A DNA stretch of 64,000 nt from Chloranthus sessilifolius. Its lineage: Eukaryota > Streptophyta > Magnoliopsida > Chloranthales > Chloranthaceae. The DNA is taken from contig CM037590.1 in the NCBI GenBank assembly GCA_021018995.1, forward strand, positions 105,215,097 through 105,279,096, written 5' to 3'. The notes under the pieces are model-generated. The model did not search any database and was not told where the DNA came from. It was given only the letters and a program-made list of their open reading frames with translations. Positions 1 to 64,000 of the stretch are shown here, one piece after another. A program made the position numbers and the translations under genes. Positions within the stretch are counted from its first letter, which is position 1; each line of letters starts with the position of its first letter.

Positions 1-1327
1 TCTTTTTTTTTGAAAGTAAAAGATTTTTGGTTCGAGAGTAAGTAAGGGGTTTTGAAAATTTGAAATTTTAGGGAATTTAACTTGAGATCAATTCGGTGGT
101 AAATCGGCGAAAAACGTGGCTTCCGAGACGTCGCTGAGCAGATTCACCGGTACCGGATTTGTGGACCCGACCGTTTATGTGGTTGTCAAGATGATACTTG
201 GCATGCCGAAGACTTCATCTAACCTTCTCAACAGATACTGCTGATTGTCTCTTATGGGAGGACTACAGTAATTCGCGAGTCGAGAGAGATGGGTTTTAAA
301 AAACATTTGACTTAATCATAGCTAATTATTTTTTGGAAGAAATATCGAGTAATTGAAAAGTGGGTAGTACTTACCTGGGGGTGATGCTTCATTGGATTGT
401 GCATAGCTTGTGTAGTCTGTGATGGGACTGATGGGTCATTGGGATTCCTGCATAGGTAGTGGCAGGACCAGCTAGTTGTCACCATGACATCACGATGGGA
501 CTTTGGAGATTTTTGGTTTTCTTACTTAGCGGTCGCCAATGTGACGTGATGTCTTGGGGAAGTGATGTCATGATGGGACTTGGGGATTCTTCTTTTGGTC
601 GTGTGTTGGGTGAGTCCTGGTGGGACTGTGGTGATCAATTCGGGAGAGAGAGAGCTCCTTGCTTTAGTGATGGGACATGGTCAAGCTTTCTTCTTTTTCA
701 TTTATACGGCATGACATGTGTTGTCAGAGCTTTTTTTTTGTTTTTAGGTAGTGATGTTCATGATGTGATATTGGCTGAACGTAGTTAGTGATGGGACACT
801 GGTAGGACATTTGTGCGGTAGATGTGTCTTATTTCTTTCTTTGATAGATCTTGGGGTTGTATAAGAAAATCACATTGTGGTTGCGTAGTGATTGGCTTTG
901 TCTTCGGGCGGTGTGCCCGCATTTTTGAGAGATTTTCTTTTTTACTTTTCGTGATGGGCTATGAGGGCATGGCTAATTTATTACGTTGGGACTGGATATT
1001 AAGATGGTATCATGTGTGTGCCCTATCATGATAGGATGTGCGTGATGGGGTTACATGATGGGGTTCTCCTTCTCTGGAAGGCTCGTGAGGGTGTTACGGT
1101 AAGGGATGTATGTCGTGCCACGATGGGGCTAGGGGGCAGTCAATGCTCCTCGTAGGGCTGCATGAGAAGGGTAAGTCACTGTGTCATTCTTTTTTTTAAC
1201 GTGTGAGGCCACGCAATGGGATAGGAGAATTTTGGTCAAGATGGGGTGAAAAGGTGTGAGGGTCGATTAGTTCGGGTATTGCATGCTTGGCACATGGCGC
1301 ATAATATGATTGCGCGCCTGTTTCCGG
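1..1327. other. Non-coding host sequence with dispersed GTGATGGGAC-like motif
   Basis: No convincing coding frame is present; the open stretches at about 459-788 and 822-1031 have no recognisable domain. From about 415 to 1260 a short motif close to GTGATGGGAC recurs at irregular intervals, for example near 421, 493, 569, 667, 787, 948, 1038, 1119 and 1237. The sequence is T- and G-rich. The last 60 bases carry GCGC/GCGTG words like those after element A (16557 onward), and the GCGTG duplication shows that 1-1332 and 16557 onward were contiguous before element A inserted. It may be the U3 part of a long LTR, but no LTR ends were found. Confidence 0.5.
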
Positions 1328-1332
1328 GCGTG
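1328..1332. repeat. Target-site duplication of element A (left copy)
   Basis: The five bases GCGTG lie directly before the TG that opens the left LTR. An identical GCGTG lies at 16552-16556, directly after the CA-type end of the right LTR. A perfect 5-bp duplication is what a Ty3/gypsy integrase leaves and fixes both ends of element A. Confidence 0.93.
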
Positions 1333-2325
1333 TGTTGGCTTCTTACCTTGTGTTCAAAAAGAGGTTTAAAATCACACAATTAAAACAAACCTACAAGTAT
1401 TCAGGGCCTATTGTAGCAAGTTTTAAAGGGTAAGTAAGGGTATATCCACAGGAAAATGTGAGTTAAAAATTAAGTAAATCTCTAGATCTAAGGCAGATCT
1501 GGCACCCTACCTAATACTAAAATAGCAAAAGAGAGAGGAGAGGTTTTAAGGGGTTGTCACTTTAAACTAAACTACAGAAACACAATTAAATGCAGAAATG
1601 AATTGAGATTAAATCAAGAGTTCAGATCTTGCAAGTGAGGGGAATATTTGGTGAAATTAGAAACAGAAAATGGAGAGAAACAACTTAGAGTTTGGTCTTA
1701 CTGCAATTGGATTGAGCTGACAGTGTTACAAAGAATTCAGAGTGCATCAATCCCTCATCTGGCTATAAGCACAGCTGCAAGGTAAAAGGATCTGATCTAA
1801 GCCAGAGATTTGGATTGATCTTAAGGCTATGATCTGTCCACTTCAATGGTCATAAATCATCCAATAGATTCACCCCATTCTCAGGTTTCCATCAGAACAT
1901 TATAATCACTACAAATGCTACAACTGCCAAGCCACAGACACAGGCAATTGTAGGAATATCAGACCTAGGGAGATCAAATGGTATCCAAGAGGTCTACTAG
2001 TTAAGTGGGTGAGCTGAATCCCATCTACACAAATCCGATCGAGCACCAAATGAAACCAGATGAACTATGGATCTAATTAAAACAATAAAACCAACATTGC
2101 ACTGAAATAAACTCACTATACAATGAAATGCTCTCAGATTTATAGTCTGTGCATTATCTGATCCTCAATAACACTCTCAATTCTCCCCAATTACAGATCC
2201 AACCTCACTCCTTGCTGCTCTAAAGAAATTAGCCAACCATAGTTGGGTAAAAAGAAAGAATAGAGAATATCGATGTAAGCTCTGATCTCGAGAATTGATC
2301 CCCCTTTTTCTGGTAGCTTCCCTCC

Positions 2326-2332
2326 TTATATA
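2326..2332 (-). promoter_or_regulatory. TATA box of element A LTR promoter
   Basis: The minus strand reads CTATATAAGG, a good plant TATA box, downstream of the U3 motif array. In the 5' LTR the matching site (about 15682-15686) has lost two bases and reads CTATAAGG, so the promoter that would drive the full element is weaker in form than the one in the 3' LTR. Confidence 0.7.
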
Positions 2333-2559
2333 GCTCTCCCCTTCAGCCTCAGATATGTTTTTCCCGCCAATCACAGCTCAGCTGGAATAATTCTGTTATT
2401 CCCTCTTTTATTCCCCTTCTAGAAGGCTCTCTTAGTTAATTAGAGTTGGGAGAGAGCACATGGGTCGATTAAGGTTTCCCAGGGCACTTCTAGAAACTTC
2501 ATGTCGGTCACCAAAGTGCCTCGGATTACGTGCAGTAGGTCACCAACTTGCATCATGTG

Positions 2560-2975
2560 CACAATAGCTTTTTTGAGAAGTCCTTCAGTCGATTTCGATA
2601 GGTTCTTGAAGCTTTCGACAAGTTCCAAGCAGGCCCTTTGTTCCTTTCGCTAGGATTTAGGATCCTTTCGATAGGTTCTGATAGGTTGCTCCTGAGGATA
2701 GAGCTCCAACATCCACAGCCTTCATTTGGTGTGTTCTACAGGTTGGGGAATCCTTTCGATAGGTTGATCTCTGCGCAATAAATTTTGATAGGTTTTCTTC
2801 TAGCTCCTATCGACAGGTTCCAAACTTCTCGATAGGTTCTCTTCGAGCTCAGGCAACCATTCGATAGGATGATCCCTTTTCGTTTTCGATTGCGCGATAG
2901 GTTATGGATCCTATCGAATTCTCCCATCCTTATGACTTCTTCCTTTTTCAGCCTTCAGATCTATCGACAGGTTGT
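2560..2975 (-). promoter_or_regulatory. Dyad-motif array in element A U3 (CCTATCGATAGG family)
   Basis: At least ten words of the type TCGATAGGTT, CGACAGGTT or CCTATCGA occur in both orientations, irregularly spaced by about 20-60 bp, just upstream of the TATA box. The two half-sites together form the palindrome CCTATCGATAGG. The same cluster is in the 5' LTR (about 15945-16330). A second cluster of the same words sits in front of the accessory ORF at 8262-8540. The words are scattered rather than head-to-tail, so this is not a simple tandem repeat. A role as a protein-binding array is inferred. Confidence 0.72.
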
Positions 2976-3195
2976 TTTCAGCCTGTTTTCACTCCTTCAA
3001 AGCTGCTTTGCTATTGCTGCATGCCCTAAGTGGGCCATTGTTGGGTCTGAACTGTACTGAGAGATGGATTTCTGCACTATGACTGCCTTTTACTGCTATC
3101 TACAAGACATACTCAACAAGCTTTTATTAGTCCACTCATAGGTCTATCAAAGCTCATGTTAAGGGGTGAAAAGTGATACTTTTGAGAGATTAACA

Positions 3196-4935
3196 CACCC
3201 CCAAACCTAAGCTTTGCTAGTCCCTGAGTAAAGGAAGAATAAAGAAAACTAAAATGCCACTTTTGTAGGGTGCAGATGCATTTAGCATGTGCATTAAACC
3301 TTCAGTGAAGGTACCCCCAAACTTCTCTAATAAAATTAGTTAATACTCATGCAACATGCTAAAACAGAGTTCAAGTAAAATAAAATAAATTCCACATCAT
3401 GTCCCTTCAGTTTTAAAGGATTTTTAGCAGAAAAATCATTAGTTTAAAACCTGAAATTCTGTTGTAATTCCTTCATCATCAATCAGTTCATGTCAAGGCA
3501 ATGTGCTTGAAAATTAATGCATAGTTCACCTTTAATTTAAGAATTTTGTTTTGATAATGCCCCAATCAATTTTGATTTCAGACCCAAATCTTACCGGGGC
3601 TGTTCACTCATAACAAAAGTGGAAGGGTGCATCATTTCTCACACAACTCAAGAACAGTTACAGCCCTCAAATAGGACTGCAAGCATGAGCATAGGTATTG
3701 CTCTAACTTCTGAAATTTTCTAACTCTTTTCACCATAGATTAAACAAATCCTCATCTCCACATGACAGCACAATCCATTTCAGATCAATAGGGTCTTTTT
3801 TTATTAGGTTGTAATGTGGCTTATGGGTGAAATTTGTAAAAGAATAATGGGGTAAAAAGGATTTAAATTGAGAAATCAGTAAAAGTAAGGAGGTGGTCTA
3901 AACAACACCTCTTCATTTCAACACAATTCCATCTACTTCTTGAATTTGTAGATTTGAAGTGGCTAGTTTCTAATCCTCTCTTCAGTCTTTCAATGAAATG
4001 ACTTCTTTTTCTCGTTCCTTTTCTTTTTATTTTCTATTTTTCCTTTTCTTTTGGTATGTTTATCTTTTTATATTTTTCTCCATTTTTCTTTTTATGGGTT
4101 GGAATGTCACAACACCACCAAATGTGCTTTCTTCTTTCTCAACCAACCATCAAACCAGCTCTACGTTCTGAAATCTCAGAGTGAGGGTCAGGCTGTATCA
4201 GGTCACTGAGGTTTTGGGTTCAAATTTTCTGGTTTTTATCAAAGAAAATTAGGAATTTTAAGGCTCAAATGGTGTGTATCAAGGGCAGTTCAAAGGTGGG
4301 ACATTTTAAGCTCAAACTGTCCAAGGAATAGCGTTACTTTATGTCTTCAATGCTATGAATGCTGTCAAGCTATTTTAATTTGAATTTGCCTAACTTCTAG
4401 TGATCGAAATTAAATCCAATCAGTCCTTAGAGCAGAAAAATTGCTAAGACACTCTTCAAAGAATTTTTTTTTTCAGGCCCAAATCTCACTAAGTATGGCC
4501 TTCCATCAAATTTCTAGGGTGTATCCTCATAGTTTTCTCTCCTTTCAAGTTCACTAAACATCACTTTTCGAAAATTCTTGACATTTGCTTTATGAAAAAT
4601 GCTAAAACTACAGCTCATTTCAGTTTTAAAAAGTTTTTAATTTCCTCTTTTTTTTCAAAAATCAGGTGGGAAATCACTTTATTTTCAAAAACTTTTTTCA
4701 ACATTACTGCACTAGCATTAACTCATTTCACTGATACACCTGCCATACCCCCAAACCTAAATTGAACAGTGTCCTCATTGTTCAGAGAGCATGGTAACCA
4801 TGAAAAGGGTAGATGAAGAAACAGATGCACAATAAGCACAAAGAAAGACAGAGTACAGAAAAGAACTATGATGAACAACTAACATATGTACATGGTCTAA
4901 ATCATTAAGGGAAAACAAATAAAAATAGTCTATAT
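3196..4935 (-). other. Element A 3' non-coding tract with polypurine tract
   Basis: No coding frame is seen between the accessory ORF stop (4936-4938) and the 3' LTR. On the minus strand the tract ends in GGTTTGGGGGTG directly against the LTR, the expected polypurine tract. A second, nearly identical word (TAGGTTTGGGGGTA on the minus strand) lies at 4746-4759, about 1.55 kb upstream and just after the ORF stop. Several stretches match the equivalent tract of element B (26331-28219), for example the words around CTCCACATGACAGC, so this non-coding block is conserved between two Athila-type families. Confidence 0.75.
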
Positions 4936-7914
4936 TTATTTACAAGCTTCATCAGGCCAACCATACAAGTCTGCCAAAATTTTCAAATCCTCCTTGGATA
5001 AAGGAGCTTTTCCTTGAAGTTGGGACTTTTGGGTGGACTGCTTGGGGGCCTCCTCAGACTGGGCAGCAGATTTATTAGTTTTCTTGGCAGAAGTAGCAGC
5101 AAAGTCAAAATTAGAATTAGAAGGGAAAAGGATAGTAGGATCGAGGCCAAGGGCAGCAGCAACTTGCCTTCTTTCCTCCTTGGAGAGTAGAGTGGAGGAG
5201 GTGTCATGTGGGGGGTGGGGGCTACCTCTTCAGACTGGGTAGTAGGTTCCTTCCCTTTACTGTGAGCAGAAGCAGAGGAAACAGATCTCTTTACAGTAAC
5301 TTTTCTCTTTGTATAAGTCCTCTCAGGTTTTGGTGGGGAAGGTTTAGCTGCAGGAAGATCTTGGGCTGGAGGGGGGGGACATCTACAGGTGGGGTAGGAG
5401 TAGGTTGAGTGGAAGAAGGCGGACAGGGATGGGGGGAGGTAGGATTGTCTGAAGGAGTTGTAGCAAGAGGAGCTAGTTGATATGGTTGAGAAGTCATCAA
5501 GGCAATCCGTCTTTCCAGAAGTTTGATTTTTTTTGCAGCATGGAGCTGGTTGGTCTCAGAGAGTGCTTGGGTAGCCTTAATTATGTCCCTGACATTGGTT
5601 AATTTTCTCAGGAGATTGTCAGCATTCTTCTTCTCAAACTCGGCAATGCGAGTCTGAGCATCAGCAAGTAGTTTGGCGGACTCATAATGAGTCAGGATTT
5701 TCTTCCACCCCTAAGAGATATCCCGGAGCTGAATTCTTTGCTCCAATTCCATGAGAGCAATCCTCTCCTCATAGGATACTTTCAGGGAAGCTCGGAGGGC
5801 AGCCATACCTGTCAGGACATCCCTGCGGATGTAAGGATTTTCCCTCATTGCATACAGCAGAGTGAGATAAAGGGGAATATAGATGGGGGATTTGAGTATA
5901 ATGGGCAAGGAAAGGGGTGGAGTGGAAGATGAGGAGGGGTGGAGAAAACCAGTTCCTCAAGTGGATCAATTTGGGTTGAGGCATCTGTGAAGACAGGTGG
6001 AGTGAGAGTGGGTGGTTGGGTGGTAGGTGACATAGCAACTTCAGTGGCTACTATTGGAGGTGATGGAGGGGTAAAAGATGGGGATGAGATAGGTATGGGG
6101 AAAAATGGAGCTGCTGCCTCCTCAGATTGGGTAGCAGCTGTGGGAGGTGGAGCTATGGGTGAAGATGGAGGAGATAAATGGAGAGGTGATTGGACAGGGG
6201 AAAGAGTGGAAGTGTGAGGGGGTTGGGGAGTTGAAGAGGATGGAGTAAGGGTGGACTGAATGGATTGAAGGCAGGAGCTCATGAGGGCTTGGTTGTTGGT
6301 GTTGGTGGTCAATTGAGTTTGAATGGACTGTAATAGGAAGAGGATTTGAGTGAAAGTATCAGGAATGGTGGGATTAGAGGGGACATGTGTTTGAATAGGG
6401 TGGAAAGGGGAGGAGGGTGCATGGTTGAAATAAGGGGGGTTGGGGTGTGGGGATTCAGGGAGTGGGGTGTACTCATGCTCAACATCTTCCATAATGGATG
6501 TCATGAGGGCAGTGAACCCAGCAGTGGTAAACTGGTCTAAGCCCTGGGTATGAAGGAGGGGTTGGTGAGGGGGAAGTTAGAAATGGGTTGGTCAAAGGGT
6601 GGAGAAGAAAGGGTAGGGGTAGGCTCTGGTAGTGTTGGAGGTTCAAGGACTTCAAGTTCGAGAATTTGAGTGGTGGGTGGAGGTAAAACTAGCTCAGAGG
6701 TAGGAGGAGGGGGGTCTATTGGAAGAGGGACTGATACAATGGGGAAAAGCAAAGTGGGTGGAGGTGTTGGTGATGATGTAGGTAAGGTAGGTGAAAGGAT
6801 GGATGAGGGTATCTCAGCAGTAAGATCTGCTGCAATGGTAGTGGGCACCTCCTCAACCTCCTCCAACTCAGCTGGCTTACTCTTCTTAATCAGGGTTAGG
6901 CTGGTGGACCATGCCCTTTTTCCATACACTTTTAGAGTCAACTTCTCGATTGGCTCATTCCTCTTAACCACATATTTCTCAGCCTTGAGCAAACATGTAA
7001 TGAGCCTGCTAAAAGGCAACCCAACACCTTTAGCAAATGCCTGTCTTTTAAGCACCTTATCATTAATGTCTACCATTGTCTCAAAACTCAGCCGTGGTGC
7101 ACTCAAAAATTACCCTACAGTAGTACAAAGCATCTACAACTAGGGGCCTTCTCTCTTGCAGGTGCCCAGTGACATACACATTCTTTCTCAAAATAGTGTT
7201 GATGAATCTGAGGTTAGGTTGGAGGTCTCTTCTCATCAAAGATTCACCAGATCCCATAATTCCATTGGTGAGCTGTTTAGCCATTTCTCTGAATGTAACC
7301 CATTTGAGTGCTCCCTTAGATCTAGTGGAGTCAAATTGATGTGGAACTCCCAAAGCCATCCCAATGTCCTTGCAATCCACAGTGATTTGCCAATCATCAA
7401 TCAGAATTTCTAGCATAGCCTCATTCCCAGGCACCACCTTCTTTGTCAAATTCTGGTACCACAATTTAACCAGCTTGGGGTACACAGTCTCCTTCAAGGG
7501 TGTAAGTAGGGGTAACAATCCCTCCTTCTTTAGATACATTAGTGTCTCTTGACATTCCTCTATCTCAGTAAAGTATGAAAGATCAAAATCTGTCTCAAGG
7601 ATAAGGCTTAACCCATTCACAAACTCATTAGGGGTGGTTAATGCAGTAGGAAGCTCCACCACAGGTAATATGTTAGGGTTGGGCAAAAGTCTTTCCCCAG
7701 TTGGAGCATATCTCTCTATAGGTATTTCTGCATCAGGCTCCTGAATTACGACAGACTTGGCCTTTTTTGCTTTAGGAGCCTTCTTGGGCTCCCCCTCAGG
7801 AAGCTTCCTCTTGGTAGGTGGGTTGGTGGTAGGTTTTGATTTTTTGGAGGACTTTAGGGTGGAAGAAGCTGGTTGTCGGAATAGGTCAACTAGGGTTTCT
7901 TCAGAATCGACCAT
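4936..7914 (-). pseudogene. Element A accessory (Athila env-like) ORF, frameshifted
   Basis: The frame starts at the ATG at 7914 and ends at the stop at 4936-4938, about 1,000 codons. The N-terminal part (to about 7081) is basic and lysine-rich, followed by a globular region of the kind annotated as 'putative plant transposon protein' in Athila elements. It contains the LWYQNLTKK and GHLQERR patches, which match the equivalent ORFs of elements B and D. A long proline/serine/threonine-rich segment follows (about 6540-5900), then a predicted coiled coil (about 5720-5480) and a lysine-rich tail ending near GWPDEACK. At least three frameshifts (near 7110, 6520 and 5900) separate the pieces. No signal peptide or membrane helix is visible, so the sequence gives no support for a true envelope role. 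Function unknown. Confidence 0.75.
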
Positions 7915-8261
7915 TATGCTCTCAGAAATTGATCTCTTAAAACTCACTCACCAATTTGAATTAAAATTCTAAAGTAAACAGGTAGGAAAATAACAGAGTG
8001 AAGCAGAGAGATAACTTACCCAAAACTCCTAGGGTTTTGCAAAAATCATGATGCACAACACTAATTTCCCAAAAATTGGGTGCAAAATGCTCCTTTGTGC
8101 GGGCTGAATGAACTTGAGGAGTGGCAAAATGAGTGGCGAAAGGTCCTTAGAGTATTTGGCAGAAAATGAGAGCAGCGACCAATGAGGAAGAGAGAGCTAG
8201 GGTTTTGCAGGAGGTGTTGAATGAGCAAAAATGACCTAACGACAGGTGTATAAAGAGTGAA
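7915..8261 (-). promoter_or_regulatory. Leader and possible promoter of element A accessory ORF
   Basis: On the minus strand a weak TATA-like word (CTTTATACA, about 8247-8255) follows the motif array. Then comes a pyrimidine-rich leader containing GCAAAACCCTAGCTCTCTC, typical of plant 5' UTRs. A splice donor-like GGGTAAGTT (about 8019-8027) and an acceptor-like TTTACTTTAG (about 7975) lie just before the ATG at 7914. This suggests a separately initiated, spliced transcript for the accessory ORF. The TATA word is the weakest part of the case. Confidence 0.5.
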
Positions 8262-8540
8262 AATCGATTTCGATAGGATGAGCTGAGTGATTTTGATAGG
8301 TCAAGGCGTCCTATCGAATACTAGAAAGACTACAGCGTGCAGATGAGATGCTTCGATAGGTCAAATCCTTCCTATTGATAGGTTCATGTAGTACATGATT
8401 CATCATCTCGATAGGTTCCTGATAGGTATCCAGAACCTATCGAAAACTTCTTTCTGACCTTTTGAACCTATCGAAGAGTTGTTTTCACCTATTGACAAGT
8501 CTCAGTGCCTATCGAAATCCTCAAATGACCTATTAAAAGG
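8262..8540 (-). promoter_or_regulatory. Second dyad-motif array of element A, upstream of accessory ORF
   Basis: About ten words such as TCGATAGG, CCTATCGA, CTCGATAGGTT and GAACCTATCGAA, in both orientations, fill this interval between the integrase end and the accessory ORF. They are the same words as in the LTR U3 array (2560-2975), but the surrounding sequence is not a copy of the LTR. That points to independent build-up or retention of the motif rather than one block duplication. Confidence 0.72.
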
Positions 8541-8790
8541 TCCCATATGCTCATAGAAACTACATTTTTATGTTGTGTTTAGCCTCAGAACCCAGCAAAC
8601 TCCTTTGTTGTGCTTCCATTTATGTTATTTTCATTATTAACATACTCCCATGATCCCTAGACTGCTGACAAGATTGATATGATGACCAAATTCTAGCATG
8701 ACAATTTTATTGTAAATGAACAAAACATCAAAACAAAAAGTAATCACTTAAAACAGATCCAAAATATGGTACATATGATACACACTGAAA

Positions 8791-10150
8791 TCAGGTATAA
8801 ATTGGAGGGTCCTGAAGATCAATGGTCTCCTCAGGCTCACAAATTTTTTCAACATAAATCTTGAGCCTCTGCCCATTGACTTTCATGACTATACCATCTT
8901 TAGGGTTCATGATTTCTATAGCCCCGGATGGGGAAACATGTAATACTGTGTAAGGCCCATCCCATCTGGACTGCAATTTTCCTGGAAAGAATTTTAATCT
9001 AAAATTGAACAACTATACCTTGTCACCTATTTTGAATTATTTCTGCAGAAAATGCCTGTCATGAAAGGCTTTAGTTTTTTTCTTGTAGATCCGGGCATTT
9101 GAATATGCTTCCATCCTTAACTCATCAAGCTCAGATAATTGCAGTTTCCTATTCACACCAGCAGAAGTTAAGTCAGAATTTAATGCTTTAATGGCCCAAT
9201 ATGCTCTATGTTCTAACTCAACAGGCAAGTGACATGCCTTGCCATATACTAGCCTAAATGGGTACATCCCTATGGGAGTCTTATAGGTAGTCCTATAAGC
9301 CCACAAGGCATCTGGCAGTTTTATGGACCAATCTCTCCTATCAGCTCACACAGTCTTCTCTAGGATGCGTTTGATTTCCCTGTTGGAAATCTCTACTTGC
9401 CTACTGGTTTGTGGGTGGTAGGGAGTAGCAATTCTGTGTGTCACAAAATATTTTTCCAATAGTTTTTTAAAAGGTTTGTTGCAAAAGTGGCTTCCTCCAT
9501 CACTAATAATAGCTTTAGGGGTGCCAAACCTAGAGAAGATGTTGCCCTTTAAGAACTTAATGACAACCTTATGATCATTTGTTCTTGTAGCTATGGCCTC
9601 TACCCATTTGGACATAGTCTACAGCTACAAGGATGAAATTATATCCATAGGAGGGGAGAAAAGGTCCCATAAAATCAATTCCCCATATGTCAAATAGTTC
9701 AACAACAAGCACAGGTTGTAATGGCATGGAGTTTCTTTTTATAATACTTTCCATTTGCTGGCATTTGGAACAAGCTTTGCAATGCTGTATTACATCCTTG
9801 AACAGAGTGGGCCAATAGAAACCACTTTGAAGCACCTTTGTAGCAGTCTTGTTGCCACTGAAATGGCCCCCACAAGCCTGTTCATGACACATGGTTAGAA
9901 TATTTTCAAACTCAGTTTCAGGAAAACATCTTCTTATCACCTGGTCTGCACAATACTTAAAAAGGTAAGGATCCTCCCACATGTAATATCGAATGTGTGA
10001 GAAGAACAGATTCCTATCATCCTTACTCCAATGTGGGGGTGCCCTTCCCACAGCAAGATAGTTTACTATGTTGGCAAACCAAGGCATACTTATCTCCATA
10101 GCAAAAAGCTGCTCATCTGGGAAGGAATCATTGATGGGCAAGCTCTCTAT
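8791..10150 (-). pseudogene. Element A integrase, degenerate
   Basis: The integrase part of pol would insert the cDNA into host DNA. The N-terminal HHCC zinc-binding region is visible at about 9895-9770 (H..H, then CKACSKCQ). The core contains the first aspartate in GIDFMGPF (about 9660), the second in ISDGGSHF (about 9500) and the glutamate in QVEISNREI (about 9385). A C-terminal part with KLQSRWDGPY ends at 8791. No chromodomain follows, as expected for Athila. Breaks near 9615, 9310 and 9030 split the frame, so no functional enzyme can be made from this copy. Confidence 0.85.
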
Positions 10151-10468
10151 TTCAGCATCTGGAATCCTTGATAAGTGATCTGCAACCACATTTTCAACCC
10201 CCTTCTTGTCTTTGATTTCCAAGTTGAATTCCTGCAGAAGAAGAATCCATCTAATTAGTCTAGCTTGAGCCTCCTTCTTAGACAAGAGGTATTTCAGGGC
10301 TGAATGGTCAGTTTACACAGTGATCTTGGATCCCAACACATATGATCTGAACTTTTCCAAAGCAAATACAATGGCTAGCAACTCCTTTTCAGTTGTGGTG
10401 TAATTTAATTGAGTATCAACCATTGATTTACTAGCATATGCCACCACACATGGTGCTTTGTCTTTCCT
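10150..10468 (-). pseudogene. Element A RNase H domain, degenerate
   Basis: Following RT on the minus strand, the region contains the family motifs [17 protein letters not shown] and [10 protein letters not shown] (the conserved TDH) and ends in [11 protein letters not shown], typical of Ty3/gypsy RNase H. It would remove the RNA strand during reverse transcription. At least one stop or frame break near 10310 separates its N-terminal half from the frame that continues into integrase. Confidence 0.78.
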
Positions 10469-11918
10469 TTATCCTAACACAGCATCAATGGTAAATTCTG
10501 ATGCATCACACATCAGCTCAAATGGCAGAGAAAAATTAGGAGCTTGCAATATAGGAGCAGTAGTCAAACAGGTCTTCAGAAGTTCAAAAGCAGCTAGGCA
10601 TTCATCATTGAACACAAATGGAACCTCTTGGCACAACAAGTGGCAAAGAGGCTTGAAAATTTTGCTAAAGTCTTTTATGAACCTCCTGTAGAAACCAACA
10701 TGGCCCAAGAATGACCTAACTTGTTTGACAGTTTTGGGAGGGAGAAAATGTGCTATTAAATCAATTTTAGCTTGATCAACCTCTATTCCTCTTTGGGAAA
10801 CAACATGTCCTAGGACTATACCTTGAGTCACCATTAAATGACTCTTTTTCCAACTCAAAACTAGGTTGGTCTCCTCACACCTTTGTAGCACAAGGCTGAG
10901 ATGGTGCAGGCATTGGCTAAAATCATCCCCATAAATAGAGAAATCATCCATAAAAATCTCTAGAAACTTGTCAATCATGTCAGAAAAGATAGCATACATG
11001 CATCTTTGAAAAGTGCAGGTGCATTACATAGCCCAAATGACATCCTTCTGTATGCAAAGGTTCCAAATGGACAAGTGAATGTGGTTTTTTCTTGATCTTG
11101 AGGGTAAACAGGAATCTGGTTGTATCCTAAATAACCATCAACAAAACAGTAAAAAGCCTTACCTGCCAACTTATCTAAGATCTGATCTATAAAAGGCAAT
11201 GGAAAGTGATCTTTGCTAGTTTTCTCTTTGAGCTTGAGATAGTCTATACATACCCTCCAACCACTGGTCTGTCTGGTTGGAATTAGCTCACCTCAGTCTG
11301 CTTCAACTACTGTGATCCCAGATTTCTTGGGCACCACCTGGGTAGGGGCCACCCATTGAGAATTTGAGATAGGATAAATGACCTCAGCATCAAGAAGTTT
11401 GACTACTTCCTTCATTACAACTTCCTGCATGTGTGGGTTGCGCTTCCTTTGCATCTCTCTAGAAGGTTTAGAGCCCTCTTCAAAATGAATTTTGTGCATG
11501 CACACTGCTGGATTTATCCCCCCAAATCTGCAATAGTCCACCCTATTGCTCTCTTATGCCTTTTTAGCACACAAAGCAATTCTTCTTCCTGCTCAAGAGT
11601 GAGGGAGGAAGAGATTGTCACTGGCAGTTTGTGATTGACTCCTAAAAAGGCATATTTTAAAGATTTTGAGAGTTGTTTTAACTCCACATTTGGGAGACTA
11701 ATGAGTGAAGGCAGTAGGGGTGCCTTAGAAGGTGGTGGAAGAGGTAATAAAGCAAAAGTCCATGGGTGATGCTTTGCTAGCCTTACTTCAGAATTTACAC
11801 TTTCCACTTGCTCAAGCTCAGATGTAGAAGCTTTTTCTTCCACTGTTTCATTCCATACTTCTTTAAAAACATTAAACAAATCATTACCATGCAGCAGCTG
11901 AGGCAAATTTTCTTGCAC
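10469..11918 (-). pseudogene. Element A reverse transcriptase, degenerate
   Basis: The RT copies genomic RNA into DNA. A pre-RT linker (11918-11545) ends in GWTIADLGG. The palm begins with QWVAPTQVVPKKSG and continues through VCIDYLKLKEKT and FCFVDGYLGYNQI-like sequence to the catalytic FMDDFSIYG (about 10930-10956), whose FMDD box is characteristic of Athila. The thumb and connection are represented by LGHVVSQRGIEVDQAKI. Frame breaks near 11290 and 10990 and a stop after VVEAD interrupt it. The order and spacing of motifs are otherwise normal for the family. Confidence 0.87.
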
Positions 11919-11945
11919 AAACTCATCCAGTACATTAATGGAAAA

Positions 11946-12451
11946 TCAGTCCTCATTCTCTAAGTGAGGCTGCTGGGTTGCATTGTACACATTCAACTTG
12001 ACTTTTATATTTCCAAAAGATACTTTCATGACCCCTGATCTACATTGTATACAAGTATTTGCAGTGGCCAAAAGGGGCCTGCCTAAGATCACAGGGATAG
12101 AAGTAGCACATTTGCTCGACTCCATATCTAGCACCAGGAAATCAGCAAGATAAAAGAATTTGTCAACCCCAATCAAGACATCTTCAATGATCTCCACAGG
12201 CTTCCTTTCAGATCTGTCAGCTAGTTGTAAAATACTACATGTGTGGGCTTCAACTCTCCTAAGCCCAGCTTCTCATATACTGAATATGGAAGTAAATTCA
12301 CACTAGCTCCCAGATCTAACAAGACTTTTTCAATGGTATGATCCCTAATGATGCAGGGGAGTGTGGGGACTCCAGGGTCTTGGAGTTTTGTTGGAGTTGC
12401 AATAGTCAGTATTTGTTTCACTTTTTTTGCTGAAAAGACTTTCTTGGACAA
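11946..12451 (-). pseudogene. Element A aspartic protease, degenerate
   Basis: The retroviral-type protease would cleave Gag-Pol. The active-site motif is DLGASVNLLP (about 12325-12290). Athila proteases typically have DLGA in place of DTGA/DSGA, so the L is a lineage trait rather than damage. The second half carries the ILGRPLLATA flap/dimer motif (about 12090). A break at about 12200-12220 splits the two halves. It lies between gag and RT, as expected. Confidence 0.8.
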
Positions 12452-12749
12452 ATATATCCTTGATTGTCTTTTGTGGGTGCAAAGGTCTTTTAAAAACTTA
12501 GCATAGGCTAGAATCTGCTTGATTGCATAAGTAGAGGCAGGTTGATCTTCACTTACTTAAAAGTTTCCATCATTTCCTCTATTTTGGCATGCCCTTTATC
12601 AAAAGGGGAAGGTGCTTGCATTGCCTTAGGAAATGGCAAATGTGAGACTATTCCCCCATTTACATCCTTAGCCAACTCATCATCTCTTTTTTTGAATTTT
12701 TTTTTTTTTTAGGACCATCATTATCCTTCTTATTCAACATGAGTTGCTC

Positions 12750-14314
12750 CTATTGTACTTTCTCTTTTTCTTTTTCTGAAATTTTCAAAGGCCCACAGCC
12801 TACTTGATTGTCCACCAACCTTCCACTTCTTAATGTGGTGATAGATTTGGCTTCCTCATAGGAAGAAGAAACCTCACCTACCACATATTGTCTCCTTAGG
12901 TTGTCCATAGGTTGGCTAGGCAGCCTCCCTTCCTCTCTCTTGGTCAAAGCATTAAATAGCTGACCAAGATAGTCTTCTATCTTTTTAATGCTTTGGCTAT
13001 GAGAGTGTACATTTTGAGACATGGATCCTAAGTTCTGTAATGAGCTCAGAACTTGTTCCTCAAAAGAAAGTGATCTAGCAGTTGGAGGGGGTGCAACTTG
13101 CTGCACAGGCTGAGCCATAGGCTGAGTCATGGGTTGTTGATAGTGGGGCCTTGGAAAGTAATTCTGGTAGTATGGTTGAGCATTTTTTTAAGGCATGGGT
13201 TACTGTGGCTGCTGCTGCTGGTTTGAAAAAGTATCTTGTCTCCACCTCAAGTTGCGGTGGTTTCTCCATTGGTAACCAGCAGTGGGCTGTTGTCCAAAAG
13301 ACTGAGTGGCAGCTACATGCTCCATCACAAAGTCTGAAAATTGAACAGCTGAGGGGCATTCCTCAAGGGAGTGAGAGGGGGACTGGCATATAACACATGC
13401 CTCCTCTACTTTGGCAGCCATGGGTGACTGCATTGCTCCCATGAGCTTATCAAACTTTTTGATCAAATTGTCCACTTTCCTTTCCAAATCATTGTGCCCA
13501 CTCACCTCATACATCTTTCCTCTTGTGGTATTTTCTTTTACCATTCTAGGGATGTCCAAGTCCCTGGACAATGTCTCTCTCTGCATGGAGTTCTCACTGA
13601 TGATGTCGAACAACTCCCAAGCCTCCTCGGCAGTTTTGTGGAGGTAAGTACCACCATAAGAGGCATCTACCATATCTCTGCTTTTAGAATCAATTCCCTG
13701 ATAGAAACTTTGAACAAGCTGCCATTCAGGGATTTGATGATGAAGACATTTCTTCTGGAGTTCTTTGAATCTCTCCCATGCTTGGTGAAAGTCCTCAGTT
13801 GGGTCTTGAGCAAATAAGATAATACCCTTTCTCAACTGGCTTGTCTTGGACATGGGAAAAAACTTGGCCAAAACGACATCAAGATCACTCAGATCAACAT
13901 CTTTGGGTGGGAGCATTACAACCAAGTCTTGGCTCTATCCTTTAATGAAAAAGGAAAGAGTCTCATCCTGGTTGCTTCCTCCCCCAAACCTGTTATATTG
14001 AATGGAGTGCACGGTCCTAGAAATTCATCAATATGCTTATATGGGTCTTCTTTGGTCAGGCCATGGAATGAGGGTAGCATTTGGATTATGGAAGACTTGA
14101 TCTTATAGTTCCCTTGAACAGCAGGGAATTGAATATAGAAGGGGGAATTGTAAACCCCTGATGCATTGAATTCCTTCAAGGTTCTAGGTTGCTCACCCAT
14201 TTCAGCAGATTCAGATGTAGCAGATGTGGGTGAGATTTGTTTAGACCTAAGAATTCTTTCAACCTCTGGATTTAATGGAACAATCTGAGGATTGAGAGTT
14301 CTCCTTCCAAACAT
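12750..14314 (-). pseudogene. Element A gag, degenerate
   Basis: Gag would form the virus-like particle. I take the ATG at 14314 (MFGRRTLNPQ), which matches the element B start MLGRRSLSP. The retrotransposon-gag core (IQMLPSFHGLTKEDPYKH, RLFPFSLKDRAKTWL) spans about 14120-13920. The nucleocapsid-type zinc knuckle CVICQSPSHSLEEC (C-x2-C-x4-H-x4-C) lies near 13410-13370. The C-terminal part has a predicted helical segment (QSIKKIEDYLGQL) and ends before a lysine/glutamate-rich stretch. A frameshift at about 13915-13925 and a stop at about 13197 break the frame. Confidence 0.86.
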
Positions 14315-14651
14315 ACACCACTCACAATATTGAAGCACACAAGATGCAGAGCAAATTTAACACAACAATCAGAAACAACACAATTAACTAATACATCTAC
14401 AAATCCACAGATCAGAAAAATAAAAGGAGTAGAGGGATGCAAACTTTAGCACAACTTCTAGCACAATGCTCCTCCTTAGACACGTCTTCCAATCTGTTAA
14501 AAATAACAAAAACTACTCCAAAATAGCAAAAACTTTCAAAAGCAGTTAGTAAAAAACTAAACAGTTTATTACAGATCTACAATCTATACTAAAACAAACT
14601 TAGATCTACCAATTTTAAGCACACAGATCCTTGACAACGGCGCCAAAAACT
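14315..14651 (-). other. Element A leader and primer-binding site
   Basis: Between the 5' LTR and gag, the minus strand reads TTGGCGCCGTTGTC at 14633-14646, beginning a few bases inside the LTR end. It matches the TGGCGCCGTTGCC-type primer site pairing with tRNA-Asp that is used by Athila and other plant gypsy elements, with one mismatch. The rest of the leader is A-rich and non-coding. Confidence 0.82.
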
Positions 14652-16551
14652 TGTTAGCTTCTTACCTTGTATTCAATAAGAGGTTTAAAATCACACAATT
14701 AAAGAATCTATTGGTTGCACACACCAAGGCAAGCAGACAAACAGACCTGCAAGTATTCAGGGCCTGTTGTAACAAGTTTTAAAGGGTAAGTAAGGGTATG
14801 CCCACAAGGAAATGTGAGCTAAAAATTAAGTAAATCTCTAGATCTAAGGCAGATCTAGCACCCTACCTAATACTACAATAGCAAAAGAGAGAGGAGAGGT
14901 TTTACGGGGTTGTCACTTTAAACTAAATTACAAAAATACAATTAAATGCAGAAATGAATTGAGATTAAATCTAGAGTTCAGATCTTGCAAGTGAGGTGAA
15001 TATTTGGTGAAATTGGAAATAGAAAATGGAGAGAAATAGCTTGGAGTTTGGTCTTGCTGCAATTGGAGTGAGCTGACAGTATCACACAGAATTCAGAGTG
15101 CATCAATCCCTCATCTAGTTATAAGCACAGCTGCAGGATAAAAGGATCTTATCTAAGCCAGAGATTTGGATTGATCTTAAGGCTATGATCTCTCCACTTC
15201 AATGGTCATAGATCATCCAATAGATTCACCCCGTTCTCAGGTTTCCATCAGAACATTATAATCACTATAAATGCTACAACTGTCAGGCCACAGACACAGG
15301 CAATTGCAAGAATATTATACCTAGGGAGATCAAATGGTATCCAAGAGGTCTACCAGTTAAGTGGGTGAGCTGAATCCCATCTACACAAATCCGATCGAGC
15401 ACCAAATGAAACCAGATGAACTATGGATCTAATTAAAATAATAAAACTAACATTGCATTGAAATAAACTCACTATATAATGAAATGCTCTAAGATTTATA
15501 GTCTGTGCATTATCTGACCCTCAATAACACTCTCAATTCTCCCCAATTATAGATCCAACCTCACTCCTTGCCGCTCCAAAGAAATTAGCCAACCATAGTT
15601 GGACAAAAAGGAACAATAGAGAATTTTGATGCAAGCTCTGATCTCGAGAATTGACCCTCCTTTTTCAGGCAGCTTCCCTCCTTATAGCTCTCCCCTTCAG
15701 CCTCATATTTGTTTTTCATGTCAATCACAGCTCAGCTAGAATAATTCTGTTATTCCCTCTTTTATTCCCCTTCTAGAAGGCTCTCTCAGTTAGTTAGAGT
15801 TAGGAGAGAGTACGTGGGTTGGTTAGGGTTTCCCAGGGCACTTTTAGAAACTTCGTGCCGGTCACTAGAGTGCCTCGGATTGCATGCAGTAGGTCACCAA
15901 CTTGCATCATGTGCACAATAGATTTTCTGAGAAGTCCTTCAGTCAATTTTGATAGGTTCTTAAAGCTTTCGACAAGTTCCAAAAAGGCCCTTTGTTCCTT
16001 TTGCTAGGATTGAGGATCCTTTCGATAGGTTCCGATAGGTTGCTCCTGAGAATAGAGCTCCAGCATCTACAACCTTCATTTGGTGTGTTCGACAGGTTGG
16101 GGAATCCTTTCGATAGGTTGATCTTTGTGTAATAAATTTTGATAGGTTTACTTCTAGCTCCTATCGACAGGTTCCAGACTTCTCGATAGGTTCTCTTCGA
16201 GCTCAGGCAACCATTCGATAGGATGCTCCCTTTTCATTTTTGACTACGCGATAGGCACTGGATCCTATCAAATTCTCCCATCCTCACGACTTCTTCCTTT
16301 TTTCAGCCTTCAAATCCTATCGACAGCTTGTTTTCATCCTGTTTTCACTCCTTCAAAGCTGCTTTGTTGTTGCTGCATGCCCTAAGTGGGTCATTGTTGG
16401 GTCTGAACTGCACTGAGAGATGGATTTCTGCACTATGACTGCCTTTTACTGCTATCTACAAGACATACTCAACAAGCATTTATTAGTCCACTCATAGGTC
16501 TCTCAAAGCTCATGTTAAGGGGCGAAAAGTGGTACTTTTTAGAGATTAACA
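14652..16551 (-). repeat. Element A 5' LTR
   Basis: The 1,900-bp LTR has TG...CA ends and is followed at 16552-16556 by the right copy of the GCGTG target duplication. It aligns with 1333-3195. It carries the same U3 motif cluster (about 15945-16330), a TATA box shortened by two bases (about 15682-15686), and the conserved R/U5 box at 15176-15212. Confidence 0.92.
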
Positions 16552-16556
16552 GCGTG

Positions 16557-16880
16557 CGATCACAGGTTCAAAGGGTTGTTTAGGCGTGAATGAGTATGCG
16601 TGTGATTGTATTACGCGCTTTCATCGTGGCGCGTGATTGAGGAGTTACCAGGTTAATGTGCGGGCAACCTTTCATATTACGCAGCTCATGAGAGTCGCTT
16701 GATGGTATTGCGCGGTCTATAACGAGCGTGTGATCGGAGTGTCACGCCGTCGGTGCGAGCGATAGCTTATTTGCGCACTTCGGTTAAAGCGCGTGTTTTG
16801 GATTGAGCGCATAGTGTGATGCGTGTGACTGAGTTAAGCGCACGTGCTTGGGCACGTGATTAGGTCCGTACTCTATATAA
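16557..16880 (+). promoter_or_regulatory. GCGTGATT-type motif array with TATA box
   Basis: Words such as GCGTGTGATT, GCGCGTGATT, GCGCATAG and TTAAGCGCACGTG recur about every 20-40 bp on the + strand and lead into CTCTATATAAGCG (TATA at 16874-16880). The arrangement repeats at 19085-19440, upstream of the PMD gene, and resembles the U3 of element C's LTR (37500-37944). It may be the U3 of an LTR to which 1-1332 also belongs, or the promoter of a lost gene copy. Confidence 0.6.
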
Positions 16881-19084
16881 GCGAGGGAGCCTTCATTTGG
16901 TTTTCATTCTCTGATTTAGTCTCGAGTTTTACTTTCTTTGGATATTTTATATTCTAAAATTCATGTTTTAGCGATATCGGATGATCTAACCGCCCGATTG
17001 GGATGTCGTTTCTTCCTATATTCATGATTTCTCGTGATCTTTGCCCTAAGGCGATGCACGGGGACGACATTATTTTGGGAATGGGCGGTATTGAGAATGA
17101 GGGCATTAGTCTACACATCAATCCCTTTTAGGGAGTAGTGAAGGCAACGTAGAGGAGGAGGCGGCGGAGGAGATGAAGATGGCGGAAGAGAAGGAGTAAA
17201 AAGTGGAGGGATGTGTTTCCCAACCAATCCTTCCTGAAGCCTCTGATTGGACGCTCCAAGTCGGGCGCTGCTCCTCGCTTGGTCTTCGGTTTTCGGTTTA
17301 GGTAGTAAGTTAGGTTCTAGGTTTTCGTTTTGGGTTGTAAGTTTAGGAGGTATGCCTCTGGTGATACTTGTAAAGATTTTTTATAAATAAAGAAGTATTA
17401 TATATATATTTTATTTCTTGTGTTTATTTATTTTTTTAAACTCATTTAATGGATTAGTCAGGCATATTTGGTTTGTTTGATTTAGTTTAGGATTTAATTT
17501 AGCTTTTATCCTAAGATTAGTTCGTTTTTATGGAATTTTGCTTAGAGAGTTTACTTGGTTCTAATGGGTTTGTCGGAGGTTTTTTTTTTTGTGGTCCCAA
17601 CCAAGTCAGGGTCTTACTTTAGAGAGTTTTTTTGTTTAAAGTTTAAAGTTTCAGGTACTTTGCTTTGGCCTTAGGTTTGATTCAACTTGAGTTCTGGTCT
17701 TTTATTTGATTCATCATGAGACTTAAAAGGTGTGAGTTTTCAAAGGTTCTAGATGGTGGTGGGGGTGTTGTAATTTTATTGGTTTATTTACTTTGCTTTG
17801 GATTTGTGTTTCCTTGAAAGGGGTAAGTGTTATGTGATTATTGGTTTATCCAGGTTATCATGGATTGTGGTTTTTCAAAGGAGGGTATATGTTTGGCTTG
17901 GATTTAATTAGATTGAAAAGGTTTAAAGGTGTGACACTTGTCATTTGGTAATTTAGGAGGTATAGTTTATAAATGTGTGAGCTAAAAGCTTTGGGCTCTT
18001 GTTGTTTTGAATATTATTTCAGGTTTAGAATTAGAAATTTTGGGGTATTCTTTTTTGTGATTTTAGGCATTTCTGGTTTATCAATGTGTTTTCTTCCTTT
18101 CTCTTTTGTATCCCAGGTACTGAACCTGAAGAATTATGATTATTAAGTGGATTATTGAGAATGGACAGGATTGGGAATGCAAGATAGTAGTCGAATTGCT
18201 ATCATGATAAGGGAAGAGGTGGAGGAGAAGAAGGTGGTAGAAAGGAAACCCAAGGATAAGGCAGGGTCAAAGTTCTCATGACCGACACCTATGTTTCCTC
18301 GGTAGGCTCTATGGATTCAACGTTAGTTTCTCCTCCTTTTTAGGGTTTCCAAGGCAAACTCCCAACGGTGGATCCTGCAAATCTTGGGTGACTTTCCGTG
18401 AGCCACTCTTTTTTTTTCTGCCGACTCAGGGCGATGGGAAGAGGTTATTACGGTTAGGATTCATTCAGGGCGTACCCTTTCTCCGGGCTTCTCCGAGACT
18501 TCTAGTTTTCCAAATAAATTCGGATTCGTGCACTGCCTGAAAGTGAGGATTTTAAGCTTCTTGTTTTAAGTTGTATATTCAGAGGGTATGTCCTCGGTGT
18601 GTTTTGTAATTATTTTATTCATTTATGAAGTGATAATGTTTCTTTCATTTGTGATAATTTCTGTTTATGTAAATTTTGGTTTGGTTTATCTTGATATTTT
18701 ACTTGACTTGTTTTGAGTGTAATGCTTATTTCTTTAAGTTTGGTTCGGTTCAGTTCATTTATTTTGATACGAGGTGTGTTGGGAGCATTTTTTTTCGGTT
18801 AGTTTAGTTTAAGATCCAGTGCATAAGTGATGGGGGGTATTTTTTTTCTCATCATTTTTTTTAGTTCGGTCTTAGTTGAAGTGTGTAAGTGATGTTGGGG
18901 GGCATTTTTTTTATTTTGGCACGAGGTATATATTTTCGTCAAAAGTGTTTTCGGATTGGTCTTAGCAAGGGCGTAGTTTAGGTCCATAATTAGTGTTGGA
19001 AGTCTCCTAATTTGGTCTGGTGAACCTGCTGTTATGGGCATATTTTGTGTTTCTGGGAAATTGAACGCTTCACTACGGGTGCAT
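16881..19084 (+). other. Non-coding host sequence with two 3'-end-like segments
   Basis: No sustained frame is visible. Two segments look like ends of transcription units. Around 17345-17400 a GGAGGTATGCCTCTGG stretch leads into TTTTATAAATAAAGAAG, and around 18580-18650 a GAGGGTATGTCCTCGGTG stretch leads into TTATTCATTTATGAAG. Each is preceded by a short glutamate/lysine-rich coding-like piece (about 17160-17205 and 18205-18260). They may be 3' ends of deleted PMD-type gene copies. From about 18950 the sequence matches the region upstream of the minus-strand PMD copy (63610-63720), so the shared unit begins at or before there. Confidence 0.4.
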
Positions 19085-19612
19085 AAACTAATTGCGCGCC
19101 AAAATGGGAGCATGCGTGTCAGAGGATCAGAAGGTCATTAAGCGCTGTCGGTCAGTCGTTTAATCGAGTTTCGCGCATGGTATGCGGTGCAGGATTAAGG
19201 CGGTGGCTGGTCACTATTGCAGTGACTGTTGACATTCACGAGCTTGAATTCAAACACTTGAAGTGATTATGCGCCTGAGCAACGACGCGCAACTAGGTGG
19301 TCGGGTTGGGTTGAGCGGGCGACAATCGGTTTATGCGCTCGAGAATGGGCGCTTGATTCGAATTAAGCATAGGGACCGTGGTGCGTGATTCCGTCGAGCG
19401 CATGTGTTCAAGTGCGCAATTCAGCCAAGTCTTATAAATATTTCAAACACGTCCCATTCTTCCCGCGCTGTCCGTTTTGGTCTTCGATTCTCTAGTTTCC
19501 TAGTTTCCTAGTGCTCTATTTTTGGTATTTTCGTGATATCTCGCGATCCAGTCGTCCGTTTTAGGTACCATTTTTTTTGTTCTTTCTAGTTTTTCAAGTT
19601 CTTCGTTCTAGG
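19085..19612 (+). promoter_or_regulatory. Promoter and leader of the + strand PMD gene
   Basis: GCGC-containing words (TTGCGCGCC, TTAAGCGC, TATGCGCC, GGCGCTTGATT, GTGCGTGATT, AGTGCGCAATT) recur from 19090 to 19425 and lead into a TATA box, TTATAAATA, at 19433-19440. The leader contains a donor-like TTTTAGGTACC (about 19560) and acceptor-like TTCTAG sites just before the ATG at 19613, so a 5' UTR intron is likely. The same layout is found at the second PMD copy (63074-63640, minus). Confidence 0.65.
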
Positions 19613-22600
19613 ATGGAGGGTGAGGGTATTGGTGGGTGCGATCTTACTATTTCTAAGTTGGAGAGGACGATGATGGGGGAGGTAGGTGAGACGTCCGAGG
19701 CTCGGAATGATGCTATCACCGAGGAGGATGTCGGGGAGATAGTTGGAGAGGAGTTACCAGAGGTTGACCAGATGGAGGTCAGGAAGGAGGTACTCAAGAT
19801 TCAGTAGGGTATGGTTGAGGAGGAGGTTAGAGGGCTGAGGGTGATAGAGCTGGAGATGAGGGGGCTGAGGAGCACCAAGGTGAGGAGCATCGAGATCGCA
19901 GACACTTCCCACTGGAGGATTTCTTTGCCCGAGGCTGGGTAGGTACCCTTGAGCAAGAGTTTCTCCACTTATCTTAGACATTTAGGTTATTACATAGGCT
20001 TGTTAGGATCTAGAAACCCTTTTAATTTATGCCGAACCTGCATCGGTTATTGATTGTGTGCTCACTCATGCATCATGACGACATTTAGAAGTAGGTCATG
20101 TTTCGATTCAGTTACTCTTATCATGTTTTGTGTATTCATTATGAGTTGTCATTGTGTTTTCGAGTCATATTTCATTTGCTTTTAGCTGTAAGTATGCTCG
20201 TCTCTTGTCATGGGTATATGTATTAGTCTTATTTTCTACTGCTTGTGTTTCGTTCAATAGGAGCCCCTGCAGCTAGCTATCAGCTCGGCGTGGATCGAGT
20301 CCCATACATGGCATCGCGCCTTGCCGGAGTTCCAATGAGCTTGGTTGGCATCTTTCAACTTTGGGTCGATCCTAGAGCTGGAGCCCTTTTAGGTCGATCG
20401 TGGCCTGATCGCGACGATTCTAAAGAGGTGGAGGGAGGCGCATCAGGCGCTTCTCTTTCCAGTAGGCATGATGTTATTGACTCCAGAGGATTGGGTCCAC
20501 ATCACCGGTCTTCGTTTTGAGGGTGAGTCGATCACAGGGCGGATGGCAGGAAATTATTTGGAGGTGTGTGAGAAGATTCTTGGTGTACCGTATAGATCGA
20601 GTGGATCAGGGCCTGGTGTATTTTGAGTCACCTGGTTCTTCGATATGTTCGCTAGCAGTTTCATCCTTTCGAGGCATCATTCGGAGGCGAGGGCATCTTA
20701 TGAGGGGTGGTGCATATTGTTGGCAGGTCGAGAGCCCGTGGCTGAGCTGGGGTTGGCTGCGGATAGAGTGCTTCGAGCGTTCCTGATGCACTTCCTCGGT
20801 GCGATACTTTTTTCTTCTTCAACTCGGGGATGTGTCACCAGGTTGTTTCTGATGGTTCTCAGGAACTTGGATCGGGTCCCTACTTACGTGTGGGGTGCGG
20901 CTGCATTGGCGCATCTCTATGAGCAACTTTATCATCGGGGACAGGGTGTTGCGATGATCAGAGGTTTCCTTCCCTTCCTCCAGGTGAGTCTTAGTTAATC
21001 AGTGTCATGACGTCTTTAGTTTTTTTTTTTTTTCGTAGTAGTCGTTTAGCATTTCTCTTTTGTGTTGTTTTTTTTAGTTCTGGGCGTATGATCATTTCCC
21101 CTTTATTCGTCCGGGAGTTCTGTTATAGGTGACATTCATGTTCTCGTGGATGAGCGTGTGGAGGGAGGCATTGAGGGTCATCGCTGGTCTTCAGATCTTC
21201 AGGCCGTGCGAGGCCTTTTCTAGGATATGCATGTGGGGCAGGTATATATATCATCATGTGTACATTTTATTTCAGTCTGTTTCAAGTTTTTAGGCTCTAT
21301 GTCTTCATTGACGGGTTGGCTTGTCTATTTGGTTAGGTGATTTGGAGGCCGTACACGGCTGAGGAGGATGCGGGTGTGCTAGTGATCAAGTCTGGTCCGC
21401 CCTTCTTCGACGTGGACATATGGGTCCATTGTTTTAAGACGGTGGAGAGGATCCGCCTATCTCGGGTGGTGCGGCAGCTAGGGCTCGCTCAAGTAGTCCC
21501 CTCAGAGATTCGCCATAGGGTGGCGAAGAGGATGATTGCCCCCCCTGGCCGAAACTTTATAGAGTGGATAACGCTTCAGATAGCGGATTTTAGAGCTGGG
21601 GGGACCAGGGTCACAGGGGCGCGTGCTGAGGCGGATGTCCTAGAGTATAGGAGATGGTTTAGAGCATTGGGTGGTGGGCGCCTCTTCACACGTCCCTTCC
21701 ATGGGAGTGGCTCTTTCGCGATCGAGAAGCCGAATTCGGCATCGGCATTGAGGGAGAGGCTAGCTTCATTGGAGCAGGGCCATCTCACAGCAAGCGTGTG
21801 AGGGGGGATAGATGCTCTCCATAAGGTGATGGAGAAGATGGGATGTGCTCCTCGTCCGGATGACGAGATGCTGCACTCCTTGGTCCTCTCTGTGGCTCAA
21901 GGTAGGGCAGCGGAGGATGAGTTGGGGGCTTAGCTAGCAGAGACTCGATGGCTCCTGGTGAGTTAATTTATTGTTGTTTTTTTTGTATTATGTATTGTGT
22001 TGACTTGGTCTTGTGGTCGTTCTGACGTGGTTGTGGTGTCTCATTTTACTTCAGACAGTCTGAGAGGGAGGCCAAGGTTGCTCGCCAGGAGGCCCTACTG
22101 GAGGTCTATCACAGTCAGCAGCAGGATGATCGAGAGGTAGCGGCTAGTTTGTGGTCTGAGATTGATCGATTGGTAAGTGTCTATATGAACATGGTTTTGT
22201 TAGTGTCGTGAGTTCGCCGATTGATGTGTTTATTGTTATTTGTAGAGAGCCGAGCTCGCTGCTGGAGGTCCCGTTCCAGCATTTGATCCATCTTCAGTTG
22301 CTTCCTCCAGTTGGGAGGATCCAACGATGGCTCAGCTTCGAGCCAAGCTAGAGCATTGGGTAAGTTCCATTCAATCTTTTATCTTGTTTGTGCTATTACA
22401 TTAGTTTGTTGGGTGTCATGGTTTCACTTTCTTAATAGTTTATTAACATCATGTGGTATTTCAGAGTCGGGTTGTCGAGGATCTTCAGACGAGGGAGTCG
22501 ACTGCTGCCTCACTACGCCCGAAGAGTCAAGTATAGTATCTGGTTTGGTGTAATTTAGTTTAGGTTATTTTATTTTATTTCGTTCTGATATATTTTGTGT

Positions 22601-23068
22601 TGGCTTGTTTGGTTCTCTGTGCATGCTGTTCTAGACTCCGCTCCCGAGGCTTCCCCTCAGGAGTCTATCCCTATCCCTTCTCAGGTATGTTTTAGTTATT
22701 GTGTTCATAGTTTATTTATCATTATAGTATTTTTTGATGCATTTGTTTGTTTTCGTTGTAGCCGCCTACGTTTATTGTTCCTTCCATGCCGTCTGCTGAT
22801 CCAGTGACCACTGCGACAGTTGAGCGCCTTCTGGAGGAGAGGCTGGAGCTGGTATGGTTCTTTCCTTTTCAAAGCTTTTTCTATATTCATATATATATAT
22901 ATATATATATATATGTGGTTTTCTTTGACTTGGTCTAGTTACACAAGTTTGTCAGCTTGAGGAGGTGCATCTAGAGGTGGCGCGAGCGCGGACCACACCA
23001 GAGGTGAGACGAATCCTTGGGGAGACGCAGAGTCGCGAGGACCTACTTGTTGAGATGATGGTCACGCA
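19613..23068 (+). pseudogene. Plant mobile domain (PMD) gene, multi-exon, interrupted by element C
   Basis: PMD (aminotransferase-like) proteins occur as host genes and as cargo of plant transposons. Proposed exons: 19613-19937, 20262-20983, 21078-21241, 21337-21957, 22055-22172, 22246-22359, 22465-22530, 22635-22684, 22762-22851 and 22939 onward. Most introns have GT...AG ends; the first donor is mutated. Exon 2 carries the family signature LTPEDWVHITGLRFEG and the VLRAFLMHFLG and YVWGAAALAHLY helices. The next exons continue with FWAYDHFPFIRP and VIWRPY, matching the usual end of the domain. Later exons encode glutamine/glutamate-rich, probably coiled-coil sequence. Stops are present in exons 1, 2, 3 and 4. 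Element C's LTR begins inside the last exon. Nine introns argue against passage through spliced sense RNA. Confidence 0.72.
22889..22914. repeat. (AT)n microsatellite in a PMD intron
   Basis: About thirteen AT dinucleotides lie within the intron between the exons ending at 22851 and starting at 22939. Confidence 0.9.
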
Positions 23069-23144
23069 TGTAGACACCCCCATTTTGCCCTCTCAAAATA
23101 TACAAATTTGTTCAATCAACCTTTGACCTCATAACCCTAATATG

Positions 23145-23707
23145 GGACCATATGTTGAAACAATAGTATATGACTGAACACAGGCTGAAACAATAGTTCT
23201 GTGGCTCGGGCCCTATACCCCCGATGTGGAAATCATGCACTGAAACAATAGTACATGGCTGAACGCAGGCTAAAACAATAGCTCTGTGGCTCAGATCCCG
23301 ACGTAGGGAGACTATATACTGAAACAATAGTATATAGTCGGAATGCAGACTAAAACAATGGTCTCACATTTCAGACCGCTAACCCTAATGTAGGGCCATA
23401 TGCTAAAACAATAGTATATGGCTGAACACAGGCTCAAACAATAGTTCTATGGCACAGGCCCCATACCCCCGACGTGGGAACCATGCACTGAAACAATAGT
23501 ATGTGGCTGAACGCAGGCTGAAACAATAGCTCTGTGGCTCAGATCCTGACATAGGGAGACTATATACTGAAACAATAGTATATAGTTGGAATACAGACTG
23601 AAACAATAGTCTTACATTTTAGACCCTGTTGCCTTAATATTGGGACCATATGCTGAAACAATAGTATATGGTTGAACATAATCTGAAACAATAGTTCTGT
23701 GGCCCAG
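23145..23707 (+). repeat. 249-bp tandem repeat in element C LTR, about 83-bp subunits
   Basis: Three copies of a 249-bp unit start at 23145, 23394 and 23643; the third is cut by element B and finishes at about 37324-37495. Each unit is built of three related blocks of about 83 bp, each with the core TGAAACAATAGTATAT and a second TGAAACAATAG about 35-40 bases later. Blocks at equivalent positions in successive units match better than neighbouring blocks, which is a higher-order repeat arrangement. Confidence 0.85.
23703..23707. repeat. Target-site duplication of element B (left copy, mutated)
   Basis: CCCAG precedes the left LTR of element B; CTCGG follows the right LTR at 37319-37323. They differ by two transitions. 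The tandem repeat units of the target read CTCGG or similar at this place, so CTCGG is probably ancestral and the left copy has mutated. Confidence 0.7.
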
Positions 23708-26330
23708 TGTTGCTACTCCAGCTGTGCTTTCTTTGTTTATTTGTGGTAAAAGAAATTTAAAATCAAAATAAAATAGGGGATGAAATCAGCACAACTGGGG
23801 AGTCCTAGACCTGCAAGATACAGGGTCCATTGTGGCAAGTTTTGATAAGTAAGAGTTTGTCCCATAGGGAAAGATGATCTACAGCTCCAAGGGAGCCATC
23901 TCTAGTAGTCCCTCCAGATCTAACTACAGATCTGGCAATCCTTAAAGGGAAGGGAGTTTAAGGTCACTTAGTTTACAGATCCTAAGGTAGCCTAATGTCT
24001 GAACTACAGAAAGGGTTGAGAGGATGGATGGAGTGTGAAAAATAAATATAAAAGGGTGAGAAGTATGTTATTGAGCCTAGATCAGAGGAGTTTTGTAACT
24101 CAGATTCAGATCTGATGTTATAGAAATCCTGTCCAATGGCTACGTTATCACCACTGAGGAGAAAGGATCCAACCCATCTCTCTGCATGATTCAATCCCTT
24201 AAGGTTATAACCTGTTCACTCAAATGGTCACAGACTATTCCATAGGGGAACCACAATCCAGGGATGGGTCAAAACAAGTTAATCATTGTAGGCACTATTT
24301 CATCCAGGCTACCAGCTCAAGAATCCATAGGGAACCTCAACCTCTAAAGCTCTATGTGTGGGGCTAAGGCTGTATAGGACCATGATAGCCCAGACACATA
24401 GAACCAGCAAGAGATTGAGTACAACCTTCGATCTAGCTGTCCATTGCTTTAGTGAGGCTACAATGGTCCAGTCACAAGCCTACAATCTCTATAACTAGAT
24501 CAGATCTAACATCTGATAGCAGATCTATACAAATATAGGGGAGTCTGCCTCTGTACAATCTCCCACCAGGCTAATACAAGCTCAGGTGCAAAGAAGAAGG
24601 ATCCATCTTGGATCGGTGGATTAGAATCACCCTAAAGCTATAACCTGTCCACTTGACTAGTCACAGACTATCCCAGAGGCCATCCTCCTCACAGAGCCCA
24701 AGACAAAACAAGAATATCGCTGCCACCACCATGGTCACAAGGCTACCATCTCGAGCTCCCATGGGGATTTCAGATCTAGTGGGTTCTGTGGTGGGGCTAA
24801 GGCTATATATGACCATGATAGCCCAGACACACAGGTCACTTGGATATGAGTGGCCCTTAGAATCAGTCCTCCATTGCTTTGAATCACAGCCAAAGCAATG
24901 GCGGATCACAAGGCAGCAGCCTTGCACAGAGCAGATCACATTCAAACACAAATCCCATAAAGTACAAATCCTATTACAAAACTTCCATTAAACTAGTTCA
25001 AAATGCATACAAAGACATAGCCAACAAGTGCTGGACTATGGAGAGAAGGAAAAAGAAAAACAAAACTACTTACAGCTACAAAAGAAAAAAAAATGATCTA
25101 AGATCAAATCTCTAAGAGATGAGATGTGTTCCCAGATTTGTTTCAAGATTTCTAAGATTTTCCAGGATGTCTAAACCTAAGCTAAGTATGGGTTTATATA
25201 GCAGTGGTGTGGCGGTGCATTAGGGTTAGGAAACCCTAATTTTAATGATGCCACGTGGCCTAATAGTGATCCTTGGATGCCTCGGGGCACATGCACAGAG
25301 ATTTAAGCATGGGAGTGCATGCCCTAATCACTGGAAATTCCTAGAAGGTCCTCTGCTGAAGAGATGGAAGTTAAAGTTCAGAGCTTTGCTAGGTAGCTAT
25401 TGTTTCCCAGACTTGTCACGTGGTAGCTCTTGCTCTTCGCGAGGATGGTTTGACATTGAAGCTTCAACCGTTGCGAGGTTGCCTTGGTTTGCTCTTCAGG
25501 CAGTCGCGCGGTAGAGAATTACGCTCTCACTAGATTGGGCTTCGCGAGGTTGAGTAGACATCAAAGCCTCAGATGTCGCGGGGTTAGAGTTCACGCTGTC
25601 GCGAGGTAGCTGCGCATTCGCTGGGTTGATCTTCGCGAGGATGGATTTGAATAGCGTGAGAACTTCGCGAGCACTTCTCTTCAATGGACTTCGCGAGTTT
25701 CCTCACGAGGCTCTAATGAGTTCTGAACTACGCGAGGTTCATGTCTTAATTGATCTTCGCAAGGATGGCTCTGTCTTTGTGAGGATGCTTTCTTATTGAA
25801 TAGCGCGAGAACTGTGCGAGGAGTTCTCTTCTAAAATTTGCATCCCGCGGCTACTGCGCAACAGCTGCGCGAAGCATCTTCTGAAGCTCTCTCCTCAGCC
25901 GTTCTGAGTGAACTGCGTGAGGCTGAGAGAGGTCTGCTTTGAACTGTGTGAGACTGCGCAATGTGTTCTACTCTTGAGCTTTGCGAGAGCCGCGCGAGTT
26001 TGTGCTTCTGAAGATCTTTAGTCACTCAACAGCGCGAGAAGTTATTTGTAAAGTCTTGGGAAGCTCAGTTGGATTGCACGAGGCATATTTCTCCTGAATC
26101 CTCTAAAGCTTGGGTCAGCTGCGCGAGGCTCATTTTAGGTCTGGATTTAGAGTTCATCCTTCTGAGGGACTTCTGGTGCCAAAACAGGCTCCTTAGCAGG
26201 ATTTCTGGCCTTATTTCACTGCTGATTATTACCTACATAAAACACTTAACAAGAACTTATTAGATGGCTAAGGGTGTCTAATCAAAGGTTAAGTTAAGGG
26301 GTGAAAAGTGGTACTTTTCAGGTCTTAACA
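23708..26330 (-). repeat. Element B 3' LTR
   Basis: TG...CA ends (TGTTGCTACTCC at the low end; TGTTAAGACC reading from the high end). U3 holds a large TCGCGAG/GCGCGAG motif array (about 25430-26130) and then a TATA box, GCTATATAAACC, at 25193-25201. R/U5 includes two copies of the conserved box at 24197-24238 and 24633-24672. Confidence 0.92.
25430..26130 (-). promoter_or_regulatory. Dyad-motif array in element B U3 (TCGCGAG family)
   Basis: More than twenty words such as TTCGCGAGG, TGCGCGAGG, AGCGCGAGAAC and GTCGCGAGGTAG are scattered over about 700 bp directly upstream of the LTR TATA box. The core TCGCGA is a perfect palindrome. Some copies show CpG-to-TpG or CpA decay (TTCGCAAGG, TGTGCGAGG). 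The right LTR has the same array at about 36410-37110. A second, smaller array is in front of the accessory ORF (32255-32480). Confidence 0.75.
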
Positions 26331-28219
26331 CACCCCCAAACCTAATCTTTGCTAGTCCCTTAGCAAAGCTACATTAAATCTACTACAAAAATTAAATGCC
26401 ACTTTCGTAGAGAGCACGAATACATTTAGCATATATACCAAGCCTTTTAAACCCCTAGGTGATCCCTAGTAGAGGAGTGAAGTCTCCTGAGGGTTTTCAG
26501 TGAAGATACCCACAAACTTCTCAATGAAACAGTTAACAAAAGTGCAATATCATCAAGTGAGCAGTCAAGGAGCAGACTTAGTTTACTCTTGAATCAGTAA
26601 ACATAAAAGAAATTTAATCCATTTGTTGCACAGTAATTTAAATAGCATAAACTTCTCATGAATGCACAACATTTTCAATCAGTTTACAACCATAGAAAAC
26701 TGCACAAGTGTGTGCCAGCACTGAGCTCATCATCAGATCAAAAATTAGGTCATATGTCATACATAATGCATTCAAGATCAGGCCCAAAAACTTTCCAGGG
26801 CATACTCTCATAAGGGTCTTGTTGAGGGGTTCATTTTCTCTCAGGCTCAAGAGCAGTTACATCCCCCAAATGGGTCTGTAAGCACGAGCATAAGCAGGGT
26901 TCTTAAGTGCTGACATCATTGACACATCCTCACCATAGATTGGATAACTCTTTATCTCCACATGACAGCTCACTCAACTTTGGATCACAAGGGCTTTTAA
27001 CTGGGCTGGAATGTGGCTTATGGAGTGGGGTTAAAAAGAATGGAAGGTTGAAAAGGGGTTCAAAATTGAGAAATCAGTAGGTGGAAGAGGTGATTCATGA
27101 CTTCACCTTCTTGATTTTAGCTCCTTTCTTCTTCTTTGAGATTTTCAGATTTGAAGTGATCAGTTTCTCTTCTTGATTTTGATTTTCCAAAAGAAAGATC
27201 CTCTTGACTCCTCTCATACTCCTCTTCATTATTATTTTTGTTTCTTTTTGATGGAATTTTCTTCTTTTTATTTTTGTTTTTGCTTTTCTGAAATGCCACC
27301 ATGTTCTTAGTTATCATACTGCCAGAATTTTGAGATACTTCTTCTCCATTCACCTAATGTTGACCATAGCTAGTCCATCTTCATCTTTTTCTCCTTTACC
27401 TTCTGAATTCTTAGAGTGAGGGTAGACTGAATCAGGTTCATAGGTTCAGGTACAAGTACTCAGGTGTATTTTGAAGAAATTCAGGATTTAAAGCTCAAAG
27501 GGGGTATGGACAAGGGCAGTTGCTTTAGGGTTGGTCTTATTAGGCTCAAACTGTCCAAGAGAAGGCCTTGATCCTTTCCTAAATCTCATGAGTGCTGTCA
27601 GTTGTTTCAACTTGGAGTTGCCTAACTTCTAGTGAGCACAAAGGATCACTAGAAGAAATTGCCTTAGTCACTCCTCAAAGGATGGAAAAAAATTTTATAG
27701 GCCCAATTCTCACTGGTTATGGTCTTCCTTTGAACTTTTAAGTATGTCCTCACCTTTTTCTCTCTCTAATGATTCACTAAGTGCTGATACAAGTGAGTTT
27801 CCTTGGTGATATCATCATGAAAATGTGAAATATTAAAAGTTTATAATGTCTAAAGTTTGCAGAAATTTTAAATATCTTATTTGTCATGATTCTTAAGTGA
27901 ACATAGATCCATTTCCATATTACTCAGATGACTCTGCTGCGCTTAGGTTAACTATTCCATTGGCAGGGTCTGCCTGCCACACCCCCAAACCTATGAGGAG
28001 TAGTGTCCTTACTGATTCAAAGTGAATTTGCAACAGATTTATTGAGGGTAAAAAGAAAAGAAAATAACATGGAACAAAATACACAACAGACAAAGCAAAA
28101 TAGTAATGACAAAAGAGGAAAATCTATTAAAAATGAGAAATGTACAAACTAAAAGAAACCAGAAGCAACAGAGTGCAGAAATAGAAAAAATCCTAGGTAT
28201 AATCTAATCAGAGTCTGGA
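26331..28219 (-). other. Element B 3' non-coding tract with polypurine tract
   Basis: Non-coding. On the minus strand GGTTTGGGGGTG at 26331-26342 abuts the 3' LTR. A second copy of this word (27979-27994) lies about 1.65 kb upstream, shortly after the accessory ORF stop, exactly as in element A. Several blocks are shared with 3196-4935 of element A. Confidence 0.75.
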
Positions 28220-31200
28220 TTAAAACTTGTCCCAACCCATTTTCTTGGCCTGCTCTTAAAGGTAAGCCTTTTCCTATTTTTTCTTTCGTTCCCTCTCTTC
28301 CTTTCTTTGGGCCGCAGTTTTGGGTATGGTTGGTGCCCTGACCCTCATTTTTTTGGTCTTTGGTTGAGGAGGGATCTCTGAAGATTTATCTGTGGTTGGC
28401 TCAGGGGATTTGATAGGACTTTTTCCTTTGGGACTCTTCCCTTTTGGGCCCTTCCCTGGCTGAGGCTGAGGGGGAGTGAGAGGGGATTAGGCTTGTTCTG
28501 GCTCAGGAGGGACAACAGGGGATTTATCTTTTTCTTTCACCTGAGGTAGGAGAGGACTTTTCCCTTTGTCAAGCTTAGGGGTAGCCACGGATGACTTATC
28601 TTGTTCCTTTGCTGCAGGAATGGCAGGGCTCTTCCCCTTCACTAGCTGGCTCATTGGTGGTGCCTCCTTAGACTGGGCAGATGTTTTTTTTCCAATTTTT
28701 AGAGAGGCAGCAGTGTGAGAAGTTCTTTTAGCTATAACTTTCCTTCTCGGAGGATAGGTTTGTTCAGCAGGGCTTGATGAAGGAGCAGCAATAGGAGTCT
28801 TGGCACTGGGATCCATAGGTGGTGCAGAATCAGAGTCTGAGTCAGAAGGAAAAAGCTCAGTGGGATCCAATCCATGGGTAGCAGCAGCCTGTCTGCGTTC
28901 CTCTTTAGAAAGTAGGCAACCATGGGGATCATCCTGAGCAGAAGCTTTGGTGACCATTGGAGGTGGGGATGGAGGGGCTGGCCTTTTTCCTTTTTGGGCT
29001 GCAGTGGCTCTTTTGGAGGTGGGAGGTTTCTTGGAAGGAGTCCGTTTTCTTTTGGGGGCAGGAGATTGAATAGGGGGAGGCACTGAGACAGGAGCAGGAG
29101 CTAGAGTAAGGACTTTAGCAGGAGCAGGAACTTGAGTAGAAGCAGGAGGAGGTACCGGAGTTGGGGCTGTAGGAGCTGGGGGAACAGGTTGTGTAGGTGT
29201 AGGGGCAGGGGGAGTGGAAGAAGTTGGGCCTGGTTGTGTGGAAGAAGATGGGGCCTCAGGGGGTGCTGTGGCAAGAGGGGTGGCCTGAATTGGTTGGGAT
29301 AGTAGGAAGGCAACCCTCTGTTCCAAAATCTCAATTTTCTTGGTAGCATACAGGAGATTGGTATCTGAAAGCTCCTTACTGAGTTTGTTGATCTCCTGAG
29401 CATTGTTCAGTTTCCTTTCTAACAACCTGACTCTCTTTTTCGCCATTTCGGCATTGGCTTTTTCCATCTCCGTAGTCATTCTGTAGTAAGTTGCCGCAAC
29501 CTTATTCGCATTGAGTGTCTCCAAAATTGCCTCCCACCCCTTGGAAATATCTCTCAGCTGCTCGCTGTGAGCAAACTTCAAGTCACTTAGCTTCTGCCGC
29601 CAAGGGGATTCAATGGATTGGCGAAGTTGTGCCATGCCCCTTAGGACATCCCTCTTGATATAGGCATTATCCCTCATGGCATGGAAGAGGGTGAAGTAGG
29701 GAGGGGTGTAATAGGAGTGTCTGGGTAAGATTGGTAGAAATGGAGTGGAAGAAGTAGAAGGTGATTGATCCTGAGGGGGTAAAGTGGGGGCTGTAGTGAT
29801 GAAGTCTAGAGGAGGGGTGGAAGTGGTTGGGGAAGTCTGTGTTGAATGGTCAGTGAATTGAGGAGGGGGTAGGATAAGGGGTGGAATGGAAGGCATGGGT
29901 GGACAAGTAAAAGAAGGATGGTTAGTGGAGGTGGATGGTTTTGGGTAAGGGAAAAATGGAATGGTGAAGGGTCGAAATGGAAGTGGTGGGGTTACAAATA
30001 TGTGGGGTTGAATGGGAAAGGTGGATAGGAAAGGAATGGGGTCTGTTTGGGTAGAAGTGTTGGTAAATTATGGTGGAGGTAATATGAGTGGGGGAAGGAT
30101 AGGTAGAGTGGGGAAGGAGTGGTGGGGTATGGTGTCTTGGAGGCTGAAGGGTGTAGGTAAGTCAATTGGGGTGAGGTCTGGTTGCACTGTGGAGTCAGAG
30201 GTGGAAGGGGGCTGGATGAGGGAGGTGGTAGGAGGTTGTGTAGAGATGGGTGGGTTTGTCAATGTTTGAAGGGTGGATTTTATGTTGGTGATGTCAGTTT
30301 GCATTTGGTCTTGGGTTTGTGTTGTGGTGGATAGCTGATTCTGGATGTCATGTATTAAGGAAAGGATATGGGTAAGGGTATCTGAGGTTAGTTGCGGTGG
30401 AGTATGAGAAGAGGAGGGAACAGGTTTGAAAGGGGAAGTGGGGGCATGATGGAAAGTTATAGGGGGAGAAGATGAAAGGTCTGGTGAGTGATGTGGTGAA
30501 GGGAGTGGGGAATCTGGGAGAGGGATATCAGGGGTTGGCAGGGTATCAAGCAAGGTAGTCATGAAGGCCTGATATCCGGAAGTAGTGGCTAGGTTAAAGT
30601 TAAGGTCTGGGAGTGGAGGTGAGGTAGGGATGGTTGGGATGGTGGCTGGGTCAATATGTGGGGTATCTGTGGGAATGATAGGGGTGGTTGGTTGAGGTAA
30701 GGATCTGGCTGGGGTTGTATGAGAGGTCTTCTTTTTAATGTAGGATATCAGGGGAGGGCTGTCAGGGATTAGGTCAGATGATGTTGGAGATACTGGGGTT
30801 GTGTATTGAGGTAAGGTGGGTGAAGGGGGAGTGCTGTCATGGGGTTCAACACTTTCCACCCAGGAACGAATCACAGGGGGAGGTGGAATGGAAAATGGAG
30901 ATAAGAGAGGGAAAGGGAGAGATGGAATAGGCAAAGAAACTGATGGAGGGGCAAGTGTGGTGGATGGAGGTATTGCTGCAGAAGCAGAGGTGATAGAAGC
31001 TTGCACCACCTTGTTTGGAGCAGGGGCTTTAGCCTTCTTTTTGGGGGCAGGGGTGGCCTTTGCCACAGCAGTTCCCTCTCCTTGCTCAGAAATAACCTGA
31101 GCTTCAGCCTTCTTATTCTTCTCGGGATCCATCAGACTCCTGCTGATCCCCCATTGTCTTTTGGTAAAAGTGGTGGGAGTGAGGTCAGCAGATAACTCCC

Positions 31201-31975
31201 CCACTGGTATCTTGTACCCTCTCCTCAGAAGTAATTTGGTGATGAGTCTTCCATAGGGGAGAGTGTGGATCTTCTTTTACAGCCTGAGCTTCACCATCAT
31301 ATCCTTCATGGACTCAAAAATCAACCATGCAACATTAAATGCATGGCTCAGAGAGAAGGAATAGAGAGCATCAGCAATTGGTGTCCTCCTCTCTTGCTGA
31401 TGGCCGGAGCAATAAATATTCTTCCTCAGCACTTGATCAATGAACAGCAATTTGGGATCCAAATCTCTTCTTCTGATGGAGTCCCCTGTGGCCTTCAAAT
31501 CTCTGGTAAGGGCCTGTGCAATGGTGTCAATGGGGGCACTCATAGGGGAACGATAACCACAGTTGGGATAAAAAATGGCAGGGATGCCCATGACTTCAGC
31601 AATCAATGCTGGGCTGAGTAGCATCTCAAAATTATCAACTAACACAAGGAGGTCTGGCTTCCCATGTGTGTCTGGTCTGACCCTAAGGTGCTGGTAAAAG
31701 AGTTGCACTAACCTAGGGTAGGCTAGTGCAGGAATCATTTTCATCAAGGGGATCAAACTAGCCTTGCACAAGAATATATCAAAAATGGCTTCAGACTCTA
31801 AGGGAATGGAAATGAGGAGCTCAGAGGGTGTAGAGTAATCAGGTGTTTGTTCAGCCACCTCAGGAACCACCTCCTTCCCTTTTTGTTGTGCCGTAGAGGA
31901 CTTGGCTTTCTTAGGGGCAGGCTCCACGGTGGCCTGGTCCCTGGCTCTCTTCATAGGTGCACTTTTAGGAGCCAT
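28220..31975 (-). pseudogene. Element B accessory (Athila env-like) ORF, stops only
   Basis: One continuous frame of 1,251 codons runs from the ATG at 31975 to the stop at 28220-28222. It is broken only by in-frame stops (31277-31279, 30068-30070, 28487-28489 and two near 28255-28275); I see no frameshift. Regions in order: a short basic N-terminus; the Athila 'putative plant transposon protein' type domain (about residues 45-240, with LVQLFYQHL and GHQQERRTPIADALY); a proline/serine/threonine-rich low-complexity region; a coiled coil of about 120 residues (RDNAYIKRDVLRGMAQLRQ onward); a second proline-rich region; and a lysine-rich tail with repeated KGKSP-type motifs. There is no signal peptide or membrane helix. 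The composition suggests a nuclear or nucleic-acid-associated protein rather than an envelope, but the function is unknown. Confidence 0.8.
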
Positions 31976-32254
31976 TAAGATTCTCCTTGGTGAGTGTGCA
32001 GTTGAAATTTTGAAAGAAAAAATTAAGAGCTGAGTCTTACCCTAAAAGTTAGGGTTCTATTTAATTTGATGCACGGTAGACCGCAGGAGCTCCTAGTAGG
32101 GGGCAACTGTTGATGGAAGCTTTAAGAATAAAAATCCAGAATTTCAAAGTGAGCAATGAACTGTAGACAGGATGCTGGAGGAGAGAGATTGAGAGGAGTG
32201 GGAGCTAGGGTTTCACTGGTAGGAGAGGAAAGAGAAAGCAGTAAAGAAAAGTAG
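31976..32254 (-). promoter_or_regulatory. Leader of element B accessory ORF
   Basis: On the minus strand a TATA-like ATATTTAAAAT (about 32265-32276) is followed by a pyrimidine-rich leader with GAAACCCTAGCTCCC and then by a donor-like TTAGGGTAAGACT (about 32035-32045). The ATG follows at 31975. Element A has the same arrangement (AAACCCTAGCTC leader and GGGTAAG donor before the ATG), which supports a separate spliced transcript. Confidence 0.55.
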
Positions 32255-32480
32255 CGCGGGGTGGGATTTTAAATATCGCGAGGCTTGGCGTGCTTTAAAA
32301 ATATACGCTCACTGGATAGGCATGAATGGGTCGCGAGATTGGATGTTCATTTAAACTGCGCGAGGAAGCCCACACAACTATATCTGAAACTTGCGACAGC
32401 AAAGCAAAGTAATTCTTTATGAACTGCGCGAGAGGAAACCAAACCAAAATTTCACAACCTCGCGATGGCTTAACAGAGTC
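32255..32480 (-). promoter_or_regulatory. Second dyad-motif array of element B, upstream of accessory ORF
   Basis: Words AGCGCGGGG, ATCGCGAGGC, GTCGCGAGAT, TGCGCGAGGAAG, TGCGCGAGAGG and CCTCGCGATGG occur within about 220 bp. They are the LTR motif of this element and are absent from its gag and accessory coding regions as far as I can see. The array is smaller than that in the LTR. Confidence 0.7.
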
Positions 32481-32790
32481 AGAATTCATACACCCACTAG
32501 TCAGCCTTTTGACCTTTGTTTTGTGGGTGGATGTTCTCACAGGCTCTCTTCCAGGGACACCTATAAGCATTATAAAACATTCAAAAATTCCCATACTCTC
32601 AAAGCATTAAATTCACACATCATGAAAAGCATTCAAACAATACCATCATCATTCAATCACTTGAAATTATCAAACAAAGGGAACAGGAATAAAAGTAGGC
32701 ATAAAGCACTAAACTTAGACTCCAACAAAATCACTAAAAATTCTTATAAACAGTAAAGTACATAACATACAAAGTGCACAGTTCTTAGCA
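32481..32790 (-). other. Junction left by the missing pol region of element B
   Basis: AT-rich sequence without recognisable coding. Gag homology with element A stops at GEGSS (about 32810); element A continues from this point into protease and RT. The deletion or recombination breakpoint therefore lies between about 32760 and 32810. Confidence 0.6.
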
Positions 32791-34328
32791 TCAATTCAAT
32801 GAAAGATCCCCTTCAGGGTTTGAGGATCCTTCACCAATCAAAAATTGGCCCTTGGGATTAACCACTGGTTGACTGGGCAACCTTCCCTCTTCTCTTTTGG
32901 CTAAGGTATTCGCTAGTTGGCCAATCTGTTCTTCCATCTTCTTGATGCTCTGACCGTGAGAATTCACAGCCTGAGCCAAAGAACCCAGGTTTTGCAGTGA
33001 GGTCAAGACCTGGTCCTCAAAAAAAGTATTTCTGGGTTGAGATGGGGGTAAGACCAATTGATTTTATTGCTGATGGGGCTGCTGATGGTGCTGGAAGTTA
33101 GACCTAGGGGCATTCCCTTGATTGAACTGCTGTTGTGGCCTTTGAGGTACAACCCATATCTGCTGGGGCTGCATATAATTGTCTTGCCTCCACCTCAGAT
33201 TTGGGTGGTCTCTCCATTGGTAACCAGCAGTTTAGTGCTGGTATCCATATGGCTGTCTATTATAGCCCCCAGATTGTTGCTAGCCATAAGATTGAGCAGC
33301 AGCAGCATGTTCCAAAACTAATTCAGGATATTACCCTGCAAATGGACATTCCTTCACTGTGTGTTGTGGGGACTGGCATATCAGACATGCCTCCACCACA
33401 TGAGCAGCCCTTCTGGGTTGCATCACAGTCAGTAACTTGTCAAACTTCATAGAGAGGTTTGCCATCTGCAGCTGCAAGTCATTGTTCCAGACACCTCACA
33501 AACTTTTCCTTTTGTCAATGCAGCAGGCCCCACTTTTGACTCAGACTCCTGACTAGTTCTTTCCAAGGATAGCTTTTGAAAAGCATTTTCACTAATCACC
33601 TCAAACAATTCCCATGCCTCATCAGCAGTTTTGTGCATGTAAGTGCCACCACAAGAGGCATCAACCATATCTCTACTTTTTTCATCAATCCCATTGTAGA
33701 AGCTTTGAACAAGCTGCCAGTCTGGGATCTTGTGGTGGGGGCATTGTTTGAGCATTTCCTTAAACCTATCCCAGGCTTGATTAAAATCCTCAGTTGGGGC
33801 TTGGGCAAAAGCAAGAATTGCCTTCCTCAACTGGCTAGTTTTGATCTCAGGGAAGAACTTGGTCAGGAACTTGGTCTGCAAGTCTTTCCATAAAGCAATG
33901 CTATTGTTGGGAAGAGTGGTCAACCAGGTACTGGCCCTATCCTTCAGAGAGAAGGGAAAGAGTCTGAGCCTAGTAGCCTCAAGTCTCAAACTAGTGATAT
34001 TAAAAGTGGTGCATAAGGCCAAGAACTGATCAATATGCTTGTACGGGTCCTCCTTGCTAAGCCCATGGAAAGAGGGCAGCATCTGGATGATTGAAGTTTT
34101 TATTTCATAATTCCCCTGAACATCAGGGAATTGAATGCTAAAAGGGGAGTTATAGTCATCCGGAGCATTCAACTCCTTGAGAGTTCTGGGTTCTTCACCC
34201 ATATTTGCTGTCACAAATTCACTTGGGGGCTCTCCTGTGGTGTGCCTGTCTCTTCTAAGTCTCCTTCCCCTTTCTAACTCAGGGTTAAGAGGCTCTAAAG
34301 TAGGGCTGAGAGATCTCCTCCCTAGCAT
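32791..34328 (-). pseudogene. Element B gag, degenerate
   Basis: Gag starts at the ATG at 34328 (MLGRRSLSP). The core SIIQMLPSFHGLSKEDPYKH and RLFPFSLKDRASTWL (about 34110-33920) matches the Athila type and element A. A zinc knuckle, CLICQSPQHTVKEC, is readable at about 33385-33345. A helical segment (QSIKKMEEQIGQLANTL) follows, and the frame ends early at DLSLN instead of running into protease. A frameshift lies near 33480 and further breaks near 33200-33060. Gag is better preserved than in element A, which agrees with the smaller LTR divergence. Confidence 0.85.
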
Positions 34329-34694
34329 ACAAGCACACCAACAACAAGGAGAGCTTCTTACAGGCACATTGCAAATGAAAAACTTTACAATTAACAAATT
34401 TTATATAACTAATTTACAACTATTCAAAGAATACATTTACAACTATCCTAGATACTGCTAGAGAATTTTCAAGAAAGATAGACAGAGTTTTAAAAGTTAG
34501 AGAGTTTAGAAATAGAGGTAGCTAAGCTCCAATTGCAGTCCAACTGTCCTTCACTACTGCTGTCTAGATCTGTAAAAAAAATTCACAAATACATCAGCAG
34601 TATCAATTATTCTTCACTACCAAAGAATAATAAAACTACAAAAACTTTGGGTCTACTAATAGATCAACTCTCCCCAGCAACGGTGCCAAAAACT
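34329..34694 (-). other. Element B leader and primer-binding site
   Basis: On the minus strand TTGGCACCGTTGCTGGGGA lies just inside the 5' LTR end (about 34671-34690). It matches the tRNA-Asp-type TGGCGCCGTTGCCGGGGA site with two transitions. The rest is A-rich and non-coding. Confidence 0.82.
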
Positions 34695-37318
34695 TGTTGC
34701 TACCCCAGCTGTGCTTTCTTTATTTGTTTGTGGTAAAAGAAATATAAAATTAAAATAAAACAGGGGATGAAATCAGCACAACTGGGGAGTCCTAGACTTA
34801 CAAGATACAGGGTCCATTGGGGCAAGTTTTGATAAGTAAGAGTTTGTCCCACAGGGAAAGATGATCTATAGCTCCAAGGGAGCCATCTCTAGTAGTCCCT
34901 CCAGATCTGACTACAGATCTGGCAATCCTTAAGTGAAGGGAGTTTAAGGTCACTTAGTTTACAGATCCTAAGGTAGCCTAATGTCTGAACTACAGAAATG
35001 GTTGAGAGGATGGATGGAGTGTAAAAAATAAATATAAAAGGGTGAGAAGTATGTTATTAAGCCTAGATCAGAGGAGTTTTGTAACTCAGATTCAGATCTG
35101 ATGTTATAGAAATCTTGTCCAATGGCTACGTTATCACCACTGAGGAGAAAGGATCCAACCCATCTCTCTGCCATGATTCAATCCCTTAAGGTTATAACCT
35201 GTCCACTCAAATGGTCACAAACTATCCCATAGGAGAACCACAATCCAGGGATGGGTCAAAACAAGTTAATCATTGTAGGCACTATTTCATCCAGGCTACC
35301 AGCTCAAGAATCCATAGGGAACCTCAACCTCTAAAGCTCTATGTGTGGGGCTAAGGCTGTATAGGACCATGATAGCCCAGACACATAGAACGAGCAAGAG
35401 ATTAAGTACAACCTTCGATCTAGTTGTCCATTGCTTGAGTGAGGCTACAATGGTCCAGTCACAAGCCTACAATCTCTATAACTAGATCAGATCTAACATC
35501 TGATAGCATATCTATACAAATATAGGGGAGTCTGCCTCTGTACAATCTCCCACCAGGCTAATACAAGCTCAGGTGTAAAGAAGAAGGATCCATCTTGGAT
35601 CGGTGGATTAGAATCACCCTAAAGCTATAACCTGTCCACTTGACTAGTCACAGACTATCCCAGAGGCCATTCTCCTCACAGAGCCCAAGACAAAACAAGA
35701 ATATCGCTGCCACCACCATGGTCACAAGGCTACCAGCTCAAGCTCCCATGGGGATTTCAGATCTAGTGGGTCCTGTGGTGGGGCTAAGGCTGTATATGAC
35801 TATGATAGCCCAGACACACAGGTCACTTGGATATGAGTGGCCCTTAGAATCAGTCCTCCATTGCTTTGAATCACAGCCAAAGCAATGGCGGATCACAAGG
35901 TAGCAGCCTTGCACAGAGCAGATCACATTCAAACACAAATCCCATAAAGTACAAATCCTATTACAAAACTTCCATTAAACTAGTTCAAAATGCATGCAAA
36001 GACATAGCCAGCAAGTGCTAGACTATGGAGAGAAGGAAAAAGAAAAAGAAAACTACTTACAGCTATAAAAGAAAAGAAAAATGATCTCAGATCAAATCTC
36101 CAAGAGATGAGATGTGTTGCCAAATTTGTTCCAAGATTTCTAAGATTTTTCAGGATGTCTAAACCTAAGCTAAGTATGGGTTTATATAGTAGTAGTGTGG
36201 CGGCGCATTAGGGTTAGGAAACCCTAATTTTAATGATGCCATGTGGCCTAATAGTGATCCTTAGATGCCTCGAGGCACGTGCACAGAGATTTAAGCGTGG
36301 GAGTGCGTGCCCTAATCGCTAGAAATTTCTAAAAGGTCCTCTGCTGAAGAGATGGAAGTTGAAGTTCAGAGCTTCGCTAGGTAGCTATTGTTTCCCAGAC
36401 TTGTCGCATGGTAGCTCTTGCTCTTCGCGAGGATGGTTTGACACTGAAGCTTCAACCGTCGCAAGGCTGCCTTGGTTTGCTCTTTAGGCAGTCGCGCAGT
36501 AGAGAATTGTGCTCTCGCTGGATTGGGCTTCGCGAGGTTGAGTAGACATCAAAGCCTCAGATGTCATGGGGTTGGAGTTCACGCAGTCGCGACGTAGCTG
36601 CGCATTCGCTGGATTGATCTTCCAGAGGATGGATTTGAATAGCGCGAGAACTTTGCGAGCACTTCTCTTCAATGGACTTCAAGAGTTTCCTCGCAAGGCT
36701 CTAATGAGTTTTGAACTGCGCGAGGTTCATGTCTTAATTGATCTTTGCGAGGATGGCTTTGTCTTCGTGAGGATGCTTTCTTCTTGAATAGCGCGAGAAC
36801 TGTGCGAGGAGTTCTCTTCTAAAATTTACATCCCGCGGCTACTATGCGATAGCTGCGCGAAGCGTCTTTTGAAGCTCTCTCTCCTCAGCCGTTCTAAGCG
36901 AACTATGCGAGGCTGAGAGAGGTCTACTTTGAATTGTGCGAGACTGCACGATGTGTTTTACTCTTGAGCTTCGCGAGAGCTGCGCGAGTTTGTGCTTCTG
37001 AAGCTCTTCAGTCACTCAACTGCGCAAGAAGTTGTTTGTAAAGTCTTGGGAAGCTCAGTTGGACTGCGCGAGGCATATTTCTCTTGAATCCTTTAAAGCT
37101 TGGGTTAGCTGCGCAAGGCTCATTTCAGGTTTGGATTCAGAGTTCATCATTCTGAGGGACTTCTGGTGCCAAAACAGGCTCCTTAGCAGGATTCCTGGCC
37201 TTATTTCACTGCTGATTATTGCCTACATAAAACACTTAACAAGAACTTATTAGATGACTAAGGGTCTAATCAAAGGTTATATTAAGGGGTGAAAAGTGAT
37301 ACTTTTCAGGTCTTAACA
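34695..37318 (-). repeat. Element B 5' LTR
   Basis: 2,624 bp, aligning end to end with 23708-26330. TATA box at about 36181-36188 (minus strand CTATATAAACC). Motif array at about 36410-37110, conserved boxes at 35186-35226 and 35620-35660. CTCGG (37319-37323) follows as the target duplication. Confidence 0.92.
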
Positions 37319-37499
37319 CTCGGGCCCATACCCCTCAACGTGAGAACCATGCACTGAAAAAATAGTACATGGCTAAACACAAGCTAAAACAAAATCTCTG
37401 TTGCTCAGGTCCCAACGTAGGGAGACTATATATAGAAACAATAGTATATAGTTGAAATACAGGCTAAAATAATAGCCTAGCATTTCAGACCCGGCCCGG

Positions 37500-37944
37500 A
37501 CAACCCCGAATTAAGCGCCTAAAACCACACACTAAATTCGATTGCACGCTAGATTACAAGCACGCAATCAGTCCCTTCTTAGACCAGACTTCCATTCCCC
37601 AGACCAACTCGAGACTCGATCATGCGCCTGACACCAGAAGCGTGATCGGATTGAGCGCCACACCACCAGCACGCAAGTGGCCCACACCCGGCCTAGCCTC
37701 ACTGTCCTTGACCCCTAAGTTTCCTTGATTAAATGCTTCGAGAGTGGCGCTTAATTGGATTACACACCCCAAAATGGGCACGCACTCGTTCTAACGCTGT
37801 AAGGACTAGGAAACTCGCTGAGCAAGTCAACCGGTCGCTCACTGAGTCGGTGACCAACTCAAAGCGATTAAGCACCGAGAAACCAGCACACGATTTTATT
37901 AAATGCCTGAAACAGGGCGTTTAATTAGGAAAAAACCTATAAAA
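37500..37944 (+). promoter_or_regulatory. GCGCTTAATT-type array and TATA box in element C U3
   Basis: Words ATTAAGCGCC, GCACGCAATC, GCGTGATCGGATTGAGCGCC, GGCGCTTAATTGG, GGGCACGCACTC, GATTAAGCACC and GGGCGTTTAATTAGG recur up to the TATA box. GCGCTTAATTAAGCGC would be the full dyad form. The stretch CCCCAAAATGGGCACGC resembles a GCCAAAATGGGAGCATGC stretch upstream of the PMD gene (about 19097), so the two upstream regions share more than single words. Confidence 0.65.
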
Positions 37945-38689
37945 GCTTTTTTTAATTTTGACCGAGCAGAGCATGAAAAGGCTGGCAATTTTTGAGAGAG
38001 AATGGACTTTTTTGGGATTTCGAAACCAAAGAACTCCAAGGACAAACCCATAGAGCAACCTAGTCATGATTTCAAGATTCAAGCTTCGAATCTTCAAGAT
38101 TTCTCTCCACAGCCCTGACCCTAGATTAATTTTTTAAATTCACGATCATAACTTCTAGTTTCTAGATTTAGGAATTGTATTAGTTTTAATTTTCAATCTT
38201 AGACCGTAGCACCCTTTTCAGACCGTAATTTTTTATATCTGGTTCTAATTCTCTAAATTCAGAACCAATCCTTAATCCGACGGTCTAATTTACCGACCCT
38301 AGACTTTAATTCCGTTCTAAAATCTTAAGCCCAGTCCTATCATTAATCTCTGGTTCTAGTCCTTAGACTCTAGAACTAGTCCTTAATCATACGGTTTGAT
38401 TTTCTGATTTCGGACCTGAATTCAGTCCTAGAAATTTAAATTTCCTATTTTGATATTTTTAAAAGATCCTAAATATTAATTTCAGTTTCTATAATTCTAA
38501 TTCATAATTATTATTCCAAAACCAACTCTGAAAAATCCAAAATACTATTTTTTACAGTCCAAATCTAATTTATCTTTCATCTCAGCCACCTGATTTGCCC
38601 AAGGGAGCTTACGGAGGGTACTCGGGAATGAGGCCAATCCTCCTTAGCATAGCGGGCCCAAAACCCTTTTTTTTTAGGAATTCTAGAAA

Positions 38690-39560
38690 CAATTAATTGC
38701 TTTTTTTTTTTTTTTTTAGTATAATTAACTAGTAGATTTATTTTATTTTGACTTAATTAATTAATTAAGTTAATTAGGTTTTAGTATGATTGATTAATTC
38801 CTTTAAATCAAATTTTAATTGGTTAATTTCTTGGTTTAATTAGAATTAGAATATCAGTCCCATGATTTCTTCTTAGATTTTGAGTATAATTAATTTACAT
38901 GCTTTATTGTGATTAAATCCTTAGAATAATTGTTTCGATTAGAATTCTAACAAAGTTTGTCCCTTTATTTTAATTAGATAATTCTAGGATAGCTAATTCC
39001 TCGCTTTATTAGAACTCAGTACCATTAATCAGTCCTTTTATTTTAATTAGAACCCTAGTATAATTAATTTATTTCTCTGGTCATAATTCTAGTCAAATCA
39101 GTTCCTTTATTTTAATTAGAATTTAGTATAGTTAATTCAATGCTTTAATCGGAATTTTAATAAAATTAGTTTACTTGCTTTAATTAGAATTTCAGTCTGA
39201 TTAATTCATTGCTTAAATTAGAGTTTCTAGTAGAATTAGTTCTCTATTTCAGTTAAAACTCTAGTAAGACTGTTATACTTGATTTAATTGGAATTTTAAT
39301 ACAACTAGTATACTTGCTCTGCTTAGAATTTTAGTACAATTAGCATGCTCGATCTAATTAAAGTTTCACTAGAACTACTACATGTGGACTCCTAGTACAA
39401 TTAGGAGACCTGATCATAATTGGACTTCTGGTGGGATTAGGAGACCAAAATTAATTAGACTTCTAATGGGATCAGGACACTTAATTAATTAGACTTTCAA
39501 TAAGAATAAAAATAGTAAGAATTAACTAGACTCATAATAGGATTAGAATAAACCACATAA
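38690..39560 (+). repeat. Degenerate AT-rich minisatellite in element C LTR
   Basis: About twenty imperfect units of roughly 35-45 bp with the consensus theme TTTAATTAGAATTCTAGTA followed by TAATTAATTC and TTTGCT-like sequence. Unit length and sequence drift from one end to the other; the last units (39390-39500) have changed to a GGAGACCTGATCATAATT theme. No coding potential. Confidence 0.72.
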
Positions 39561-39912
39561 CCAAACTCACAATAGAATCAGAGAAGTCTAAACTGACCAG
39601 AACTATAACAATAACGGGAAATAAAAGGAAAATTAAACTATCTAAATTATAAGAAAAAGACATAGCTGCTGACGTTCACAGGTGGACGATTCAGTATAGA
39701 AGTAGCCCATATCCACTCTTAAGCGTGATCATTAAGGTGTTGTAGCGTCGATAAATATCTGTAGTTGGCGATCGCAACAAACTAGGAACCTTCCTAAAAA
39801 ACCCTTTAGTTCTAACAATCCAAATGCCGCATCGCTAGAGTCCACTTGGACAGAATTGGAGCCACTGATTCAACAAAGACCGAGAGGAACCTAGAAAAAG
39901 TGTGCACCAACA

Positions 39913-40015
39913 GACTGGCGATCGCGATGGGACCCTTTTGCAAACTCTTTTTCTAGATAGTTAGTTTTCATCTTATATCCTTATTTTCCTTTCCATCGTG
40001 TCATTTAGATCACCT

Positions 40016-40053
<38 letters not shown>

Positions 40054-40189
40054 TCTTCGTCAAAGACTCGAGATGTCTGGTATACGAAGGGTGAGTTTAG
40101 GTGACCCACCATTGTAGAGATATCATAACAACCCCATGTGCGAAGAAGAATCATTTCACAACTCCAGCCCACGACAACCTGAGATTAAC
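39913..40189 (+). other. Element C leader with primer-site-like sequence and (AT)n
   Basis: TGGCGATCGCGATGGGACC at 39916-39934 resembles the TGGCGACTCCGCTGGGGAC type of primer site in plant gypsy elements, but I cannot assign the tRNA with certainty. A run of about sixteen AT dinucleotides lies at 40018-40050. The gag ATG follows at 40190. Confidence 0.6.
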
Positions 40190-41920
40190 ATGGCTGGCGA
40201 GTAAGAAAATCTCTTCTCTACCCCACACACCGGTAATAATCATAATGGGGGAGATGGTAACATCCGACAAAACCTCACAGCTCAACAGATCGTAGAACTC
40301 AATATTCAAAGAATACAAAGAAGAGATGATGACTTCGAGGAATTGGTTCGAGGGTTGGCCACCGCATACAAAACCATTAGGTCACGACAATTTTCAGAAG
40401 AACAAGAGCGACAAGAGAGGCCACATCCTACCCTGGGCACGGTATCAACTCGCGCCACACGATTGAGACAACCTGCCCACACATTCTTCAATGATGACTC
40501 TTTAGACAAGGTTTGCTCACGGGTCGCTCTAAAACACAGCACCATTAAAATCAAAGATCTCCCTAAAATGCTCGATGAGTACATGGCCAAGAGAGAGTGC
40601 CTCGATCACTCATTCGGATTCGACAAATTTTGCCATGACGTTGAATTTAACTTACCAATAGGATTTAAGCCACCGAAATTTACCAAATATAACGGCACGG
40701 GTAATCCAAATCATCACTTGGCCATCTTTTGTAATGATTGCCAACCCATATGTGATAATCAAGGGCTTTTCATTCACTATTTTCAACGCTCATTAGAAGG
40801 AGAAGCTTTAGATTGGTTTGCAGGACTCCCGCTTTATAAGATAGAGACCTTCAATGAATTATTTGGTCAATTCCTAGACTAATACAAACACGTGATCCAA
40901 GTGACAGTAAGTCTCAGCAATCTAATGGCAGCCAAGCAAAGACCTGATGAAGAATTTACCGACTTCGTCTCTAGATGTAGAAAACTCGCTGCTAGGACCG
41001 ACACCTCAATGAAAGAGAAGGATTTGGTGGATATTATCATAGATAATACTAGAGAATCGTTAAAGAGCACACTTGTCATAAGTGATTGCCCCGATTTCAC
41101 TGCACTCCACTCTCGGGCATCCCGACCAGCGCGACATATTAAAGGTGGAGACCTTGCTCTATCCATAGTCACATCAAAAGTAGGCTCTTTTAGTGAATCA
41201 AAATCAAAAAACAATAAGAAAGCCTTAGGAACCTAACAGGTCAATAACGTTATTAATCAAGGACAAAACTCTAGGAACGGAAATTTCCACCAAGGAAACT
41301 TCGAGCAAAACCAAAATCAGCAATAATACACGAACAAAAATGAAGGCACTAATCAGCAAAGATATGCAAATCAAAACCAAAGCTAGAACCAGAATCAGGG
41401 CCAATATCAGAATATAAATCAATATCCCAACACCTACTAGAATCAGAACACGACGTAGAATCGATCGGCCCACATGCCGAATTACAATAGTGTGCCCGCA
41501 CCGCAGAACTTTAACCCAGCCAAAGGCCCCTACCAACCGAGGCGGGAACACTATCCCCTTTTACTGGATACAATTCCCAACATCTTCAATCTCCTTAATA
41601 CTCAGAACCTCCTCCGATTCTCACAGGAAAGACCCTACCCATGGCCGGCAAATCTAGACTATAGTAAATACTGTGCCTTCCATCGATACGCAGAACACAA
41701 CCTAGAGGACTGTTGGGTCCTCAGGGACGTGATCTATGACATGAATGAGCGAAGTAAGATCGATTGGGAAGCGCTTAGGAATCCTAACCCTAATAATAAC
41801 CAACCCCAACAAAATTTAGGGATCGTTAATAACCCCATGCCTAACTACAACCAAGCAACACTGGCTCAGGTCACCACCGTAGATCTCTCCGGTCGATCCC
41901 CTTCCAACCTTCCACCTTAG
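40190..41920 (+). pseudogene. Element C gag (Tat type), in-frame stops only
   Basis: One frame runs from the ATG at 40190 to at least 41920 without a frameshift. Eight or more in-frame stops interrupt it, each explicable as CAA or CAG turned into TAA or TAG (for example at 40202, 40880, 41234 and four in the Q/N-rich stretch 41325-41455). The gag core includes FTKYNGTGNPNHHLAIF and LEGEALDWFAGLP (about 40675-40835). A Q/N-rich linker follows, then YCAFHRYAEHNLEDCWVLRD (about 41668-41727), a C/H pattern typical of the C-terminal gag of this lineage. Gag would build the particle and bind RNA. Confidence 0.8.
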
Positions 41921-42689
41921 TCACTCGCATTCAACCCTTTGCTACTTTTGCCACACTAGCGAGAGCTCCTTCACCCCTGCATCCCTCGGCCCTGATCATT
42001 CGCATCGCCCCGTCGTATCCACCTCTTTATAAAAAATTCACTCAGATACAAGTCCATTCCTTTAGGGCTAGGAGACCACTCCTCTGTAGTCACCCACCAA
42101 TACCTCCAACCCCTATAAATCTAGAACTAATGCCATTATCGCTCCCTTTGTCCGATTCTAAACCCGAGTATGGAGATCACGTTCTCCAAACTACAGCACA
42201 AATTGCTGCATGGGTAGAAAGTGTCACCCGAAAAACTCTAAGCCAAGACAACGAAATAACCACCGAGCGTTTGCTAAATCTAGAAGAAAGCGAACCAGAA
42301 AAACATTCTAAACCTTACGAGACGCTGGTCTCTGCTTTCCTAGAAGAGGAAGATTACACACAGTACCTCCCACCTTGGAGTGGCACCTTTTAGGTGTGCG
42401 CTCCAATCTCAAATTTCACCCATTTTGCAAACACATTCGCGTCAAGCCGCGTCGGGTTTGGTCAATAACCAACTTGTCTGATTCTCAAATCAGGAACCAA
42501 TTACCCACCTTCGTGTTTCCCTCAAAATAAGGATTTCACGAACGCGCAACCACTAGAGGGGAATGTGAGAGAAAGAGAAGTTAACTTGCCTCCCCCATCT
42601 CACATCTTCCCTCCACCAATTCCTGCACCTCAACCATTCCAACCACCTGCACCTAAGGCCCATCGGCCAAGCAAAGAAACTGCATTTGA
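41921..42689 (+). pseudogene. Element C gag-protease linker, degenerate
   Basis: The frame is lost after about 41920; short open pieces (for example 42130-42393, acidic, with EEEDYTQYLP) suggest former coding sequence. No domain is recognisable. Confidence 0.4.
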
Positions 42690-43056
42690 GAAAGGGCAAG
42701 AATATGACCTTCTGTGGCATCTCTAAAAGATCTCGACCCAGATATTCATATTAAAACTCATCAAGAAATCGCCTGACCATCACAGATTGTTGATAGGGAT
42801 ACTTGAAGACACGCAAGTGGATGAGGATACGACCCTAGATGAGTTTCATCAAATCACTTCAGTCATAGCACAATGTCCGACATGCACTTTTACAGACACA
42901 GACATGCCTAAAGAGTCACTCTGTGGGAGTGCGACCCCTATATATCTTACGGTCATAATTAGAGGATTCTCCGTACCACACACACTCCTTGACACGGGAG
43001 CAAGACTTAACATCTGCCCTCTCACCATGCTAAAGATGCTCGAATGCACAGTGTAG
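42690..43056 (+). pseudogene. Element C aspartic protease, degenerate
   Basis: A helical lead-in (YDLLWHL, stop, then ISTQIFILKLIKKSPDHH) is typical of Tat elements ahead of protease. The active-site motif LLDTGARLNICP (about 42985-43020) follows IYLTVIIRGFSVPHT. A stop after MLECTV ends the frame, and the second half of the protease (to about 43430) is broken by further stops. It would process Gag-Pol. Confidence 0.72.
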
Positions 43057-43477
43057 GATGTTAGGCCCTCTGCACTATTACTCGTAGCTTATGATGGGTT
43101 GCGTTGCTTTGTCAAAGGATCTAGTAGCTACAGGTTCACCTAGGACATGTAACAAAAGATGTTACCTTCCATGTTTCTAATTCCGCTAGTACATATAATC
43201 TCATTTTAGGAAGAAAATAGCTGGAGTCAATGAAGGCCGTCACATCCACATACCATTAATGCGTCAAATTCCCATACGAGGACTCCATCATCCATATATA
43301 CGCTGATGCACCCCTCCAGGAGATGGATACTGATTATGCGGCGAGCATACCAACCGCTCATGATTATGTGTTGAACACGGGTCATATTCAAAAGACTTGA
43401 ATCTCTAATGAGACAACTGTTGCAGAAGTCCATCCCCCTACCCTCCTAGTTCGCCCCCAACATGTCGACAAAAATTA

Positions 43478-44880
43478 ATGAGAAGAGAGGTTGGCACAGA
43501 CCTCGCCAAACTCTATGCCATTAATCCTACCACGACAAAAGGGTGGAACCTTATGTACCAACTTGGATACGTTTCCCACACCGGACTCGGTAAAAATAAG
43601 CAAGGTCGTGTAGGACCCGTTGTCCCAATGCAAATACGTAAGCACATAGGGTTAGGTTACCAATTAGATGGCCCGCAAGTCGACTTGTCCCCTACCTCAC
43701 CAAAATGGTCTCTATATGAACACTTCGCCTATGGGACCACTGAGAAGGTAGATGTGCCAAAGTATAAGGAAGTGACCTTCACTAGATCCCAAGAGTTGGA
43801 AATTGAGCAAATGACTAAAGCGTTCAACAATTTAACCAATTTAAACGACAATATTGATAAACCACTTGAAGGAGTCAAGCTCCTGTTTGACACTAAGGAA
43901 TTTACAGAAGAAAGGAGAGAAGAACCTTCAGAACCTGACCCACAAGTAGAAGGTTGGGAATCCACTGATGATGAAACTTTTCACATAGCAGCCTTATAAG
44001 ATAGTGAAGAGCACTTACGCTTAACCTGGGAAAGAGATGACACTCCACAAGAAAATATTAACTCGTATAGCATCCGCCTCGGCCTTGCCCTTGTGGGATG
44101 GGAATGCCCTTAGGACTCCCCTTGTATCGCTTACCCATACCAACGCCGCTGTAGGGCATGCGCCAGCATATTAGAGCGCTTTGCTAGTTGGACCCGACAC
44201 TCTACGATAGGAGAATCGAATCACTCCAACCTCGTGACCATCGACACAGGTAATGACCTACTAGCTCAGCTATAGGCACAAGAAGCAGAAAATCCCAACG
44301 GTCATCTGGTTGACCTAGGGGGAAACACTCGCACCGCCCTCATAGAATTTGAAGACGAACTTGAACTAGACACTTCTACATCCCCAGAGTCGCCCCAACT
44401 CCAAATATTTTAGAAATCTCTAAAGGAAGAATGACAACCTCCCTCGAGTGATGACGAAGAATACTGGATAGACCTCCTGGTCCTTGAGTTAGCAGAGCGA
44501 GCCAATCTAGGACTTCAAGCACTATCAGATCAAGAAGAAAAATTCGATACTATCTTTGACTCTAACCTAGAAGGATGGGAATGTCCTTGGGAATCCTCTT
44601 GTATTCTTCACCATTATCAACCTCATTGTCGAGCATGCACGCTCATCCTAATGTATTATGAAGATTAAGGAAAAGAACTCGCTACCCCTGAGGATCCTTC
44701 GGGAGATCCCCCTTGGTTGAAAGAATGACATTATTACGGCCCAAAGGATGATAGTTCAATTGACTACGATCTTTAGAGCTTCTTAGAACAAGAGGCGATC
44801 AATGTGGTAGAAGAAATCTAAGTGCTAGTGCCGGTCTCACTAACGTCTCTCATTCAAAAGATCTCATTAGATGAGGACTC
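43478..44880 (+). pseudogene. Element C G-patch-like and cysteine-rich linker
   Basis: The frame starting near 43478 carries KGWNLMYQLGYVSHTGLGKNKQ, the glycine pattern of a G-patch domain, which is known between protease and RT in some plant Tat elements and in some retroviruses and is thought to bind RNA. The frame continues past a stop at 43997-43999 through an acidic region that contains two copies of a cysteine-rich motif, GWECP-x-x-S-x-C-I followed by C-R-A-C (44092-44180 and 44569-44650). Several in-frame stops interrupt it. I do not recognise the cysteine motif from a named family. Confidence 0.62.
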
Positions 44881-45620
44881 CAAAAAAAAATGCCGAATTC
44901 ACAACAAGTCTACATTTCCCGAAGAATCTCCCGAACGGCTCCAACAGCCGTCTTGCTCCCTCAACTAGAGGAAGTAATTCTCTCGGCGCCCCTTGAGGCG
45001 ACCGACCCTGTACCATATTTATTATCAAAAATAAAAAAAATAGAAAAGATAGAAAACCCTAAAAATTCAAAAATACAAAATCCAAAAAAATTAGAAAACC
45101 CCAAAAAAGAAAGGAAACTCTTCATCCCGAATCAAATTTGTCGCCAACAAGGAGACTTTTCTCCTAAGGTTTCTATCCCATTCCCCACACAAGGATGTAA
45201 AGCATCCCGGCTAAACAACAAGCCAGTGATCATACCGGACGTGATACCTCACGACTTTGAGAGAAGAATCAGTAGTCTTGACCTTCACCTTACCAAAGAT
45301 CTCATAGTCATAGATTGTGCCGATGAAGGGTAGGGTTACCTTTCGCAAATTCAAATCCCCAGTATAGCAATTTATTAGTATATGAACTTACCGAGGATGA
45401 AGAAAGAGCAGCAGTTGTCAAGGAGGCACGAGACTTCCAACGGGTTATCAAGCATTTTGATGAGCGAACCCAAGCTGTTGCAGAACCCATGGAAGAACTT
45501 AACTTTGGCATTGAAGAGAAACCTAAGAAGCTACTGATTAGCGCATCGCTTAACTCCAAGGAATGCCAACAAATTGCACAAGTTCTGTAAGAACACCTCA
45601 ATTCCTTCGCATGGTCTTAC
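44881..45620 (+). pseudogene. Element C pre-RT linker
   Basis: A lysine/asparagine-rich low-complexity stretch (SKIKKIEKIENPKNSK, about 45020-45110) precedes an acidic region. Then comes the pre-RT helix with KKLLISASLNSKECQQIAQVL and HLNSFAWSYEEM (about 45525-45640), a conserved lead-in to RT in this lineage. Stops near 45331 and 45588; the latter fits a CAA-to-TAA change. Confidence 0.6.
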
Positions 45621-46224
45621 GAGGAAATGTCCGATTTAGACATGAGTTTAGTAGAGCATCGTCTCGTCTTAGAACCCGATGCAAAGCCTGTTAAGCAGAA
45701 ACTCTGTAGGATGCACTCACAAATTTCCCTTCAAGTTAAGGAGGAAGTCGACAAGTTATACAAAGCCAAATTTATCCGAGTCGTTCTTTACCCTAAGTGG
45801 GTCGCCAACATAGTACCTGTTGCCAAGAAAGATGACAGAGTACAGGTTTGCATCGACTTTCGAAACCTCAATCAGGCATGCCTAAAAGATGACTTCCCAC
45901 TTCCACACGTTGACACTCTAGTCGACAACATAGCTGGACATGAGATGCTATCCTTTATGGACGGTTTCTTTGGATATAATCAGATCAAATTAGCAGAGTC
46001 CGACCAAGAGAAGACTTCCTTCACCACACCATAGGGAACATACTGTTATGTAGTTATGCCTTTTGGGCTCAAGAATGCAGGAGCTACGTATCAACGCGCC
46101 ATGATGGCCATCTTTCACAACATGATGCATAAGTGTATAGAAGTCTACGTCGATGATATATTAGTGAAGTCCCAAACGCAAGTAGCACATGTTGATGCGG
46201 TCCAACTTGTATTACAAACAGCTA
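45621..46224 (+). pseudogene. Element C reverse transcriptase, truncated
   Basis: The RT fingers and palm are present: WVANIVPVAKKDDRVQVCID, FPLPHVDTLVDNIAGHEMLS, FMDGFFGYNQI, then after one in-frame TAG (46033-46035) CYVVMPFGLKNAGATYQRAM and the catalytic YVDDILVKS (about 46150-46176). The sequence ends at about 46224, where a (TTAGGG)4 run and unrelated LTR sequence begin. The thumb, RNase H and integrase are therefore missing. Confidence 0.85.
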
Positions 46225-47622
46225 TGTTAGGGTTAGGGTTAGGGTTAGGGTTTGATCACTTCTTTTTTCATTTTTTCTTCTCTCTTAGCCCACCACTTGC
46301 TGGCTAAATCTTTGGTAAGCAATTAGGTGTAGTTTCATTTAGTTTTGTAATAGGTCATTTAAACATTGGGATTTTGTGAAGAGCTGTTGTGCATAAGGCT
46401 GTTGTCTTGAGAAATTTCATTATTGGTAATTTAGATCAATGGAATTTATACTTTAAATATTCATTCAATCTGTTATTTTCCTATTTGCCCATAGTTTTGT
46501 TCAGGCTATAGCATGCATTTAGGATTTGAGCTTATTGAAAGGCTCATGGAAGGTTGAGCTTGTAGCCCTGGGACCATGGTGGCAACAATAGTTTACATGT
46601 TCCATCTCATCATCTGTGGGTAAGGCAGCCTGTGTGGATAACATGTGACCATTTAAATGGACAGACTATAGCCCTAGGGTGGGTCTTAGTCACAGATCTG
46701 AGAAGGATTCTTCTCCTCTGCACTTGAGCTTGTAGCCTAGTGAGAGGTTGTGCAAGAACAGGCTCCCCTCTGTCTTACTTGGCTACTATCATGTGTTAGA
46801 TCTGGCTTCTCCGTAGTGATTGCAGACTTATGGGCTGAGTCATTGCAGGCCTTTTGTAGTAATGATCAGCTGTATTTAAGTCCCTATTCAACCTATTGTT
46901 TTTCCTATGTGTCCAAGCATTGTGTTGATGGCCTTTGACACATACATAGGATTTTATGAGTTGGAACTCCTATGAATGTTTGCCAGATCTATAAGCAGAT
47001 CTGGGGTGCTTGTAGCCTGACAAACATAGTGTCTGCAATGGTATTCATGGCCTGATTTAGTTATTTGGTTGGAGGAAATCTATTGGATAGTCTGTGACCA
47101 TTTAAGTGGACAGATTATAGCCTTAAGATCAGTCCACTCCTTTGGATTAGGTTAGCTTTTCTGATTTAATCAATGAGATTTGACAGACTCTATTAGATAG
47201 TCTGTGACCATTGAAGTGGACAGATTATAGCCTTAAGAGCAGTCTAAATGGCATGGGTTAAGTTAGATTCTTCTACCTTGCTGAGGTTATTGATAGCACT
47301 CCAGTAAGGATTTGCTACAGAGACAACCCTAAATCTGAGTTACATAATTAAATGAACATTAGCCTAAACTGCTTACTGCCCATCCTTTTATCTTTATTTT
47401 AACACACCATCACCACCTTCTTCTTAACCCTTTCTTTGGATAGGACTGCACTTTATTTCTTTTTTTCAGTAGGTAATTCAGTGTAGTTGTGACACCCAAC
47501 TCCCTTTCTTTAGGATTGCCAGATCTGTAGTCAGATCTGAAGGCCTACTATTATAGCCCATTTTGGGTTCTAGATTAATTTCTCTGTGGGACAAACTCTT
47601 ACTTTTCAAAACTTGCTACAAT
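46225..47622 (+). repeat. Athila-like LTR fragment, + orientation (first part)
   Basis: Starts TGTTAGGG with four TTAGGG units. It then follows the R/U5 region of element B's LTR in reverse orientation: the CCACTTGCTGGCTAAATC, GTTTTGTAATAGG and GGGACAAACTCTTAC stretches have clear counterparts. The conserved box (GACCATTTAAGTGGACAG...) occurs at 46646-46680, 47093-47130 and 47204-47242. It lacks a motif array and TATA box, so U3 is missing or very different. Element D inserted at 47622; the fragment continues at 59398. Confidence 0.68.
47618..47622. repeat. Target-site duplication of element D (left copy)
   Basis: ACAAT directly precedes the left LTR of element D and recurs at 59393-59397 directly after the right LTR. 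The interrupted LTR fragment reads through correctly when one copy and element D are removed. Confidence 0.93.
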
Positions 47623-49857
47623 TGTGATAGCCTAATTTTTGTTACTCAAAAATCTGCCATCAGCACGACCCTCGAGGTCATGCACCTTAAATCTAAGCGG
47701 AACATCACATATCGATTAAAAGTCAACAATTTAAATTACCAAAGCTTCAAATTAATTAAGTCTCCATGTTTCAATAAGGTCTAGCAACTAACAGACTGTT
47801 CCAGTCTCATGCCAATTCAAGAGCAGAGGAACTACCTTGGCCCATAAATGATAATCTTATCATCTTCGATAGTTTGCCAAAAGAAAAGTATAGTATTTAA
47901 TTACATTTAAAAGAAAGGACTTGACATGCCAAGCCACGAGTACTCTCTACTCACCACTTCTAAACGTAAAGCACCTCTAAAAGAATTCCTCGGGAGGAGG
48001 TTCTAACTCTTCTCCGTCTGCGAAATCCAAACCCTTAGGATCAACGTCTCTTGAAACCTGTGGTTGTCATGAAAAGTGTTGCACCTGCGACGTATAGTCT
48101 AAGGGGTGAGCTACATCCTAGCTCAATAGGGAAACGTAAAGAACATATAGATTAATTCTGACATATATGTTGTGCAGTAAAAGAAAAGTATAGTTTATCT
48201 GCTATCACTATCTGGAAGGCAATCGAAATAACTGAAGGAAAAGGTGAACACCACTACTTACTTTACATGGTTTTATTCTTTCTCATCTTACTCGTTTAGT
48301 TGTGACTCCGGCCTGATAACCTAACTCCTTAACTTAAATAGTCCCCGAGCAATATAGCATCGAGCCCCGATGGAATACCCACCATCGTTGTCTAACTAGA
48401 CAGTTATCAATTTTGCATTCCCTGGGAATACTGCCCCAAGCCCCTTTCTCCTAGGTGGCGGGGTCTACTGCTAAATCTACATCCCTGGGATGTGCTATCA
48501 GATATCTGGATTAACCGTCGATCGTCACGAATATTTCGCCGAGTCGTGGGTATCCCGCCACGTCGGTGGGGTATTCTAAACAAACCTTAAATAACAAAAA
48601 TATCAAGTGTGCCTTACATGTAGTTATTCACCGTGATTGTGCTAATTTTTAATATATTAGGACTTATCACTTTACTTTCTTTTCCCCACTGATTCTCATC
48701 TGCACCCCTGGGATGCTACTGATATGTTGTATCATGTATGTATTCATCTTGTAGTTCTTGCGTCCCCTTGGGACCTCTGGCTTCATTTTCTAAAGTCAAC
48801 ACACGCACGCTCTATTTATGTGACATGATGAGGTACTTAGTTTAGCAATTAAATCTGTACTACACATATGCGAAACTGAACAATGTACATGTTTCGATAA
48901 GGTTCCCTACCTCCAGGCAAAACCCAGTGGTCCCTTCTCGTAGTGATGACACATCCCGATCTCACGTCAATCTACATTTCATGCGAAAAGACATGCCTTA
49001 GAATGGTCATTAGTGGTCACTAGCACTCCTTGAGCGCATAGTTCACATGAGGTATATTTGTATACATAAAAGAATTAAATTTTAGTTTTGGTGTATCGCT
49101 CGAGCAGTTGCTTAGCCTCGCTCGAGTGACCTCTTAACCTCGCTCGAGAGGTCGTGAAGCCTCGCTCGAGCGACCTCTTAACCTCACTCGCGCGGTTAAA
49201 ACGAGGTGTCGGATTATCTCACTCGAGCGAGCCTATTCTTCCAATATGGGTCTCGCTCGAGCGAGCCCAGAATGCACTATTCCGTGTTATATATTCATCT
49301 CGCCGAGCGAGACGTTTAGATCGCTCGAGCGAGGGCGGAAACCTTTACTTCATGATTTTATGCAAGAAATCTATTCTATTTCCTTAAATCTTAAATAAAA
49401 TTAATCGGCCATTGCCCCTAAACATTGTAGGTTATCATTAAGACATACCTAAGCACTTCTCAAGCATTATCTCTTACCTAAATCGGCGGATCTCGTAGTC
49501 GGCTTGATCCAACGTTCGAATCCCTGTTAGAAACGAAGAGATCTCTACGGTTCTGGTTCGACCTTCTCTCCAGGTCTTCCACCGGTTTACACTCCCACCA
49601 GGCCTTAGCCTTTCCTCCCTACAAGTCTCTCTTTTCTCTTTCTCTATCTTCCTCCTCTCTATTTAGGTTAAAATGATGTTACGTAGGGGAGATACTTCTC
49701 TCCACTTTCACTTATATAGTGAAAGGAAGGGAAAAATATAATATGTTATACACATATACACACCGTGTGTATATGTTGACCCAGGTTTCCTTATGAACCA
49801 CACATGCACGTGCGTGGCATGTGGCTTATACGATTCCAAAAATCTGGGGTTGTTACA
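47623..49857 (-). repeat. Element D 3' LTR
   Basis: TG...CA ends (TGTGATAGCC at the low end, ...GTTGTTACA at the high end). TATA box at 49711-49720 (minus strand ACTATATAAG). A cluster of the palindromic TCGCTCGAGCGA word lies at 49095-49335, here downstream of that TATA box, unlike in elements A and B. The polypurine tract abuts it at 49858. Confidence 0.92.
49095..49335 (-). promoter_or_regulatory. Dyad-motif array in element D LTR (TCGCTCGAGCGA family)
   Basis: About nine copies or near-copies of CTCGCTCGAGCGAG, with a spacing of about 25-30 bp. The core is a perfect 12-bp palindrome; variants such as CTCGCTCGAGTGAC and CTCACTCGAGCGAG look like CpG decay products. The right LTR has the matching array at 58625-58870, the solo LTR at 61000-61345, and an internal array lies at 51825-52030. 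Confidence 0.78.
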
Positions 49858-50309
49858 TTCTCCCCACCTTATAAGATTTTCGCCCTCGAAAATCGATCAT
49901 GTCCTAAGGTAATGTGATTACATATTTTACAGTTGTGTCCTTGATTAACTCATTACTCATTTATTAGATAGTCGTATGGTTCAATGACCCGAAAAGATCT
50001 ATTTAACACTTACAAGTGTTTGTACAATCAATAATACAATCACCTGAAACGGCCTGAGGAGTTTAGAACCTGATAACGATCATTATTAGAATTTAAAAGA
50101 TGTTCATATCACACTACGCATGAAAACTTTCGTCATATTCTACAGTCATTCTATCAGCTCATCTAATCAAAACATGTATATATATAACAAAAATTTAGTG
50201 CCCACTAATTATAATCGGTGACAATCATGTCACAGCAGTATCAACCATTCACCATACAAACAAATTTTTTTTTTTGTTTTACAACATAAAAAAAAATATC
50301 CATAGCGAC
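49858..50309 (-). other. Element D 3' non-coding tract with polypurine tract
   Basis: On the minus strand AAGGTGGGGAGAA (49858-49870) abuts the 3' LTR and is the polypurine tract. The remaining roughly 440 bases are AT-rich with no coding frame. Confidence 0.75.
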
Positions 50310-51610
50310 CTAGTCGTCACCCTCCTCGTACTCATCGTCGTCATCGCCGGTATCCCATTCCTCATCACTCTCTGCATCGTCTCCCTCGCCCTCACCAACG
50401 GTCTCACCAGCATGGGTGGCACCCTCTGTAGTGGTCCTAGCCGCCTGGGCTGAACTAGATGTCCCAAAAATGGCATCCCTCATCGCCGCAACTCACCGCT
50501 TGCGACGCGTCATGGATAAGCTTGACCCATGAGGTCAATAAGAAGCACCTCCTGGAACCGCTGATGTAGTCGGGTCTCCCGTACCTGTTGGAGAATCTCT
50601 CCTAACACACCGGAGTCGGTGGTATGCAGATGTGGTGGAGGCACAGTGGAGGGAGTAGTCGGTCCAGTCGATGGTGGCTGTGGTGCTTACCTTGTAGCCT
50701 GACGATCTCTTTTCTTGTTCACACTGTTTTGAAGCCCCTTTAGGTTTCGGCTGAGGTCCTGGGCTATGTAGGATACAATGTTATTGGTAAGCGATAACTC
50801 ATTGGTGTTGATCTTGAATCCATCCCTCCCATTACGCGTATCGGGGAGTCGGGAGATAAGACGTGCGTATGGGAGGCAGTTTATTGGCGGAGGAATAACG
50901 CCCCTAACATTTCTCCTATAGGCATGCACCATGCCTTTAATGACGACCATTGGGGCGCTAAACCACCTATTGTGGAAAGCGGAGTGCAAGGCCCGTAAAA
51001 AGGAGTCACGCCGCTCTTGGTCATGACCGGTAGGGTGTAAATTTTTCTTGAAAATGATGTCCAAAAACCACATGTGTGGTGGTAGCTGGGATCGGGTGAT
51101 GGATTGACCCGATGCGGACGCGCTGCCAGTAATATCATCAATGATTGTCGGAAACCCGATGTTTCCAACAAGTGGAGGTTGTGTGTTTGGTGTCGGGGTG
51201 TAGGTGAGAGGGCAGTTCATGACGGCGGATACATCGCCGCCTCCAAAAGACAAATCCTTCCTGTCAATTGTGACGAGGATGGTGTCTTCATTTACATTTG
51301 TTTTGAGGGTCTGATAAAATAATCGGACTAATCTCGGATAGTACCGAGGTCCAAATGGTGTAAGCAAAGGTCGGAGTTGGTGGTTGGTCAGGAAATCCGA
51401 TGTCCATTTCGTGGATGTCGGATCAATAAAGCACGAGGAATGAATTTCCCACTCGGGTTCCATTTCTTTCATGCCCCACCAATCATCAAGTTGGATCGGG
51501 ATGGGTGCCGGTGGTGGAGGTGGTTGTTGTTGTGGTGCTTTGTTTCGCGAAGGTGGCGATCGGGTCGCCATTCGCTTCCTTGGTTGGGGATTAGGGCTTG
51601 AAGAAGCCAT
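50310..51610 (-). pseudogene. Element D accessory ORF, Athila env-like type
   Basis: The ATG at 51610 opens a 307-codon frame that is homologous to the accessory ORFs of elements A and B. After a basic N-terminus (PRKRMATRSPPSRNK) come RLFYQTLKTN, LSFGGGDVSAVMNCP, a GHDQERRDSFLRALHSAF segment and INCLPYARLISRL, in the same order as in A and B. A TAA near 50687 stops it, but the same frame continues through a helix (GEILQQVRETRLHQRFQEVL) to another stop near 50513. An acidic tail (ESDEEWDTGDDDDEYEEGDD, about 50369-50310) lies in a different frame, so a frameshift or an intron separates it. No signal peptide or membrane helix is seen. It is unexpected in a chromovirus. Function unknown. Confidence 0.8.
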
Positions 51611-51824
51611 TAGATTGATAGATAAAAAAAATGAAAGGAGTATGGGGAAGGTAGAAATTTTTACCTAGGAAGTGGTTTGGACGGTTTCGAATTTTTCAAA
51701 TCCGTCTTGGATCGGATGGAAATTACTTGAGGGTGAAAACCCTAGTTCTTCGCTCGGCAGCAACTCCTCGCGTGAAGAAGAAATGTGTTCGAATCATCCC
51801 ATATATATAGTCCGTCCTCGCTCG
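51611..51824 (-). promoter_or_regulatory. Promoter and leader of element D accessory ORF
   Basis: On the minus strand CTATATATATGGG (51799-51810) is a strong TATA-like box just downstream of the motif array. A leader with AACTAGGGTTTTCACC follows, and a donor-like CCTAGGTAAAAAT (about 51655-51665) lies before the ATG at 51610. This is the clearest internal promoter candidate of the three Athila-type accessory ORFs. Confidence 0.65.
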
Positions 51825-52193
51825 GCCGGTGCGTTAGTTATCGCCGAGCGATTACGTAATCGCCATCGGCATATAATTTGGCCTCGCTCGAGCGGCTTGG
51901 AGTCCTCGCTCGAGCGACCAATACACCTCGCTCGAGAGGTCACTATTGATCGCTCGAGCGAGCCCAAAACATGTGATGTTTGTTATTTTATGTAGATCGC
52001 GCTCAAGCGATTGTGAAGTCTCGCTCGAGCGAGCCCATCAGCTGATTTGCTCATCCATAAGCTCGTACCTTGTCTTCTTCTGTCCTTACGTTCGCATGAG
52101 GGGTCCGTCATAACAAACAGTTTAGGCTAGAAAAATATTGAAATTTATACTTGAAATTAAAGTGTTATGTGATGTCACCATTTACAAACAATT
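51825..52193 (-). promoter_or_regulatory. Second dyad-motif array of element D, upstream of accessory ORF
   Basis: About eight copies or variants of TCGCTCGAGCGA between 51825 and 52030 (for example GCCTCGCTCGAGCGG, TCCTCGCTCGAGCGACC, GATCGCTCGAGCGAGCCC and GTCTCGCTCGAGCGAGCCC). The remaining sequence up to the integrase stop (52194) is AT-rich and non-coding. Confidence 0.76.
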
Positions 52194-53450
52194 CTAATTG
52201 ACCCTCTCAAACAACTTGGGGTATTGTTCTTTGACACCAGCCTCCCGTTCCCATGTTGCTTCTTCGGTCGGATGATTCTTCCATCGAACAAGTACTAAGG
52301 GAATGATTTTGGTGCGTAGTACTTGGTCCTTTCTATCCAGCACCTCTGCCGGCTCTTCTATCATACTCATGTCTTCACACATCTCTAGTGATTGACCCTC
52401 CAAAATGTGGGAAGGATCATTCACATATTTCCTGAGCATAGAAACGTGGAAAACATTATGTACTCGATCGAACATCGGAGGTAAGCCAATGCGATATGCA
52501 ACTTCGCCAACTCGGCCCAAAACTTCGAATGGTCCAAGATATCGTGGACTCAATTTCCCCCTCTTTCCAAATCTCATCACGCCCTTCATAGGCGATACCT
52601 TGACAAACACGTGTTCTCCCACCTTATAATCGACGCTGGTCCGCTTGATATCAGCATTGCTTTTCTGTCTGCTTTGAGCCGACTTAAGCTTCTCCCTAAT
52701 GATTCGGACGACTGTGGCATTCTCTTTCAGCAACTCGGGCCCTAAAACAAATTTTTCACCGATTTCCTCCCAATTGATGGGCGATTTTATAATCTTCAGA
52801 TAATGCTTCATATGGTGCCATTCGATGCTTGTTTGAAACCGTTATTATATGCAAATTGATTAACGGTAAGTATTGATCCCACGATTCTTGCATTTCCAAC
52901 ATACAAGCTGAGCATGTCTTCTATTACTTGATTCACCCGCCTGCTTGTCCGTCTGATTATGGATGGAAAGTCGAATCAAATCTAATCGTGTCCCCATTCC
53001 TTCCTCAAACTTCTTCCAATTTTGATGTATATAACGGATCTCGATCGGAGACAATGCTACTTGGGATTCCGTAGGTACTCATTCTTTCCTTCATATAGAG
53101 TTCCGCTAGCTTTCCGTCAGATACATCTTGTTGTAAGGTAGGAAGTGTCTTGACTTAGTTAGTCGGTCCACGATTACCCGGATGGCATTATATTTCCTTG
53201 CCGTACCAAGTCCAACGATGAAATCCATAGATATTGATTCCCATTTCCATTCTGTATTGGCGGTACAGAATAATCTGTATGGTGTCTATGATCAATCTTC
53301 ACTTGTTGACACGTCAAACATCGTGAAACATATTCTGCTACATCTTGTTTTAAACCTCTCCACCAGTAATTCCTTTTCAGATCTTGGTACATTCTGTGTG
53401 CTGGTGTATTATGTGTGACTCATCAAGGATAGTTCGCTTAGCTCAACATT
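52194..53450 (-). pseudogene. Element D integrase with chromodomain, degenerate
   Basis: The HHCC end (RNYWWRGLKQDVAEYVSRCLTC cut short here; CLTCQQVK) lies near 53380-53290. The core follows in shifted frames: [17 protein letters not shown] (about 53240) with the first catalytic aspartate and SDRDP (about 53050) with the second. The C-terminal frame (52811-52194) is well preserved. It includes the GPFEVLGRVGEVAYRIGLP segment and a chromodomain, PLVLVRWKNHPTEEATWE (about 52290-52235), which in chromoviruses directs insertion to marked chromatin. At least four frame breaks lie in the core. Confidence 0.83.
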
Positions 53451-53562
53451 GTCCGGAATACGAGTCGACCCTTGAACAACAAGGAACCATCCTCCTTGAT
53501 TGAGAAATCTGATCTGATGCCCTCAGTTACATCTTGACGACTCTTCATTAACGCTGGGTCCC

Positions 53563-54060
53563 TCATCTGTAGCTCATGGATGTGCTCAATATTCGTCTCA
53601 CTGATATGTTAGCCAAAAAGGCCCTTGTGGCGCGTGGCTCAATATTTTCATCATACATCGAAAGATCTTCAAACAACTTCCATCTATGCATACCCCGAAC
53701 CAAACTGGCCAACAGAGCTGGACCCTTTCGACTTAGGGCATCGGCTACTACGTTAGCCTTACCTGGATGATACTGTATGGAACAGTCATAGTCCTTAAGA
53801 AACTCCATCCATCTGCGTTGTCTCATATTTAGTTCCTTCTGTGTGAACAAGTATCTGAGGCTTTTATGATCGGTAAAAATCTCGAAGGTCTCACCGTACA
53901 AATAGTGTCGCCAAATCTTCAACGCAAATATGACTGTTGCTAGCTCTAGGTCATGTGTCGGATAGTTCTTCTCATGTTCTTTCAACTGTCTTGACCCGTA
54001 AGCTATCACTTTCTTGTGTTGGTTGAGCATGCAACCCAACCCATTGTAACTGAAGCATCA
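53563..54060 (-). pseudogene. Element D RNase H domain
   Basis: A largely open frame with [47 protein letters not shown] and [15 protein letters not shown], the usual sequence of Ty3/gypsy RNase H motifs. It follows RT and precedes integrase. The conserved acidic residues in the visible motifs (E in HDLE, D in TDH, D in VADALS) are retained. Confidence 0.85.
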
Positions 54061-54960
54061 TCATAATCGCGAATCCCCACTCAAGGAATTGCTAATCGGG
54101 GCTGAAGTGAGTCTCATTTTGAGTTCTTGAAAACTCTTCTCGCCGCCTCACTCCATTGAATCTCACATCCTTCCTTGTCGGTCGTGAGAGGTCCGCTATT
54201 CCCTCAACAAAAGCGTCGATAGTAACCTTGCCGGTCAAGGAAACTACGGATATCGATCCATCTTAGGTGTTCCCAATTCACTCGCTTGATTTTGGGCGGA
54301 TCCACTATGACACCATGCTTGGAGCGACATGTCCCAAAAAGGCTAACCTCTTCTAACCAAAACTCGCATTTGTTGAGTTTGGCATAAAGTTGTCTTGGCC
54401 AAAGTTTGTAGAGCGAGTCTTAGATGCTTCTCATGTTCTTCTTGACTTGGAATATATCAAAATGTCATCGACAAACACTACGATGCAAGAATCCAGATGT
54501 GGTTTAAACACCCGGTTCATTAAATCCATGAACGACGCCGATGCGTTTGTCAACCCAAACGGCATCACTAAAAATTTGTAGTGTCCATACCTTGTTCTGA
54601 ATGCAGTTTTCTGAATATCTTCACCTTAACTCTCAACGATGGTATCCGACCGAGGTCGATCTTAGAGAAATACCTTGCTCCCTTGTAGTTGATCGAACAA
54701 ATCATCAATTCTCGCAACGGGTATCGGTTCTTCACGCTTAGTTTGTTCAATCGTCGATAGTCAATGCATAAGCGCATTGACCCATCTTTCTTCTTTACAA
54801 ATAAGTGCTCCCCAAGGAGACACACTTGGTCTTACAAACCCTTTATCCATAAGTTCTCGTGAATCGTTCCTTCAATTCCTTCAACTGGTAGGAGCCATTC
54901 GGTATGGTGCCTTTGAGAGTTGTTCTGGCGGTAAGTCGATGGCAATTCCACCTCCCTCTC
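54061..54960 (-). pseudogene. Element D reverse transcriptase, degenerate
   Basis: [20 protein letters not shown] and KNRYPL (about 54790-54710), FSKIDL (about 54660), then in another frame [17 protein letters not shown] (about 54580-54530) and the catalytic [13 protein letters not shown] (about 54475-54440). Frameshifts near 54960, 54620 and 54400 break the frame. Motif order is normal for chromoviruses. Confidence 0.82.
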
Positions 54961-55551
54961 TGGAGGTAACCCTGGCAATTCATCTGGGAACACATCTTGA
55001 AACTCTCGCACCACTGCGATTTCCGAAATGACATTCTTCTCTTCCTTATCAGCCTTCAAGAATGCCAAGTAACTGCCACAGCCCTTTCTGATCATTTTCT
55101 CGGCCCTTACTGCTGAGATCAGTGGCATAGATGACGACCTCACTCCTTGAAACCGAAATGATCTTCTTGTGTTGGGTCTGAAAATGACGACCTTGTTCTT
55201 GCAGTCGACTGTTGCACTGTGCTGCGCCAACCAGTCCATGCCAAGGATCACATCAAACCCCTGCATGTCTAGCAGTATCAATTTCGCTTCCAATTCATGC
55301 ACCTCTAGGTCTCGAACTGCTATAATGACGGATTTGCAAGCTAACTCCGTGTTTATAAATTCTCTAGTCGGAATAGACATGGATAGGACGAAGTCCAACA
55401 CCTCTGGAACAATCTTCATCCTCTTGGCAAATCGTGGGGTGACGAATGAGTGGGTAGACCCTGGGTCTATCAACACTCTAGCGTCATATCTAAAGACACA
55501 TCCTTTCTCATACATGGTTAAAGTACCTATAGTACGCATACATACATACAA
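54961..55551 (-). pseudogene. Element D aspartic protease region
   Basis: The motif VLIDPGSTHSFVTP (about 55475-55435) is the active site in the DPGS form usual for this chromovirus group. ILGMDWLAQHSATVDC (about 55245-55200) is the conserved second segment. FQDVFPDELPGLPPEREVE at the end (about 55010-54960) is the lead-in to RT, after which the frame shifts. Confidence 0.82.
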
Positions 55552-55759
55552 AATTTACACATCTTTTCACATCCCTAGTTCACGAATAACTTTAGTGTTT
55601 AGCAAAGAAACTACACTATTTCTATTGAATGCACCTCCTCTATCTAAAGGAATGAAATTTCTTAAATTTAAAAAGATTCTCACCTTGGATGACGTCATGC
55701 ACGTTCCCTGCTTCTGACGATGTTGCATAAACTCTCCCTTACTGCGACCGTTTTCCTTG

Positions 55760-56967
55760 CTTGAATTGGTCGTGACATCGAAGCTGAAATTGTCTTCTCC
55801 TTGTTTGCCTCAGGACAGTCCTTAATCACGAGGCCCATCTTGCCACATTTAAAACAACCTCGCATCCCTTGTCGGCAATCAGCTGTTTTGTGGGACTTGC
55901 CACACTTGGCACAAGTGTCCCTTGGTGTTGAAGATGCAGCTCATGAGAAGCCTTGTGTTATCGCAGCTCCATTAGAAATGGCAGGATTCTCATATCTCAT
56001 CGGTCTCCCTGATGCCGGAAATGGAAACTTTTGATATGTGCTCTGTTGTGTCAGTCTCCCATATCCTGCTTGAAACGGTTGTTTCTGATTTTGTGCTATG
56101 AATCTCGGCTTTTTCTTTATTGGCTCGTAGTTTCTAGTTCTATTCTGATCCACGTTTGTTCTTCCCTGTTGTTCCCTTCGATGGTAGCGATTGTTGTTCT
56201 CTTCTTCCACTACTAGCGCCTTACTCATAACCTCTCCGTAAGTTTTCAGCTGAAATGGAGCAACTCCTCCTCGAATATCTGACCTCAAACCCTGTTGAAA
56301 CCTCTTTGTTTTCATCACTTCTGTAACCACATAGTCGGAAGCGAAACGAGCAAGTCTCAAAAACTCCACTCCGTATTCCCTTACTGTCAGGTTTCTTTGT
56401 TGGAGTTGTAAAAACTGTACTTCCATCTGATTTCTCACCACTTCGGGGAAATACTGTTTATTGAATTCTTCCACGAATTCATTCCACGTCCATGGCGCAT
56501 TTGGGGTCTCCTGAGCCCTAGTTCGCGACACAGACTTCCACCAAGGTCCAGCCTCCCCATCTAACATGTACGCCCAATGGACGCTCTCATCTTCCGCAAG
56601 TGAGTACGTTGAAAGCTTTTCCATCTCACTTAGTTAATTTTCAGCCATAGTGTCTCGCTGTTCTCGAAAAAGTTTGGAGGTCTCATCCTCCTGAATTCCG
56701 TAAATGTCAAGTCAGGGGTGTCGGCACTCCCGGCGATGTAGGTGGCTGGTGCTGATTACCAGTATTTTGGGCTGACAAAGATGCTGCCATGGCAGCCGCC
56801 AGGGTTTCCATAGTGTGCATCATCTTCTGACGCTCCTCTCTCTCTTCATTTCTCTCCCTGATCCTATCTTGTTCTCTCAGATCTTGACCCTGACGGTCTT
56901 GATCGTGAATTTCGGTCTGTTCTTTGTTCCCTTGACTACTACTCTCGGGAATTTCTCTTTCTCCCAA
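55760..56967 (-). pseudogene. Element D gag, degenerate
   Basis: An arginine/glutamate-rich N-terminus (to about 56707) is followed, after a frame break, by the retrotransposon-gag core with AYMLDGEAGPWWKSV, NEFVEEFNKQYFPEVVR and FLRLARFASDYV (about 56575-56330). Two zinc knuckles are readable near 55905-55820: CAKCGKSHKTADC and CFKCGKMGLVIKDC; in the second the histidine is replaced by valine. The true start is uncertain because the region from 56967 to 57015 has a frame break. Confidence 0.8.
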
Positions 56968-57137
56968 TGGTACTGTGTGTTCGTGGAGATGAACTCACCT
57001 CATCAGAAGTTCCTATCATGACCACCCCTTGGTTGACCTCTCCTTCCTGAAGACATCACGATCTGCATATGAAATGAACTTTCGTCAGCAGAAGTCCCTA
57101 TGCTCTGACAAAAGAATGATTGTCAGAATTTCTAGAA

Positions 57138-57157
57138 GAAACAGCTTTGATACTAAT
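57138..57157 (-). other. Element D primer-binding site
   Basis: On the minus strand TTAGTATCAAAGC directly follows the 5' LTR. It matches TTGGTATCAGAGC, the initiator-methionine tRNA site of chromoviruses, with two transitions. Confidence 0.82.
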
Positions 57158-59392
57158 CAGGATAGCCCGATTTTCGTTACTCAAAAATTGCCATCAAGAC
57201 GACGACCCTGAGGTCATGCACCTTAAATCTAATGAAACATCACATATCGATTAAAAGTCAACAATTTAAATTACCAAAGCTTCAAATTAATTAAGTCTCC
57301 ATGTTTCAATAAGGTCTAGCAACTAATGTGATTTCTCGGTCTCATGCCAATTCAAGAGCGGAGGAACTACCTTGGCCCATAAATGATAATCTTATCATCT
57401 TGATAGTTTGCCAAAAGGAAAGTATAGTATTTAATTACATTTAAAAGAAAGGACTTGACATGCCAAGCCACGAGTACTCCCTACTCGCCACTTCTAGTCC
57501 TAAAGCACCTCTCAAAGAATTCCTGGGGAGGAGGTTCTAACTCTTCTCCGCCTACGAAATCCGCACCCTTAGGATCAACGTCTCTTGAAACCTGTGTTGC
57601 TGCGAGTGTTGGACCTGCGACGTATAGTCTAAGGGGTGAGCTACATCCTAGTTCAATAGGGAAACGTAAAGAACATATAGATTAATTCTGACATATATGT
57701 TGTGCAGTAAAAGAAAAGTATAGTTTATCTGCTATCACTATCTGGAAGGCAATCGAAATAACTGAAGGAAAAGGTGAACACCACTACTTACTTTACATGG
57801 TTTTATTCTTTCTCATCTTACTCGTTTAGTTGTGACTCCGGCCTGATAACTTAACTCCTTAACTTAAATAGTCCCCGAGCAATATAGCATCGAGCCCCGA
57901 TGGAATACCCACCATCGTCGTCTAACTAGACAGTTATCAATTTTGCATTCCCTGGGAATACTGCCCCAAGACCCTTTCTCCTAGGTGGCGGGGTCTACTG
58001 TTAAATCTGCATCCCTGGGATGTGCTACTGTATACGGATTAACTGCCGTACCGGTCACGGATATTCTGCCGAGTCAGTCGTGGGTATCCCGCCACGTCGG
58101 TGGGGTATTCTAAACAAACCTTAAATAACAAAAATATCAAGTGTGCCTTACATGTAGTTATTCACCGTGATTTTGCTAATTTTTAATATATTAGGACTTA
58201 TCACTTTACTTTCTTTTCCCCACTGATTCTCATCTGCACCCCTGGGATGCTACTGATATGTTGTATCATGTATGTATTCATCTTGTAGTTCTTGTGTCCC
58301 CTTGGGACCTCTGGCTTCATTTTCTAAAGTCAACACACGCACGCTCTATTTATGTGACATGATGAGGTACTTAGTTTAGCAATTAAATCAGATTACATAT
58401 GCGAAACTGAACAATGTACGTGTTTCGATAAGGTTCCCTACCTCCAGGCAAAACCCAGTGGTCCCTTCTGGTAGTGATGACACATCCCGATCTCACGTCA
58501 ATCTACATTTCATGCGAAAAGACATGCCTTAGAATGGTCATTAGTGGTCACTAGCACTCCTTGAGCGCATAGTTCACATGAGGTATATTTGTATACATAA
58601 AAGAATTAAATTTTAGTTTTGGTGTATCGCTCGAGCGGTTGCTTAGCCTCGCTCGAGCGACCTCTTAACCTCGCTCGAGCGGTCGCGAAGCCTCGCTCGA
58701 GCGACCTCTTAACCTCGCTCGCACGGTTAAAACGAGGTGTCGGATTACCTCGCTCGAGCGAGCCTATTCTTCCAATATGGGTCTCGCTCAAGCGAGCCCA
58801 GAACGCACTATTCCCAGGTTATATATTATGTCCTCCCTCAAGCGAGACGTTTAGATCGCTCGAGCGAGGGCGAAAACCTTTACTTCATGATTTTATGCAA
58901 GAAATCTATTCTATTTCCTTAAATCTTAAATAAAATTAATCGGCCATTGCCCCTAAACATTGTAGGTTATCATTAAGACATACCTAAGCACTTCTCAAGA
59001 ATTATCTCTTACCTAAATCGATGGATCTCGTAGTCGGCTTGATCCAACGTTCGAATCCCTGTTAGAAACGAAGAGATCTCTACGGTTCTGGTTCTACCTT
59101 CTCTCCAGGTCTTCCACCGGTTTACACTCCCACCAGGCCTTAGCCTTTCCTCCCTACAAGTCTCTCTTTTCTCTTTCTCTATCTTCCTTCTCTCTATTTA
59201 GGTTAAAATGATGTTACGTAGGGGAGATACTTCTCTCCACTTTCACTTATATAGTGAAAGGAAAGGAAAAATATAATATGTTATACACATATACACACCG
59301 TGTGTATATGTTGATCCAGGTTTCCTTATGAACCACACATACACGTGCGTGGCATGTGGCATATACGATTCCGAAAATCTAGGGTTGTTACA
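57158..59392 (-). repeat. Element D 5' LTR
   Basis: 2,235 bp and very similar to 47623-49857. The TATA box is at 59246-59255 and the motif array at 58625-58870. The inner terminus reads ...GGCTATCCTG in place of ...GGCTATCACA on the minus strand, so the conserved CA end is mutated or rearranged. ACAAT follows at 59393-59397. Confidence 0.9.
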
Positions 59393-59397
59393 ACAAT

Positions 59398-59539
59398 AGC
59401 CCTGTATCTTATAGGCTGTGTACTTTAGGTTACTAATTTCATAGTCATTTTACTCCACCTTTGTATTCTGATTTTACCATCTCATCACTTAAATAAACAT
59501 TAGCATTTAGACACATAGAGTACCCCAAGAGTCCCCGAC
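59398..59539 (+). other. Continuation of the Athila-like LTR fragment and junction to PMD sequence
   Basis: AGCCCTGTATCTTATAGGC continues the LTR fragment broken by element D at 47622. A TTTAGACA word at 59507-59514 may be its end. The bases up to 59539 lead into PMD sequence, which continues at 61779 after the solo LTR. CCGAC (59535-59539) is the target duplication of the solo LTR. The exact breakpoint between the LTR fragment and PMD sequence is not clear. Confidence 0.55.
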
Positions 59540-61773
59540 TGTGACAGCCCGAATTTCAGCACCCCAAAATCCGTGCCATCAGCACAACCCTCAAGGCCGT
59601 ACCCTATAACCCTGTACGGAGCATTGGTAGAAATAGGCAACCATACATCAAGTATAAGAATTTTAGTCTAACTAAGTCTCCATGCGTTAATAATAATAAT
59701 TTAGCAATCCAAAAGTCAGTTCTAGTTTCATGCCAATACATGAGTAGAAGAACTGACCCGAACCATCGGTGATAAACTGTTCACCCCAGATGGTTCGACA
59801 AAAGAAACATCATATTTAGTTACATTCAAGATTAAGGCTTGACATACCAAGCCGTACAGAATGCTCTCAAAACTAACTCTCAATGTACGCAAGGGGTCTC
59901 CTAGAAGAAGTCCTCAGGAGGAGGCTCTAACTCTTCTCCGGGCACGAAATCTGAATCCTCTGGATCCACGTCTCCCGAAGCCTCTGTTGCTGCTAACGCT
60001 GGACCTGTGACGTATAGTCAAAAGGGGTGAGCTACATCCTAGCTCAATAATGAAACACAGTGAACATATAAATTAAGCTCTCACATACATGTTAGAACTG
60101 ATTTTAAAGCACGATTTATCTGATAGAACTTCTGAGAAAACAATTTAAATAATCGAAAGTGAAATGATAACTGCAACTGTTACTTTACATTATCTTGTTT
60201 ATTCTCATCTTACTGGTATAGTTACGGATTCGGCCTAATCACTTAAATCTTAACTTAAATAGTCCCCGAGCAATATAGCATCGAGCCCCGATGGAATATC
60301 CACCATCGTCATCTAAATAGACACTTGCTGTATGTTCTCAATTTCAAAACTACCTAGGCCCCTTTCTCTTAGGTGGCGGGGTCTATTCTCAAATCTACAT
60401 CCCTGGGATGTGCTACCAGTGTACGGATTGGCCGCCGTACCGGTCACGGATATCCTGCCGAGTCAGTCGTGGGTATCCCGCCATGTCGGTGGGGTATTCT
60501 AATTAAACCTTAAATAACAAAAGTATCGAATATGCTTTACATATAGTTATTCACCGTGATTGTGCTAATTTTATTACATTAGGCCTTATCACTTTTCTTT
60601 TGTTTCACCGTTAGGTTTGATCTGTATCCCTGGGATGTCACTGATTCAATGCATCATTTTGATGCCCATTATCACATTTCCATGTAACCTGGGGACCTCA
60701 TGGTTTCATTTTGAATTCACACCCACACACCCATTTTGGAATCACGTTTGATACATGACTATTCTCTTGAATTACTCTACATATATGGTTTTGACAAATT
60801 AAAGTACACGTTTCAAGATATTCCCTACCTCAATGCAAATCTAACACACTCCTTTCTCATAGAGGTTTACACGTAACAATCTCACGTCAAACCTACAATG
60901 CATGTGTCAAGGATACCCTTAGAATGATTTCTAGAACCCTTGGGAACCTTAGCTCCCATGAATTACACCAAAAGAATAAATAGAATAAATAAACATGTAG
61001 TGCCTCGCGCGAGTGGGGACTATTCATCACTCAAGCAATCACTTGACCTCGCTCGAGCGAGCACTTGACCTTGCTCGAGCGATAAAAACAAGGTCCTAAT
61101 CTCTCGCGCGAGTAAGCACTATTCATCGCTCGAGCGGCTACAATGAGGTACTCAACCCTCGCACGAGCGATCACTATTCATCGCTTGAGCGGTTAAAATG
61201 AGGTATCTGAAGCTCACGCTATGCCTCGCTCGAGCGAGCATTCCCTTCACTAAGGGTCTCACTCGAGTGAGCCCAGAATACAGTTTATGCTCAGATTTTA
61301 TATTTCGACCTCGCTCGAGCGAGCCATTTAAACCGCTCGAGCGAGGAGCGATGATAACTAACTCTTGATTCGTTTGAGAACAAGTTTCTTACTCCATTTA
61401 AGGCCCTATTAATGTCAAAATTATCTAGCTAATAATTTATACTTTATATGTAACACACAAAACATTTAAAACATACCTCCATTAGATCTTATATAGACCT
61501 AATCCAAGATCACCCAAATGAGGAGAGTTTCAAAAGCTCTTCCTCCAACCTCTTTCCAGATTATCCACAGGCTCAAACCCAAACGATCCTTTCTAAACCC
61601 TCTCCTCTTTCTCTCTATTTAACTCTCCCTTTTTTCTAAGCTAAATTAGGTCACGTATGGGAGACTTCTCTCCATTTAACTCTCCACTTATCTAGTGAAA
61701 TCTAGTGTGTTTCGCACATACACAGGTAGTGTGTATATATTAAGTGTGGTTCCCAAAAGTCGGGGTTATGATA
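59540..61773 (-). repeat. Solo LTR related to element D
   Basis: A 2,234-bp LTR starting TGTGACAGCCCGAATTTC and ending GGGGTTATGATA (mutated from GGGGTTGTTACA), flanked by identical CCGAC at 59535-59539 and 61774-61778. It is similar to element D's LTRs along its length but clearly diverged. It carries about twelve TCGCTCGAGCGA-type words at 61000-61345, several in a TCGCGCGAG form. The internal region was lost by LTR-LTR recombination. Confidence 0.9.
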
Positions 61774-63073
61774 CCGACGGTAAAGCTGGTCAGAGAGGTG
61801 CGCCAATGCGGTCGCGTCCCACACGTAGGAGGGGACTTGATCGAAGTCCTCGAGAACCATAAAAAATAACCCGGTGACACATCCCCGAGTCGAAGAAGAG
61901 AAGAGTACCGCACTAAGGAAGTGCATCAAGAATGCTTGGAGCACCCTATCCATAGCCAACCCCAACTCCACCACGGGCTCTCAGCCCGCCACTATCACAC
62001 AACGCACCTCATAAGTCGCCTTCGCCTCTGAATGGCACCTCGGGGGGATGAAGCCACTCTCAAACGTATCAGAAAACCAAGTGACTCGAACTACACCTGG
62101 CCCTGAGTCGCCGACCTATACGACACGCCCAAAATCTCCTCACACATCTCCAAATAATGTCCTGCCATCCGCCCCATAATCAGCTCGCCCTCAAAACGAA
62201 GACCGGTGATGCAGACCTAGTCCTCTGGAGTCGGCAACATCATACCAAATGGAAAGAGAAGTGCCTGATGCTCCTCCCTCCACCTCTCTAAGATCACCGC
62301 GATCAGGCCACGATCTACCTGAAAAGGCTCCAGTGCTAGGATCGATCCGAAACTGAAAGACACCAGACGCGCCCACTGAAACTCTGACAAGGCACGATAC
62401 CAAGTATGAGACTCGGCCCATGCCGAGCTGATAGCCAGCTGCGGGGGCTCCTATTGAACAAAATACAAATAATAACAGTAAGACTAACACATTTCAAATA
62501 TGCCCCAAACACAATAACAATTTACAGCAAACACACAAAAAGTGATAAGGGCAACTGAATAGACACATGACCTACCTCTAGATGTCGTTATGATGCATGA
62601 GTGAACACACAATCAATCATTAATGCAAGTTCGACATAAATTAGAAGGGTTTTCAGATCCTAATAAGCCTATGTCATAACCTAAATGGCTAAGAAAATGA
62701 AAGAACTCTTGCTCATAGATGCTTACCCGACCTCGAGCGAAGAAATCCTCTAGTGGGAAATGTCTTTGATCTCGATGCTCCTCAGCTCTCTTACCTTGGT
62801 GCTCCGCAGCTGCACTCTCAGCTCTCTCACCCTTAGGTACCGCACCCTCGACCCTCTAGCCCTCATTCTCAGCGACTAGGGCTTAATCTTGAGTACCTCC
62901 TCCCTGACCCCTGACTGATCAACCTCCAATACCTCCTCTCCAACTACCTCCCCAACATCCACCTCCCCGACAACGTCGGTCTGAGCCTCAGAAGTCTCAC
63001 CTATCTCTACCCCTAACATCCTCTCCAACTCAGAAATGGTAATATCGTGCCCACCAATACCCTCATCCTCCAT
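61774..63073 (-). pseudogene. Plant mobile domain (PMD) gene, second copy, truncated
   Basis: The minus-strand counterpart of 19613-20950. Exon 1 runs from the ATG at 63073 to about 62727 (MEDEGIGGHDITISELER...; ending RHFPLEDFFARGR) with an intact GTAAGC donor. An intron to about 62451 ends in CAATAG. Exon 2 carries PTPED-stop-VCITGLRFEGE, the DRVLQAFLMHFLSAVLFSS helix and YVWDATALAHLSDQLYRR, where the solo LTR interrupts it. Beyond the LTR only a few matching bases remain at 59530-59539. A TGG-to-TAG stop in exon 2 and one in exon 1 show decay. The two copies are clearly diverged, so the duplication is old. Confidence 0.75.
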
Positions 63074-64000
63074 CCTAGAACGAAGAGCTCAAAATATTGA
63101 AGAGAACGAAAGAAACGACACCTAAAACGGACGACTGGATCACGAAATATCATGAAAACATGAAAACTAGAGCACAAAGAAGCAAGGAAACAGAGAATCA
63201 AAGACTAATATGGATCGCACGACAAAAATGAAAAGTTTTGAACTATTTATAGGGTACCGCTAAATCACGCGCGTGAATCCAGGCACTTAAACTAATCATG
63301 CACCACTCCAACCACGCTTAATTCGGATCACACGATCGGTCTTAAGCACGTAAACCAATCATCACCCGCTCAAACTAACCCGACCATCTGGTTGCGTGTA
63401 ACCTACTCAGCGCGTAATCACTTCTAGCGTCCACATAGTGGCGCACGAATGCTAATGATTACCCGTACAGTGACCAGCCACTGCCCTAATCACGAGCTCA
63501 GTACCGTGCATTTAAATCGATCAAACGACTGGAAACTGGCGCTTAATGACATTCTGACGCTCTGAACGCGTGTCCACTCTGGCACGCAATTAATTTATGC
63601 GTTCAGAGTGAAGTGCGCAATTCCCCAGAAACACAAAATAAAAAATGCCCAGGATAGCACGCTCACAGGCTTAAAGTAAGAGATCTCCGACACTAATTAT
63701 TAGCCTAAACCACACCCTTGTTAAGCTCGATCCAAAACATTTCAGACTTAAAGAAATATCCACCTCGATAACTAAAAGAAAATGCACCAGACCAAACCAA
63801 AAACCAAAAAAAACATCACCTATACACTCCAACTAATACCAAGACTAAAGAAAAACCAAAAAAAATGCCCCCCATCATCCATTCACTTGAAACTAAACTA
63901 AACTAAACCAAAAAAAATACTCCTAGAACACCCCAGATCAAAATAAATAAATAAGATCAGACCAAATTTAATTAAATAAGCACCATGCTCAAAACCAAAT
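63074..64000 (-). promoter_or_regulatory. Upstream region of the second PMD copy
   Basis: The minus strand has a TATA box (CCCTATAAATAG, about 63242-63252) and a GCGC-word array (63260-63640: words equivalent to GCGCGTGATT, TTAAGCGTGG, GGCGCTTAATGAC and TTGCGCACTTC). A donor-like TTTTAGGTGTC and an acceptor-like TTCTAG lie just before the ATG. It aligns with 18640-19612 upstream of the first copy, including the non-array stretch around 63610-63720, so the duplicated unit is larger than the gene. Confidence 0.62.

Follow-up and report, generated by a model that had tools for sequence, protein, structure and literature searches.

Family-specific arrays of CpG-containing words in three plant LTR retrotransposons and a possible VANC-like role for their accessory proteins

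Nested elements, word arrays and accessory ORFs

The 64 kb window, by which we mean the whole stretch of DNA analyzed here, holds nested LTR retrotransposons in DNA of plant type. Three elements, A, B and D, each carry LTRs together with gag and pol pieces, and a diverged fragment, D', was absent from the list of the original prediction. T-type sequences, made up of plant mobile domain (PMD) pieces and pieces of Tat-like gag-pol, surround and separate them.

1333-16551, minus strand: element A, putative Athila-type Ty3, LTR identity 91.0%
23708-37319, minus strand: element B, putative Athila-type Ty3, LTR identity 94.6%
47626-59392, minus strand: element D, chromovirus, LTR identity 95.2%
59669-61351: D', diverged D-type LTR fragment

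Athila elements combine a Ty3 gag, a tRNA-Asp-type primer site and a 3' accessory ORF. By these criteria A and B are probably of Athila type, since their gag matches and primer-site context (TGGCGCCGTTGTC / TGGCACCGTTGCT, which we take to be of the tRNA-Asp type) fit and an accessory ORF lies on the 3' side. The C-terminus of the D integrase contains a Chromo domain (PF00385, 26.3 bits against a cut-off of 25.1), which marks D as a chromovirus. The LTRs of A and B can be aligned over their initial 97 columns (75%) and again over 48 bp; their arrays start about 210-220 bp in, cannot be aligned between the two elements and consist of different words.

In all three elements, arrays of a short word occupy both LTRs and the region ahead of an accessory ORF related to Transposase_32 (PF20167).

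15945-16330, minus strand: A 5' LTR (U3) array of CCTATCGA words, upstream of a TATA-like box at 15767-15759
2560-2975, minus strand: A 3' LTR array of CCTATCGA words
8262-8540, minus strand: A internal array of CCTATCGA words, ending at a TATA-like box at 8255-8248, before the accessory ORF
4939-7947, minus strand: A accessory ORF region, Transposase_32-related, with frameshifts and stops, ATG at 7914
36410-37110, minus strand: B 5' LTR array of CCTCGCG[AC]AG words, upstream of a TATA box at 36189-36180
25430-26130, minus strand: B 3' LTR array of CCTCGCG[AC]AG words
32255-32480, minus strand: B internal array of CCTCGCG[AC]AG words, overlapping a TATA-like box at 32275-32267
28490-32041, minus strand: B accessory ORF, Transposase_32-related, two in-frame stops, ATG at 31975
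58625-58870, minus strand: D 5' LTR array of CTCGCTCGAGCGAG palindromes, downstream of the LTR TATA box at 59254-59246
49095-49335, minus strand: D 3' LTR array of CTCGCTCGAGCGAG palindromes
51825-52030, minus strand: D internal array of CTCGCTCGAGCGAG palindromes, followed by a TATA box at 51810-51801
50690-51610, minus strand: D accessory ORF, intact, 307 aa, Transposase_32-related, predicted model resembling VANC21
61004-61351, minus strand: array of the D word in D'

The internal arrays of A, B and D end at or overlap a TATA-like box, and the ATG of the accessory ORF follows 191-334 bp further on. The LTR arrays of A and B lie upstream of the TATA-like box, ending 178 bp and 221 bp from it, respectively. 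Four further arrays belong to the T-type sequences, and a TATA box stands at the end of each.

37500-37944, plus strand: T1 array of GYGCKYRATT-type words, before a TATA box at 37937-37945, upstream of Tat-like gag-pol pieces
16557-16880, plus strand: T2 array of GYGCKYRATT-type words, before a TATA box at 16873-16881, interrupted by the A insertion
19085-19440, plus strand: T3 array of GYGCKYRATT-type words, ending at a TATA box at 19431-19440, upstream of PMD coding pieces
20393-21798, plus strand: PMD coding pieces, disrupted or intron-split (or both)
63260-63640, minus strand: T4 array of GYGCKYRATT-type words, before a TATA box at 63253-63244 (minus strand), upstream of PMD pieces at 61705-62318

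Specificity, form and CpG content of the words

The words were counted in each interval and compared with 500 dinucleotide shuffles of that interval. All 20 copies of TCGATAGG in the 64 kb fall inside the three A intervals (7, 6 and 7; shuffle means 0.03, 0.02 and 0.01), as do 23 of 24 copies of CGATAGG, and 24 of 35 copies of CGCGAG fall inside the B intervals (11, 8 and 5; shuffle means 1.21, 1.00 and 0.12). For CTCGAGCG, 31 of 44 start positions lie within the D intervals, and 11 of the 13 outside them lie in the D' array, at 61050-61336. The consensus GYGCKYRATT, derived after the T arrays had been inspected, has nine exact matches, all inside the four T intervals. The A word reaches 37.9/kb in the A arrays versus 0-2.9/kb elsewhere, and the D word 27.4/kb in D and 31.6/kb in D' versus 0 in the other regions counted. 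A scan of viral contigs with the D word returned at least 120 stretches; among the 80 stretches listed, 77 had one match, and we read these as chance occurrences.

Family specificity was also seen in a hold-out analysis, in which a word picked in one interval was sought in the others. Trainings returned to the other intervals of their own family in 3/3 cases for A, B and D and 3/4 for T (p 1e-7 or less), that is in 12 of 13 overall, the T3 training having failed (p 0.39). These p values overstate significance wherever training interval and target are copies of each other (an element's LTR pair, or T3 with T4) and, for D, through the overlap of palindromic matches. The stricter test, which avoids scoring one LTR against its copy, carries the LTR word to the internal array with the LTR copy removed, and it gave 11 of 56 matches for A (p 2e-15), 2 of 20 for B (p 0.002) and 15 of 54 for D (p 4e-25, with overlapping palindromic matches). 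In the reverse direction, internal words had 19 (A), 19 (B) and 45 (D) matches in the LTR arrays. An EM motif finder trained on the internal array of A or B placed 11-16 of its top 20 held-out matches in the LTR arrays of the same family, and failed on T. Among the T arrays, T3 can be aligned with T4 (72%), and T2 and T4 match briefly outside the arrays; otherwise they cannot be aligned.

The original prediction held that each family has its own palindromic or half-palindromic motif, clustered in the LTR and in front of the extra ORF. That the words in the A and B arrays exceed shuffled expectation and that the motifs differ between families, being rare outside their own, was borne out by the counts and the hold-out analysis. 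The symmetry was found in part. In element orientation the D word, CTCGCTCGAGCGAG, is a dyad repeated in 22 bp steps, and the A word, AACCTATCGA, is a half-site that occurs both ways round and sometimes forms dyads; the B word, CCTCGCG[AC]AG, is directional (23 of 24 exact sites point the same way) and the T word is not palindromic, so that B and T rule out strict dyads in every family. Likewise, the placement applies to A, B and D, and T3 and T4 precede PMD pieces, while T1 lies upstream of Tat-like gag-pol pieces.

CpG observed/expected ratios are 0.04 in A gag-pol, 0.05 in B gag and 0.10 and 0.12 in the accessory ORFs, against 0.74-0.91 in the A arrays and 1.05-1.29 in the B arrays, where 26 of 40 and 88 of 107 CpGs, respectively, fall within words. 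Either the A and B lineages retained their array CpGs while nearly all others went, or the arrays were a late gain. D is not depleted (0.80), and the retention argument therefore does not cover it. Since insertion, array CpGs have decayed like other LTR CpGs (9/20 versus 9/15, 29/63 versus 10/18 and 10/35 versus 15/69, none significant), which led us to reject local protection of the arrays in these copies. Between D and D', motif positions are more conserved than others when sites are defined on D (78% versus 52%, p 2e-6) and marginally so when defined on D' (56% versus 47%, p 0.05); as the alignment is itself anchored on the motif, this result is ambiguous.

The accessory protein and its proposed role

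The accessory ORFs of A, B and D are mutually homologous by profile comparison. A profile of 12 outside relatives, annotated as PF20167, matched them with E values of 4e-43 (D), 3e-27 (B) and 8e-26 (A). The alignment A2 holds 12 of 15 relatives (P0001-P0015; P0010, P0012 and P0015 were excluded manually), from a search in which scoring was limited to the 7,990 candidates with the most words in common; the named relatives come from Camellia sinensis and are about 30% identical, and none were found in viral_contigs or genome_contigs. Against PF20167 itself, A scores 13.8, B 34 and D 27.2 bits, all below the curated cut-off of 45, as do the outside relatives (28.6-43.2 bits). An NCBIfam search gave nothing relevant.

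For D, the one protein modelled, the predicted structure has a VANC-like fold: its best PDB match, far ahead of the next although with moderate scores, is VANC21 with its target DNA (9lnj). A meeting report (PMC8756742) mentions an unpublished crystal structure of VANC21. VANC21 was not among the matches of PDB sequence searches with the alignments A1, A2 and A4 and with P0014, and neither DUF1985 nor DUF287 was found in any of the 15 members at E up to 10.

According to passages of PMC5735166 and PMC10398659, VANC21 and VANC6, from VANDAL (Mu-like) DNA transposons of Arabidopsis, remove DNA methylation and bind short words that cluster in non-coding sequence of their own families; PMC5735166 adds that these related VANCs recognize different words. 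A, B and D resemble this system in the predicted fold of the D protein and in short words that are clustered in an element's own non-coding DNA and differ between related families. They differ in being LTR retrotransposons and in the missing DUF1985/DUF287 signal, and DNA binding and demethylation, reported for the VANCs, are here predicted. They also add to the VANC plan: the arrays stand both at the LTR and at the promoter of the protein's own gene, every word holds a CpG, as YAGTATTAY of VANC21 does not, and two Ty3 lineages are involved. Because of the element class and the absence of DUF1985, the accessory protein is not a VANC by membership, yet it probably works like one.

We thus consider it reasonably probable that the accessory proteins of A, B and D are VANC-like, bind the word of their own arrays and keep their own promoters unsilenced, word and protein having diverged together. 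Such proteins would act in the nucleus as sequence-specific DNA-binding proteins with a VANC-like fold, each recognizing its own element's CpG-containing word in two settings, the LTR and the internal promoter that drives the protein's gene. Binding would keep or make both places free of silencing marks and active, which at the internal promoter would create a self-regulating loop and at the LTR would supply genomic RNA, and related families would stay separate because word and protein diverged together. The original prediction had suggested VANC-like self-recognition for all families; for A, B and D, the homologous ORFs, the likeness of the D model to VANC21 and the differing words of A and B argue for it, whereas the T/PMD sequences share the promoter anatomy only. 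Self-recognition by the accessory protein is the most likely reading, and anti-silencing its likeliest outcome.

The main rival, which we regard as unlikely, is that the protein binds the arrays as a plain transcriptional activator without effect on methylation or silencing marks. Foamy virus Tas is a viral transactivator that serves both the LTR and an internal promoter, and A and B, with arrays close to a TATA box in the LTR as well as internally, present the same two-promoter anatomy. However, the LTR array of D lies downstream of its TATA box and is thus a better fit to a chromatin role, and the fold resembles that of VANC21, for which methylation removal is reported and transcriptional activation is reported not to be the primary effect (PMC5735166).

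It is rather unlikely that the arrays are sites for different host transcription factors, gathered as enhancers, while the accessory protein does something else. LTRs are known to bear host factor sites (PMC12844716), and binding of the word by the protein is predicted; but one factor per family would be required, three in all, with each of them acting at the LTR and also at the accessory gene's internal promoter, and the VANC-like fold of the product of that gene would be a coincidence.

That the arrays are neutral tandem repeats generated by slippage is very improbable. Tandem Repeats Finder reported a 22-bp unit in the D LTR arrays and units of 22 and 55 bp in D', and by blastn the D internal and LTR arrays have an 80-bp stretch in common (77%). 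Arrays of A, B and T yielded no such unit, nor did the D internal array, though the sites there step by 22 bp; blastn at E 1e-3 gave no match of LTR to internal array in A or B. Identical words thus stand in places that cannot be aligned, and CpG words were retained in CpG-depleted elements. Least credible is a role of the arrays in RNA (packaging, dimerization or structure), for although, among six 146-nt pieces, those of D fold strongly (z -5.5 and -5.6), one from A folds mildly (z -2.5) and the D LTR array would be transcribed, the other A piece (z -1.5) and the B pieces (+0.8 and -1.0) are unremarkable and the A and B LTR arrays lie upstream of the TATA-like box.

If the VANC-like role is true, sequence-specific anti-silencing, so far a feature of one DNA transposon group, would extend to two lineages of LTR retrotransposons, a mechanism could be assigned to a Pfam domain of unknown function, escape from silencing would become a direct binding question with defined probes, and natural protein-word pairs would be at hand for learning how a VANC-like fold reads DNA. 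Passages of PMC11728184 and PMC12844716 call the functions of accessory ORFs in plant LTR retrotransposons unknown, and those of the latter, a 2026 paper, leave open whether Athila ORFs shape methylation. In sunflower, elements such as Athila 14 have a 3' accessory ORF of the same Transposase_32 family; one sunflower Athila ORF has partial similarity to that domain and a predicted nuclear signal, and Tekay accessory proteins are likened to dsRNA-binding proteins, while the sunflower Athila passages do not describe word arrays (PMC11728184). D differs from these in being a chromovirus with such an ORF on its 3' side. Among titles and abstract openings, in a literature set with few subscription journals and without bioRxiv, we found no description of a VANC-like system in LTR retrotransposons.

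PMD sequences and a possible wider family

The PMD piece at 20627-20995 scores above the PF10536 cut-off (47 bits against 34.9), and the remaining PMD pieces after T3 and T4 score below that cut-off. For this family the suggested likeness to VANC comprises the promoter anatomy and a match of a PMD relative to DUF1985 at chance level (E 0.22). Comparison of A2 with the PMD protein P0016 by hhalign gave no match, PDB sequence searches with a PMD piece and P0016 gave no VANC21, and the structure model was poor (pLDDT 36.1, pTM 0.23).

A broader and doubtful proposal is that VANC, Transposase_32-related and PMD proteins form one superfamily of transposon self-recognition proteins, used in plants by LTR retrotransposons and DNA transposons alike, from which MAIN/MAIL1 were later domesticated. 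In the retrotransposons the CpG of the word would serve as a methylation-sensitive switch, so that an element could sense that it is silenced and also erase that state. Modules of PMD protein and motif have reportedly been described. Genes that need MAIN/MAIL1 bear a promoter motif, DOWN, and direct DNA binding by PMD proteins is given as unknown in passages of PMC7156037 and PMC9899485. The PMD coding pieces behind the motif-bearing promoters of T3 and T4 recall this arrangement, although DOWN as quoted for MORC1 (CATGCAGTTT) is a different motif from the T word GYGCKYRATT.

Sequence composition of the coding regions

The coding regions of the two Athila-type elements are extremely depleted in CpG, with observed/expected ratios of 0.04 across the gag-pol region of A (9040-14356) and 0.05 across the gag of B (32794-34400), compared to 0.80 in gag-pol of the chromovirus D. 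This great difference in CpG content indicates that the mutational or methylation history of these families is very different.

Accessory gene leaders and D site spacing

In A, B and D the leader that runs from the internal TATA box to the start codon of the accessory ORF contains, as read by eye, splice-donor-like GTAAG/GTAAA sequences and AAACCCTA-type boxes, at these approximate positions:

8018, minus strand, leader of A
32042, minus strand, leader of B
51667, minus strand, leader of D

Exact steps of 22 bp, about two helix turns, recur between the palindromic D sites (51825-52030, 58625-58870 and 61004-61351), and proteins bound at this spacing could all sit on the same side of the double helix.

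PMD protein and surroundings of the insertions

Comparison of DUF1985, one of the two domains of the VANC anti-silencing proteins, with the plant mobile domain protein P0016 gave a weak match at residues 126-176, which is at chance level (E 0.22).

Element A (1333-16551), flanked by matching 5-bp target duplications (GCGTG), is inserted in a T-type array of GYGCKYRATT-type words. The insertion of B splits a tandem array of ~248-bp units (flanking parts 23132-23707 and 37320-37491), which immediately precedes array T1. Downstream of T1, the Tat-like element carries a G-patch domain at 43412-43996.
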